A model generated the notes under the pieces. The model did not search any database. It worked only from the letters and a program-made list of their open reading frames with translations, and was not told the origin of the DNA. Made by a program: the position numbers and the translations under genes. Below, in pieces: positions 1-64,000 of a stretch of DNA of 64,000 nucleotides (its first letter is position 1; each line of letters starts with the position of its first letter). This DNA comes from Plumapathes pennacea (lineage: Eukaryota > Cnidaria > Anthozoa > Antipatharia > Myriopathidae), in the NCBI GenBank assembly GCA_964036295.1, contig OZ038466.1:26357997-26421996 (forward strand), read 5' to 3'.

Positions 1-289
1 GTTGATCCACATGTTTTTTTAGTCTTTCTACTTACAAAACTGTCTACCCTTTGTTAGATACTAAACAGTTCACGCATGCTGTCTTAGCAAATGAACAATA
101 TTTTGGCTTTCATTGCACAAAAACAAATGCAGCTGATCATAAATCACATTGAAACCTCAGGCTGTGATCAATAATACTTTGTACAGTACCAAAGCGAAAT
201 AGATTGTGCTTCAAGCACACAATCTGTCCAGTACATCAGATAATGCACAGTGGTGATCAAATGACAACAATTTTCTTGTTTTCTGACAG

Positions 290-3158
290 GACTTGTGCAG
301 TATGAATATGTATGACTCTGGAGTGGCTTTGACAGGCTTTGCATGCTTTGTGAGTGCTGACCTTGCCAGAGACTTGGCCAATGATGTGATGTCTTTGGTA
401 AGTTGACCAGGACAAATTTTGCTAGTACTCAATATTGTTCATGTGTAGAGGCCTACAGGGCTACATGCATGTGTGAAGAGGAGGTGTGGGTGTATATGTG
501 GAAGACGATTCCCCATTCCCAGAAGATTCATAGCCTGTAAATATTTATAACTCTACAGTTGCAGACTAACTTCTTTGGTTCTTACTTTTTATCTCCTTTT
601 TTTGTGACAGTTGGTTTCTACCAAGCCTTATGTGAGGAAACGATCAGTCCTACTGATGTATAAGATCTTCCTCAAGGTACCATAATATAGAACTTTAGAA
701 CCACATAGTTTTGAGATTACAATCCAGGAAGCAGTATATTGGCTTCTACTCTCTGGTAATAGCAGACTCAGTTTGATTCTAGGGCAATGCTTTAGTTTCC
801 AGAGTCCCTGCGACCAGCTTTTCCTCGCTTGAAAGATAAACTGGAGGATCCGGACCCTGGTGAGTGCAAGGACTTTGGGTACAGTGTCAGGATGGGGGTA
901 CAGCCCAGTATTTCCTCTCCTCTCCCTTCCCCTTGGGAGCCTCTGTTGCTCAGGGACAGAAAGTGCAGTGGTGCAATTTTATCAAGAGGCCAAACATTGT
1001 TTTTTGTGTATTGTGTGTGATCACAAGATGTATTTTCTTGTCTTGTGTTTCCTGTAGGAGTGCAGTCTGCAGCAGTAAATGTTATTTGTGAACTTGCTCG
1101 CAAAAATCCCAAGAACTACTTATCACTTGCTCCACTGTTTTTCAAACTGATGACAAGCTCAACAAACAACTGGATGCTGATCAAAATTATCAAACTGGTG
1201 AGGTTCACATCTCCCTTGTCATAAAGCTCTTGACCTCAAACTCGTAACATTCATCAACTGTTTTTTGTTAACCTGGAAGTTTGCCAGATGTGTGTGAGTC
1301 ATATTTTACCAACTTGTTTGTTTGCAAGTACAAAAGGTGTGTGAATAAGGCCCCAGTGTTTATTCTGTCTGATAGTTGTCTTGTCTTATCACTCAGTTTG
1401 GTGCACTTTGTCCTCTTGAGCCAAGGCTTGGAAAGAAAATACTGGAACCCCTCACCAACCTTATCCACAGGTGAGTACAAAATGTTAACATCAGGCTGTT
1501 TCTTCTATTGCATAGATAATAGAACAGCTTTACAATAGTCAAGGCTTTGTGTGCATGTTACAGTAAGTAGCTTCTCAATATTGGACCCCATTTATACAGG
1601 TGGAGCTTAATATTTGACTGCATTCTGTCTCTATGTTATTGCATTTCTTGCAGTACTTCTGCCATGTCTTTGCTGTATGAGTGCATCAACACTGTCATCT
1701 CAGGTAACCATGTGTGTTTCTCTGAATAGCTCATTTGGATGGCTCATTTTAGCAACTAAATCTAACTTTTGTCTTGTTTCACAGCATTACCAAATCACAC
1801 TGCATCTGTTCAGGTAGGTTGACTAACATAATGTTGTGTGTCACACAGCAGTTGGAACCTAATGTTTGTTTGTTTGTTTGTTTTACTCAGTTATCTCTCA
1901 GTAAGCTGAGACTACTGATTGAAGATCCAGATCAGAACTGTAAGTATTTTACAAAGAATGCAGGGTTAAACAGTTTTGTTACCAGCAGACATGTTTCCTC
2001 TCTTATTTCTTCTTTTTCTGCTTGTTGTTTACTAACTCTTGTAAAGTACACTTGTCATGTTTTACCCCACATCCATTTGTCCCTCCACTATGTCTCAATG
2101 TCTTATATTTTCATAGCCTATATTACGGTGAAGTGCATTTATTTTCATACTTGGCTGTTTGTTTGTTCATTTGCCTTTTTCTATCCTGCCTCCTCTATTT
2201 TCTCTAACATTCATTTTTCTTTCCAGTGAAATACCTTGGATTGTTAGCAATGTCCAAAATCTTAAAGTGTCAGCCAAAACTTGTGCAGAACCACAAGTGA
2301 GTACTGCCAACAGAAGATGTCACACCTGGCAAGTGGTTCAGTCCCTATTTATAAGCACAAGCTCTATACTTATGTTGTATTTGTCCTACAGGGACATCAT
2401 CATGCACTGTTTAGATGACCGTGATGAATCCATCAAGCTCAGAGCTTTGGATCTGATTGTAGGAATGGTGAGAGCAAGTTGATAATTTCTACATTTTGCA
2501 ATTGTTTTGCTCTACAATTACCTGGTTACTGTTTCTTTGCAGGTTTCTAAAAAGAATATAATGGAAATTGTGAAGAAGCTGATGGTTCACATAGACAAAG
2601 CAGACAGTCAAGGTAAGTGGGAGAGATAAGACTGTCTTTTATGTGACTACATACTGAAACAGTAACAGAAATGGTAAGTAGTGTTGCTTTCTTGAAGGCT
2701 CACAACCTTGTATGATTCTTTCTCTGGTCAGGTTACTGTGACGAACTGGTGTCAAAAATTATTTTAATCTGTAGCACGAGGGATTTTCACTATGTCACAA
2801 ACTTTGAATGGTAAGTTAACATCTGATGTTTTGCAACAATTGAGTGATCAGTGTAACTACAAGAAAACAAAGTGCACTAAAGACTCTCATACAACCTTTG
2901 GATTCAAACTGTTCTTTAGTAGTACTGCTTTATAGTGTGCTATGTTATCTGTCTTGAGTAGATTGTACCAAAACATGGCAGTGTTTCTTGTGCATTTTAA
3001 ACTCTAAAGTACACTCCTTACAGGTACCTAGATGTGCTTGTTCAGTTGACAAGAGTGGATGGTACACGACATGGTAAACTTATTGCCTCCCAGATGATGG
3101 ATGTGGCAATTAGAGTAAAGGCAATTAGACCATATGCTGTGCAAGTCTTGGTGAGGGA

Positions 3159-3193
<35 letters not shown>

Positions 3194-5696
3194 CTCTCTC
3201 GTTTACCCTTTTTGCCATATTGTACATTTAGTGTTCTGTCTACTGTGTGTAACCTACTCTAGTTTTGGGACCTCTGTTTGCTTCTTTTTTTTTTTCCTTT
3301 TTCCTCTTCTATCTCTGTTGTCTGTCTTGCTTTCAGTCTGTCTGCCCATTTGTCTGTCTGTTTGCCCCATCTAACTGTTATACTTGTGTTTTTGTCTTTT
3401 GCAGTCTCTTTTGTTAGACAATGCCAGCCTGTTATCAGGTCAGGGTCAGAAGAATGGAGTGTGTGAAGTGCTCTACGCTGCTGCATGGGTTTCAGGGGAA
3501 TTCAGCGAGTAAGTCTCTATTCTCTAATGATGAACATCATTTCCATTCAGAAGGTTTGTAGAGAGTTACTATTTTTACTTGAAAAGCTGGGTCCTACTGT
3601 ACTTGTATAACATTCTTTTGAGTGCTCCCCATTCTCAGAAAACTGTGGGCTGCATAATCAAACATGAGACAACCATCTGTTTGACTGAAGCATTATTTTG
3701 TTTCATAAGATTTTTGCCTGAACCTCGCTGCACCCTGGAGGCCATGTTTCACCCCAGAGCCACATCCCTTCCAGGACACATTCAGGCAGTATACGTGCAA
3801 AACATCGCTAAACTGTATGCCAGCATCCTTAAAGCATCAGATGAGGAGGTATGAATAATTATTGAGAAACGTTGCCATTCTAGTATCTATGTACTCTAGG
3901 TGTGCCTGATAGTTCACTTGCCTCTTTGTTTAGGGTGATGATGAAGCAGTGACAGAGATCGGGCAGTACATTGTGGAGAAGCTGCCCGTGTTTGTACAGA
4001 GTGCAGACCTGGAAGTGCAGGAGAGGGTTAGTTACAGTAATCTTCTGTAACGACAAAACCACACGCATAAAACAAAGCTGATGAAATGATGCTTTTTCTG
4101 TTTTCTTATGAGATCTGGCAGCAGTTTAGTGACAGAAGAGGGATGTCTTGTGTACCATGTCTAAATTCTGATAGGATCTTTTTGAGTAGCTGCTAATGCA
4201 CTACATGTGTTTTGTACAGGCCAGCTGTATACTACAGCTTATCAAGTATGTCATCAAGCTGCAAGCAAAAGGTGAATTGATTTAACAGAGTGTTGCAATG
4301 GCATTGTTCACTGCACTGTTCTGTGTCTTTGCTGTCTTTTTTAGTCTCTCCTTTGTGCCACTTGTTTACAAGCATCAATTTTTCTTGAGTTTGACTGTGT
4401 ATGTGTCTGAGCAGGTTCAGTGTTCTGATTATGTTTTGTTTCATTTATTTGTTGCAGGTGTTCCTTGTGTGGATGAAGTTTGTTTGTTGTTTAGTGGAGA
4501 GCTGAACCCAGTGGCTGTTAAAGCTCAGAAGAAAGTCCCTGTCCCAGAGGGGTAGGTTGTTGATTTGTTGATTTTTTTGTTTTTTTGTTGATTGTTAGTA
4601 CTACTAGTGATTTGGTAGTAAGATCATGTACTAGTTTGTCATTTGATCATGCAGGTATGAGTACATGTGGCTGTGTTAGTACTATTTTGATCTCTTTGTT
4701 ACACATACCAATAGTTCTTTTGTGAGCTGAGCTTGCACTTGTGTTGCTGTCTATGTTGAGAGTTTTACAAATAACTGTCTCACGTTTTTCTGCTTTAAGC
4801 CTGGATCTGGACAAGTGGATCAATGAACCTTTGTCAGAGAGTTCTGAAGGCGAAGAGGACATGGAAGCGATATTTGTTGATAAAAATCCTGAACACAGGT
4901 GACACTAAAGGCCGATTTTCACTAGTGAAGTAAGCGGAGACGGAGAAGGAGACGGAGACGTAAGACACTTGTGCGTGTGAAAATTAGCGAACGGAGATGA
5001 ACGTAACCGAAGTAAGCGGAGACGGAGACGCAAGAAAAAGAAAACCTTCCGTTCTGCTTCCTTCACCGCTTCCTTCTCCGCTTCCGCCTCCGTTCGCTAA
5101 TTTTCACACGCGCGCAAGTGTCTTACGTCTCCGTCTCCTTCTCCGTCTCCGCTTACTTCACTAGTGAAAATCGGCCTTAAAAGTTGATCTTTAAAAACTC
5201 AAGCCCTAGTCTTTTCATTTGTCGCTTGATTGTTTATTCATTTGCCTGTTTGTTTATTTATTCCAGTCAGTCAGTCATTTCTCTCACTTCGCATTCTCTT
5301 TTTGTAAAGCAGGTCACTTTCTCAGAAGGCACCAGAGGTGGATGATGAAGAACTAGAAAGGGTAAGTGCCTTGCTAGTGATATGTCACACAACACTTGTA
5401 TATAGTTCACGGTATGTCACACAACACTAACGGCTTGTGCGCGTTATAGAGACGTCAACAAAGGAAGGAAGACCAGCTGAGTAATCCACACTACCTACGG
5501 CTGGACAAAGCCAAGGTGAACACCACTTGTCTTTCTGTTGTCATAAATATAGAGGGATGTGCAACAGTACATTACACAACTTCAATTCTGCAGTCAGTGC
5601 TTTTGCAGACTGGAAAGACCGAAACAAACGCCGGGTTGAGGAGTTGTTGGAGTTTCCTTGCTTTACGGATATTCGTACAGTACCAATCAATGATCG

Positions 5697-5727
<31 letters not shown>

Positions 5728-7084
5728 TTATCTTTATTTAAACGCGATAGAGTTTAAGCGTTGCAGCTTGTGGGGTCGTGAGTACACGTATAACTGTTTT
5801 ATGTAGTACATTAGTGTGAATCAAAAACTGAGAGCTTTTCTCTTGCTCTCATTCCTAATTAGAAACAGTTATATTCTTAATAGTTCAGCGTTCGCTCAGT
5901 CCCAGTTAGTCCTCTATGTGTCGAGACGTTTGTAAAGTACCTTTGTGTGGCTTCATCTTGTTTTTCATGCCTGTCTTCCAGCGCTCGAAAAGTGATGCCT
6001 CCATGACCGTCGATGATATTCCAGTCGCCAACCTCGATCTGCCTGTCGCCCTTAAAGTGTCAGGTATGTTTATCGGACATCACGTCATGCCCCTTTTCAA
6101 AACATAATTCTTTTTTTTGTTTGTATTGGTTGACTTGTGTGTAACGTTACTAATCGTCACATTTGTAATAAACATATTTTCCTCGCAGGAATGGAGAAGA
6201 CGTATACATCAAAAACGAAGAAAAAGAAGAGGAAACGAGGTCCGTGTAGCATCTTGAGCCCCGCTCTTCTCCGCTCGTTGCAATTTACCGTCAATTCATC
6301 TTATATGATGGTGTAGCATTGTATATTTAAAACGTCATATGAAAGTTGTGATGTTCGTGGTGTTTTCAGGTCGTAAAGGAAGTCGTGCAGATGATAGTGC
6401 AGACGAAGACATGAAATACGAGGTCTTACCAACACTTGAGATGCCCGAGGTTTGTTTTCAATACTTTCGACATCTATCGAGTGCAGTTGTCGTTTATTTT
6501 TCTTCTCCTGCTGCTGCCTACTTGTCGTCCTTGCTGCAGCTTTCGCTGTTCGTGCATTTGTTTGTCCACCAGTCACGGCTTGCTCCGACGAAGGGCTGAC
6601 CAACGCTTGAAACGTCAGCTTAAACTTTCTTTTTTCAATCAGTCAGTCAGTCAGTCAATCATCCTGTCAGTCCCCCCATCAGTAAAATAATATAGTCCTC
6701 AGTACGGCTGGATGTCTCTTTGTTCTCTGACTCCCTCCCCCCACCCCTCTCAATATGGCTGAATGTCTCTTTGTTCTCTGACTTCCTTCCCCCACCCCCC
6801 TCAATATGGCTGAATGTCTCTTTCCTTCCCAGGGTGCTGCGGAGTCTGATGAAGATAAAGCCGAGCCCGAAAACATCGATGCGAGCGACCCTCACAGATT
6901 ACTGAATGTGGACCTGGAGAAGTATGCAACAGCCGCTTATACGTGTCGTGTGGAATTTCCGAATATAGGAAAGACGTGATACAGAAATTTGACTTTTGAT
7001 AAAATAGCTGTCGTCCAGAGCTCAGGCTTTGAAAAATGCACGGGTAACTTGTTAATCTTAGTCAAGCTCGTACTTGTTGTTTAT

Positions 7085-7140
<56 letters not shown>

Positions 7141-10100
7141 CCTAGGCCTTTAGAAGCCAGTGAGGCATTGCCAGTGCGAACTCATCGGACCTCGCCTCTT
7201 GAGTTTGAACACTCTCCGGAAGAGGAGGAGAATCACGTAAGTTTTGACGTCGCGTCGTGTGTTTGTTTACTGATTTATTTTGAATGCGTGAAGTACAAAT
7301 AGGGTTGATGGGTATTTTGAGTTAAATATTTGACCTTCACCTTGGCAGGTGGGAAAAAGTTCCAGGAAACACAGACACCGAAAGGAGAAGGAAGAAAAGG
7401 TAAGTTAGTGTTTAATGAGCTCCCCTCACTTCCATTCCCTCCCTTTCCTTTCCTTTTTTTCATTCTTCCTTTTCTCCATCCCTCGCTGACCCCTCATGTC
7501 CACTCCTTGCTTCTCTTTCTTGTTTCGCCTTTTTTTTTCCTTCTTGCTTGTTTTGTAACACGTTTCCCGTGGTTACCATCAGAGTAAGCATAAGCACAAG
7601 AAAGAGAAAGCTGACAAGAAATCCAAGAAACACAAACACCATCACCGTGAAAAAGGTGAGGTACCGTCTAACACGGACTAATTAAAGGCTAGGGGACAAA
7701 CTGTGTTCACTCTGAACAAACCTGTGAGACTTATAGATCCACATGTTGGACTAACAGAAAACCTGGAGCACTGAGACACAAGTTGTTTCGTCTGCTTTGT
7801 TTTTATTCAAATGTTACAAAAGAGCAAAGGCCACGCGACTCATTTGTTTGTTTGTTTGTTTGTTTGTAGCACCAGACGCTACAGAAGATAAAGACTTGAT
7901 GATGAACGGCGAGGAAGAGTCTGCTGAGCCCGCTATTTCAGAGCAGCAACAACCAACTCCAGCTGAGCAAGAGAAAGATACCAAGCCAAAAGAAGAGCAG
8001 GTCAGTGGACAAGCGACAAAAAGCAGGCGTCTCGTGTACCTTGTTATTTACACCAATCATTGGTTTGTTTGTTCAACAGATGGATGACATGGAGTTCTGG
8101 TTATCAACACCTCCTACGAGTCCTGTTGTAAGTTTCTTTTGTTTTGTTGTTGTTGTTGTTGTTATTATTTTGTTTCCTTCTTTGTTTTGTTTTGTTTTGT
8201 TTTTACAGCTGAAATTTAGGAGGGGAGGGTGGGAGCCTTTCATGATCATATTGGGGGGCATGTCATATAACAAACTTTTGATGTACTGTTGTCTTCTTCT
8301 GCCAGGCTACAAAGGCACCAGTCTCCCCGCCCACTGCGACAACAACGGTCGCGAGCCCTTCCACAGCTGAGGAGCCTGGGGAACACAAAAAAGCCGAGGT
8401 GAGGAAGACTGGGTACACGTGTTCTTGAGGTGTGGCTTGACTTACTTCACTTGACTTTTGACTTACACAAGTCCAAACTATCGGTACGCAGAAAGAGCAC
8501 AAGAAAAGACACAAGAAAGAAAAATCTGACAAGGAGAAGAAGAAAGAGAAGAAAAAGAAAGAAACTAAAGCCAAACTAGAGCCCACTCCCCAGCCACCCG
8601 AGGCCCCCGCGGACACCGCTGACCCTCCCTCCATCCTGAGCCTGGACGAGACAGAGGACACGTCACCAGCGGTGAGTTTGAGCCCGCGGGACATGAGACA
8701 GGAAATGACGTGTTGTTTGGCATCAGCATGCATGCTCACTTGTTTTCTTCTTTCTACAGAGTGTCGTCAGCGCCTACAAAGTTCTGTCAGAAAACGCCTC
8801 TTTACGATTGGTAGGTACTGTTCTTCTGGACTTCCGGCACACGTGTTGCCCAGTTACAGCATTCTGGAAGAATGTTAGGTTCGCCTGGAAAAGCTTGGTT
8901 TTGTTGTTGTTGTTGCTGTTGTTGTGTGTTTCCTCGTGATAGTTATTAAATTTGTTTGGCAGATGTACGAGACCCGTGTGACAACACAGCAGAGGAACCA
9001 AGTGGTCATTTCTATCATTTTCAGGTTTGTGTATTCAAAGTGAGGCGTCCAAGTCGCGGTTCCTGGTCATTTTAACGTTAATCTCCATTAGTCTAGCTTC
9101 CTGTCTATACACAACTTGTGAACTGACTTTTTTTTTTCACAGCAATTTGACGGAACTGCACGTGAAGTCCATGGAGTTCAACGTTCTCGATTCTCTGAAC
9201 TTGAAACTCGTGCGGCCCGTAAGTTTCAGTTCACTGTCTAAGTCTCAGGCTCCCTTGCATTTTTTTGTAGCGCGTTTGTTTAAGTGTAATCTTTTCTTTG
9301 CAGATAGGGGCCACTAAACACGACAGCGTCCCAGTACCTTTCCACTTGTTGCCAGGTTTGAAAAGTTTCTTTCATTAAAGAATGGCCTTTTATTGTGTTT
9401 GTGTGTGTTGTTGGAGTTCAACGTGTGATCGTAGTTTTAGTTGTAGTTCTAATGGGCGTTGTTGTTGCATTTGTTGTTTGTCTCAGCTGCTTTTTTACAC
9501 GTGTACATTTGTTGTGTTGTACAGGTTCTTCTAATGAGGGCCAGTTTGCCTTTTCGGTGGACAGCATTGCAATGTCTCAAAAACTCAGAGGAACTCTGAC
9601 ATACATGATTACGGTAAGAGTGTCATCTGGAAAGGGAACATAATAGCAGCAAAAAAAAATGAAACGCAAAATAACTGTGCTTGCACCTGGTTAAACACTA
9701 GCGTTGACTTTGTGCGATTTGTTTCAGGATGCACAAGGTTCCACAAGCGAGAAGATGGACTTCACGGTTCATTTCCCGTGTTCATCATTTTTGGTCGCCA
9801 CGTCCCTTGCTAGGTGAGCCCGCGTTCCTCGCTGGGAAAACATAAAATGAAAGAAATTAAGCTTGATTCGATTTTTTTTTGTTTTTTGTTTTGTTTTTTT
9901 CATTGGTTTCACAGTCCACTCAAAAGCGGTGGGAGGGAAGGGGAGGAAGGGGACCACCAGCGTTTAGATTGTACTGACTCACCGTTGGTTACACTACTGC
10001 CATGTGTTTGTTTTTATCGTCGCGAGGTGCTGATGTTGGTTACTTTGTTATTTCTTCAGTGCGGGTTTTGCCAGTCTTCTCGGAAGCGGCACGTTAGCTA

Positions 10101-11676
10101 ACAAGAACTCTATTAAGGTCAGTACCTGGACACTAGCTTCAATTGTTCTGCCTTCGTCTCTTTTGTTGTTTGTTTGTTTGTCAGTACCTGGAAACCAGCG
10201 TTGATTTTTGTCACAGAGCAATGCAGAGTGTAGCGTGATCCTGTTGCTCCTTTCAAACGCGCAGTGCAGGATATTGTTGATGATGTTTTATTTTTTCCGT
10301 CAAGGCTGCAACACCGGAAGGAACAACGTTCTCACAACTGATCAACAAGATTTGCATTCAGCTGCACTTTTCAGGTATTGTGCCTCGGCGGCTGAAATAT
10401 GTGAATGTCAAGAAGTACTTTGACGTATGCCGGCCGCAAGGTCACCATCTTAGTTATCACGCACAACGATACGATGAATCACACAGTTCAGACACGCACA
10501 TAAACACGACACGGACACATTTATCCACGCATACACATAAAGACACTCATACACGCGGTCATTCTGGGCACTGGTTTGTAGGTTGACATTTCATGCTACT
10601 TAGCAATGGACCTGAGAGCTTTTGGAACGAGCTTCTTGTACAACTTGAAGTTGAATATCCCGTCCTGATATTTGAATAGAAAAACCTTCGTACGTGATAA
10701 ACTTGATGTAATATTTCTGGCTTTATTTGAAGTTTCTGCTTGAAACACTCAAATTAACGGAGCCACGTCTCCGGGCATACTGTAATTCTGTAATTATCAG
10801 GTGCGCTAAGTGATTCAGTAAAATGAGGCGCAGGGTTGTTGTTAGACCTCGTGTTAAATCCTTTTGATTTTTCCGAACTGTGTGGAGGAGTACATTCCAA
10901 ATAATTTAGAGCGATATTGTCTGAAGCATTGGTAGATTTCTTTTCGCTATCTAAGAGGCTTCTTCCTCTTTGCGGTTTACTTCACATTCCGGTCTAATTG
11001 CTACCGGAGCAAAGTCTTCCGAGTCCAAAGAGTGAATAGAAGAGATTCGCGGGGTCATCTTTCGGTGGCTGTGTCTTTCGCCACTGCCCCATTTCTTTAG
11101 TCACACAGACAAGACTCTGGTGAAGTGTGTGGCGCCTTTTCGTGACAGCGCACTTATCCGTACATCTCTCTTCAGTCGTGGAACAAGTGGAAACCAGCGT
11201 GTCATTGTACGCACGTTCAATACAGGACCACCACTTATGCATGTTGGTCAAGCAGTTGGATGTGAGTATCACTGAGTGGTATTAGTAAGTCCTTTTCCCA
11301 CGGCTTGTGTGGCACCAGTACGCAGTGACAAGATCAAGGGCCTATTGTGCCGTCCAGCGTCTTCTTGATAACAGCTTCGAAGAGTAGACTAGGTTTTGAC
11401 GAAAATTATTGAGTGAACCACAGTATATCTCCCTTCCCTGCCCAGTTCAGAGTGATTGTTCATGCTCGGTTTGATCAAGTATCGTTTCTGCACCCCTGCC
11501 ACTCCCATGCTCATGTTCAGACTCCTCACCGTAAGGAGGGTCGGGGAATAGCCTGGGACTGATACGGCGCGCTCTCTTGTTTCCAGGGCAAAACGGTGTC
11601 TGTGGACGGGAAGAGCACGGACTCTGGCCTAATCTCTGGGGTTTTGGATGAAGTGAAAAGCCTGCTGCAATCCTGA
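290..11676 (+). CDS. AP3D1: AP-3 adaptor complex subunit delta, 5'-truncated by the window edge
   Basis: Large subunit of the AP-3 adaptor, which sorts cargo from endosomes/TGN to lysosomes and related organelles. 42 exons join in phase to 1128 residues plus TGA; roughly the first 135 residues lie upstream of the window. Exons: 290-397, 611-676, 796-859, 1058-1197, 1397-1470, 1654-1703, 1785-1813, 1891-1939, 2227-2296, 2392-2467, 2543-2612, 2732-2810, 3024-3150, 3405-3508, 3710-3848, 3934-4026, 4220-4271, 4458-4551, 4800-4898, 5313-5361, 5450-5515, 5982-6063, 6189-6239, 6370-6449, 6833-6921, 7146-7236, 7349-7399, 7583-7655, 7870-8000, 8080-8127, 8306-8398, 8492-8671, 8760-8810, 8963-9024, 9143-9218, 9304-9355, 9525-9613, 9728-9813, 10060-10117, 10305-10374, 11176-11261, 11587-11676. 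The adaptin trunk is diagnostic (DLARDLAND, KLEDPDPG, AVYVQN, GELNPVA). A Lys/Glu-rich hinge follows, then the ear domain (VLDSLN, ARSIQDHH, VSVDGK). Splice sites are exact homology calls; a few ends could be off by a codon. Confidence 0.97.
3162..3193 (+). repeat. poly-T tract just after an AP3D1 splice donor
   Basis: A run of 32 T begins about 11 nt after the donor of the exon ending at 3150. It is one of several 18-32 nt T runs on the plus strand of this window (also near 13292, 15098, 17754, 27678, 28417 and 31508). Confidence 0.9.
4909..5177. mobile_element. 269-bp foldback MITE, PIF/Harbinger-like by target site
   Basis: An AP3D1 intron carries a near-palindrome of 269 bp. The terminal inverted repeats begin AGGCCGATTTTCACTAGTGA and extend more than 60 bp inward as GGAGACGGAG-type repeats. 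Direct TAA copies flank it at 4906-4908 and 5178-5180. A 3-bp TAA/TWA duplication is the PIF/Harbinger signature. There is no coding capacity, so it is non-autonomous. Confidence 0.85.
5696..5727. repeat. (AATC)n microsatellite
   Basis: About eight tandem CAAT/AATC units in an AP3D1 intron. Confidence 0.9.
6706..6832 (+). repeat. 51-bp minisatellite that supplies a splice acceptor
   Basis: About 2.5 copies of a 51-bp unit start at 6706, 6757 and 6808. Each has the shape GGCTGAATGTCTCTTTGTTC followed by a C/T-rich tail and TCAATAT. The last partial copy runs straight into TTCCTTCCCAG, the acceptor of the AP3D1 exon starting at 6833, so the polypyrimidine tract is repeat-derived. Confidence 0.85.
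7076..7137. repeat. (TTG)n microsatellite
   Basis: Roughly 19 TTG triplets in the AP3D1 intron before the exon at 7146. Confidence 0.9.
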
Positions 11677-14600
11677 GAGAGGAAGAGAGTGAGCAGAGAC
11701 CTCAAGTATCAACTAGTCAGCTCTCACCAGCGGCTTATTAGCGAGACCTCGTACTCTGGCCAAATATGGAAACCCGGAGGGGTCTGGGCCAGAAGTCGCA
11801 GTTTATTTTCACGAAATTATACAAAAGAAATTATTGAAATCTTTAGCTTTTAACGAAATGCGGTAATAGTTGTAAGGAGGGAATTCCTTGCTTGATAGAT
11901 CTGATTGGATGGTCAGTCTTCAATCAAATTCTACGGTCAGTTTTCACAAGTATAATCTGTCGGCGTGTCAAAAGATCGCACATTTTTTATTGTTTCATTG
12001 ACCCATCTGACTCGTTTGCCTGAGCGCCTTTTTCTCTATTTGTGAAAGGTTTGATTCGACTGCATCGAGAACACAAACAAACTTAACGATGTATTTTATT
12101 CCATCATACAAGTAACAGAAGGCAACAGGGGGTGCCTTTTGGTTGATCTTACTTTTTGCCTTTGTTTCGTCTGTCGATCGGTTGTGCGTTTATGTTAGCG
12201 GGAATTGTGTTTCTATATACTTAGGTAGTAACTAAACTAATGGACTGTTGCAGCGTAAAATGCTGATGTGGATGTTTGCAACTTAAGTCCTTTCAATTAG
12301 TAACAAAATTAAACAGAATAATGTTGATAATTTTGTTTCTTCGAGTCTGCTCTGCTCACCCAGCACTTCGTATTGGATATAAAGGGTTAAATTAAGGACC
12401 CCATCAGGAATCTAACACACGATACTGCAGCAAAACCACAAAACAAAACAACGTCATGAAAAATTTCACAAGGCCTTCGGTCGTTCGTGACTGTACCAGT
12501 ATTAAATAGACTGCTCTGAACAGGCTGTTGTCATCTTTCAACTGAACTGACCAGCGCCTAAACGGTTGCAGCAAGAGCCACTTGCTTCATATAAATGTTA
12601 GGCTAAACAATCATCAAACCAGACGCAGTTGTTCGTCAAACGAGACAGTAACGCTTCAGTTTGCTACAGTAATGTCGTGCATTTTCACAGTTTGATGACG
12701 TCAAGATATAATCACCTAGTGACATCATAAAATAAACACTTCACCCGGATGAGGTCGCACAACCTAAATTCGATGTTATTTGCAGTGAAATGTGAGGATT
12801 GACTTGTACAGCCTTTTCTGTTAGGGATTTTGTTTATTGGGGCGTTTGGGTGTTGTAGTCTTCGTCTTGGATTGACGTCATTTGGCAGCAGCAGTACGCA
12901 TCTGACAGCTGGGCGCCTTCCACGATCGACATGCAAGTGCTTTCTTTGACCAAAGTCAGATGATTTTAAAAGTCGCTTTATCAGATTAGTAATTTGGTAC
13001 TGACTTCTTCGGTTTTTAAACGCCACCCCCAGCTATTATTACGTTTTCTACAATTTAGCGTTGCGTGTTGCCCCATGCCAGTTTACATTATGCATGTATG
13101 GTTGCACGACATATTTAATAATTTCACTATCTTTTTCATATTTTTATTGCAAACCTTTTCATAAAACAATCGATGAAAGATGTCCGTGCGTTTGTGTTTG
13201 TTCTATTGAAACTTCTTAATTCTTACCTTCAGCATCATTTGCATTTCAAAGGCTGTAAACAAATTCTTTTGTTTGCCGATCAAACAAGACGTTTTTTTTT
13301 TTTTTTTTTTTGTCTTGTTTTGGCAGTTTTGTCTTGCGGAATTGTTTGTTCGGTTGGTGTCTGTTTTGTCCTTCGGGTGAAAAATTATATTCTTTGTCAT
13401 ATTCTTGAAGCAGTTTTCAAAGAAGTTTTACTTTGAGCTTGAAAGAAAAGAAATGATTGGCGGGAGTGGCGCACGTACCCTGACTGACACCTGATTTTAT
13501 AATTCCATATTGGCACGCTTCAGATATTAAATTTTCGTGCCGCCGCCAGATTCATTTAAGGCTTTTTTGTGATCCCTCAGTCATATCGCTAGCTGACAAG
13601 ATGTTTTGATTTAAATATATTCATTGAATAAATCGTGATCTTTTCCACGTTTTCAAGGCCGGCTTTGCAAAGTTCATTTCGCTCTGCTTTACGTGCAGAA
13701 GCTCGTGTCCTCAGCCATAAAAATACTTAAGAGGTCCACCACTCGATATTAGCTTTTACTGATATGATCTTGCGGTTAAGCTTTCGTCTCGTCATTCATT
13801 TGATAAGCCTTCAGCCTTTTTAAATTTTTCTGCCGTTTTATTTTGAGCTTTTGACTCTACACAGCGGTGCTGTGATCAAATAACCTCAATTTTAAAAAAT
13901 ACTGGCCCCCTTGTGCGCCGTCAGCTGGTAAATTGAAGATGAGCTTATCGAAGTTTTGGATACCGGTTTGCTTTAGACTGGCAAGACTTGTTCCACAATG
14001 CATGCACCCAAATGAAAACTTGATGATATATTTTTTAGTTCTTCCCGTATGTGAAGCCTGTCTTTTTGTGCAAATTGTCCGTGTGAAATATCACGAACAG
14101 GAAAATCCCGTCAACTCCAGGAATCAGTTTGTTAGCTTTTGGGCGCCTGTTGGCGAGTGATTTAACAGTTCGGAAATGAAAAGTAGATTATCGTGGACTT
14201 TGGCTTTTTCCTGTGCAAAATGAAAAGGTCATGTTCAATTACAAGGTGTTATCACAGTCGCCAGTCGGGGTCTTGGGTATTTATACACAGATGGATAAAA
14301 GGCTTCTCGATTTATTTTCCCGCTGCGCTGTTCATGCTCCACGTGAGATCACAGTTAGCATCCATCGAATGCAATACGTATTTAGAAATATATGCACAGT
14401 AGGGATGAACACTTTGAACAAAACCAGCCACTAAAACACATCAGCTTCACACAGCTCATCAGTGCGCGCTCACCATCCCGCCCTTCTCTCTCCCGGACGG
14501 CGCGACGGAACACAAGCCCTCTTTGTTCCCCTTGTATTAGCACAAAGGTTGATTGTCACCGCATATTCGGCTGTTTCTTATCTTTTAAAAGCATCAAATT

Positions 14601-15094
14601 GGCCGGCCCAGTCAGTGGACGTTCTCTGTGAGTTTTCTCTCCAATTTTGGAAACACTTCAACTGCAAAAAGGTGTCGCCTGAGCGGTTTCCGTTAATACT
14701 TGATCATCCGATGGGCGTCTGTTTTATAAAAGCGCAGTGCCCCCCAGTGAAACTGTACCATAACCAAAACAGTAATAACGAAACACATCAAGCTGCACGT
14801 CACGTTAAAAACCTATAAAGAAGACGAAAAAATCCGCCCTGCTTACTCCTTCAACCTCGTCTCCAGGGCCATCCACGACATTAGGATGCCACTCTGTCAC
14901 ATAAGCTTTACTCACTGCTGGATATAATACATAAAAAGATACCAGACAGTTGGTTCCGTACTCGAGTAGTACACCCATGCACATGCCCCAACAGGATAAA
15001 GGATATGAACACAGCACAGTTTTCAATGTGATTTTTAATTTTTTACCCCAGCCGTTGCCCTTCTTAGAACTTTTAACCAGCTTTTTAGCGACCG

Positions 15095-15125
<31 letters not shown>

Positions 15126-16386
15126 TAGGGAGATTGAGTTTCCATAATCTGATCGGTTTTGAGTGATATCTTCTTAGTCAGCGATTAAAGCTATTGTTTA
15201 GCAGTCAGGCTTGTTTGGGCAGAAAATGAACTGGTGCAGCCATCTGTGACAAGGAGGCCTTCATTCAAACAGAAAACTCCGAGTACATCCAATATTACTG
15301 GGAGTTGTTGGTGATATGGAACGCTTGCTGATGTCAGTCAGAGAGTGGAAATATCGATGATTTATACTTTTCATTAGGCCATTAAAAAATTCTGACAAGT
15401 TAATCTTTATTGTCTCTGCAAGTGAAAACAAACTAAACTCGCATCTACAAGAGCTCGGTGTCTTCAGCTTTCTGAAATTTCCATTCGCCTGACCTTGATC
15501 GTTACAATGAAAAAAGCTTAAAATAATTACATTGCATGTCTTTTTCTTGCCACAACATGGCTCCGGGCCAACATTGTCGCTGAAACCACATTAAAGTTTT
15601 CCGCTCAGGCGTATTTTTGTGCAATCGGTACAAGTTAGTGCACTCTGAAACTCTACAGATCAGTCATTCAAAGCGTAGGAGGAACATCTACACCACAAAG
15701 TCAGCGAAATGAGGCTACGCACGACTGCAGTGCAAGCTGAAGTCCCGAAAAGATTGGTACGTGCCTCTACGATCAACAGGCCAAACAACAGCTTATTGTT
15801 CGGTTGTTTAGTGTAACGGGAGGACTAAGTGTTGGTTTGGGGCGGTCATAAGTGTAAGGCTGTGTTCAACAGGAAACAGTTTTGTTTCGCATTCGCAATC
15901 CTGTACTTTCCAGTGGGAGGACAGGCGAATAAGATATGGGACGAACTGCTGTTGCTAGTCACGTTCCGAAATCTCGTCTCCACTAACGCACGTGTCACCT
16001 ATCACAACACCTTGCTGATAAGCCAAAACATCTTCGATGAGTTCCCGAATTGTTTTTATAAATTGCTATACCAGCCCTAGGGGGCGAGAGGTCAAAGAAT
16101 TTCGGTCGGTAGAACAAGGCTTTGATTGAGTCGCAGCCACCAATGGCCTAAAGCGCTCCGATATTGCATCTATTTAAAAATAAGTTGTTTTTCCCAACTG
16201 ACAATCACTTTCTATTGTGCCTTTCAAAACAGTGCTTTGTCACATGTTCTTGTCGAATCATGAATATTCCAGTTCAAAACCCATTCAATTGAAAAAGTGA
16301 AAACCCCTTTTGTTCGATTAGCCAATCAAAACGTGCTTCTCCGGAAGCGTGTTATGTTCGGCAAACGTGCCCTTCATTGTCCTTGC
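11677..16386. other. AP3D1 3' UTR followed by gene-poor intergenic DNA
   Basis: The AP3D1 3' UTR starts at 11677. The first clear AATAAA is at 12731-12736, but its use is uncertain. Perfect TGACGTCA palindromes lie at 12696-12703 and 12873-12880. Poly-T tracts lie at 13292-13311 and 15098-15122. Open frames here (for example 12712-13026 minus and 14462-14818 plus) show no recognisable protein and overlap each other in several frames, so no gene is called. Confidence 0.6.
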
Positions 16387-16408
16387 TGACGTCATTGAGC
16401 TTATAAAG
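16387..16408 (+). promoter_or_regulatory. CRE plus TATA core promoter of the FMN-reductase-like gene
   Basis: A perfect CRE palindrome TGACGTCA (16387-16394) sits six bases upstream of TTATAAAG (16401-16408). A TATA box here predicts transcription starting near 16430-16440, about 75 nt before the first in-frame ATG at 16511. The spacing is that of a classic CREB/ATF-responsive TATA promoter; that it responds to cAMP is inference. Confidence 0.75.
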
Positions 16409-16510
16409 TCCCCAGAGCTTCCAAGGGGTTTTTTGTGGCTTTGAGAGATTCTTGTCAGGAGCAGTTGTTTGGTGCGGTGAATGTTTTGGAAGAGGGTCTT
16501 GTTCTGAAAG

Positions 16511-18948
16511 ATGTGCAAAGGAAATACACCTGGACAAAGTGACAAAATGGTGAGTTATTCGAATGTAGCGTTTCGTGATTTTACTGGAAGTGTGATAAAC
16601 ACGCTCGCCTCGACCGTCTCTGTTCGAGCTTCCAAACGTTTATTCCAATGCGAGTTTAGCCTTTCGCTTCTTTGCGGATTGGGAAATGGGGTGTGAATGA
16701 GAGCCGAGCACAAGAAAGACGTGTTTCTGTTTCCAGTTGGTCGAGTTCGAGGCGAAGGAAGCGACCAGAGATGTATTTAGTGCATTCTCAGCATGAAAAT
16801 CGCTGGTTCCAAAAAGTTGCTTGATTATTCATTTTGCTTTTTGGGAGGTACTGGAGTTCATTGCAAACCAAGAGATACTGGTTTTCTTTTTTCGATTTTT
16901 CGCAACGTTTCGGCCATATTTCACCAGAAACAACATTCGTGCGGGTTGACATTTCATGACCTGTTTCTTCATGCTGCGACACAAAAAAAGCTATCAGTTT
17001 ACTTTGGTACACTGGAGTGTCGTATTTCTTTTTAGCAGCTCGATTCCTTGCTGTCAAACGGACGTCTGAAGTTCTGGGTCTTCATACTTTGTAATCGTGG
17101 CAATTTCTACATCACCAAATTCGACAAACAGCATTTTGCGCGCTTCAGCAAACAACCCCGGAACAACGTCAGACCATATTTTTCGGTGGAAAACCCATTT
17201 GCGAAAGGTATCCAGGTCATTTTGCAATCTCTCTTCTCAAACGGCCAATAAAAGAGCGAACATATTGGACGTGACTACCTTCATAACAAGCACTGAATTA
17301 TTTATACACAACCATCTCGGAAAGCAGGGAAAACAGGGAGCTAATATGTTTTTTTTACGGAGGGTAGCGCTCTGTGCTGAGGCTCCCGTTGTTTGTGATC
17401 TTTTCGAAAGCCGCCGAGATACTGTAGGTCATTGACATTTTTCTGAGAGATGATTTCACAGCTGAATCGATACTGGGGTCTTGTGAATGTACGCGCTTGG
17501 AGCTGATGCAAGCTCAAGTCGTGTTTGCAACTCTTATTCTGACTGAACTTAGGAAGCTGTCTGTTCTTGCTGAATCATTTGACGGCTCTTTCTCTCCAGG
17601 TTTGGACGCAACAAACCTCTGTGGCTCCCGACAGTATGAAGATCGTTCTGTTTGCCGATTTTTATGCTTCTAGTCAAGGACTATCTCAAGCCCATTATGT
17701 CTTAAAACAGCTATGCAACGAAGGCCACCAAATCACTCTTTTTGGTGAGTATCTTTTTTTTTTTTTTTTTTTTTTTTTTTTCAAATGTCTCAAGGCAAAA
17801 TGATGGGTTTTGTGAAAATTTATATTGCTGCGTTGGAAATGTGCCAGAGTGAATCTACATGTATGCAAATTTCAGTTGTTTATTTGGTTGATAAATCCCT
17901 GACAATTCTTGATGTGCCAGTTTGCGGTTTTAATCGATCGGGGCACTGCTTTTTGAGTTGGAGCCTTTTAAACGCATGTGTTTTGGGCAGTTTTTCTTTT
18001 CTTTTCTTTGCCTTTTATATTTTGTTTGTCAGAACTAAAAATAAATGATTAAATCAGAGTGGTTTGAATTTCTAAAGATTTTGTCACATGTTTTGCTTTT
18101 GTTTGACCTTACAAAACATCGATCGAAGCATCGAAACTGAATTAGAAAGCCATACAAAGTCAAATAGCCTGTACTCCTGGTGACAGACCAAGTCTATATT
18201 CCCACCAAAGCGAATACTTTCGGAAGTAATAATATTATGTTTCTGCGGCCTTGTTTTTTCTCGTCGATGGGGAGGTTTCTTCAGTTCCACCACAGCTGTT
18301 ATTACTTTTGCTTTGTACCAAAGACAGGCTTAAAAACAATCTTGCCTTTCCAGAAATTTAAGTGGGAGATGGGATTCGAGTAATGGCTTTTAGATGGTGG
18401 GATTATTACCTTTGCACAGCAACGGGAAATGATATCAGAACAAAAGAATCGCTTAGCCTGCACATTGTTTTCTTCCTTATTATTATTAATTTTTTTTACT
18501 AAGTAAGTTGGAATTCATACTCTAAAATTATTCATCTTTTTTTGCAACAGATTGTTCGTCTATGAGAAGTCCGGTGCTGTCATACGAAGAACCCCAGGCA
18601 GGAACATGCGACTTGTACACAGAACCACTCAAAATGCTCGAGAAGAAAGTTGAGGAGGCGGATGCTCTTCTTCTGGTGACAGACAAATCTGGATTTGAAA
18701 TTCCGCCTGCCCTTCAATCAGTGAGACATCACTTAACGGGCAACAGTTATGTGTGGAGACCTTATGGAATAAACTGCACTCTCATAGGAGGATCCGTTCA
18801 CAGCAGAAAAGTAGCGATGAGACTCAGATTGCTGCTGGAAGGCTCTGACTTCCCCTACATGGCTGGGGTACTGCCATCAACTTGCTCTTGGACCGAAAAG
18901 TATGCAGTGGACCCAAGCTTAGAAACGCCGGGGCCCTGCGTACTCTGA
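16511..18948 (+). CDS. NADPH-dependent FMN reductase-like flavodoxin-fold protein
   Basis: Three exons (16511-16549, 17600-17744, 18551-18948) join in phase to 193 residues and a TGA, the usual size of an FMN_red-type flavoprotein. After a short leader the Rossmann/flavodoxin first strand reads MKIVLFADF with a following S/G-rich loop (YASSQGLS). The middle has ADALLLVTDKSGFEIPPAL, matching the family strand-loop (ADA-(L/I)-(V/I)-T-x-x-(Y/x)-x-x-x-I-P-x-x-L). GINCTLIGGSVHSRKVAMRL then matches the later strand and helix. The canonical phosphate-loop S-x-R is not obvious, so flavin use is a family inference. The first exon rests on the promoter, a clean GTGAGT donor and phase; translation could instead start at the ATG at 17636. 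AATAAA lies 280 nt past the stop. Confidence 0.75.
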
Positions 18949-19229
18949 GAAAATATGCACACCGAACTTGATATTTGGCCTCATTTTAGAAGCCGTTTTT
19001 CATTCGCTTTATAGCTTGCCCGGTCTTTTTCTCTTGTGCAAAACACATTGTTTTGTCCCTTCAAGAATTCTCAAGGCGAGTTTTGTTGCAGTTTTGGTGG
19101 GGTGACAGTAGCTTTCCTTGCAGTCGTTTTGTTCTCTTCAGAATTAACTTTATAAAAGAGAGAGATTCAGCAGTCGTAAAGAGTTGTACATACAAAAGAG
19201 AATTTTAGATGTAACATAAGTTTCTTGTA

Positions 19230-19235
19230 AATAAA
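19230..19235 (+). terminator. polyadenylation signal of the FMN-reductase-like gene
   Basis: AATAAA, followed by a T/GT-rich stretch near 19255, lies about 280 nt after the stop codon of the gene ending at 18948. Confidence 0.7.
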
Positions 19236-20643
19236 AATATTGTTATTGAATGAAATGATTTGTGTTCCTCACATACACAGTTGCTTCCAGTCAGTTATGA
19301 AAAGAACTGAAACTGCCCATCCCTAATCTGATCGCGCCATGTCGTGCTGTCTGACCTTTTTTGTCCGTAAACTGAATCCCGCAGGAACCGTGTCGCAAGC
19401 CTGGCTGTAAATTGGGCAACACGGCTGTCAGGTTACATTTCCGGTGCCCTCTGGCATTTTCCAAATCAAATCAGCCTTGAAAACGAAAGGGAACGCTCTG
19501 CGGACAAGTCATCTCTCCAACTTTCCATTTTGAAGCATCGTCGTTTGCCAGTTATGCCGTCAGTGTCGTGCGGAAAGCCGAACTGAGCACCACATGGTGC
19601 GGCCAACTCACGCGAGAGCCCCGTACGTGCTAACTCGGAGTAATGGGTATTCGTGTCCCATCAAATTTAACGGCTAGAGTGAGGTTATGAAACAAACTCG
19701 ATTTTATTTTGCCGTCTTACTCGCGTGCCGTGGGGTGGAAAATTTACAATGCAAGTCTCCCATCTCGTAGAAAAAAAAAACGTACAAAAATATATATTCA
19801 ATAAAAATCAATACACGCAAACGGCTACACATCCCAGTCGTAACGGGATATCCCATCCTACAAAAAAAAAAAAAAAAACAAAAAAAACTAGCCATTAAAG
19901 ACGCGGTACTGTGGCACAACACGGTCATAAACAGTAGACGCGGATTTAGCTTGAAAACAAGTGACCGAGAAGGTGCGGTGACTAAAAATTGCTTCGCTAT
20001 TTTGGGAATTGGCGGTTCAACTGAAGTGAGGTCACAGTGTGGTTAGCCCGAGGAAATTGTCCGTTTTTTTCTGTTGTCAACTCACTGGACAATCAAATCC
20101 CGGCAGCCACTATCTGGCTGCAGCGACAACTGTGGAAAGAAGAAGTGCTTTTCCCAGTGCAGTGTTTGGATTTTTTTGTTATCGCTTTTTGTTTTTGTAG
20201 TTTACGCTTGACATCCTGTTTTGTTTGTTTTTTTTGTTTTTTTTTGTTTTTTTTCTATTTCACTTCCGTTGTTGGCTTCTCATCATCAGGGTGGGAAGGG
20301 ATGAGGAAAAAACGGAAAAGTGTCAACGATATTAAATGCTTCATGAGTATGTGGCGCTCCACCTTTTCTCATTGTCAACTCTTCAAGTTCTCTCAGTGCA
20401 GTACAGGACGGCAGTTTGACACAGAAAGTATTAAAAATACAGGGAAATACGTGACTGTAATCTTCTGGAAGATTTAGAGCTATATTATATATAAATATTA
20501 TTACATTGGTATAACCTCAACTGCGTCATTTACACACTTGGAAACGAGTTTGATGAAAACAACGCAGATCAAGTTCCCTTGGCATGAGCCCAAAATTTCA
20601 TTTCAAAAAAACCAATTTCAACAAACGATAGTTGTTGTTTTCG
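19236..20643. other. intergenic, no gene seen
   Basis: Between two convergent polyadenylation signals. It holds an A-rich tract near 19861-19886 and a T-rich stretch near 20219-20260. The open frame at 20037-20477 is low-complexity and matches nothing I recognise. Confidence 0.6.
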
Positions 20644-20651
20644 TTTATTTA
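20644..20651 (-). terminator. polyadenylation signal of TRAPPC5
   Basis: The reverse strand has overlapping AATAAA signals (plus strand TTTATTTATT from 20644), about 165 nt downstream of the TRAPPC5 stop at 20814. Confidence 0.7.
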
Positions 20652-20813
20652 TTAGATCATGACGTTTTATATTGACTATGAAGCTTCAGTCAGAATCATC
20701 TAATCCTGTTGACTGTTCTTGTGAGTTTGAAGAAATGCTGACTCCTGGTTTGTACAAATATGTCGAATCCTGCACATCAAAACGACTGCCTTTGTCTGAC
20801 AACATACATGGGC

Positions 20814-22534
20814 TTATCTCCCATCCATGGCCTTATCTCTTGTTATCACAGACTCCTCAAACTTTATCATCAATGTGGTGCCTTTATGCCAGTGAGCTGT
20901 CACCTTAGCAGGCTGCAAAAAAATGATAAAGGTTCATTTTCTCCTTATACCATCTAAACGTAGCCATATGCAGCAATATGGGAGAGGCTACTGGTTGATC
21001 AGTTTGAAGTCAAAATGTGTTGCTGTATTTCAATTTCCTAGCAATAGTTTAGTTTCACATGTGTAATGTCAAGCACCTCAATTGCTGTGTGTTGTGCATC
21101 TCATGACAATGTCCCTTTAAGAACTGTCCAATTCTTCTTTGGTACTTACAAAGTTACAGCCATGAAGAGCCGACTCCACAATACCAGCAACAAATGAGGC
21201 ACAATTCAGACTACCTACAATAGGAACCAAACATATTGTGATTATCACAAGCAACGAGAGTGTGCAAATGATGTTTGGTAAAAAGAATTAATTACTGAAT
21301 AAGACAGATAGACCCATATAAGTGAAGTTAAAGGTAAAGTATGATTGAACTGAAGTTGAAAAGTTTGCAGCACTTACCTTTATCTTTTGGTACTGAGATA
21401 AACTTGTTGACCAGAGGCTCTTTTTCAATAATGTAGTCTGGGTTCAGAGTTAAGGAACTGCACAGTGTACATAATCTACTTTCAATTGACATTTTCATCC
21501 AACACACTTGCAATATAAACTTAAAGTAGGAAAATCAACATCAGGGAGGACAGAAAAAGATGGTAGGTTTTTCATCTGATCTCTTCTGTCCCCCTTGACA
21601 TTGCTACTCACGCAATGTTAAAACATCTGACAATATGTGACTAAAAAGAGAAAACACATACAGGGGACTGATCGAGTATTTGGCTAAGTTATAATCTGTT
21701 TAGTTGCCCTCCTTCCTAAGCTATCCTTTGGTAAGTTTTCTTCCAGTATCAAATTAATGTTGCTGCTTTAGAACATAGTTACTCCACACATGCACACCCA
21801 GGCCCTACATTTCTCAGGATACAGGTCTTGTCATCATCATTGGCCTGTTCTAGCTTATCTGCCTCTTTGCCAAACAAAGACTGTGAAATAGAAAAAAATA
21901 GATGAATATATTATTGGTAGGTCCCATTTACAGTGTACTGGTGTTTTTGTTACCCATTTTAAAGAAACAGTGGTGTATCAAGTGCAATTACCTTCCAAAG
22001 CGTTGATTTGATGAAAAGTAAAATGTTGAGAACTCTTGTTTCTCGTCTTGGACCTTTTTCCCTAAGCACTAATACATCCAAGATCCTTGCTCCAACTTGC
22101 CGACCAAGATCTGACAATCTGCGGGAAATAAAAACATTTAGGGCCTCAATGCACGTACAGCACCAGCAAGATAAAAATAGGTCGCACAAAACAAAAGATG
22201 GACGACCTGTGAAAGGTTTTAACTTTGGATATTGGCATCTAAGTAAGGCTCTAGCTGTGTAACGTCAACCTTGACAGCATTCTGGACGAACTTACTTGCT
22301 CTGTAGCTCTGGAACTGTATGAACTCGATTCTGACAGTACTGCACTATCTCAGAAAACAACAAAGCGAAAGTGCTGATGTTGATCTGCAGATTGTAACAG
22401 AAAAGGCCACTCTATAAGTATATTAAATACACATGATATAAAGACAGGCTAGGAACAAATCGGACCTCGTTTCGACCTTTACTCAAAGGTCTTTCGAGGA
22501 TGTTTGAGCGCCCTCTTCCCAGCCGGGCGTCCAT
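20814..22534 (-). CDS. TRAPPC5: Trafficking protein particle complex subunit 5
   Basis: Subunit of TRAPP, the tethering complex and Rab1/Ypt1 exchange factor acting in ER-Golgi transport. Seven minus-strand exons: 22534-22466, 22384-22296, 22118-21992, 21880-21823, 21437-21378, 21214-21150, 20912-20814. They join in phase to 188 residues, the same length as human TRAPPC5. Matching blocks in order: MDARLGRGRSNILERPL at the start, FALLFSEIVQYCQNRV, LGRQVGARILDVL with REKGPRRET, LFGKEADKLEQAND, YYIIEKEPLVNKFISVPKD, LNCASFVAGIVE, and VTAHWHKGTTLMIKFEE near the end. The fold is the alpha/beta TRAPP fold of the Bet3 family. It shares a 56-bp head-to-head promoter with ABITRAM. Confidence 0.97.
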
Positions 22535-22590
22535 GTTGGGTTACTTGTCACCAGTCTCTCCCCCACTTAGCTTAGCAGCCTGGCGACAAC
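22535..22590. promoter_or_regulatory. 56-bp divergent promoter shared by TRAPPC5 and ABITRAM
   Basis: Only 56 bp separate the two start codons. There is no TATA box. The ABITRAM start lies inside AACATGGCGGCC, a close match to the YY1 site (AA-n-ATGGCGGC) common at TATA-less housekeeping starts. The two transcripts must overlap in their 5' ends or have very short leaders. Confidence 0.7.
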
Positions 22591-24453
22591 ATGGCGGCCG
22601 AACTGAAGCGAAGGACTGTAGTAGAGCGTTATTTCGAGAAACGCTTTGTAGCAGGTGAGATATTAGGTCTGTTATCATGGAGGTGCATTCATGTTCCTCG
22701 AGCTCAACTCTTCGTGATGGCTAAATTGGCTTTTTTACAGTTCTGTGGGAACCACCTCAAGTATTTTTAACACGTGTGTCCTCGTTTATATTTTGTGCAG
22801 ATATAAAAGGAAAGTCATGTGAAGATGAATGCGTCCTCCTTCACTCCAACAAGTAAGACAATAGTTTAATAATGCTGGTAACCTATTCTTGTGTGTGTTG
22901 ACTGTTATGTGTGTGCGTGTAATGATGTTGTAATATGTGATTCTTCTGTTCAACTTTCGGTTGGTGAATAAAGCATCTTTACACTTGCGTGTGCATATTA
23001 AAAACGTAAAAGAGTGTTTTGAAACAAGCCTGCAATGTTGCAGCTTATTATGGTATAATAAGATGGCACCAGAGCCTTCAGTACATTTTTCTCAACGCCA
23101 AATTTTACTTTTCTATGCCACATATTTTTACGATACTTATCATTTTCCCAGAAGAATGGGAGTGGTTTATATTAAATAAAAAGAGATTCTGGCTTATTGT
23201 GAGGGGAAAGTAGTTATCAAGTATCTAAACAAACTATGACACTATAGGGTCTGCATAATAACAGTTGCTGAGGGCCACCCTTTGCTGAAGTCAGCAGCCA
23301 TAACAGGCATCTCATTCCAAGTGTCCTCAAAGGTGAACCGTCTGGACAACAAAGTGACTGGGAAGGGAAAACATGGTGGGCAGTGGCTAGACACAAAATC
23401 ACCTCTGTGTGATGTCACATGTTCCTCAGGAATAACCTACACATTGTACAGGTACAGATGTTGACATCACTTACTTACAGTCCCTGTCATACAGCACAGC
23501 ATTTTATCACTTTGTTGCATCTTTATTCTTTATTCATACAGCACAGCACTCTAAAACTTTGTTGCATCTTTATTCTTTATTCATACAGCACAGCATTCTA
23601 TAACTTTGTTGAATCTTTCTTGTTTCACAAGTTGCATCAAGGGTAAACTGATTGAAGTAAACAAGGAGTTACTTTCACATCCTGAGCTTTTGTTAGAAAA
23701 GGTAAATAAATATATGTCAGGTTACCCTTTAATAAATAGTTTATTGTGATTATTATCACTACAGTCAAACACTCTGAACAAAACATCACATACATATTCA
23801 CAACATACATGCACAATACATAAATGCATACATTAAATACACTGCCTACATTAAATACAATTGCCAAGTACTTTATTTCTTATCACTTGCACATCACTTT
23901 TGTATTATTATGTATATTGCACCTGCTCTCGTACAAACTCCCCAGTATAATTAAACTAAAAATGTAAACTAAAAACGGGAGAATACACCAGCGAAGATCT
24001 AGGACTGCTTTAAACTATATCATCCTGCACTGCACTACACTTCAGGAGCAGCAGGTCATTTTTATTAAACAGCTTCGTTTTTTCATCAGCCTGAAACTGA
24101 GGGCTACATTGCAATAGTTCTTCCAAAATTGAATGAGGTTGACAGTATTATGGATGCAACATTGACAAGTGATGAGTACAAACAGATCCTGGAAAATAGA
24201 AATAAAGAAAAACCTGGTGAGTGCTGTTAGTTTTGCTTCCTTCCTCAAACCGCTTGTCTTATTTTTTCATTCATTTTATTTTAACCATTCATTTTACTTA
24301 CGGTATCCTACCTTTGTTCTCTTCTTTTCTTTTACCATTCTTTCACTTTTCTTCCTGTTCTCCTTTCTCTTATTTACTCCTTTCTTGTGTTGTGAAGTGG
24401 ATCTTACAAGAGAAGACGATCACCCGGCAGATGGCAGTTCAAGTACCACGTGA
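22591..24453 (+). CDS. ABITRAM: Actin-binding transcription modulator (Simiate/FAM206A family)
   Basis: Small conserved protein with a glycine-cleavage-H-like fold, linked in vertebrates to actin dynamics and transcription. Six exons (22591-22654, 22801-22852, 23248-23451, 23632-23701, 24090-24216, 24398-24453) join in phase to 190 residues plus TGA; human is 181. Matching blocks: VERYFEKRF, DIKGKSCEDECVLLHSN, ITVAEGHP, ISFQVSSKVNRLDNKVTGK, PLCDVTCSSG, GKLIEVNKELL and PETEGYIAIVLPK. The acidic C-terminal tail is not conserved. The start at the YY1-like ATGGCGGCC gives the expected N-terminal length. AATAAA is at 24794-24799. The intron before the fourth exon is mostly a 47-bp tandem repeat. 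Confidence 0.95.
23488..23631 (+). repeat. 47-bp minisatellite abutting an ABITRAM acceptor
   Basis: About three copies of a 47-bp unit beginning CATACAGCACAGCATT start at 23488, 23535 and 23582. The third copy decays into TTGTTTCACAAG, the acceptor of the exon starting at 23632. Confidence 0.85.
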
Positions 24454-24793
24454 CTGTAGACTCTTACAAAACGGAATAATCATCGCGTCAAGAGAAAGAT
24501 CTCAAAGTCACGTGTTAAACTATTCTAGCACTACAATAGTGAGCACGTGATCTTCATGTGAATCTCACATGGCAACCGACCGAAAGTTGTCAGACCAGTC
24601 GGCTAAATAATGGGAGACGCGTCGTTTGTTTGCTAACACGTCTCGACCACGTGCTGCTGCAAGTCCTTAACGAAGTCTCGTCACGAGACTATTTGGTACT
24701 ACAAGAGATTACAAAACTTTTATTCCGCGTTTCCATGCATTCAATGCGGATTTAGTTTTGTTCTTTTTCATCCTTATTGTGGTCGTCTAGTCA

Positions 24794-24799
24794 AATAAA
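24794..24799 (+). terminator. polyadenylation signal of ABITRAM
   Basis: AATAAA about 340 nt after the ABITRAM stop codon. A second copy lies near 24966. Confidence 0.55.
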
Positions 24800-24859
24800 A
24801 GCTTCAAATAGATTCGCACGTTTTACGTGTAAATATGCTCGCGCACTCGCGCGCTCGCT

Positions 24860-24867
24860 TGACGTCA
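24860..24867. promoter_or_regulatory. CRE palindrome upstream of TMEM249
   Basis: Perfect TGACGTCA, about 300 bp upstream of the TMEM249 start codon. No TATA box is evident between them. Confidence 0.5.
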
Positions 24868-25168
24868 TAAACTGTTTCGTTGCCGTAGTCTGTAACGTTT
24901 TTCTGGATTCCAGTTTTTCGATAAGCCTTGTCTCTGGTGCGTGTAATACACGCGAAAGCTCCAAGAATAAATAACATTTAGACAACATCTTCTTGTAAAA
25001 TTTTTCGGAGATTTCATTTGCCTGAAATGTGTCTTATTTCTGGTCACTTACATCCGGGACACCAGATGCACGTGCAAAGAGGTCGCGCGTGATTGGCTGA
25101 CGCACTCGTCTTGTGCGGTTTCCATGGCAGCTTATTAGTGAAGTTGATCGAAAGACAAGTCAGTGAAG

Positions 25169-26997
25169 ATGATGCTTTTAAAGAAACTGAAGACTCTCGA
25201 AATACTGGAAAAACCCGAGACGATTTTTAACAGACGGCTGTCGCTGAATCCGTTCTACCCCTTTGAAGAGCTAGAAAGAAATGGTAAGGGAGAATGCGTC
25301 GTAAAATTCTGATTGTAATGTTTTGTACTTGGCTTTCGTGTTCAGAATACAGAACTTCTGTTAAGTTTGTGTGTTAATGTTTCGCTTTGTTTTTGATACG
25401 TTTGTTAGCAGGTTTGGTGTGTTATATTTCACTTTGTTTTTGTCATGTATATGTTTTGTTATCGTGTGTCGTGTTTTTACTTGGCTGTTGTGTATTGTGA
25501 GTTGTTTTGTTAAGTTGTGTTTTTTGTTGTTGTTGTTGTTGTTGTTGTTGTTTTTGTCTTGTGTATTTTTTTAGCTGTGTTACTATGTATATTGTGCTTC
25601 ACTGCAACAAAGACGATCAATTTGACAGATACCAACCAACTCATAAATTAATAATTAAAGATCGTTTTCCTAGAATTTGTCCTGGAGCTGAGTAAGCGAC
25701 GATATTACATCGGCAGCTTCATGACGTTTGCGTGCTTAGTGGTCCTGATCGCCTGGCTGTTCGCGACTTCACCCGGGGTAAGTGAAGCAAATGTTGACAC
25801 TGTCGCGCAAATGTACGCCGACCCAATGTATATGTTTCTTCGTGGCTAGTGCGGTGACGAATAAATCCAACGTGAAACTTCATCTAATGCACATGTGGAA
25901 TAGAACCAAAGGCAAAGTGTTTATGGAATCTCTTGCACTGTATTGTGGTCGATTATTGGACGAGATCGGCGTGCAATCAGAGTTTCAAACGCCACCTCTA
26001 ATTTCTTATCTTTTTTTTTTCTCTCGCACTTGGTGCATGATGGTAATCCTCTCCCTTACCTCATCATCGTTGCCTAGCAACACATGATGTTCCCTGTACT
26101 TGTGGGTGCGGTCAGCGGCCTCATGGCGTGGGAACATCGCGGCCGGCGCACATGTGTGTTGAATAGTGACATGAAGCAATACGTGTGCGCTAAAGATGGC
26201 GAGCCTGTCTTCACGGGGAAGTTCCATAACGTGTACATCCGTCTCAAGGCACAGAAACATGGTAAGCCTGATGTGGCGCAATCAGATAGTCTGATTTGCT
26301 GGTATTTGTTTGGTTACTTGCCTGTTTTGTTATTGTTCTCATATAGTTATTTGTTGTTTCGTTTCACAGGTGCTGGACAAATGTATTACTACGTAGTATT
26401 TAACGGTTATCGCATGCGTGAACAGAAAATCACCAGTTACTCCAAGAACGACAGGGTGAGCCTGCAGCACTCCTTTTCAGCGGTACAGGCCGTGTCGTCT
26501 ATTTTCCCCTCTTCCTCCTTATTCTTAAATCATCTTTAACGACACTTTTCCGTCTTCATAAAACACGTCAAATCACTCAACGGGAGATCAAGAGTGAAGA
26601 TTTACCAACAAAACAGAACATATGGGCAGCCTGTCCCACCCCTCCCCTCCTCCACTCATGTTGTGTCGTTTTGTTCACAGAAACTGCGTGTTCTGGCCAA
26701 GAGACTGGCAGAAACCTTGGATCTGAATTTCTTTGATGTAAAAGCGAGCTCAAAAGAACGTATCCTCCTATTTCATAGTTTGAATTGTGAGCACTTGTTA
26801 GCTATAAGGAACATCTCGCAGCTTTTCACTGCGTTGAGCATGCACTTAACTAAACGGCCGAGAAAACTTGGTAACTTGTAAGCGTCATAACATTCTTCCT
26901 TGACTGCGCATGATTAGATGTAATTCGTCATCGACCTGGTCAGGAAGATGTGGCTGTCCCCGACGACGGTAAGATGGACAGAGGTCGTCCCGTGTAG
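25169..26997 (+). CDS. TMEM249: CatSper auxiliary subunit TMEM249
   Basis: Two-pass membrane protein known as an auxiliary subunit of the sperm-specific CatSper calcium channel. Six exons (25169-25283, 25674-25777, 26078-26261, 26370-26455, 26681-26759, 26918-26997) join in phase to 215 residues plus TAG. Family landmarks: NPFYPFEE before the first membrane segment, VLELSKRRYY, a hydrophobic span (FACLVVLIAWLFA), a second span (VLVGAVSGLMAW), TCVLNSD, FHNVYIRL, YYYVVFNGYR, LAKRLAETLDLNFFD and a final RHRPG block that matches the vertebrate RHW/RHVVRH region. The last intron was chosen because it restores this RHRPG block; reading through its donor instead gives an unrelated tail. Sperm expression is expected from the family and is not shown by the sequence. 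Confidence 0.87.
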
Positions 26998-27675
26998 CGC
27001 ATGCGCTTCATATAACTGTATCTGAATTAGCTCAGTTCAACATTACACATGGTAATATTGATTGATAGCAGTTGATTATAAAATGGTGCGTAAAATTCAG
27101 TAAAATGTTTCGTTGTAATGAACAACTCTTGTTTGATCATCGGACGAAACGAGGCTCGAGTCGCGCTGCGCGGTGTAGTTTAATTTTCCTTTCACCCTTG
27201 TGTTCCTCAATTTGTGCTTTCTGCGATACTCACCAGGGAGCGCGGAAAGCAAAAGAATTCTTGAAAGCGCGCCAAATTAGGCGTGGCACCGTGTGTTATC
27301 AGCATCCGACGTTGAAGCAATTCGTCTTCAGTTTGTTTCTGTTTGGCGTACTGTAGCCGATTTGTATTGTCTATGTGTATGCCGATCATTTACTTGATCG
27401 CAGTGTTATCACGTATTTTGATCAAATCACCGGTCTCCATCACTGGATCGACCAAGTTACGCTAAAATACGCAATGAACCTAGTCTTAATTTGGCGCGCA
27501 TATTTCTCACCAACAAACTCGTACACACTCGCCACTGGAGGGGAAATATGAAGGATGTCCTTCAGATATCGAACCTCTAAAGTATCAAACTATGTCTGTT
27601 GCCTCAATCTACAAGCATCTGTATACTTCTGCAGTTTTGGTACAGCTCACTGCTGAGTTGGTGTGGCCGACTCAT

Positions 27676-27707
<32 letters not shown>

Positions 27708-29172
27708 CTTGTCTGTAATACATAGTACATACCAATAAACCCATAAAAGCTCGACTTTACGGGTCATTCCGGAGTGTTCACTGGTCCATATTTCAATAAT
27801 GAGTTCTTTTGATCGAGTGCAGGACGTGCGCGGTTGTAGCTGGCAACTTTATAATTTGTTTCCTGTTGTACTTGCATCGAACAAATGGATGCCGGCGCCA
27901 GGAACTGACGGACAAGTTTAGTTCCCTTCAATTCTTCTTAAGTGACCAGAATTCACTCTAATTGCTCTGAAACTGTTCCTGTGGTGTGGGATGAGCTACA
28001 GCACTGATACTGTGAAAACGTGCTTTTACAGAGGCGTTGTGCCGTGTCATCTGCGTAGTACATTACTTAGTAACATGGTGAGCACGTACTTATACCCACA
28101 GTTCAAAGGTCGAGTGAAGGAACAGGGCAGAAACAATCAAACAGTAATTTACTTTTTACGAAAGTCTGTTCGTCACAGCTTCACTATCTAAGTCTTCGAG
28201 TGATTGCAACACCAACTGTGTATAACATTTTAGCATTATTTTAGCTTCGTCAAATACCATTTGGATCCCATCACGAGAGAACGGAAAACTGTGCCGATTA
28301 AACACGTACGCGACATCAGAGAAACCTGAAGACAATGTATGGGAGACATGTACTGGATGTATATGTCAGTACTCGATTGCTTAAAAACACAATTTGATCA
28401 CTAAAAGTTCATCACATTTTTTTTTTTTTTTTTTTTTTTTTGTTATTTGCCATTTCCGACACCAATTATTAATGATCAGAAGCAAATGTGACCAAGCTTC
28501 GTTTTCAAATGTAAATGCCATGTGTTCCTTCAGTTTTATCACACACGTTCTGCATAATGCACAATTCTAACCCTAACCCTTGTCGCTTTTCTTGGCTGGT
28601 CACCGGACTCCTACCTTTTGATTCTCAGTTCTTGTGCATGAAAGTTTGTGCCTAATTTTTATGGTCCCACATTCAATGGGATTATCGCATTGTATCTTTA
28701 GTGTTGAGACAAGACGGACAATATTGTCGGAAAGGTCAGATCAACAAGTTGTCTCAGTTTGGGTTTTGGAAACGTGAAGGGGGAGTCGATGAAGTGTCAT
28801 GATTGCCGCTCGACACGATTATCCGTCATCAGGAACTTTGTGCGTGAAGGAGGAGATTGCAAACCTCCATTAATGTCTGAGAACTTCTCTTAATCTGGCG
28901 TAATTGCAGTTAAAGTAGACTGCTGGAAGTTTGCATTAGTCACGACATTAAGCAATTAATCAAGCTCTTGTTCCGTCGCTTCAGAAGGTTGGTCGTTTTA
29001 TCGGCTTGTGAGCATTCTATAGTACAACAAACTTCATTGTCATTGTCAAGGATGTGACATCGCGCACGGAAGGAGGGAACGCCTGGTTTATAACTCTTAA
29101 TTTCTTCCTGATTCCATTTTAGTAATGTGTTTAACACGTAAAGTCCGCTCGGCTTAGTAAGGTTCGTGTGCG
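26998..29172. other. intergenic, no gene seen
   Basis: It contains a possible TMEM249 polyadenylation signal (AATAAA at 27734-27739), poly-T tracts at 27678-27707 and 28417-28441, and two telomere-like CTAACC units near 28570. Short open frames here match no family I recognise. Confidence 0.6.
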
Positions 29173-29242
29173 TGACGTTACGTGGAAATTATCACACCCA
29201 CCAATATAAATAACTTGTGCCTACTACGAAAAACTATAAAAA
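29173..29242 (+). promoter_or_regulatory. TATA promoter of the first CSTEL-family gene
   Basis: TATAAAAA at 29235-29242 lies 54 nt before the ATG. A CRE-like TGACGTTACGTGG stands about 55 bp further upstream (from 29173). The short spacing shows that transcription can start just before the ORF, supporting an intronless gene. Confidence 0.65.
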
Positions 29243-29295
29243 ACTGTGCGCAGTTCGAACAGGCAGACCGAGCTGTAGATTGTCCGGAATAAACG

Positions 29296-29793
29296 ATGCG
29301 GTCAAGACCATCAGCTGCACCACACATCATTACAACAGTTGATCCCTCTCCGTCAGGAAAGCAGGATAGCGGTAAATCAGTTCACATGTCAGGAAGAGAT
29401 AAACATCTTGAGGAGTCGCTTAGTGAAGTTGGCAAGTCATCCAGCTGCCGTGGTCCATCGAAAGTGGGCGACACAGTCATGAAGTTAAAGAAAGCACTGG
29501 TGCAGTTTGGTCGACACATGAAGACCCGCACTGAAGGCAGTGAAGCCACAAGGCGGGAGGAACGGCAAGAGAAGCAAGCACAACAGCAGTGGGAACAGCG
29601 ACGACGATACACAGCCCCTCACTTGGTAGAAAACTTTATCTTAACAACAGAGTTTGACCTCAAGAGAAATTCTTGGGCAGGAACCCGCTCCGCAACACCA
29701 GGCAAAGGCGGCGGTGTTCTTATCGATTCACTCGGTTTCCACGAGCTGAGCGATGGATTTTGGACAACGACTTTGTGTTCTACGGATCTTTAG
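29296..29793 (+). CDS. CSTEL-family protein 1 (intronless, PDZ-ligand tail)
   Basis: Uninterrupted ORF of 165 residues with its own TATA box (29235) and AATAAA (29856), giving a complete transcript unit of roughly 600 nt without introns. I do not recognise the protein. It has no signal peptide or membrane segment. A basic, possibly amphipathic stretch lies at residues 60-75 (KLKKALVQFGRHM). It is followed by a Glu/Gln/Arg-rich helical region (85-105) and a KRNSW basophilic-kinase-like site at 123-127. The tail GFWTTTLCSTDL is shared with the neighbours and ends in T-D-L, a class I PDZ-ligand pattern. Role is unknown; a disordered, phospho-regulated PDZ adaptor is inference. Confidence 0.78.
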   Translation: MRSRPSAAPHIITTVDPSPSGKQDSGKSVHMSGRDKHLEESLSEVGKSSSCRGPSKVGDTVMKLKKALVQFGRHMKTRTEGSEATRREERQEKQAQQQWEQRRRYTAPHLVENFILTTEFDLKRNSWAGTRSATPGKGGGVLIDSLGFHELSDGFWTTTLCSTDL

Positions 29794-29855
29794 CTTTCCT
29801 GCCCTGCGTGGCAGACTGTTCAAAGCATTATTTGCACTGTCATATTGGAACGGGG

Positions 29856-29861
29856 AATAAA
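29856..29861 (+). terminator. polyadenylation signal of CSTEL gene 1
   Basis: AATAAA 63 nt after the stop, followed by GTGTTGAGT. Confidence 0.7.
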
Positions 29862-30360
29862 AAAAGTGTTGAGTAAGTAACTCTGAGGCGCGGTATTTTA
29901 ATTTTCAAAGACTGAGTCGTGTAACGAGTAATTTCTTGGTATAGCATAATTCTAATCAGCCGAAAGGTTTCGAAAGAATCTGAAAAGGCATTCTCAATTG
30001 AGTGTTAATGGCATAAACGGCGAGACGGTGGTATTGTGCAGACAATGCTTCGATGTTCTCAATTGTAGTCGAATGAAGTCGGCAAGTAGTTCTGCGGTAA
30101 AGAAACAAAAGCGGACCATGGACCGTGAACTTTCTATCACTGCACTGATCTATTATCGACACCAGCATGATATACAGACTTCCTAGAGTTGCATCCAGTT
30201 TACACGAGAGCTTCGAGTGATTTCTGGCTGTCCTACCAGCACAATCGGGTCGATTCGCCGCCATTACAACTTGTCAATTAAAATGAGGCGAAACCATACA
30301 CAAGTAATTATAAAATTAGTAACGAGTTATATTAAAGGTAAACATATGTCGCTGAAACAC
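29862..30360. other. intergenic between CSTEL gene 1 and a MITE
   Basis: Nothing recognisable. Open frames at 29956-30264 (minus) and 29998-30186 (plus) overlap on opposite strands and lack the family tail. Confidence 0.5.
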
Positions 30361-30760
30361 AATAGAGTGGTAAAGTGATGACGTCATAAAAATATTTTTT
30401 TCGGAAATAATGGACTTTGCGCAATTCTTCGGAATGGCCTATCTAAAAAAAGTTCACACAGAAAAAAATTGGCTCTTTAGTGCATTAAACAGCTGAGATA
30501 TAGGCTTTTGAAGTTCAAATTGCTTTATACTAAACCCTCTTATTTGGTGTTGGTTCCTTTGATTTGGAACCAACGCTAAATAAGAGAGTTTAGTTAAGAC
30601 TATCTCGAACTTTAAACTTCTCTATCTTCGCTTTCAGTAGGGCTAGCGATTTGAAATTTTGCACACGTTCTTTCAGCAGCTGTGTATATCGCATGATGTG
30701 GTTTTGAGGTTTGAATGGAAAAGTTTGCAAAGTGATGACGTCACACTTTACCACTCTATT
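30361..30760. mobile_element. 400-bp MITE carrying a CRE in each inverted repeat
   Basis: Terminal inverted repeats of about 26 bp begin AATAGAGTGGTAAAGTG and end in TGACGTCAT, with one A indel between the arms. The interior holds a second perfect-looking hairpin near 30530-30595 (arms around TTGGTTCC and GGAACCAA). No coding sequence. The target-site duplication is unclear. Both arms contain a perfect TGACGTCA (30379-30386 and 30736-30743). Confidence 0.75.
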
Positions 30761-30845
30761 ACGGTATTATATAAAGGTCATCAAATAAAGATTTTAATTG
30801 CTGTGGTTTTAGGTCAGTAAGGACCGTCCTTTCATCCTGTTATTT

Positions 30846-30970
30846 CTCGGTCCTTCGTTGATTACTCGGCCTTTTGGTGGTTACTCGGCCCTTCGGTGAT
30901 ACTCGGCCTTTGGTGATTATTCGGTCCTTCGGTGATTACTCGGCCCTTTGGTGATTACTCGGGCGCTCGG
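30846..30970. repeat. short tandem repeat with an approximately 19-bp unit
   Basis: Six to seven imperfect copies of TACTCGGCCCTTTGGTGAT lie just downstream of the MITE, between CSTEL genes 1 and 2. Confidence 0.8.
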
Positions 30971-31986
30971 TCGAGAAACAGTACATGCTGATTGATTGGT
31001 GCGTTGCCGATGATCACGTGCTTTGCTGGCTACAAGTGAAGTGTGCCTACCAACTTGGAAGTTCTTTATAAATAAATTGAACCAGTGGTGGCTTGTTTTC
31101 ACTTTACTTCCTTTGTACATGGAAGGTACACCAACACGATCCAACTCTAGTGCTGTGTTTTTCGACGATACAGGCAGACAACTCTTTTCTACGAGACCCT
31201 GCAGACTGAGCCTGAAATTAATTGGATTTCCATCCAATCAAGTTTAGCATCGCATGTTTTATTGTTCATATTCGATCGCCAGCTCTTCCGTTGCGGAATA
31301 AACCCCAGGTGTTCGTGTGTAGTGTTATTTACTCCTGTTGAGCACAAGTAAGCGTGACTCACTTACGAATCAGCAGCTCGTGTCTTTAATTAGAACTCAG
31401 CGGGTTGCCACCATCACAGTGTTGAAGTGTACTCGAGAATGGAGTGATAAAAATAACCTTCTATCAATTTCACATAAAAGGTTAGCAAACGAGTCTTTGT
31501 AGTGTTGTTTTTTTTTTTTTTTTTTGGCAAGTAAAGCTCTTTTAGTATTAATGTTAGTGTTTTAGTATAGTTTAGTGTTGCTTTTAATTGGCCGGAAATT
31601 GGAAAATATTGATCGTGTTAACAACTAATCAAACGCTCATTAATCAGCCCGCTACAGGGACATATTTCAGTGCAAGATTAGTACTCGTGATGCAGTTAAT
31701 TTACAGCTGTTGTAGTTTGGCCTCAGTTCTTCGTTCCATGCATGCTGATTAGATTAAGGGACCTTATCGCTATTTTTCATCACTTGGTAACAGCAGGGGG
31801 TAGTTTAGCATTCAGTGTCAAAACAACTTTGGGTGAAACAAAAGCGTCGTATTTTAACTCGTGCGTAATTCAATATATCATTTTGTCGCTCCGAGGTTAT
31901 TAGATTTTGCGGTCAGATAAAGGACTACACTATTCTTTTCCGGAGTGAAAACTACGTAGGACCCAGGTCTGGCAAACAGTGCTCAC

Positions 31987-31999
31987 TTCTAGAAGGTTC
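31987..31999 (+). promoter_or_regulatory. three-box heat-shock element near CSTEL gene 2
   Basis: TTCTAGAAGGTTC is a perfect TTC-nn-GAA-nn-TTC array. It lies 24 bp before the first ATG of CSTEL gene 2, so it would sit in the leader unless the true start is downstream. Chance occurrence is possible. Confidence 0.35.
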
Positions 32000-32022
32000 T
32001 GTGGAGATCAGACCAGTCACGT

Positions 32023-32478
32023 ATGGCCGAATTGATTTCAATGCGATACAGCTTTATGCCTTGTTATCAAATAGTCATGGCAAATGTGGCGAAAAAGATT
32101 CCGTTTCAAGTTTACACTGTCCCGATGAACAGAGGCACTCGTTTGCGATCCTTCTCACTCAATTTAGAGCCAAAGTCGACAGCTTTAAAATCACACTATT
32201 CCTCCTCGGGAAGTACTTCAAGTCCACTGGATTTTCCTGCAGAGGAAACAGAGGTGGTTTTCTCGCCGTCTGATGGACAGATCTTGGCTGCTGTGGCCAG
32301 CAAATCTGGACAAAAGCAAAAAGGCAAACACGGTTCTAACGAAAAACGACAGGTGCGTCATTTATCTTACCCGAGTGAGAACCACTACAACATGAACGAA
32401 TGGCTGAATGAGCATCAGCCTCAGACCAGTGTTATCAATGGATTTCTTACCACGACTCTTTGCTCAACAGAGCTTTAG
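32023..32478 (+). CDS. CSTEL-family protein 2
   Basis: Uninterrupted ORF of up to 151 residues; the Met at residue 19 is an equally good start. Unrecognised apart from the tail GFLTTTLCSTEL (residues 140-151), ending in the class I PDZ pattern T-E-L. Two basophilic-kinase-like sites stand at RLRSFS (40-45) and RHLSY (112-116). The middle is rich in Ser, Lys and Gln and looks disordered. No signal peptide or membrane span. A weak TATA-like AGATAAAGG lies near 31914 and AATAAA at 32809-32814. The neighbouring family members share essentially only the tail and the R-x-S sites. Confidence 0.72.
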   Translation: MAELISMRYSFMPCYQIVMANVAKKIPFQVYTVPMNRGTRLRSFSLNLEPKSTALKSHYSSSGSTSSPLDFPAEETEVVFSPSDGQILAAVASKSGQKQKGKHGSNEKRQVRHLSYPSENHYNMNEWLNEHQPQTSVINGFLTTTLCSTEL

Positions 32479-32808
32479 GAGGACTTAAAATACACGAACT
32501 CAATTTACAGAGAACGTTTTGTTTACCAATCGAAGATCATTAGGTCAAGCATTGGTTTATGTTACTGAATTGTAAATACAGTTTGTGTAGGAGCACCAGG
32601 ACCTGAAGAGACAGGCGTTGAAATGGACATCAGAACCCCTAATTGCTCAGTTTGCAGGACACTTGAGTGAGCAAACGCGGAGATACGTGACACGGATAAG
32701 TGTCAAGGCTCACACAAAGAGAAATACAGAGAAATGACAGAACTGTTAAGCCGAATATTAACCGTATATTGCGATTACCTTCAACAATTAAGATCTAATG
32801 TGAATACA

Positions 32809-32814
32809 AATAAA
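32809..32814 (+). terminator. possible polyadenylation signal of CSTEL gene 2
   Basis: AATAAA about 330 nt after the stop codon. Confidence 0.5.
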
Positions 32815-34202
32815 TTAAATAAACTACTCTTGTTTGCACAGAGCTAATTTGATAGATACATGCTTAAATAAATAACTGCTGTTTATTGTTTGATAACGGG
32901 TTTATCCTTTGCCGCAGAAAGTCTAAGGTATTCCTGCGTCATAGTTTTCTGAGGTTTTTAGAGATGGCCGCTACGTTATAAAAGGCCGAGTGTCGAGAAG
33001 GAAGCACTATGTTGTTCAATCGTCAGCTTTATCCAACTGAACCTTTACTAACAACCAATCCCACAATCTTGCTAGCTGATTTGCCAACAGAACTGGGCCA
33101 AGGTCAATAAATAGCTGCGCAAAGTTTACTCTTTTGCTGTCTCCAAGGTGAACGATGACAAGACTAAATTTGGCACTAATTTGAAGTGATTGGGTGATTA
33201 TCATACGCCAGTGTCCTACTGTTTTATTGTCACACCAAGGCGATGGTATTTTAAACGCCGATTAAACAATATGATAAAACGTAACCGATAACCCTAACCG
33301 CGCCCTTCTAGAGATGTTTTGTTTATATTGAAAGATACGTTTTTTTTTATTATTAAATAGCGCCCTTACGAGAGGGCGAATATAGGAAACGCCACTAGCA
33401 ATCCTGCTCTACACGAGTGCGGAAATGCTTGAAACGTCTTCATGTCTTGGTGATACAGTACGCGAAGATCAAACTGCAAAAGACGCCGGGAAAAAAAGCC
33501 CTGCTCTAGAATTGCGATAAGCGTAATTATGCGCTATAATAACTGACTTACAAATCCAAGGTGATTATTTAAGGTCTGATGCCCGCAAAGGGATTATTCA
33601 AACACTCGACTATATGCAACCATGGCCAAAAGTGTTGGGATGATACCAATCCCCCCCTCCCTCCCCCAAATCGATGTTGGAATATCAGCTGCACACAGTA
33701 CGTAACATGCACCAACTCACACCAACATTGATTTAGGGGGAGGGGGGCATCAGAGCTACCTCTAATGTTAATGATTTTGTTTCAGTACAAAATACAAAGC
33801 CTTGGGGTAAAGCAGTAGGTCATATTCAGTCAGCATCGTCCCAACTAATTTTGGCCATGATTGTAAATTACCTTCAAGCTGCGGCTGTGCTAACGAAAGC
33901 CAAGTAGGGCTGATGGCTGTTGAACATGTCGCACAATTTCTCAGTTCACATTTCATAAACAAACCGCTCTCTTATGTAACAATGAACAACACAGGTTTAA
34001 ACTAAACATGTTACGGTTGAGTTGTCTACTTAACGTTTACTGTTATGTTTCTCTTTGTGGATTTTTTAAGTCGCCACTCAGCAATTTATTCGTGAATTTT
34101 TAAAGATTAGAAGGATGTGTAGATGTTGTGAATATTTAAACTTTCATTCGGTTTGGTGGCACACAGCGGCTGCGCTGGCGGGATGGCCACAATAGCAGTA
34201 TC
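32815..34202. other. intergenic with one long inverted repeat
   Basis: Contains the foldback element at 33616-33868, a single telomere-like CTAACC near 33294 and no recognisable gene. Confidence 0.55.
33616..33868. mobile_element. probable foldback element of about 250 bp
   Basis: Outer arms CCATGGCCAAAAGTGTTGGG (33620 onward) and its imperfect complement (about 33828-33862, containing CCCAACTAATTTTGGCCATG) enclose a stronger inner hairpin. The inner arms are CCCCCTCCCTCCCCC next to AAATCGATGTTGG, and CCAACATTGATTT next to a G-run, at about 33651-33749. There is no ORF of its own; MITE-like. Confidence 0.6.
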
Positions 34203-34208
34203 TATAAA
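34203..34208 (+). promoter_or_regulatory. TATA box upstream of CSTEL gene 3
   Basis: TATAAA in TCTATAAACCC. It would give a leader of about 380 nt to the ATG at 34618, or a leader containing an intron I cannot place. Confidence 0.45.
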
Positions 34209-34617
34209 CCCGCAGCGCTCTTCTTAGATATTCAAAATAGGAAGAAAGAACAAAGCGGGATTTGTCGTCGCTTTTTATGTTTTAGACCTCATTTTTCAAG
34301 CTCGTCAAGTTCCCTGAAACATACAACTCGACCGCAGACCGCTCAACTTGAGCGCGTGACGCCCGTTAGCTGCTGGGCTTCTGCCGAGTTCCTGACCTTT
34401 CTGCCGTGAAGGCGTGAGTCAAATCTTGTGATAGGATCTCTATGTTAATACTCATCAATGTTTTTCGAGAGGCGACTGACTGTTTACGCACCAGGCGGCA
34501 AGTTGTGATATTCAAAGAATGAGCGCATTTGTGTAGAGCGGTCCAGTCTTTTCCGTAATCAACTGTTTAAAGTTTCTCGAGTGAACGCGACTGCCTACTT
34601 GTTGTTGTAAACAAAAT

Positions 34618-35112
34618 ATGACAAACGAGAAGAATCCGCGGCAGAACTACAAGCTCTCGGACAGCGTAAGCTCCGCCATGGTTCGGCTGGCTCGGAGATT
34701 GTCTCCTTTAAGTTGCGTCAGGGCTCCGAACTTGCCAGAAAACTGGAAAGATTACGAAAAGGGGGAGTCCAGCACTGAATGTCGTGTGGACGCCTGTAAA
34801 ATGAGCAAAGAGAGAAATGAAAGTGAGAGCATGAACTTCACTGAGGAGCAGCGACATCGACAGTCTTCTAACCCGCCCAGGTTGAGGCGGAGCAGTTCCT
34901 GCACCGTTCTTAGCTTGGATCAAGTGGATAGTCTAAGGAGACAAGCTGAGCTGGGTGCACACTGTATTCAGCATCTCGAGCCCGCAAAGCCGCGGTGCCA
35001 CTCGTTTGCAGGAATTAGAAGTGCAAGAATGGTGGATTACAACGCCAGAAGTCGAGACACCCAAATCATAGATGGTTTACTCACTACTACATTGTGTTAC
35101 ACGGAGCTGTGA
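34618..35112 (+). CDS. CSTEL-family protein 3
   Basis: Uninterrupted ORF of 164 residues. A short basic amphipathic-looking stretch lies near the start (MVRLARRLSPL, 21-31). A highly charged middle follows, then RRSSSC (90-95) and RCHSF (126-130) as basophilic-kinase-like sites, and the tail DGLLTTTLCYTEL. This is the only copy with Tyr in place of Ser in CSTEL; the class I pattern T-E-L is kept. No signal peptide, membrane span or known domain. Codons of the tail differ from the paralogues at nearly every third position, which argues for protein-level constraint on the tail. Confidence 0.73.
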   Translation: MTNEKNPRQNYKLSDSVSSAMVRLARRLSPLSCVRAPNLPENWKDYEKGESSTECRVDACKMSKERNESESMNFTEEQRHRQSSNPPRLRRSSSCTVLSLDQVDSLRRQAELGAHCIQHLEPAKPRCHSFAGIRSARMVDYNARSRDTQIIDGLLTTTLCYTEL

Positions 35113-37855
35113 TATCTGAACTTCACTATCTTGTTTGTATTTTAGATCTGATCAAGAAGGAAACAGCTCATTTCCGAATATAATCATGATGGCGTTGTAA
35201 CTAGTCTCATCTAGAGATTTAATAAGATTAGTGATAGTTAAGTAAATAGCACTTATCGTTTCAAGAGGCTTAAAACCAGTCCTGACCTCAGCAGACGGTG
35301 CTGTATAGTGTTTCTTTGTACAGAACAACTAATGTTGGACTTCGTGTTATGTAATTTAAGATTGGCCTTTGGAGTGTCAAGAACTTTTCAAGTTCGAGAC
35401 AGAGCTTTGACTTTCTCGAATGAGGACATTGCCTCGCTTTACACAATAAGATTTGCGCATCTATGGAGAAACTATAGGAATCCAGGAAACCACCAAGAGC
35501 TGCCGTGATCTGTGATTTAAACATGTTTGATTGACTAGTTGATGACAGAACTATCAACACTTATCTCGTTTGGGTACAAGATGACGCATTCTGCGCTGGC
35601 AAACGTTGAAAATATGTTAAACACATCACGTAGGGTCACGACACGTTTACTTGACTGTAGTCTGTTAGTTTAATTTGAGTTATTTGCTGTAAATACATTC
35701 TTCTGATCAAATGCCCGGGGCTCGTCTGAGCGGGAAGATGGTAAATGCTCGAACAGATGGAAAGGTCAACTATTGGCAGGAAGTGACGTCACCTCGTTAT
35801 TAACTGGCTAATTTGGCTAGGTCGAGCTTGGCCAAAACGAGAACCAAATCAGCAAGAACTAGAAGAGCAATGTTACTGTCGACATCAAGAACGTTACGCA
35901 AGTGATGTGTAGTAAGGAGATCTCACCAAGTTAGTGAAGACAATCAGACTCGTGAAATTCTATCATGGTGATGTATCACACAAGTGTGCGTGTTGTCCAC
36001 ACAGTAAGAAGTCGAGAACTAAAAATGATAATATAGTATTTCTTTTGTGATACATAATGAATGATATCTTGATGTGATAGTTTTGTTTGAGCTGAACGTT
36101 TCGTCTTTGTTTTACACACAATGTTTTCATAAACTTGAACGCCACGCAAAATGAGACAAGCCGGTTATAAAGCTCATAGCTGTAGTTCTAATAATCCGAG
36201 GTTAGAAAACCCACATGCTTCAAACTTAGAAGACAACGTCAGCAAAGGGGCGGCTTAAAATCAGCTTAGTCGCCATAAAGAAGTGTTCACATTTGAACAT
36301 TGCTTGAATTTTACTTCTAATACAACTTTAGTACAATTTGATTTGTTATATAGCAAGTCAAGCAGACGGGAAAAATTGTGCATCGCGATCTTTTTTTGCT
36401 TCGGCTGCAGCTTTTGCGCACAAAGGCTAACATGACCAATGGAAAGTCTGAACCACAGTCAAGTTGCCTCTATTGTTGTTGGGCAATTTTGCGTGGTGAC
36501 AAAGCCAGAAACTGTGACGTTATTCGTTCACAGTACGGAAGGCTCATGTTGACGTGTCGTACCACTTACAAGTTCCAATTTAAAGTCATGTATTCAACCT
36601 CTAGTGGACATAACTGAAGCCGCTGTACACGCCCGCCACACTACTGCAACTTCATTATGATGTACAAAGCACTTGAACAATAGACACATGCGCAGTTTGC
36701 GAGAAGATAACCTTGGCGGGCAGAGTGGAGAAGTACTTAATGCAGTTAGAAAAACAAAACCAAGCTGAACAGGAAAAATTGACAGACACTCGTTTATGCG
36801 GGAAGTAAAAGGTACTAATGACATTTGCTAATGCGCATGATTGTAAAAGTGGTTCGAGAGGGTAGAGCATGTCGATAAAAGGGAATCCGCTGTACACAAG
36901 CAACCACCAGTTTGCACCGTTGTGATATATGTGTTGCCTTACACAAAGTGGTAGTGCAGAGCGCGTTGATTGTGCTAGTCCGCCGAAGCCTTTGTCTAAA
37001 ATTGTGCTAATGACATGACAGAATTGAGCTGTGAAGAAGCGATTATTGATACTGGAACTGTAAAGGTCTCAGTCTGTTCAACATGCCATTTGATTTTCTA
37101 TTAACAGTGTCTTGGCCCGCAGTCGTTTTACGAGAATTCACTTGTGCTGCGTATTCATAGCTGTTAGGTACTTATCCTTTACATTTGACGTTGGTGTGGT
37201 TGACGACTTCATCAGTGAGTTCAGTTCTATGCCTTGTACTGAGTTTGGACAGATATGCGAGATCTCGCTTGCTATCCAGCCTGCTCGGATTACAAAGAAA
37301 AGGGCATGAAAAGCTGCAGTTGAGACCTTTCTAAACCACTAATATCTTGTAAAATTTCCGTGTGTCAGCCTTGTATTATCTTGGTACTAGTTCGAGTCAC
37401 ATAATTCAAATGGGTCTCAATTACAACTGAGTGCAAGCAGTGCGTGGTACAACGAACACGGGTTATATTGTGTAGTCATGCAGAATAAGCTTGAGAGTTT
37501 AATTAAATTGCCTTAAAAGACCAAATGAGGTCGATATCAATATACATGCATTTTGGGATGGAATGCAGCAGAACGAGAAAAGGTCCGAAAATATACTCCA
37601 CTGATCCACACATCTCAATGTCTCGTAAAGTTGTGACTAGTTTCTTTGAACTCTCAACTGTTTATAACGCAGTAGTGTGAAGGGTTACGATAGTACACCT
37701 CAACTCATTTACTAAGTTGGTTTTATATACTCATCTTACAGAGGCCAACTGGTCCGTCATTTACTGTTCTTTGAATAGCTGGTCGCCCATCAACTGTTTC
37801 GGTTCTCGAGACAACTCACGCATTACTTTGGTGGCGTTTGCTTGCTGAGCAGATA
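35113..37855. other. intergenic between CSTEL genes 3 and 4
   Basis: Contains a perfect TGACGTCA at 35784-35791. Small open frames (35288-35560 minus, 36378-36617 plus, 36594-36903 minus) match nothing and lack the family tail. No gene is called. Confidence 0.55.
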
Positions 37856-38266
37856 TCACAAGTCAGTCGAGCAGAAGGTTGTGGTCAGAAGTCCGCCAAC
37901 AATATTCGTGTCGCACAAGGAACTTGTGTCATTAGTAGAGCTGACCTTTCGCAGTTGGTTTGAACTTTGCTTCTCCCTGACTCGCATACTGTTCAATGTT
38001 TCGAAGTCCAGTGAACTACTCCGTTTTCTACGGCGACCTACTTGCTCTTCTTGCATTGCCTTCCCATTCAAAGGATAATCCTTTTCAGTCTTGTATTTGG
38101 GTTTGGCAGTGCTTTCCTGTGCTTCTTGGTTTGGAGTTCCCTTTCTCGAGTCGCCTGTGATTTTTTCAGAACGTACAGATTCCTCACCGTCCCTGCATTT
38201 CCCTTCACTGTGGGGTCGTTGCGTCTCAAGATTATTAAGTGGAATACACATGTCAAAACAACTCAT
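37856..38266 (-). CDS. CSTEL-family protein 4
   Basis: Minus-strand uninterrupted ORF of 136 residues, hydrophilic throughout after the first ten residues. It has a basic kinase-like cluster RRRKRSSSL (78-86) and the tail GGLLTTTFCSTDL, ending T-D-L. No signal peptide, membrane span or known domain. It is convergent with gene 3 and in the same orientation as gene 5. The antisense open frame at 38042-38335 is treated as its shadow because it lacks any family feature. Confidence 0.72.
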   Translation of the reverse strand: MSCFDMCIPLNNLETQRPHSEGKCRDGEESVRSEKITGDSRKGTPNQEAQESTAKPKYKTEKDYPLNGKAMQEEQVGRRRKRSSSLDFETLNSMRVREKQSSNQLRKVSSTNDTSSLCDTNIVGGLLTTTFCSTDL

Positions 38267-39699
38267 AATAGTGAATCGATAAGAACTGAAAGCATGACTC
38301 AGTTTGGGTTTACATTGCCACTACTAGCCGCATAACATGAATTCCTTCTGACGCGGCGAATCCGACCCCCGAGCCGTGCATGTATGTTCGGCACTCGACC
38401 TTATTATCAACTTATATTAGAATCTTATTATGTGGAGCAACTCTATTGTCTTATCGAGGTGTGAAGATTATAATTTGCGTAAGTTTTACAATTGAAAGGA
38501 ATTAACGCATGTCTTACATGAGTACTTGCTGTGCCGCCGAAGAACTGTTGTCTACCACGTGGTTAATACCCGTAACCAAGGGGCGTGACTGACAGCCCAC
38601 TCAATCAAATTACTTATGATTATTATTATTATCGCTTGTAGCTGCATTTTGGTCTTGTGAGCCAAACCTTTGTTCAGGACACTGTATTAGAAGCAAATTT
38701 CTTTATCTATTTATTTATTTCTTTATTTTTATTATTTATTTATTTATTTATTTATATATATATTTTTTACATAATGCAGTATATATTTTAGGCCACAGAA
38801 ACACCAGGACAAATTTTGAGTTACGAGTTTCCAATAAAAAATGAAAGAGCTGGCAGTTTTTGAAAGTATTAAGGAATTAGCTAAGTTTTTCAATGGGAAA
38901 CAAGGCTCTGTACCCGAATCTGCACCTGGAACGAGTAGCTTCTAACTATGAAAGCAAGTTGAGTGTGTGTTGCGTCAATCCACCAGATGTCAACGAGTTA
39001 TAAGCATTACAACTGGTGTTTAGTTTAGACCCTGAACTTGGAACTGACGTACGAACTATATTTGTCCAGAGAGATGTGAATAGTCGACAGATAAGAGTGA
39101 TATTTAGTTTAATTGCCCCTCACTTCCGCAATGTCTTTTTAAACGAAGTGGCGACCTGTAAGACTGTTGTCGGTATTTTTTGTGTGGTGTTATTTTGTGC
39201 TTTTTTTTTTCGAGCTTATCACAAGCTAATGTTGTGACAGATGTGGCGGTATTGAGCCGGGTTAAGCAAGATATTTATCACAGGGTTAGAATTTGCCAGT
39301 CAAAAAATACGTCAAACAGTCAAAACTAAAATGCCCAGATTTTATTTGTCTGAGTGCTTTCTATTGTTAAAAGCGAAAGCGCCTTGGGTCATACTGTTTC
39401 CAGAGCCAGCCATAATAAAAAACAATAGAATGTCCGACAAGCGACGCCATTTATCTACCGCACTAGGACCAAAATGGTTCCACAAGTATAGCTAGCTAAC
39501 GGCACACATTCTGTGCATTGTACAAAATGTAATAATACATGCTCTTCACACACGCATCTGAGTCGCTCTCTCAGCGCAAAAAATGATAACCGAACGTACC
39601 TCTTTGTCATTAATGCTTTTGTGCAATTTATGGGTTATTCCGTTGAGTAACTAAACTATATTAGAAGAACAAAAGAAACAAACAAACAAATGTTGCGCA
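38267..39699. other. intergenic between CSTEL genes 4 and 5
   Basis: Upstream DNA of gene 4 on the minus strand. It contains a (TTTA)n microsatellite at about 38702-38756. No recognisable gene. Confidence 0.55.
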
Positions 39700-39705
39700 T
39701 TTATT
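39700..39705 (-). terminator. polyadenylation signal of CSTEL gene 5
   Basis: Reverse-strand AATAAA, about 215 nt past the stop of gene 5. Confidence 0.55.
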
Positions 39706-39918
39706 AAAAGATACAGGGAGTGCTAGTTTTGCAAGGCACAATTTATAGTACAGGTGTGTAAAACCATTGCCTTGAATACGTCATATTTGGGATAACATCA
39801 GCTAGCCACTTCTAGAGCCGCTACAAGAACCACTCCTTCAACAGGTTCGTGTTCCAACAGTTGGTCTTGCCAGCGTTTTTGTTTCGGGATCCTGGGCGGG
39901 TGAGTCACATTCTGAAAA

Positions 39919-40353
39919 CTAAAGCTCGGTAGAACAGAGCGAGGTGGTTAGCACTCCATCTTCCAGCACCGTGCTCGATGTACCTCCGTATGAGTGTCGC
40001 TTGAGTTGCTTCAAGCTGTCAAGGTCATCACCATGAAGCGCATACAATTCTTCCACACTGTGCGTCAGTTCATAAGCAGAATTGGTGAGTCGTTTGACGT
40101 AATTCACTTGGCGTTTTGCTGCAATCGTCAGCCCAGGTCTAATTTGGCCGAATTGTCCTTTGTGCTCCTGTGTGTCGCAATCCGCACCATCCTTCTGGAC
40201 CGAACGTACGTTCAGATAATTCTTACAATTCACGAGTTCCTTAGTGTGCCCATCGGTGAAAGTGACGGACACCTTGAGCTGGTTGTCGTGACTTGACTGA
40301 TTCATGACGGTGGCGATCAGATGTGCGTACGCACTCCGCATCTCATCGCTCAT
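39919..40353 (-). CDS. CSTEL-family protein 5
   Basis: Minus-strand uninterrupted ORF of 144 residues. Unlike its relatives it may have some fold: VSVTFTDGH (28-36) looks like a strand and VKRLTNSAYELTHSVEELYAL (86-106) like an amphipathic helix. IRPGLT (71-76) recalls the twice-repeated RPGL motif of gene 6. KRHSY (118-122) is the basophilic-kinase-like site. The tail EDGVLTTSLCSTEL ends in T-E-L. It is divergent from gene 6, with a CRE between them. Function unknown. Confidence 0.76.
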   Translation of the reverse strand: MSDEMRSAYAHLIATVMNQSSHDNQLKVSVTFTDGHTKELVNCKNYLNVRSVQKDGADCDTQEHKGQFGQIRPGLTIAAKRQVNYVKRLTNSAYELTHSVEELYALHGDDLDSLKQLKRHSYGGTSSTVLEDGVLTTSLCSTEL

Positions 40354-41988
40354 TATAACTCATCATTCCCCCGCGGCAATTTGACGCAGACGCATTCCAC
40401 ATAAACTCCTACAGAAAGTTTCCTGGCGGATAGTTTGTGGGAGAGCAATCACATGAATTGTGCCACACAAGCACGTCCACTTGTAAAAATTGAAGTGAAC
40501 AAGTTATTTGCATCCTCCCTAGTTGGCGCACCCTGTTTGTCCATAAAGTACGCGGTATGCACAACAATTACATGAAGATAATGAAAATCGCTGTTTTGTC
40601 AGCCAAGCGTGATTAACGCACACTTGCTGACACGACCGCAATCAGTCAAATATAACGCCAAAGAATAAGCAATAGCTCGCGAGTCTTTTAGTTGAACATG
40701 TTTGTTACTCACTTTCTCGTTTGGAACGAAGCAGTGTCGGACTTTGTCAGTTCCAGTACTGACGGAAAAAGCAATTTACTAGTAGTGATTCAGAGTCATA
40801 ACTTTGAAAGACTTTAAAACAAGATGGAAAGCACAACCCTGCGCTTTTGTGGGTTAGTCAGTTTATTGGTTGTCTATCCGCGTTGGTGTAATTAGGTCGA
40901 TTTAGTGGGCATGCAGGTTTCCACGCAACTGGTTGTCACCACTCGTAATTGATGACGCAGAATCTGACCATGACGTCAGACAACTGATCTTATGCAAGTC
41001 TGCCGAAAGCAACGAAACAAATATGAGAAGATCGTGAGTAATTGATTGACTATGTATGTTCCTGTGTCGCTTTTCATACCTTGTATCAACAAGTGTATTT
41101 AGTTTCCAGATGTACCTCTTATCTGAATCTGCCTTCAGGTCACAGTCTTGAAAAAGTTTCTCCTTGAACGCCCTGGAGGGGCAGATGCTGAGTTGATGGT
41201 TCCTGTTTAAACATAATCCAGTTGTTACTCACTTAAACGGCGCATCTGTGCAACGTCTTAACGTGCCAAACTTGATACCAGTTGTCAAGTGTAAAACAAA
41301 ACACTGCATGTGTGACACAAATGCTGTGCTTCTTTGATTTGTTCCGACGGAATTAAAGAAAGTTAAATACAATTTTTCAGTTGTATTGATGTGTTTGCGA
41401 TTAGTACATTAGCCCCGAATAGCTCTCCTCGTCCACTCTTTCGTTTCCTTTAGCTATTGGCTTTATCTGTAGACTGATATCAACCTCTGTCTTTCGCCAC
41501 ATGTGTGTCTGTCCGTTTTTGCTTCTCTTTCTGTCTGTCTGCATCTTATTTCTCTTGTCGGTTGCCGATAAGTTTCGTTACTTTCCTATGTGGTTGATGC
41601 TTCCGTTGTTTTCGTTACTTTACTAGTGTTCTTTTCGCTGCGTTACTTTCGTTTTATCAAGACTGCTGTGGCTTTCAGGTCAGTAAGAGGTCACTCGCAC
41701 TTGCGCAAACAAGCACTTTGACATTTTGGAATGGCATACTTTACAGAAGTGCTTGTTAGTTCTAACCAATCAAAGCGTTTCATTTTGTTAAGAATGCACT
41801 TATCGCAGTGGAAGGAGTTCCGCTAGATATTCAGTTCTCAAAATAGCACCAGAAGCTAAAGAAGGCAACATCAGGCGCTGACAGCTACCACAACCTGACT
41901 CAAACGACTCAGACGCCATCTTCGAATAAATCCGGCAGATTATTTCGTCCAGGTACAGAGATTCTGTATGACAGACTTTTAGGCGGGA
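40354..41988. promoter_or_regulatory. divergent intergenic region of CSTEL genes 5 and 6, with a CRE
   Basis: A 1.6-kb region upstream of both genes. It contains a perfect TGACGTCA (40971-40978), a related TGACGCA at 40952, a TATA-like GTTATATTTG on the minus strand near 40651, and a CCAAT motif (AACCAATCAAAG) near 41764 before gene 6. Any regulatory role is inferred from position. Confidence 0.45.
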
Positions 41989-43098
41989 ATGAGAGAAAGT
42001 ACCAATGCAACAATGAATTCGACGATGAGGAAGCTAAGCATTGAAATATCGAAACTAGGGCTGCGGATTCGTACTCCCACTCCATCAAACAGCGACAGCG
42101 AAACTGTTGGATCCGGTGATGAAATGCAAAGTATAGACACAGCGGCGGAAGACATCCTGTCCACAGATAGCTGTGGGGTCCAACTGCCGCTTGAAATACA
42201 GCAAAATGGAGGCAACTCGACAGACGGAAACAAGGTATGCAATCAAACAACGGCGTGCGCCAAACCTACGCGGCCGGGACTCAAACGTAGATGTCGATCA
42301 GATATTGCCCAGTATAAAAACATGCAGGTAAGGACAGGGGATCGAAGCCCGAAATCTGAAGACATCCCTGAAGATGAAAATATGAATAAGGAAAAAGTGG
42401 AAGAACTCTCTCTGATGCCCAAATGCGCGCCACTGGTTCGTCCAGGTCTAAGTCGAAAAAGCCGATCGGATTTGGCGAAATACTCTACCGTTTCTAGGAT
42501 GGAGGGTATATCGGGTGTGAGCGGCAAAGCCAGCAGCAGTGACGACCTACAACGACGACTTCCCATGTGTGAGGGAGGACGCGAAACATTTCCCAAGATT
42601 AGGTATCAAGTTGCTCCTACCCAGCAACAACAAAGAACCGAAGCAAATACGAAGCAAAAACGCTTCAAACCCAGAAGAAGCAAATCATTTACCTCGTTGT
42701 TAGGAGGCAAACATAAATCAAAAGAGACAAATGAACCGGCTGTTAGTACTGAGAAACGGGCAACCTTTCCACGTCGAAGATCGTTCAGTGGCAAGCAAGA
42801 AAAGAAGAGGGAAGAGAAAGCAGATAGCAGCAACGGAACAGTAAGCAGTCAGTCCAACACGCCGTCACCGATCGCTAAACCAACAAACACGTCACGCTAT
42901 CGAGTCGAGCTGGACACAGGTCGTGTGCCAGGGCGCGTTCACCCTCAACTCTCCGCTCGCAGAAGTTGGACTTATGAAGACATTATTGGCACACAAACCT
43001 CACTTTCTCTCAAAAACACTTTTCATAAGGACGTGTTCAATGGGGTCCGCTCTAATCATGACATGATGGAAACTGACTTTTGTTCAACAGAATTGTGA
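41989..43098 (+). CDS. CSTEL-family protein 6, the long member with an internal repeat
   Basis: Uninterrupted ORF of 369 residues, more than twice the length of its relatives and strongly hydrophilic. A 16-residue repeat occurs twice: TRPGLKRRCRSDIAQY (94-109) and VRPGLSRKSRSDLAKY (150-165). Later come three basophilic-kinase-like sites: RRSKSF (229-234), RRRSFSG (262-268) and RRSWTYED (324-331). The tail METDFCSTEL belongs to the second tail subtype, shared with gene 7. No signal peptide, membrane span or known domain; disordered scaffold-like composition. AATAAA follows at 43897. The length without a stop codon makes this the most secure ORF of the family. Confidence 0.85.
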   Translation: MRESTNATMNSTMRKLSIEISKLGLRIRTPTPSNSDSETVGSGDEMQSIDTAAEDILSTDSCGVQLPLEIQQNGGNSTDGNKVCNQTTACAKPTRPGLKRRCRSDIAQYKNMQVRTGDRSPKSEDIPEDENMNKEKVEELSLMPKCAPLVRPGLSRKSRSDLAKYSTVSRMEGISGVSGKASSSDDLQRRLPMCEGGRETFPKIRYQVAPTQQQQRTEANTKQKRFKPRRSKSFTSLLGGKHKSKETNEPAVSTEKRATFPRRRSFSGKQEKKREEKADSSNGTVSSQSNTPSPIAKPTNTSRYRVELDTGRVPGRVHPQLSARRSWTYEDIIGTQTSLSLKNTFHKDVFNGVRSNHDMMETDFCSTEL

Positions 43099-43896
43099 GC
43101 CTGGTTGAAACACGAGAAGAACACCTAATCAATTACGTTCGGAACTGAAGAAGAAGGAATCCTGAGGTCGAAGCTCTTGTGCCTTGTCATCTTTTGTGAG
43201 CTTCTGAAAAGGTTAGCAACGGTTCTCTGTTCTCTCGGACTAAATCTGCGAAAGCATTTCCTTCGTTGGATCAGCTGGAGACTGTGAAGATATAGTGTTG
43301 TTTTGTGAAGACATCATAAAGATACCTGATAGCTTGGTGTCAAACGCTGTTCCGCCAATCCAAGTAATTTTGCAATTTCAAAACACTTAAGGCTAACCAC
43401 AAAAGAAAATATCAGTAAAAAAAAAGTTTCACAAGAGCTGAAAACGGATTAATATGCTCACAAGAAAATTTCGGTGTGTAAGTATGTTTCCCATGTCGGG
43501 TCTCATGTAAATTATTATACAGACAGCATGTTTGCATGGCCCAGTCGGACAGGACACACCTGTTTAATGCTCCTTGTGCTCATTCATAACTGAGTGGGTT
43601 TATCACAACCAGGAGCCGGCTCTGAAGGAAGTTTCGCAATAGAATTCAGACTATTTCATTCGGTGCAGGTCACTCGAAAAAGAAAGAAAAAAAGACTGCA
43701 TTTAACTCAAAAGCAGAAGTCCTTTTTTTCAACTCGTCGTTTTACGGAGGGGCCTATTTACGTTATTGAGTAAAGGAAAGCCACTTTTTTACCTGACTGT
43801 TAAGTTGGCGTCTTCAAAACATTTTTCATTAGTGAGATTTTAGTTGAAAAATATCCTCCATGAACAGGTTGCTAAAAAAGGGAATTGCATTATGTC

Positions 43897-43902
43897 AATA
43901 AA
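43897..43902 (+). terminator. polyadenylation signal of CSTEL gene 6
   Basis: AATAAA about 800 nt after the stop; the intervening sequence would be 3' UTR. Confidence 0.5.
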
Positions 43903-45280
43903 CATTATTTCATAGCTCGTGTTGCGGTTCATCGTCAATTCCAAATGGAGGCGGGAGTCATGCCGACTGTAACCTTGACTGAGGTGCAGTCTTTATTGAC
44001 ATTTCAGTGAGATTGTCCGGAAGAACAGACGGTTTAATTTGTCTCGAGTTACACTACGCGTTACTCAAGAATAATCCGCGTTTCATGGCATGAAGAACCC
44101 GATAACAGATCAAGTTAAAAAAAAATGCTTTATTTTATTCTCTTATGAATTGTTTCCTTGTCATCAGTGTTTTTCCTGTTGTTTTATCAACACTCAGAAA
44201 AGAATTGACTCAAATAAGGATTCAAAAACAACAGAACACCGGCCGATAGAGCTGGTGCTGTCAAGATGTCCAAGTAACAAGAGGAGTGAACTGATAAGTA
44301 CGTGGGTTGGCAAGATGTTATTTAACCCGACCGCTATTTCATCTGGATAGTTCGATAAACAAGCAAATCCCAAAACCGATTTTTCCTCTAGATTACACTC
44401 CTCCCTGGAGATTACAAAAGTATACGCTATCCTGAGAATTAGAGTGTTCCGTTTTGTCTAGAAGCCAAGAGACATGATGGCATTTTAAGAATGGGGGTAC
44501 ATGCTGAAATACTGAAACGTGTTGTCTCGACTTCCACGTCGGGTAAGGTTACTGGAATGCAGACGCACACATTGACTACATTTCATTTTAGTCGCTGGCA
44601 CTCGCTGAGATGCAGTTATTGCATGACTGACTGTGTGTACCCCTATCAGGGTGGAGTTGCTGTTTTTCCGCAACTCTGACGTCACTGACGTGTAGTTTTC
44701 AAAATGACGCGACACGTCCGTAAAATGGTTGGTTCGGCGCCAACTATGAATTAAGATTTATGGGCAGCAGCGTGTTGGGATGCCAGGGTGAAAATATTTA
44801 AAATTGACACTCTGGAATAAAGTATTCCCCAGCCCGAACAAAGTGATACTCTTTTCTCTTACGGAAGTCGGCTGCGAAACGTACCGGGCGGTTTGTGGTT
44901 TATTGTCCAGTAAGACGCTTTCTTCATCGTAGACTCAGCTCAGTTTGAGACTGGGATGGGTGGAGGGTGTTGGGAAGGGGTGGCGCGAGAGGGGCAAGAA
45001 AAACCGGAGATCCCGGTGCCAAAAGCGACTCTTGTTCTTCATGAATCCAGCAAAATCTAACAAGAACTTTCTGTTACATTTATCAGCGTGTCAATAGCGT
45101 CAAGCATACAAAGATATGCTTGTAAGATATAGCATCACGTGACGTGATCGCGGCCATGTTTTAATGAACTGACGAAACTGATTGCTTGCCAAAATATTTC
45201 GGTCGCCTTTAATTAACCAACAAACCCTTGTTTCATGAGCTTTATTACAGGGTTTGAGTTACAGTGCAGGTGTTCACGTC
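43903..45280. other. intergenic, one CRE
   Basis: Perfect TGACGTCA at 44677-44684, followed by a half site (TGACGTG). No recognisable gene. Confidence 0.5.
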
Positions 45281-45535
45281 TCAAATCCACAAAACAATCG
45301 CTCGGCACGGTTCTACAGTGAGAAATGTTTGCGTCGACTCTTGTTTGATTTTGGGATGACTGAAAGCGTAAAGAAAAGGGTTGAGAACAGAGTTAATGCT
45401 CACATACGAAACTGGAATGATAGCCGCTAGAGCAAAACCAGACCACTGAAGCTCACCAACCCTTATGGCCAAACGAATTAAGTGAAAACCAGAGCTATCT
45501 TCGCGATAGTTTCAGTTATTCTCGCTTTATGCCCA
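45281..45535 (-). pseudogene. rhodopsin-family GPCR remnant, TM6-TM7
   Basis: On the minus strand one frame reads RITETIAKIALVFT and then a stop and FVWP, typical of transmembrane helix 6. After a frame change the sequence continues FALAAIIPVSYVSINSVLNPFLYAF and HPKIK, a TM7 with the NPxxY motif (NPFLY) and the start of helix 8. The stop in TM6, the frameshift and the absence of TM1-TM5 nearby mark it as a broken fragment. The receptor subtype cannot be assigned. Confidence 0.6.
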
Positions 45536-45798
45536 CGTTAGGAAAAGAATCCGACAAAGAGTTAAAGTTAGAAGAAAAAGAGCATATAAAGAAAACAGTA
45601 GTTTATATTGCAGCATTTAGCAAATGTACACATCGACATGTCGTGACTGCGAGAATGTTAGTCGATTCGCATTTCAATTTGTGCACCTACAAAGAAAGAA
45701 AAAACAAACGTTTTTATTCAAATGGATCAACTAGACAGGGGCTTTTGGCAAATATGTAGGACAAACCAAGCCGCACCCAAGCGTTCCGTAAAGCTTGA

Positions 45799-45875
45799 TC
45801 GTGTTCTTCCGCTGAAGCATTGACTCGTGTTCTTCAGTCGAAGCATTGACTCGTGTTCTTCAGTCGAAGCATTGT
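45799..45875. repeat. 26-bp tandem repeat
   Basis: About three copies of TCGTGTTCTTCAGTCGAAGC plus ATTGAC start at 45799, 45825 and 45851. Confidence 0.85.
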
Positions 45876-46633
45876 TCTTCACTCAGTCTATGTGAGCAAG
45901 TCAAAGAACGTCGCACCCCAAGTTAGCCAGGAAATAAAATATTTAACCTACCAGCTCAGATATCCGCTATTCTGAATGCTGGCTGATTACAAACTGTCCC
46001 CAGTTGCCAATTCGGGTCATCTGCGTGACAAATGTGTACATTCTGTCACATTCTTACTGTTGAAACGTGTTTATTTTCGTTTGTGTACTGATGAAATGGC
46101 CCAAACTAGCAGTCAGTAGTTAAGCATATCAGTAAGCTAGCCACATGAATGTTTAAAATAATCTGTGAAAGATCAAATGTTCAACCGGACAATTGCAGCA
46201 ATTACTGCATTTCACAGTATGTAATAGCATTTTTTTTTCTTCGAGTTTTGACGTGCCGGAGGTGTTGCATTAAAAATCGCCGGGCTCTTAAACCTCTTTG
46301 CTAGACTCTCCAGTGTTCTCTCAAATATTGCTTTCTTTTCTTTCAAAGTAAGAACCGTTGTAAAATTTCTTTAAAACCCAAACAGGATGATACGCATTCT
46401 GTGAACCATGTAACATAAATGCAGAGCTAAATTCAGAATATGACGAATAGACGAGATGAAAACTTGCATATCACACAATTTTGAGAACACACCCTTTCGG
46501 TAGGTGTTGGCCTTTGGCAAGAATTCTTTTTACATTATTCTGAAGTATCCAAATTACCGAAAACAAATCAGTTTCAACGTTGAGTAAATTCCAATGTGCT
46601 GTGGAATTCTCGTGCTGCGCAAACGAGGGAGCA
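45876..46633. other. intergenic upstream of the polyprotease gene
   Basis: No recognisable gene or repeat. Confidence 0.5.
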
Positions 46634-46640
46634 TATAAAA
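46634..46640 (+). promoter_or_regulatory. TATA box of the polyprotease gene
   Basis: TATAAAA in GCATATAAAACC, predicting a start near 46665 and a leader of about 37 nt to the ATG at 46702. Confidence 0.65.
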
Positions 46641-46701
46641 CCAGAAGCAATTCCTGCAACGCCACATTTCCGCCTGTCGTTTTCAGCGGACAACTGATAA
46701 T

Positions 46702-49700
46702 ATGGTCCTGGAGAGAGAAGTTCTGCAGTGCCCGGTAAGTGAACCAGTGCGTCAGTTGCCTTGCAGTGCCGCTTTTGAATAATTCTATGAATAATTCTGC
46801 TGCATCACAATTCGACCGTTCTTCATCAATACATCCGCGGCGTTGCCAGACTGAATAGGGAAATAGTGGCTAAACCGCAATAGAAGAAGATTGCTCTCTC
46901 TTGTTCCATCGCCGAATTTTTGAGTGTAAGATTGACGATGCGTTCATTTGCTGCTTCTTCGCCGAAGCTTACTCGTGTGTTTGCCTGGCTTGAATAGATT
47001 AACAAACTAAAATCGTGAAGTTCTAGAAAATTTGTTACATGGAGGAAGCTAGTAATAGTAACAGACAATAATCTGAGCAAACTTATTATCTCCAGAAGCG
47101 AATGCCGATGTTTGTGGCGTTGTTGTGTTTATTCGTGGCAACATGTGCCGCGGCGTCCCCGGAAGGTGAGTTGTAACTTGGTTTTTTTATTGCCCAAATG
47201 TCGAAACAGTTTCACTTCGTGTGGCAAAAAAGTTAAGCTTGTCTGCTGTATTCAATGAATGTTTGAGTGCTATGTTTTATACACTTAACGAATAGTTGCA
47301 ATTTTCATATTTCGGCTCCCTCCTTCGCGTCAATGATTCTTTGCATTGTTACCACATCTTCCTTATTGTGAAGACAAGTTTAGTGGCCGTAACAAAATTA
47401 CACTGTTGTCAAATGTTGCGAACTGGGATCTTTAAATTTGTCTATTGTATCTCGTCAATGCTTTCCTCGACACTTGTTGTGTACAGTGTTGTGCTGAATT
47501 ACCCCGTGCCCCACATTCCGCACTCTATATGTAACAGCATTGTACACGTCCGCGCGTTGTTTTTAGTTTCGAACCATTCTGACTTTCCTGCTGAAAAATT
47601 GCTTCAAACAGAAAACAGAGGCTCGCGCTCTGCTGGCGGTGAGTTCTTTGAGGGTGACCTAATGTTAACTGAAAGCCAGATGGAGATGAATGAAGGAAGG
47701 GCAGCCATCAAAAGCAACTTGTGGCCCCAAGGAGCGCTGGTCTACTACATTGACAATTCCCTCGGTGAGTATTGCGTGTGTTTTATCGGCGCTTCTTGGT
47801 TTGTAGTTATCAGTTTTTTTGAAAATACTGTTAAAGCCTTTAAATGTATCAAATAATGTTTTCCGTGCGAAAAGTCTTTACGATCTTTAGGTGATCTTGG
47901 TTTCAACTGAATACAAAGCATACACGGGCACAGATATAATTTTGTATGAAATCACACAATTAAGGCGATATTACAAGGCCACAAGTCAGCTGAGTCATTT
48001 TGAAAAACGTCAGGGTCGATTAGCTGTCTCACGGTTGACTCGTAATGATCATTTCCATCTGGACAGCAAAAGAACCAAAAGCCATGGCGGTCGTCGCAAG
48101 TGCAATGAAAGAATGGGAGCAAAAGACCTGCATCAGATTCGTGAAAAGGAAATCAGAATCCAGTTATGTACTGTTCTTCAAAGGGAGCGGGTGAGTGAAT
48201 TTGTCCACGATCAAAATCATACTTAGTTTATAAATTTAGCATTATTGATAACAATTCAGAATCACTCCCTAGTTTTCGTTTTCGACGAGCAGTTGTCGAG
48301 GCCCCAAAATTTGGTCAAAATAAAATACTGTGAACTCTATCCGCTATTGAAAGGACAGCAGTCTCAATGGGTGCGTAGTTTATATTTTTAACTTGTGTTA
48401 AACGGACAGCCTGACTTACAGGCTGTACAATGAAATGGAATTTCTGGGAGTGATTTCTGGGGAGTCTGTTATTATGACCAAGTATACTACAACAAAAGGC
48501 AAATTTAAATCTCAGCAGACACTATTTTGAACGGACACCAAAATTCTAAAGGTTTCCACGTGCTAATTTTTGTACACAGTTGTGAGTATATTTTTTTCCA
48601 CAGCTGTTGGTCGTACGTCGGCAAAACTGGAAGAGTTCAGAAGCTCTCGTTAGCTCCCGGATGTTGGCATCACGGAATTGTGATTCACGAGATTGGTAGG
48701 TTCAGATGTTTAGATGTATTCCACGCGGTCGAGCTTCATTAAACATCAGTTGATATCTTCAGATAAAATGCACACACACTACAAATATGCAATTCAAACG
48801 AGACGGAGCCGTGGTTTCTCCTGGGGCTGCTATATTTAGGATTCAGATAACGGAATGTTTTATTTCAATTTTTCAGGCCACGCCCTTGGCTTCTTTCACG
48901 AACAGTCTCGTCCTGACAGAGATTATTACGTCGTCATTGAGTGGGACAACATCATTGAACGTAAGTCGTGTAATATGGCAACGCTTCGTAAACAGTTTAA
49001 AATGAATGGCCTCTTGAGCAAGTGTGCTTCGGCCTCTCGCTACTATCACGCTAATTCTTTAAAACCTAATAAGTGATCATTATTTTTGCAATTTAATAAA
49101 CCTTGATCTGCAACTAACTACAGTGTCCCACTATTGTGGTCAAAATGTCTACATTTTCAGAGAGCAAGCACAACTTCAAAAAATACAGCAAAGACCAGTT
49201 GGACTCGCTGGGCACACCCTACGACTACGGGAGCATTATGCATTATGGGAGCAGATACTTCAGCAAGAATGGCAAACCCACCATCGTGAGCAGGAAGCCT
49301 GGGGTGAGTGACTTGTGTTTGCGGGAAGTCTGGGGTGAGTGAGTTGTGAAGGGACAAACCAAAGTGTGACAAGAGACTGGGAAGGAACTGAATGTATGCC
49401 AAGAGGAACTGCACGATGTTAAACTCGGACAAAACATTAGCGTTGCTCTTTTTAATGCGCCACTGAATCATCTTGTAAGTTAAACTTTTATGTCCAACTG
49501 ACCTAGAAGCAAACACACCGACTAATTAGCCCATGATTCCTCACTAGGTCACCCTCGGACAGAGGAATGGCTTGAGCCCAATCGACGCCCTCCAGATGAA
49601 GCTGCTGTACAAGTGTATCAACGGTAATGTGTACATTATTTGGATGTCGTTCGGGTTTGACAGAGTCTAACTTGACTCCTGCTTTCCTTGTTCATAGCGT

Positions 49701-52700
49701 CCGATCCATCTTGCAACTTTGATATCAACACGTGCGGATGGACACAAGATCACACGGCAATCTTCAAATGGACTCTGGGTTCAGGAAAAACACCGTCACG
49801 CAACACTGGCCCGTCTGCAGATCATTCTGGGAAAGGTGCGTGACGTCAGCTTGGTATTGCAGTTGAGGAGCACTTCAAACTGCATTTTGTCTTGTGCATC
49901 CAATCAAATGCATTTTCCGTGATCACTAATGACGTTGAAGGACTGCAGGACAGTTACAAGAATAGAAAAATTTCCCAGAAGAGAAACTGTTGTTTGCTAA
50001 TGAAATTTGAGTTGTATTTACCCAATGTTCGATATATATCATACTCGTCGCTGGATTGGTGTATTCAAGCAGGTCGTGTTCCTGTTGATTTTTCTTTTCC
50101 TTAGGTAAATACATGTACACAGAGGCTTCGTTTCCCCGGCGTGGTGGAGACTTCGCCATCTTGTCATTTAAGGGGGCTCACAGTGGCAGTTCTTGCATGA
50201 CGTTCTTCTATCACATGTACGGCTCTGGAATCGGATCACTCAACATCTACAACAATAACAAAATGCTGTGGAGTGAATCTGGTAACCAAAGCAACGCCTG
50301 GCTTGAAGCGCGAGTCACATTGAGGGGAAATTATTACGTAAGTGTGTTTCAGTAATCACGTGAAACAACGCTTTTGCGCTCGTTAATAATTTCTGATGCT
50401 GATTCGAGAGGTGACGTCTGATTTCCTTGTCGCATTGTGTTTCAGTTGGTGATTGAAGGAGTTCGGGGACCTTCGTTTATGGGAGACATTGCAATTGACG
50501 ACATCTCCATTTCCGAGGGGAAGCCATGTGAATCTGCTACGCCAAGTCCCGTCATACCGACGACAGCAGCACCTCAGGAAGGTAATGTCCACTCCAAAAT
50601 ATTTTTAGTATGAAAATCATTATTGGAAACTAATCCCTTTTTTGCTAGTGGGAGATCTACCCGTTTGCATGAATAAATGTTTATACTGGTTGCCGATCCA
50701 TCGAGCATTAACCGAAATCCCGCTTGGCAACTTGCTCAGGGAACTAATTTTTTCTTTCATAAACGTATTTGTAAAGCAACAGGTTAAACAAGTTAAAGTG
50801 AACCAATGATTAAATTTCCCTCAGGCTGTGGAGTTTCACCGGCCATGCGCGTTATTGGAGGCGTGGATGCTAAGCCTGGGAGCTGGCCGTGGCAGGTGAG
50901 GCAAAATCCGCTGACTCTTCACTGCTTGACCCTTGCTGCTTTACTTCTTTCCAAAATTTGTATCAAATCTATAGTGCACAAGTCTTTAATTTCTGCTATT
51001 AGTATATGCTTTCGTTTGAGGGGTCACATTTGTAGGTTTTGATTGACAATTAAACGTTTCGTGTCAACTGTCACCTTTGGCAGTGAAATGGAAGTTTGGT
51101 TTATTGAAACTAAAAGCACATTCCCGTCTAGAAATCTTTTTCCTAAGTTAAAGTTCTTTTGATTTTCTCCCATCAGATTGGTCTTTATCGCAGCGGAAGC
51201 TTTATTTGTGGTGGTTCCCTTATTAAACCTACCTGGGTTGTTACAGCAGCACACTGCGTTACCAAGAAGTAGGTCACGCAATCCCTGTTACTACTGGGTG
51301 TCTTGCTTGTGTGTTTGACTGCCCGTCTGTCACTTTTTCCTTGTATCTCTTTTCCCCCTGTCTTGCTTGTGTTCGTCTGTCCAACTTTTTCTTTCTCTCT
51401 CCTTGTGTTTGCTTTTGTTTGTGCGTGTGATGATCAGCCTTCTTTTCTCAACGAACCCGGATGTAACGGCTCCTCTTCTCTCGCTCCAGTGATCCGCAAA
51501 TTTATGTCGTTCGTCTGGGTGACCACAATCGCGATGTGGACGAGGGAAGCGAACAAGACATCGGTGTGCTTAAGATCATCGCGCATGAACGCTACAACAC
51601 TCCGCTGCTCAATAACGATATAGCGCTGCTTCAGTTGGAAGAACCAGCAATTCTCGGCGGCCGCGTTGGCCTGGTGTGTCTGCCACAACAAGACTTCCAA
51701 GTTCCAGAAAATTCCAACTGCTACATTACGGGTAAGATTACAAGAACTAATTTTATTCAACTTATCAAACTAATCATACCAATGGACTTTATTGTTGAAA
51801 TGATTGTCGAGGAATACTATACTCAATATTTACTGCCGGTTTTCAGTGTGTTTTCTTCCACTTCTCGGTAAATCCCATACCAAACTACTTCAATCAGTCA
51901 GCCCTTTAAAGTTTCTTCACCGCTTCAAATAAGACCAATTCCAAAGTTATATCTAACTCGAGTTTCTCTGTACCTGTGTCGAGGTTGGGGTAAGATTAAA
52001 CATCCAGGGGGCGCACATAACATCCTGCAACAAGCGAACATGCCGCCAATCAGCCAACAAGCCTGCAAAGACAAGAACCCGTTTGAAAGTAAGTGTCTCG
52101 GTGCTATTGTTGTCAACTGTTTTTACTTCTTTCTGAAACTAGAAGCTCTTCTTTACTTTAGAGTGCTAACTTTGTCGTGCTTTGAAACTTAGATATTAAG
52201 ATCACAGACGAGATGTTATGCGCCGGTAAGGAAGGATCAATTGTCAGTGGTTGTCATGGGGACAGTGGAGGACCGTATGTGTGTCAGAATACCGCTAGTC
52301 GCTGGGTACTACAGGGCGACGTCAGCTGGGGCTCGGGCAGCTGTTCTTCACAACAAATGTTCACAGTGTTTGCTCGAGTTGCAAGGTTTAGGAACTGGAT
52401 CGAACAGTTCGTTGGTGGTGGTGAGTGTTAGAGGAGTCTTAGTTGTCACTTGTTTTTAGCTAATAATAGGGTTTGTTCACTGTTTACATTTTTGCTGGTT
52501 CTCCACTAATAGTATCTTTAATTTATTTGGGTTATTTTTTTTGTGCTCTAGCTTCAACTCCAACACCTACAACTGAACGCCTTAGTAGTAGTAGTGGTAA
52601 GTACTGTCCCTACAATAGCCACTAAGTTTAAAATTTAAGCCGTGCATTTGATGAATAAGGATGTTTCTAATTGTCCACCGATTTTTTGGTCGTCGTTTCC

Positions 52701-54950
52701 CCTTCAGTATCATCTAGCACTGGTAAGAGTACCAAAACATTGTGCCCAATTCATTTTCTTTTATTGGTTAACTTGATAACTTTTTATTATTTTTTAGTTT
52801 CACCTTCACCGCGCACAACTCCAGACCTCAGTAGTGGTATCTCAAAACTTCAGTTCCAAACTTATTTCCTTATATTTTATTAATTTGACAAACTTTTTTT
52901 TTTTTTCGTAGTTCCACTTTCAACACCCACAACTCCAGACCTCGGTAGTGGTAAGAATCTGGAAACATTGTGCTGAATTTATTTCCTTATATTAGTTAAC
53001 TTTGACAGACCTTTATCTCGTACTGTCCCCTCGACCTCTCACAACTCCAGACCTCCAAAGCGTTAAGAATCTCACAAACGTGTGTCAATATTAACTTGAC
53101 TTCCTTTTGTTTCGTAGTGTCCCCTCCACCGCCCACAACTGAACAGCCCATTAATGGTAAGTATAACAAATAGCTTTCTTTCCGAGAATATTTCTTTGCC
53201 TTATTTCTTTTCCTGAACGTTGCAGGCTGTACTCCACGATAAAAATAGCTTTCTTTATAAATAAACGGCAAACTATTTCTTTAACCTTGATCAGGATTTC
53301 CACGTCTAAGCCGGGCCCAGTTGTTCAAAGCGTGATTAGGCTAATCCTGGCTTAGATCCAAACTTCAGCCTGAAAATGGGAAGAATTTTTTCACAAAACA
53401 ATTCCTTGACATTTGTTGGTCTTTAATCAATACCCTGCAGTTTGTTGGTCACGAGGCCGTTGAGATAAAGAATTTGGTTAATCCTGGATTAGCTTGATCG
53501 GCCTTTGAACAACCAGGGGGGCCTTGGTTTGTAAAGGGAGCCACAACGTGACAAGAGTAAAGTGACATTTTAGGAGTGACATAAAGTGACAGGAGTGACG
53601 TGCCGTGCATGATTCCAGATTTAACCAAACACAACTTGACTTATTTTCCTCTGTTTTTCTTTAAATTCTGTAACATTCAGTATCTGGAATCCTGGACATA
53701 ATACAGCATCCTTGATCTTGTTGTTCGGTTACGAGCTGGCTACATTTCTCTCTTTGCTTTTTTCCAGCTCAATGTGGGAGTCGTCCCCGTTCTCGTATAG
53801 TTGGTGGTGTTGAGGCTCCCGTGAATGCTTGGCCGTGGCAAGTGATGCTGAGGAGGAAGCTTGGGTCCCAGTTCTGTGGCGCTTCCTTAATTAATACCAT
53901 GTGGGTTGTAACTGCCGCACACTGTATCAGCCGACAGTCCCCGCAAACCTTTTACGTTAGGTAAGTCAATATTTAATGAGACAAAGTCAAAGGATGATTA
54001 ATCCAGAAATGGTGGAGCATTTTTAAAACTTCTGCTGCAGATTCATAGACCCCCTGTGAGTTTAATGAAATTATTTGAGGTTCACGAAACCTCAAGCTTA
54101 TTATCTACCTTCATCGACTCACCTCAATATCGAAAAACAAATGTCTCTTCTCTGTGCAGCAGATGTCAGGGTTCAATTCGATATATTACAATTTAGAACC
54201 TTTGAAATGTATAATTTATGCCGTATGTGATTTGGCAATGAATCTCGTCTGTTATGAAATACACGAGTAAATGTTTTCCGAGCCGGATGAAAGATCTTCT
54301 GAGATACAACCTGCTTCTCTGGTTTGAACTTTAATTTCTTTCTTTTGTTGTTTCTCTGGTTGAGGAATATTCACTGTTTTTTTGCTTGCTTGTTTAGGCT
54401 TGGCGCTCATTTCAAAGACAAAGTGTCCATTGGAACAGAACAAGACGTAGATATCGCCAAAATAATCCCACACCCGGATTATCACAGACCCGTGAAGTAC
54501 AGCAATGACATCGCCTTGCTCAAGCTTGCCAAACCTGCCAAACTCGGTAAAGGGGTCAGCCCAGTTTGTCTGCCAAATATTGAGATCGTTCTCCCTACTG
54601 ACGGATCCAAGAGATGCTGGATTACAGGCTGGGGCACTCTTCAATCCGGCGGAGCTCAGCCTGACGTGCTGATGGAAGCGACAGTCCCATTGGTCTCTCA
54701 AGCGAAATGTAACGTTTCCTATCCCGGTCAGATCAGCAACTCCATGCTTTGCGCGGGACTTGATCAGGGGGGCGTGGATGCGTGTCAAGGCGACTCGGGG
54801 GGGCCACTGGTGTGTGAGTTTAATCACGTGTGGTATCTGGAAGGGGCCACTAGCTGGGGGTACGGATGTGCTAAGCCGAACCGGTATGGAGTGTACGCCA
54901 AGGTACGCGAGCTGAAGAGCTGGCTGGAGACGACCATGGCGACTAACTAG
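46702..54950 (+). CDS. Secreted polyprotease: astacin, MAM and two trypsin-family domains
   Basis: 23 exons join in phase to 995 residues: 46702-46734, 47096-47165, 47567-47764, 48067-48190, 48604-48695, 48877-48960, 49161-49303, 49548-49623, 49698-49835, 50105-50337, 50446-50581, 50825-50895, 51177-51268, 51490-51731, 51984-52088, 52193-52420, 52552-52596, 52708-52722, 52798-52836, 52912-52950, 53118-53156, 53768-53960, 54398-54950. Order: signal peptide ([18 protein letters not shown]); astacin propeptide with the FEGD aspartate switch; astacin with [12 protein letters not shown] zinc site and SIMHY Met-turn (to about 273); MAM (to about 425); serine protease 1 (R/VIGG about 451, TAAHC, NNDIALL, HGDSGGP); P/T/S linker (689-747); serine protease 2 (R/IVGG about 757, TAAHC, SNDIALL, QGDSGGP). 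Domain 1 has Ser at the S1-base position 189 and TVF where elastase has it; domain 2 has Asp189 (trypsin-like). Least certain are exon 1 and the 48067 acceptor. Confidence 0.87.
53024..53062 (+). pseudogene. fossil linker micro-exon of the polyprotease
   Basis: Exactly 39 nt, like three live linker exons, reading (G)[13 protein letters not shown] in phase. The acceptor TAG has become TAC (53021-53023) and the donor GTAAG has become TTAAG (from 53063). Both splice sites are therefore dead while the reading frame is intact. Confidence 0.8.
53311..53523. mobile_element. MITE of about 210 bp in a polyprotease intron
   Basis: Inverted ends: left GGGCCCAGTTGTTCAAAGCG with GGCTAATCCTGG, right GGATTAGCTTGATCGGCC with TTTGAACAACCAGGGGGGCC. 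About 45 bp at each end is complementary with mismatches. No coding sequence; target duplication not resolved. Confidence 0.7.
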
Positions 54951-54998
54951 CTCATGAGTTGAACTACTTTAAATTATTGTAAACGAGGTCCAAGGTGT

Positions 54999-55004
54999 AA
55001 TAAA
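54999..55004 (+). terminator. polyadenylation signal of the polyprotease gene
   Basis: AATAAA 49 nt after the stop, followed by overlapping copies to about 55016. Confidence 0.75.
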
Positions 55005-55016
55005 AATAAAATAAAT

Positions 55017-55851
55017 GAAGTGAATTGACGATTCTTGTGCTTCAATCTGTAGAGGGAAGTAGAGGTGTAGGGGAAAATAAGATTTGTATTAAGACTTGAA
55101 AAATACAACAAAGCAATTTCTTTGCCCCATCCTACACAGTAACAGAAATATTATAGCGAGTGTTAATTGGCAGTTTAATATTCAAGTTTTCATTTCCGTA
55201 TTACCGACGTCTGAAGACGAAACGTTTTGCACAGTCACGCACGCACGCTATGACAACAGTGAACGGTGAAATGGGCAGCAACATCTGTAGAAACGATGAA
55301 CTGATCAACCTGGCTGGACCCTGTTGAATTTTAAAAACATCTTGTTTGCTTATTGCTAAATATAGTTCATACAACCTACATAAAAACCATAAGGTCAAAC
55401 TTGGTTCTTTTCCAGAACGTTCGTGTTGAGTGACCACTTCTTTAAAGACTTGAAAAGTAATTAACACTAGCCATAACCAGATGGAGCCCTTTTGCAAGTT
55501 TAAGCGAAACACTATATTCCCTTTGTACAAAAGTCCAACAAAATTAGCTAGCTGGAAAGCTGAACGTTGAAGTCAACAGCAGTTCTTATAAAGCAACAGC
55601 ATGTCACGGACCACTGCAGTTGCGGTTCAGTTGTGTCTGAACCGTGCTAAAAGTTGACTGTGCATACATTAGATAACATTATTACTGAATGAAGCAATTG
55701 CCTTCTCATTCTGTCATTTTCGGTGACCATCGTAGTTGTCCTAATTCCTTGGTTAATACCGTCTCAGCATGCTGATCTCAGCTGCATGATCCGATGCACG
55801 CAATACCTCCTGCGGTATTGAAAATTCCAATTCACGAAAATGTCTGAAGTT
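55017..55851. other. intergenic between the polyprotease and CSTEL gene 7
   Basis: Probably includes the 3' UTR of gene 7 on the minus strand. The minus-strand open frame 55201-55530 matches nothing I recognise. Confidence 0.5.
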
Positions 55852-56295
55852 TTAAAGCTCTGTTGAACACAGATCAGTCTCTGGAGAGTCGAATACATGG
55901 TGAAATGAATTACTTCTTGATAAAATGCCACCTACTTCAACAGGCGCGACTGGGCTCAGCAGGCTGTTGAAGTCGCCCAATGAGTTGCTTCTTCTTTTCC
56001 TCAAAGGCGGCCTTTTCCTGGATCGCGGACTCGAATTCATTTTTTGCTGCTTGTTTAGTTGAACTATTCCCTCACTTTGTGGTGTTGTATTTTTATGATC
56101 AAAGTTCTGTCGGCCCATCTCAGGCTGCACCGATATTCTTTGTCTTCCTACGCCAGTACTTTGCGCAAACATTTCGATCCTGGGCATTTCAATATTTATC
56201 CCTGGAATCATGCCCCTTTTCGTCGCACCTGTTTCTAAAATGGTTGTCGCTGACGACTTCAATGTCGGTCCCACGTCGGTTTTATGTGGATTCAT
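55852..56295 (-). CDS. CSTEL-family protein 7
   Basis: Minus-strand uninterrupted ORF of 147 residues, the nearest relative of gene 6 by its tail SPETDLCSTEL. A strongly basic block with a kinase-like site, RSRKRPPLRKRRSNSL (91-106), precedes GDFNSLLSPV and a second site SRSNSF (126-131). It is hydrophilic, with no signal peptide or membrane span. A weak TATA-like sequence lies on the minus strand near 56350. It opens the second block of family genes, all on the minus strand. Confidence 0.76.
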   Translation of the reverse strand: MNPHKTDVGPTLKSSATTILETGATKRGMIPGINIEMPRIEMFAQSTGVGRQRISVQPEMGRQNFDHKNTTPQSEGIVQLNKQQKMNSSPRSRKRPPLRKRRSNSLGDFNSLLSPVAPVEVGGILSRSNSFHHVFDSPETDLCSTEL

Positions 56296-58560
56296 GTCGG
56301 ATCAGAAGCGAGACTGCCAAATAATTACTTCAGGAAGGCCTTGAAAAGTTTCCTATAAATCAGCACATACAGATGCCAAAGCCTTTCTCCGGCAAAAGCG
56401 CTTTGAATGTTTCTTCTTGTCAGCCAGTAAACGCAGCAACTCTCTGACCTCGGAAAACTATGTTGTGATCACTGTCATAGCGTGATCACGTGTCTAAGCG
56501 CGGGCTCTCCGGGAGCCCTGTCCGATAGTGTTCCACCTTGTTCTATAACAGAATATCAGACATACTGTACTACTATACGCTGTTCTGAGTTGATGTCGAA
56601 ACTGAACTAACAATTAAAGTCGTTTACAGGCTATATCTGTTTTGCTCTTACTTCTCCACAGAGCTCCCTCTTGCAATTGTTCAGTTTTGATTGACGCACT
56701 CAGCAGGCGCGACAGGATTGTATGATATCATGAATTACCACACGCAACGCACACATTTCCACCTTCACTTGATTGGTCCGTGCGTTGCAACATTCAATGC
56801 AGCGTGACGGCGGTGAAAAACGCATCGATTTTAAAAACATTCTCATTCCATGGTTTCCGTGAACAGCGAAACCCCGGCTCCAGTGTAACGCAATGGTTTA
56901 GCGCGAACATGGTGCATGTAAACATGTACATTGTGTGGAAAGCATGGCGTTGGCTCCTTTCACTCTTAGCGTTTTATAATGGCTGCCGTTTCCAGTTTGA
57001 CCGGCTAGGTTGACCAGCAACACGCTGCACACAGTGACACAGCACAGGTCCGGCAAAGTCAAGCTCATTCCAACACCAAGAGGTAACTACCGTAGTTTAT
57101 TATTTGCTTCAAATGATACTGTAGTAATAGACAACTAGTCTTATTGCGGTATACACGAAGTGTATTATTTCATCGAGTCTCAAAGCGTGTGTTTTACGGA
57201 TTAGTCATGCTGTGTCGGCGCGACTGAATTCCACATGAGGCATCAATCGTTGTTGGTCAAAATCCAAGGATAGCGATTTAATTTCCTCAACATGGCTGCT
57301 AAAATTGACAGATCCCTTTGGTCAGCACGACTTTAGTTCCGCATTTCTTTACGTTATGACTTACTACTCTCTGTTCGTCAAATGACCACACAAACTCGCG
57401 GGCCCGTAAAAAGAAAACTGTAACACAAATAAATTTGTTGCAGAAACCACCCTCTGTAGACAGTGCTAGTTACCACTCAGGACTGCATTGAAAACTTGTT
57501 CCCAGGCTCTTTCCATACCCTGCCAAATGAGCCTGGGAACGACGAATGTCTTTGTTCACTGAGTATTGCAGGTAATTTGTTGGCAGAAGGCAACTGAGAA
57601 TATTTATCATACCAACGGCTTCTTCGCCTTTTTTTTCTTTTTCTTTTCCTACCGTTGGTATATTAAATTTTTGACATTAGCTTGGCATGTTCACTCGGTA
57701 CCCTCATGTCAGTAAGTGAAGCACGTGCATGATTTGTCCAGTGAAACGTGATCAGTAAATCGCTACATGGGGTCGCCCGGTTCGACTACTAAGTTGACTG
57801 TAAAACGTCAGCTATTATGACCCAAATTATTATGCAAAAATAAAAAATTAATCAACGCTTTGAAAGCCATAAAATTGCCATAAAATATAGTTTTATCATA
57901 CTGATACTGCTCATGAGAAATGTCATGAGTTATGTTTGTTCTCAAATACAACCTGACATAGTAATTTTCATAGAAGTGCCTTTTATTGATTTTTCTATAA
58001 ATAAAGTTCCGAGTACGAACAATTCTATCTCATAATGGATCTTTTTTTCAATCGATAGGGTGCATAACTGCATACTGACTCTTTTTTTCGGTCGATAGAT
58101 TGCATAACTGCATTGATATTATGTGAACAGTCAACATCTCAATACGTACGTTACTATAATAGTTGATATCGTTTTGTATTGCGTCATCGTTATCGTGATC
58201 ACTATTATATCGTGATCGTTACTGTCCTTATCGTTATCGTCATAAATTATCGTTGAAGTTGGTATCTTACACTTGCGGCAGCTTCGACTGCTGCAATAAT
58301 CTTAAATTTCCTGCTTCTCTCGCTAACACCACAGCTCGGTGAGTTTGAGATTTTCTTTTCCAAGAGACATGTGCTGTAAATGTCTGTTACAAGGTTTATG
58401 ACACGCCTTACTACTGAAAATCAATATTGGCAGGAGCATACGCCCGGGGCTATAAGCAGCACTAATTTTTGCAATTCTTGGGTGAGGAAGTTTGTCTTGA
58501 GCCCATGTCGTTACTATCAGCCGGACATGTTGTTGCTAGAGTTGAGCCGCGTAAGACCCT
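56296..58560. other. intergenic with small inverted and direct repeats
   Basis: Perfect 12-bp hairpin arms GTTCCCAGGCTC (57498-57509) and GAGCCTGGGAAC (57529-57540). A 9-bp pair TACCAACGG (57610-57618) and CCGTTGGTA (57652-57660). A 33-bp direct repeat at 58041 and 58081. No gene recognised. Confidence 0.6.
58041..58113. repeat. direct repeat, 33 bp twice
   Basis: CTTTTTTTCAATCGATAG plus GGTGCATAACTGCAT at 58041 and again at 58081 with four or five differences. Confidence 0.8.
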
Positions 58561-59022
58561 CTAGAGTTCCGTGGAGCACAATGACGTGGTCAAACACCCG
58601 TCCACCATGTGAGTGTCACTATCACTAAAAGATCGCAATACTCTTGTCAGATCTTCCAGGTCTATTTCATCTTCAGGAATCGAACTATCGACATCCACCT
58701 CAAAAGTCACTACGCTTGGCAAACCTTTTGTTGTGGCTCTCAGCTGGCGGTCAGTCTTGTACAAATCGACACAAATTGAGAAACACCTTTCTCTTTTGAG
58801 CGAAGTTATCGGCCTCTGGTCTCTTCTGGGATATGAGTTTCGCCTGTATTGTTCAGTGTAAACTCCGTGTTCACGATCCCTGTTCTCTAACAGACGCTTG
58901 TTGCTGTTTACGTCGAACGCTTTAACACCAGGCGATGCGGGGTCGTGCCCTTTGTGGGCATTCCTTTCAGCAGACTTGGACAGACGAAGGGATTCTGCAA
59001 CTTTTTTGATGTAAGTTTTCAT
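58561..59022 (-). CDS. CSTEL-family protein 8
   Basis: Minus-strand uninterrupted ORF of 153 residues. It begins with a basic amphipathic-looking helix (MKTYIKKVAESLRLSKS, 1-17). It carries two kinase-like sites (RRNSY 60-64; RVLRSFS 127-133) separated by an acidic stretch (112-124, IPEDEIDLED core). The tail MVDGCLTTSLCSTEL ends in T-E-L. A good minus-strand TATA box (59307-59314) would give a leader of about 250 nt. No known domain, signal peptide or membrane span. Confidence 0.75.
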   Translation of the reverse strand: MKTYIKKVAESLRLSKSAERNAHKGHDPASPGVKAFDVNSNKRLLENRDREHGVYTEQYRRNSYPRRDQRPITSLKRERCFSICVDLYKTDRQLRATTKGLPSVVTFEVDVDSSIPEDEIDLEDLTRVLRSFSDSDTHMVDGCLTTSLCSTEL

Positions 59023-59306
59023 TTCGCGTTAGAATCTCCACTCGGTCTCAGCAACAACGACCATTGACGATTAGTGTTTCTTGTTTCCTTGTTGATTTTC
59101 TCACGCTGAGGTTTTCGACGTCAGTGCAGCAACTGATATGTGACAGGCGAGACTTCTTTCACTAAAGTCGAAAACTGGAGATTTGTGGTGAAAGACATGT
59201 TATCCATCAGCATCCTGGATACAACACAAATAGTTTTCCATGTAACTATAGTAAGGAATGCGGGATTTTGTGGAAGTTTTGAGTCCACTTCTGCAGTCTA
59301 TATATA

Positions 59307-59314
59307 TATTTATA
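59307..59314 (-). promoter_or_regulatory. TATA box of CSTEL gene 8
   Basis: Reverse strand reads TATAAATA within a longer alternating TA run, upstream of gene 8. A CGACGTCA half-CRE lies between it and the ORF near 59117. Confidence 0.5.
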
Positions 59315-60902
59315 GCTTATGAGGTTTGGTTTGATAACTGAAAGTTGTCAAACTACGTCACAGTTGAACGGACCTGCTGTTCGGTTGGTCTGATGCTCAG
59401 TGCTCATGCGTAGTAACGGAGATGCAAGTCGAGTTGCGGTCTGTAGGAAAAATAATGATAGAACAAAGAGATATGTCTGGATGGTTTTTCTTGTACTTAC
59501 ATCAATTATTCGTTTATTTTCATGTCTTTTAACGATTTATTCGTTTACTGTTTCCTGCCTTTTATAATTTTTTTCCTTTTATCGATTCATACGTGTATTT
59601 TATGGCGCGACATGATTATCACCGCAAAACCCAACAAAAGGAATTCTTATTAGTCGAGCAGAAATGCGTCGCCACCATTGTTTGGATATGTCCAGTTCAG
59701 GGGAAGTACTTCCAACAATCAAAACCCAGTTGATTATAAATGAAGGAATCGTTTTCTATCAAATTACCAAATCCCTCTTTTCAGGACAAAATTTCCCCTG
59801 CAGTCTGGTTGAGCTTATGAGAACAATGGCCTTTGCTTTGTTGTATGTGACACACCCCTTCTCTCACAAATTCAGAATAGGAGGCAATGCATTCGAACAT
59901 GTATATAGAAATTCAGAGAACATGTGGTTTTCATTTATGCATTAGTGCTCTGAGGCCCGAGACTGACGGGCGAGACTATAGAGCAGCCAGCTCAGTCAAG
60001 AATTGTTACAGCAGTGATTACTGCAGACAGCGGATACCTTAACCTGACAAGCTTTAAAATAGAGACAATGCATACTTGAACTAAAAATTACGCACGACTA
60101 CCTTGAACTGAAAAAGGCACGTCATTTTGTAAGTAAATGTACGTAAGATAAGACGATGCTTTGGACGTTTCACCAGAACGTACACTCGTTGGGCACCCGA
60201 TTGCGATTTCGGTCTGGCACAGATTTTTAAAATGATACCTGATGGACAGCACTGCATCAATGTATGAAGTTTATTGTCCACTTCCGGTATTGTTTCATTT
60301 TTCCTTTCTTACTCTTGGACGATGACGCACATTAGAAATAATCTGTAGTCACGCGATTTAAGACCTTGATGTAATCAACAGAGCATTGCTTATTGACGTC
60401 AAATGATTTCTTATGGGATCCCTGCCGTTTTAATCCATTACTCGGCCAAAGATGAAATGAAACCATCATCCTCATTCTTGAATATTGTGCTACCCATCAA
60501 TGTACATCATCGTTGTCATCCGCTAGATATCCGCTATTAGGTCACGTGATCATGCGGTTGTACATTAAGACAAATACCTTTGATAATAAATGCTCATAAA
60601 GTGCTTGCCAGTACTAGTCCCAGACAAAGCAACAAGGTGCCACTTGTTTAGAATGCGGATCGCTCAGTAAATAATCTGAATTGCTATTGTATCACGGTTT
60701 GCGTTTGATACTTTTAGCTGTTCAGGCGAGCTGTCTGTTCTAAAGGTGTTATTTCATTTGCGCTAGAATTCAGTCAGACGGCTGCCGTACGTGCTTTATT
60801 CTAGAGCATGAGGCTGTAAAGTATTGGCGCTGTCTTAATTAGAAATATCGGCGCCCCCTGATAAGTATTGATGTATAGCTATTAGGATTCGATATTCTTC
60901 TG
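59315..60902. other. intergenic, one CRE
   Basis: Perfect TGACGTCA at 60394-60401. The plus-strand open frame 59664-59945 has no recognisable feature. No gene called. Confidence 0.5.
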
Positions 60903-60920
60903 TCACGTGACGGGTATAAA
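60903..60920 (+). promoter_or_regulatory. orphan promoter-like element
   Basis: TCACGTGA (60903-60910) directly precedes TATAAA (60915-60920). The first downstream ATG opens only 17 codons, so there is no obvious coding gene behind it. A non-coding or decayed transcript is possible; a further TATA box lies at 61274-61280. Confidence 0.35.
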
Positions 60921-63003
60921 CTGGCTCACAATCTCGTTGAACCTGCAAAGTTTCTTGAAGTTTACTCTCAATGATAGAGCCCTACAGTAGATATTTTCTC
61001 CCTTTTCTAGTTATTTGTTATTGATGTATTGATATATGAGTTGTTCGTGCAATTTTACACCATGTTTGATTCTTGAAAATTGTACAATTTGGTACATATG
61101 ACTATCTATTTATTATGTGACTTTAGTACAGAAAAGTTTGGCACTTAAATTTAATCATATTTCTCTCATTTCGATGTCACAGTTGACAACTTGTATATCG
61201 CAAAAAGTTTCATAGTTATATGAAAATAAACGTTGTTTCGTGGCGGCTTCATGGGTTATTGGCGTAGTTGTTATATAAATATATGGAGTTTGGCGCCCTG
61301 GCCACTTCACTTGGTGTGAGAGCTTACAGTCATTCCAGGGGTGACTTCAGAAACACAACTGATGGCATCGTCACGTTAGTATAAGGTCAAATGCACTTTC
61401 AGAGTGAAGACGCGAAACTCTAGGCAGCCACAACTCGACGGCTGCTCAGAGCTTTAGGCAGCAGCCTTGAAACGTGAACTAATGAAAGCTGTAAACGTGG
61501 GCATTTCATGAATGATGAACAGTTCTATCATTATAAGTAGGCAAAGAGCGGGGATTCATGCAATGAAACTGAGTCTATGCTATCAAAAAGAACTTACGGT
61601 TTGTTAGTGATAACACAATCCGAGTTTAATGTGAAAAACCGCCGCTTTCTCATGCAATCTGACCATCGAGTGTTCTGAATCCGAATGTTCTCTTCAAACG
61701 TGATCAACGCCATAAATGCTATATTTGAAATTGTTGAAGAAATCTGGAAGTTTCTTAGAGAAGTTTTTCAACATTTTACAAAGACCTTCGTGGTCTACGT
61801 GGGACCACAGCTGCGCAGCAATGTTTGAAGTTTTTATACCATGTTATTTCAATTAATTAACTTCCTGTTTTTCAAAGAAACACTAAATGTACGCATGCTA
61901 TTATGTGATTGTTCTTGTTTCTAGATGTGCCTACATTTATCTACTCCGCTACATCTATTGATATGTCCCTCCCTCTTGGACTTGAAGGTGCCATGTTAAG
62001 GGCTTCGTTACTGCATATTTGTCCAGATTGATATCGTGCACTGTAAAAACAGACTTCCATTTCTCGTTCACATGTTTACACACTGTAAATTGATCTCAAA
62101 CACGTACCACAGAACGATGATTTGGGACAATCTGTAAAGTATATATTTGTAACGATGCTTTATGGCAACTTGTCAGTGAATATGCTTGATTGAATTTCCG
62201 GAGGAAGGCATGGCATTTGTTGGCCATAGTGATAACTTACTGCATTATCTGATAATGATATATATTGTGACATTTACTCCTTCCTTCGATCGCTTGGACT
62301 CGACGTTCCACTTACATGTTAATGTTTTTGTGTCACAAGTTACTGATCCATAAGATACTCGTCGAATAATCGTTTTCAATCATTAATTGTTAATGAATTA
62401 ATTAGTGAAACTTCTAGATGTTTCCTTTTCCTCTATGAAGTTTAATTCTTTAATGTATAAATAAATCTTTACTATAATACAAAGTTCAGTTGTGCTCTTT
62501 ACGTAAATGTATATTCAAACCATATGATTGGTGAAACGCGGAATGCTCACTCTTCCGTTCCAAGCCGTTTTGGTATCGACTTCCGCTGAACTAGGAAACA
62601 CGAGGCGCTTTATTTGAGCTGCTTCCTTGAAGCAACCATTCTTCATGAAGTTCATGCTATGTATACGGAACTGGGGACGACGTATACGCAGTAAATTCAA
62701 AGTTTAGATTTTGCGGCTGTTACCATGTTTGTTTGGGAAGAAAAAGGCAAAAAGGAGGAAATAAAAGCGAAGACCGTCACAAAACCGTTTCAGAGAGCTT
62801 CAAGTTAGAGTGCAATTTATACAATTGCTAGTTAACTGAACGTTACAAGAACGTCCACATTCAGTGATCATGTTTGCCTCGGGCCATTTTAGTTGAAGAA
62901 TGTTCAAAGGTTACAGCCTGTGTGTCTCGTTCGTTCGTTCTGTTTTCTGCTTGCTTTAGCGAGCAAAGACTTGATCAACAATTGAATAACAAACGCTCTG
63001 GTA
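60921..63003. other. intergenic, AT-rich, no gene seen
   Basis: Contains TATA-like TATAAAT at 61274-61280 followed by a six-codon ORF (ATG near 61362), and an AATAAA near 62459. No protein family is recognised. Confidence 0.5.
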
Positions 63004-63339
63004 TTTATTTCCATATAAAGTTTAACATCTTATTATAAATAGTTCATGTACAAGACATACATACGTCAATATTTTTAAATTGTTGACCTTGGTTTACCGT
63101 GTGGTATAATTAGGCGATCAATTCACTCTTATTATTTAAGCCCCGTATAATAACCCAAACCGGATTTGACTCCGCATTGATACTATGCAGCTTATATTAT
63201 TTGTGGTCTCGGAAAACAAACGCATCTTTCAAAATACACCAACAAAACCAATACGTTAATTCTTTAGTACGCGTGGATATCGTGAGGAAAGCGGCTTATT
63301 TACATTTCAAGTTAAATCATGTGTTGCGAAAACGTTCTT

Positions 63340-63678
63340 TCAAAGCGTTGTAGTGCGAATCTGAGCGTCAGACATCCTATCCAAAACGTCAATCTCACAA
63401 CTACCAATGTTCACCTCCCCAAAGGAGCGGGTTCTTCTCACTGGGGGTACACTTATTAAATTGGAACTCTGTGATCGATTTCTGGGTAAAGTTCGTGTTT
63501 TCATTGAGTGCTCCGAGAAGGACGATGACGGTGCGCGTCGCACAAGTTCTGGAGTTCTTGGTAAAGAACCTCTCCTTTCCGTCAATCGGATCTTCCTTTT
63601 TTCTTGAGCCCTCCAACCCACACCTTCAACTCCATCGTACTGTTCAAGGCCTCCACACAACGCTGTAGAATGAAGCAA
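63340..63678 (-). CDS. candidate divergent CSTEL-family member 9
   Basis: Minus-strand ORF of 112 residues, same orientation as genes 7 and 8 and about 4.3 kb from gene 8. It shares the family habit rather than the exact tail: two basophilic-kinase-like sites (RRGSL 35-39; RRTRSF 81-86) and a short spacer. Its end is IDVLDRMSDAQIRTTTL, where T-T-L is again a class I PDZ pattern, and TTTL recalls the TTTL that precedes CSTEL in the others. Downstream codons do not spell CSTEL, so it is not a simple nonsense truncation. Reverse-strand AATAAA at 63004-63009. Membership is uncertain. Confidence 0.45.
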   Translation of the reverse strand: MLHSTALCGGLEQYDGVEGVGWRAQEKRKIRLTERRGSLPRTPELVRRAPSSSFSEHSMKTRTLPRNRSQSSNLISVPPVRRTRSFGEVNIGSCEIDVLDRMSDAQIRTTTL

Positions 63679-64000
63679 AAGGTCAACTAACGCCAGTCAT
63701 GGACGCCATTTTGTTCACTGTTTATTTGCTCTCTGATCCAGATGAAGTTTTGGATCTACTCAACAGATTTAACATCCCGTACTACTAACCTAAACCAAAC
63801 CAAGTACGCACAAACTACGTGGGTAAATCGCGGCGGCGTTACATCTTTTTCTGCTTTAAAGCGTACAAAGTCTATTTTTGTCAGTAACATTTGCCGTCTT
63901 CATAACCCACAGCGTTTGGGACCTGTGAAGCCATTAAACGATTTACACGACCCTTGAAACCCTAGTGTTTGGTTCTCACTCAAGGGTAGCTCAATTTGAT
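63679..64000. other. window end, upstream of candidate gene 9
   Basis: No TATA box or gene recognised. Confidence 0.4.

Follow-up and report, generated by a model that had tools for sequence, protein, structure and literature searches.

What can hold a gene family together when its proteins have little in common outside a short C-terminal tail? The question is raised by a locus in Plumapathes pennacea (Cnidaria; Anthozoa; Antipatharia; Myriopathidae) on contig OZ038466.1 of assembly GCA_964036295.1 (positions 26,357,997-26,421,996, forward strand). We refer to this 64,000-nt stretch as the window and give coordinates relative to it, numbers below 1 or above 64,000 denoting flanks on the same contig. 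Nine small genes encoding proteins of 132-369 amino acids lie here in one cluster and share a common C-terminal tail, eight within the window and one 5.3 kb past its edge:

29296..29793, plus strand: probable single-exon ORF, 165 aa; long-form tail DGFWTTTLCSTDL, codons 29752-29790
32023..32478, plus strand: probable single-exon ORF, 151 aa; long-form tail NGFLTTTLCSTEL, codons 32437-32475
34618..35112, plus strand: probable single-exon ORF, 164 aa; long-form tail DGLLTTTLCYTEL, codons 35071-35109
37856..38266, minus strand: probable single-exon ORF, 136 aa; long-form tail GGLLTTTFCSTDL, codons 37859-37897
39919..40353, minus strand: probable single-exon ORF, 144 aa; long-form tail DGVLTTSLCSTEL, codons 39922-39960
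41989..43098, plus strand: longest ORF of the nine, 369 aa; short-form tail METDFCSTEL, tail block 43057-43095
55852..56295, minus strand: probable single-exon ORF, 147 aa; short-form tail PETDLCSTEL, tail block 55855-55893
58561..59022, minus strand: probable single-exon ORF, 153 aa; long-form tail DGCLTTSLCSTEL, codons 58564-58602
69307-69705, minus strand: ninth member, outside the window in the flank; long-form tail

Taking the evidence below together, we read the cluster, with a probability of about 0.6, as an undescribed family of probably single-exon, mostly disordered cytosolic adaptors with a candidate class I PDZ tail and bodies that may carry phospho-dependent docking sites. A preliminary description of the window had listed the eight ORFs ending in CST(E/D)L-type residues; on re-reading, their starts, ends and translations were as given there, as was the division into six long-form and two short-form tails. 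Its end point for the cluster, 63678, is the end of none of the named ORFs, and the ORF near this position (63340-63696, minus strand) was dropped as a candidate tenth member, ORF reading and the matrix scan showing it to lack the tail.

The tail and its reading frames

Once the ninth member is counted, the long form of the tail, G-x-(L/W)-T-T-(T/S)-(L/F)-C-(S/Y)-T-(E/D)-L, is present in seven proteins and the short form, E-T-D-(F/L)-C-S-T-E-L, in two. Leu at position 0, Thr at -2, Cys at -4 and Thr at -7 are invariant in all nine tails, whilst positions -1 (E/D), -3 (S/Y) and -5 (L/F) vary. Scored on a matrix built from those same tails, the nine reach 35-42 bits and no other site in 263.9 kb rises above 11.7 bits. 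A looser expression, C-x-T-x-L-stop, has one extra match in the window, in a segment of six codons, and expression and matrix scans over all 263.9 kb found no member beyond the nine.

Are these ORFs genes? ORF length alone is insufficient as evidence, since second-order Markov simulation (10 runs) yields 6.4 ORFs of such length per 205 kb by chance. The association between tail and length is another matter. A count over 212 kb (-99,995 to 112,000, the repeat-rich far end being omitted) gave 21,313 stop-to-stop segments, nine tails and 35 ORFs running for 130 or more amino acids from ATG. Every one of the nine C-[SY]-T-[ED]-L sequences that precede a stop closes an ORF of this length (9/35; Fisher P 3e-26), and the six frames contain the pentapeptide just once elsewhere. 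This rules out chance ORFs. The GC content of the ORF exceeds that of its flanks in every case, barely so for the ninth (0.446 vs 0.441), and a purine occupies position -3 of the ATG in eight of the nine. By these measures the cluster is almost certainly a true family of protein-coding genes held together by the tail.

In each ORF an in-frame stop lies 1-34 codons upstream of the first ATG (at most two codons in five of the nine), from which we infer that the genes are probably single-exon, or 'intronless', though introns may lie in the 5'UTR. Alternatively, each ORF might form the final coding exon of a spliced gene, the proteins then being larger and the picture of small orphans wrong. Such upstream exons would be invisible without transcripts, and an acceptor-like TTTTAG is found immediately 5' of the 41989 ATG; the upstream stops, the purine at -3 and the three changes of strand across the cluster all point the other way, however, and make this improbable. 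With such changes of strand, the nine cannot be alternative last exons of one gene.

A constrained peptide on diverged bodies

Pairs of tails with the same residue use the identical codon in 81 of 284 cases, against 87.3 expected from random codon use. Codon matches being no commoner than random, the protein sequence of the tail is what is kept alike, in agreement with the codon argument of the preliminary description, and its statement that the bodies are hardly alignable among paralogs outside the tail was borne out by sequence comparison. Judged in this way, preserved likeness among the paralogs is confined to the C-terminal ~13 residues and constraint acts on the peptide. Recent duplication or gene conversion without selection would be compatible with the clustering of the genes and with tail searches of the animal's own 290-Mb genome, which, at limited sensitivity, returned no copy outside the cluster. 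It is nevertheless extremely improbable given synonymous codons at the random level and bodies that cannot be aligned once the tail is removed, and on the codon evidence we reject it for these nine copies.

In the same genome the 34618 tail matched itself and the 58561 tail only, and the full 39919 and 58561 proteins each matched themselves only. The 41989 and 55852 proteins matched themselves together with two and one weak, chance-like matches, respectively, the translations of which read as an ABC-transporter-like pair and low-complexity sequence and were set aside. Among the eight window proteins no Pfam or NCBIfam family scored above its cut-off, the sub-threshold matches being Transglut_C (E 0.0035; 17.9 bits vs a cut-off of 26.6), CHD1-like_C (E 0.09) and Fdhalpha-like (E 0.15). 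The longest protein, 41989, the sole member compared with the PDB, had no match there at E<=10.

The proposal that the proteins are disordered was upheld in part: a charge-hydropathy plot places six of the nine on its disordered side and three on its ordered side. That they are mostly disordered is thus a likely but weaker conclusion, based on composition. The bodies also contain short motifs in excess. R-S-x-S occurs eight times in six of the nine bodies (shuffle mean 2.0, P 0.001) and [RK]xxS[FYWL] 13 times against 3.2 in shuffles (a count reached by 0/2000 of them), the shuffled controls being matched for composition only, with letters kept and local charge clusters lost. Against these controls the bodies show an excess of basic phosphosite-like motifs (R-[R/K/S]-x-S), and the earlier suggestion that a single docking tail is all the proteins are retained for is therefore too narrow.

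Candidate docking partners of the tail

A C-terminal (S/T)-x-(hydrophobic) is a class I PDZ ligand, and the T-[E/D]-L ending of all nine tails fits this pattern, as had been proposed. The C-terminal consensus for Shank1, as given in PMC12589307, is x-T-x-(L/F). All nine tails conform to this Shank-type end, which suits other class I PDZ domains too. There are 74 PDZ matches in the genome at E<=0.001; eight of them were retrieved, and for the two of these compared with solved structures the best matches were a syntrophin and an NHERF. From these features we consider it reasonably probable that the tail is a PDZ ligand; that the proteins are phospho-regulated adaptors has slightly less than an even chance.

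In the mechanism we propose, the tail would dock by strand addition, contributing an extra beta-strand in the binding groove of a class I PDZ domain; candidate scaffolds are proteins of the Shank, NHERF, syntrophin or Dlg type. Leu(0), Thr(-2) and Cys(-4) would face the groove, and residues upstream to Gly(-11) might lengthen the contact or engage a further partner. Going a step further, the fast-changing bodies may carry phospho-dependent docking sites (for a basophilic kinase, and possibly 14-3-3-like); if so, each paralog would bring its own regulated partner to the common scaffold or compete with other ligands for it. One shared tail on such different proteins suggests a family of adaptors that change quickly but retain a single plug.

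The canonical PDZ pocket usually reads 4-6 residues. Since the likeness reaches Gly(-11), another receptor may drive the tail, and the same family could be read by a C-degron receptor, by a docking protein of the co-repressor type, in the way that Groucho recognises WRPW, or through lipidation or redox chemistry at Cys(-4). The 13-residue span of the long form and the invariance of Cys(-4) and Thr(-7) favour such a reader, a class I PDZ ligand strictly requiring just positions 0 and -2. Those two residues are, however, exactly those of class I, and the alternation of fixed 0/-2/-4 with free -1/-3/-5 suits strand addition, so that a non-PDZ reader is unlikely. Among known C-terminal signals, the CaaX box does not fit, four residues following the Cys at -4, and the letters of KDEL and SKL do not match.

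The two short-form tails carry Glu at -8 and Asp at -6 where the seven long-form tails have Thr and Thr/Ser, the pattern that a phosphate-mimicking swap would give. For three PDZ domains, PMC2891790 reports little effect of ligand phosphorylation at -6 and a slight effect at -8, which argues against a simple switch at these positions. We advance only tentatively the view that selection keeps little beyond the 13-residue plug and short phosphosites, the nine diverged bodies bearing interchangeable candidate PDZ plugs that would re-wire or compete for one scaffold in an anthozoan-type lineage, with a phosphate-like switch in the tail (T, T/S in seven; E, D in two).

Known systems and a neighbouring kinase exon

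According to PMC12589307, GKAP is a disordered protein of almost 1000 residues with an x-T-x-L end that docks in a PDZ groove. The cluster members resemble GKAP/SAPAP (DLGAP) in being probably disordered proteins ending x-T-x-L, docking having been seen for GKAP and being predicted here. Unlike GKAP, they are of 132-369 amino acids, clustered, and unalignable in their bodies among paralogs, and unlike GKAP/SAPAP the eight scanned have no Pfam domain above cut-off.

The earlier reading had also likened the locus to the insect E(spl)/Bearded complexes. According to PMC1310631, drosophilid E(spl) bHLH genes have no introns, their products combine bHLH and Orange domains with a stereotyped C-terminal WRPW motif, and the Bearded family has an N-terminal basic amphipathic helix. 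A paralogous family united by its tail at the protein level stands, and the insect analogy extends to the layout of clustered small genes, but not past it. The absence of any Pfam domain above cut-off in 8/8 window proteins means no bHLH, and the tail is CSTEL. The best 18-residue amphipathic moments of the nine members are no stronger than those of shuffled proteins (P 0.05-0.98), the best window lying near the N-terminus in one (34618). The Su(H) site is YGTGRGAA, and a site of this type is present in one of nine 600-bp upstream regions; 6- to 9-mers gave no strong common word in 600/300/150 bp upstream or 800/400 bp downstream (best uncorrected P about 2e-4).

The R-S-x-S cores of six members recall 14-3-3 clients with basophilic sites. 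The 14-3-3 mode I consensus is R-S-x-pS-x-P, whereas Pro at +2 is found at 0/8 of the R-S-x-S sites.

Literature searches for CSTEL together with PDZ as whole words found nothing, likewise for LCSTEL, FCSTEL and TSLCSTEL; what was found with LCSTDL was unrelated by title, and broader searches revealed no such family among the titles and abstract openings listed. Orphan families commonly escape notice, since their bodies offer nothing to align. Here the fixed C-terminal plug is a handle: it can be searched for as a signature, its binding partner can be tested, and nine different bodies carrying one tail form a natural series. Should the tail bind a single scaffold, the cluster would illustrate cleanly how short linear motifs, not folded domains, can unite a gene family, and would open a way into the scaffold wiring of a non-bilaterian animal.

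Two copies of the motif [RK]PGLxRxxxSDxAxY are present in the 41989 protein, which contains RPGLKRRCRSDIAQY and RPGLSRKSRSDLAKY, and one in the last exon (-49249 to -48110) of a kinase gene 90 kb away. This exon is unrecognised by Pfam at E<=0.01, so that 'TESK/LIMK-like' is a reading of its residues. The motif raises the idea that the cluster arose from the C-terminal region of this kinase, or that its members have a partner in common with that region, but it is present in one member of nine, the overall similarity is weak (26.9 bits, equalled by 4/500 shuffles) and the exon lacks both a Pfam match and the tail, making the link very improbable. In a whole-genome search the kinase exon gave three weak matches (E 0.9-5.7).

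A cluster of nine tailed ORFs

The window comprises bases 26,357,997-26,421,996 of contig C5 (26,554,996 bases) in a genome of 290 Mb and 24 contigs, and this position places it ~133 kb from the contig end. The preliminary description listed eight ORFs here, named by lower coordinate (29296, 32023, 34618, 37856, 39919, 41989, 55852 and 58561), with C-[SY]-T-[ED]-L directly before the stop codon, and all eight were found where described. Examination of 100 kb either side of the window identified a ninth member, with no others seen in the 263.9 kb scanned:

69307-69705 (window coordinates, in the flank), minus strand: ninth member, 132 aa, tail VEDGVLTTSFCSTEL

Along the cluster the strands run +,+,+,-,-,+,-,-,-. 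Every ORF has a higher GC content than its own 500-bp flanks (the ninth just barely), and eight of nine have a purine at -3 of the ATG.

Two lines of evidence bear on chance and copying. A 212 kb stretch, with 21,313 stop-to-stop segments, contains nine tails, and each of them terminates one of the 35 ORFs there that reach 130 aa or more when read from ATG (Fisher P 3e-26); across 264 kb, the tails score 35.1-41.8 bits against a weight matrix derived from, and thus circular for, these same nine, with the next best site at 11.7. Secondly, under identical tail residues the same codon is used in 81 of 284 pairs, where random codon use expects 87.3. At this level of codon agreement, the tail is not accounted for by recent copying or by a nucleotide signal; its protein sequence keeps it alike, as originally proposed.

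The tail as a predicted PDZ ligand

Counting back from the C-terminal residue, all nine members share L(0), T(-2), C(-4) and T(-7), with conservative variation at -1 (E/D), -3 (S/Y) and -5 (L/F). The seven long forms additionally possess T(-8), L/W(-9) and G(-11); their residue at -6 is T or S, and two of the seven have D at -1. In the two short forms (41989 and 55852), -8 is E and -6 is D. A strand added to the PDZ groove is strict at 0/-2/-4 and free at -1/-3/-5, an alternation that the tail would fit; T(-7) falls outside it. The tail is a predicted PDZ ligand, and its sequence matches the x-T-x-(L/F) consensus printed for Shank1 in PMC12589307. The genome contains 74 PDZ matches at E<=0.001, and for the two, out of eight fetched, that were compared with solved structures the best matches were alpha-1-syntrophin (5e-46) and NHE-RF1 (2e-24). 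No published description of the tail was found in those parts of the literature searched.

Bodies and candidate function

The bodies (proteins minus the last 13 residues) were compared together with a neighbouring ORF:

63340-63696, minus strand: ORF with RRTRSFGEV and RNRSQSSN, ending RTTTL, without the CSTEL tail

As first described, the bodies are hardly alignable: no pair among these ten reached E<0.05 (0-2 in each of 30 shuffled sets). A weak block, L-K-R-[NH]-S-[WY]-[AG]-G-T, is common to 29296 and 39919 (E 0.89 without tails), and HSFAGIRSA in 34618 resembles it. The bodies are nevertheless enriched in serine motifs relative to shuffled sequence: R-x-x-S (27 versus a mean of 15.8), R-[RKSH]-x-S (18 versus 4.8), [RK]-x-x-S-[FYWL] (13 versus 3.2) and R-S-x-S (eight occurrences in six of nine members, versus 2.0; P 0.001). 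These look like basophilic-kinase sites and, in part, 14-3-3 sites, with the +2 proline missing. The nine form a family with a common tail, constraint at the protein level and enriched motifs; the cluster itself is a solid observation and the earlier reading was right in its main point, to which a ninth member and a second shared feature are added.

Serine makes up 12.5% of residues, a charge-hydropathy plot places six of the nine proteins on its disordered side, and no Pfam or NCBIfam family scored above cut-off in the eight window members. The 63340 ORF is like the bodies in style; its first in-frame ATG leaves just ~54 aa, and it may be decayed, spliced or an unrelated frame.

We infer that the members function as phospho-regulated disordered adaptors, docking through the predicted class I PDZ tail; a phospho-switch would act on them, and the bodies would let partners be exchanged. 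For three tested domains, a review (PMC2891790) reports inhibition of binding by ligand phosphorylation at -2 or -1, little effect at -3, -5 or -6 and a slight one at -4, -7 or -8, which speaks against -6 or -8 serving as a simple switch. The proteins would work like a miniature version of GKAP-type PDZ-ligand scaffolds. The suggested analogy with the E(spl)/Bearded complexes holds for layout only, as the tested features of those families (PMC1310631) do not recur here.

Neighbouring genes and genome searches

Further features, in window coordinates, are:

-49249 to -48110, minus strand: last exon of a TESK/LIMK-like kinase gene, as read from sequence
26078-26539, plus strand: exon matching TMEM249 (Pfam E 1e-20)
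about 47300-54950, plus strand: astacin, MAM and trypsin type exons, between the sixth and seventh members
about 143000-159300, near the contig end: long tandem arrays of CIPMYSPVF and SYKLSYKPRTNSRTN type, several frames open

Three tail queries of the whole genome gave matches confined to cluster members, the consensus recovering five of the nine known copies and the others two each. Four full-length members and the kinase exon found no noteworthy relative; full-length queries tell little about divergent relatives, since other known members were missed too. With sensitivity so limited, the conclusion that there is only one cluster is provisional.

KPGLKRASFSDMAHY in the kinase exon matches two repeats of the 41989 protein; a 21-residue motif query hit just those repeats, missing the known kinase copy. 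The astacin, MAM and trypsin exons represent one or two protease genes, and TMEM249 is an auxiliary subunit of the sperm cation channel. Elsewhere, a mitochondrial-type contig (C24; 17,711 bases) has an arrangement that would indicate a hexacorallian anthozoan, probably a sea anemone: cox1 is split around an ORF that by eye resembles an intron-encoded endonuclease, with cox3 before the split gene and nad4L and cox2 after it (names other than cox1 being read from translations).
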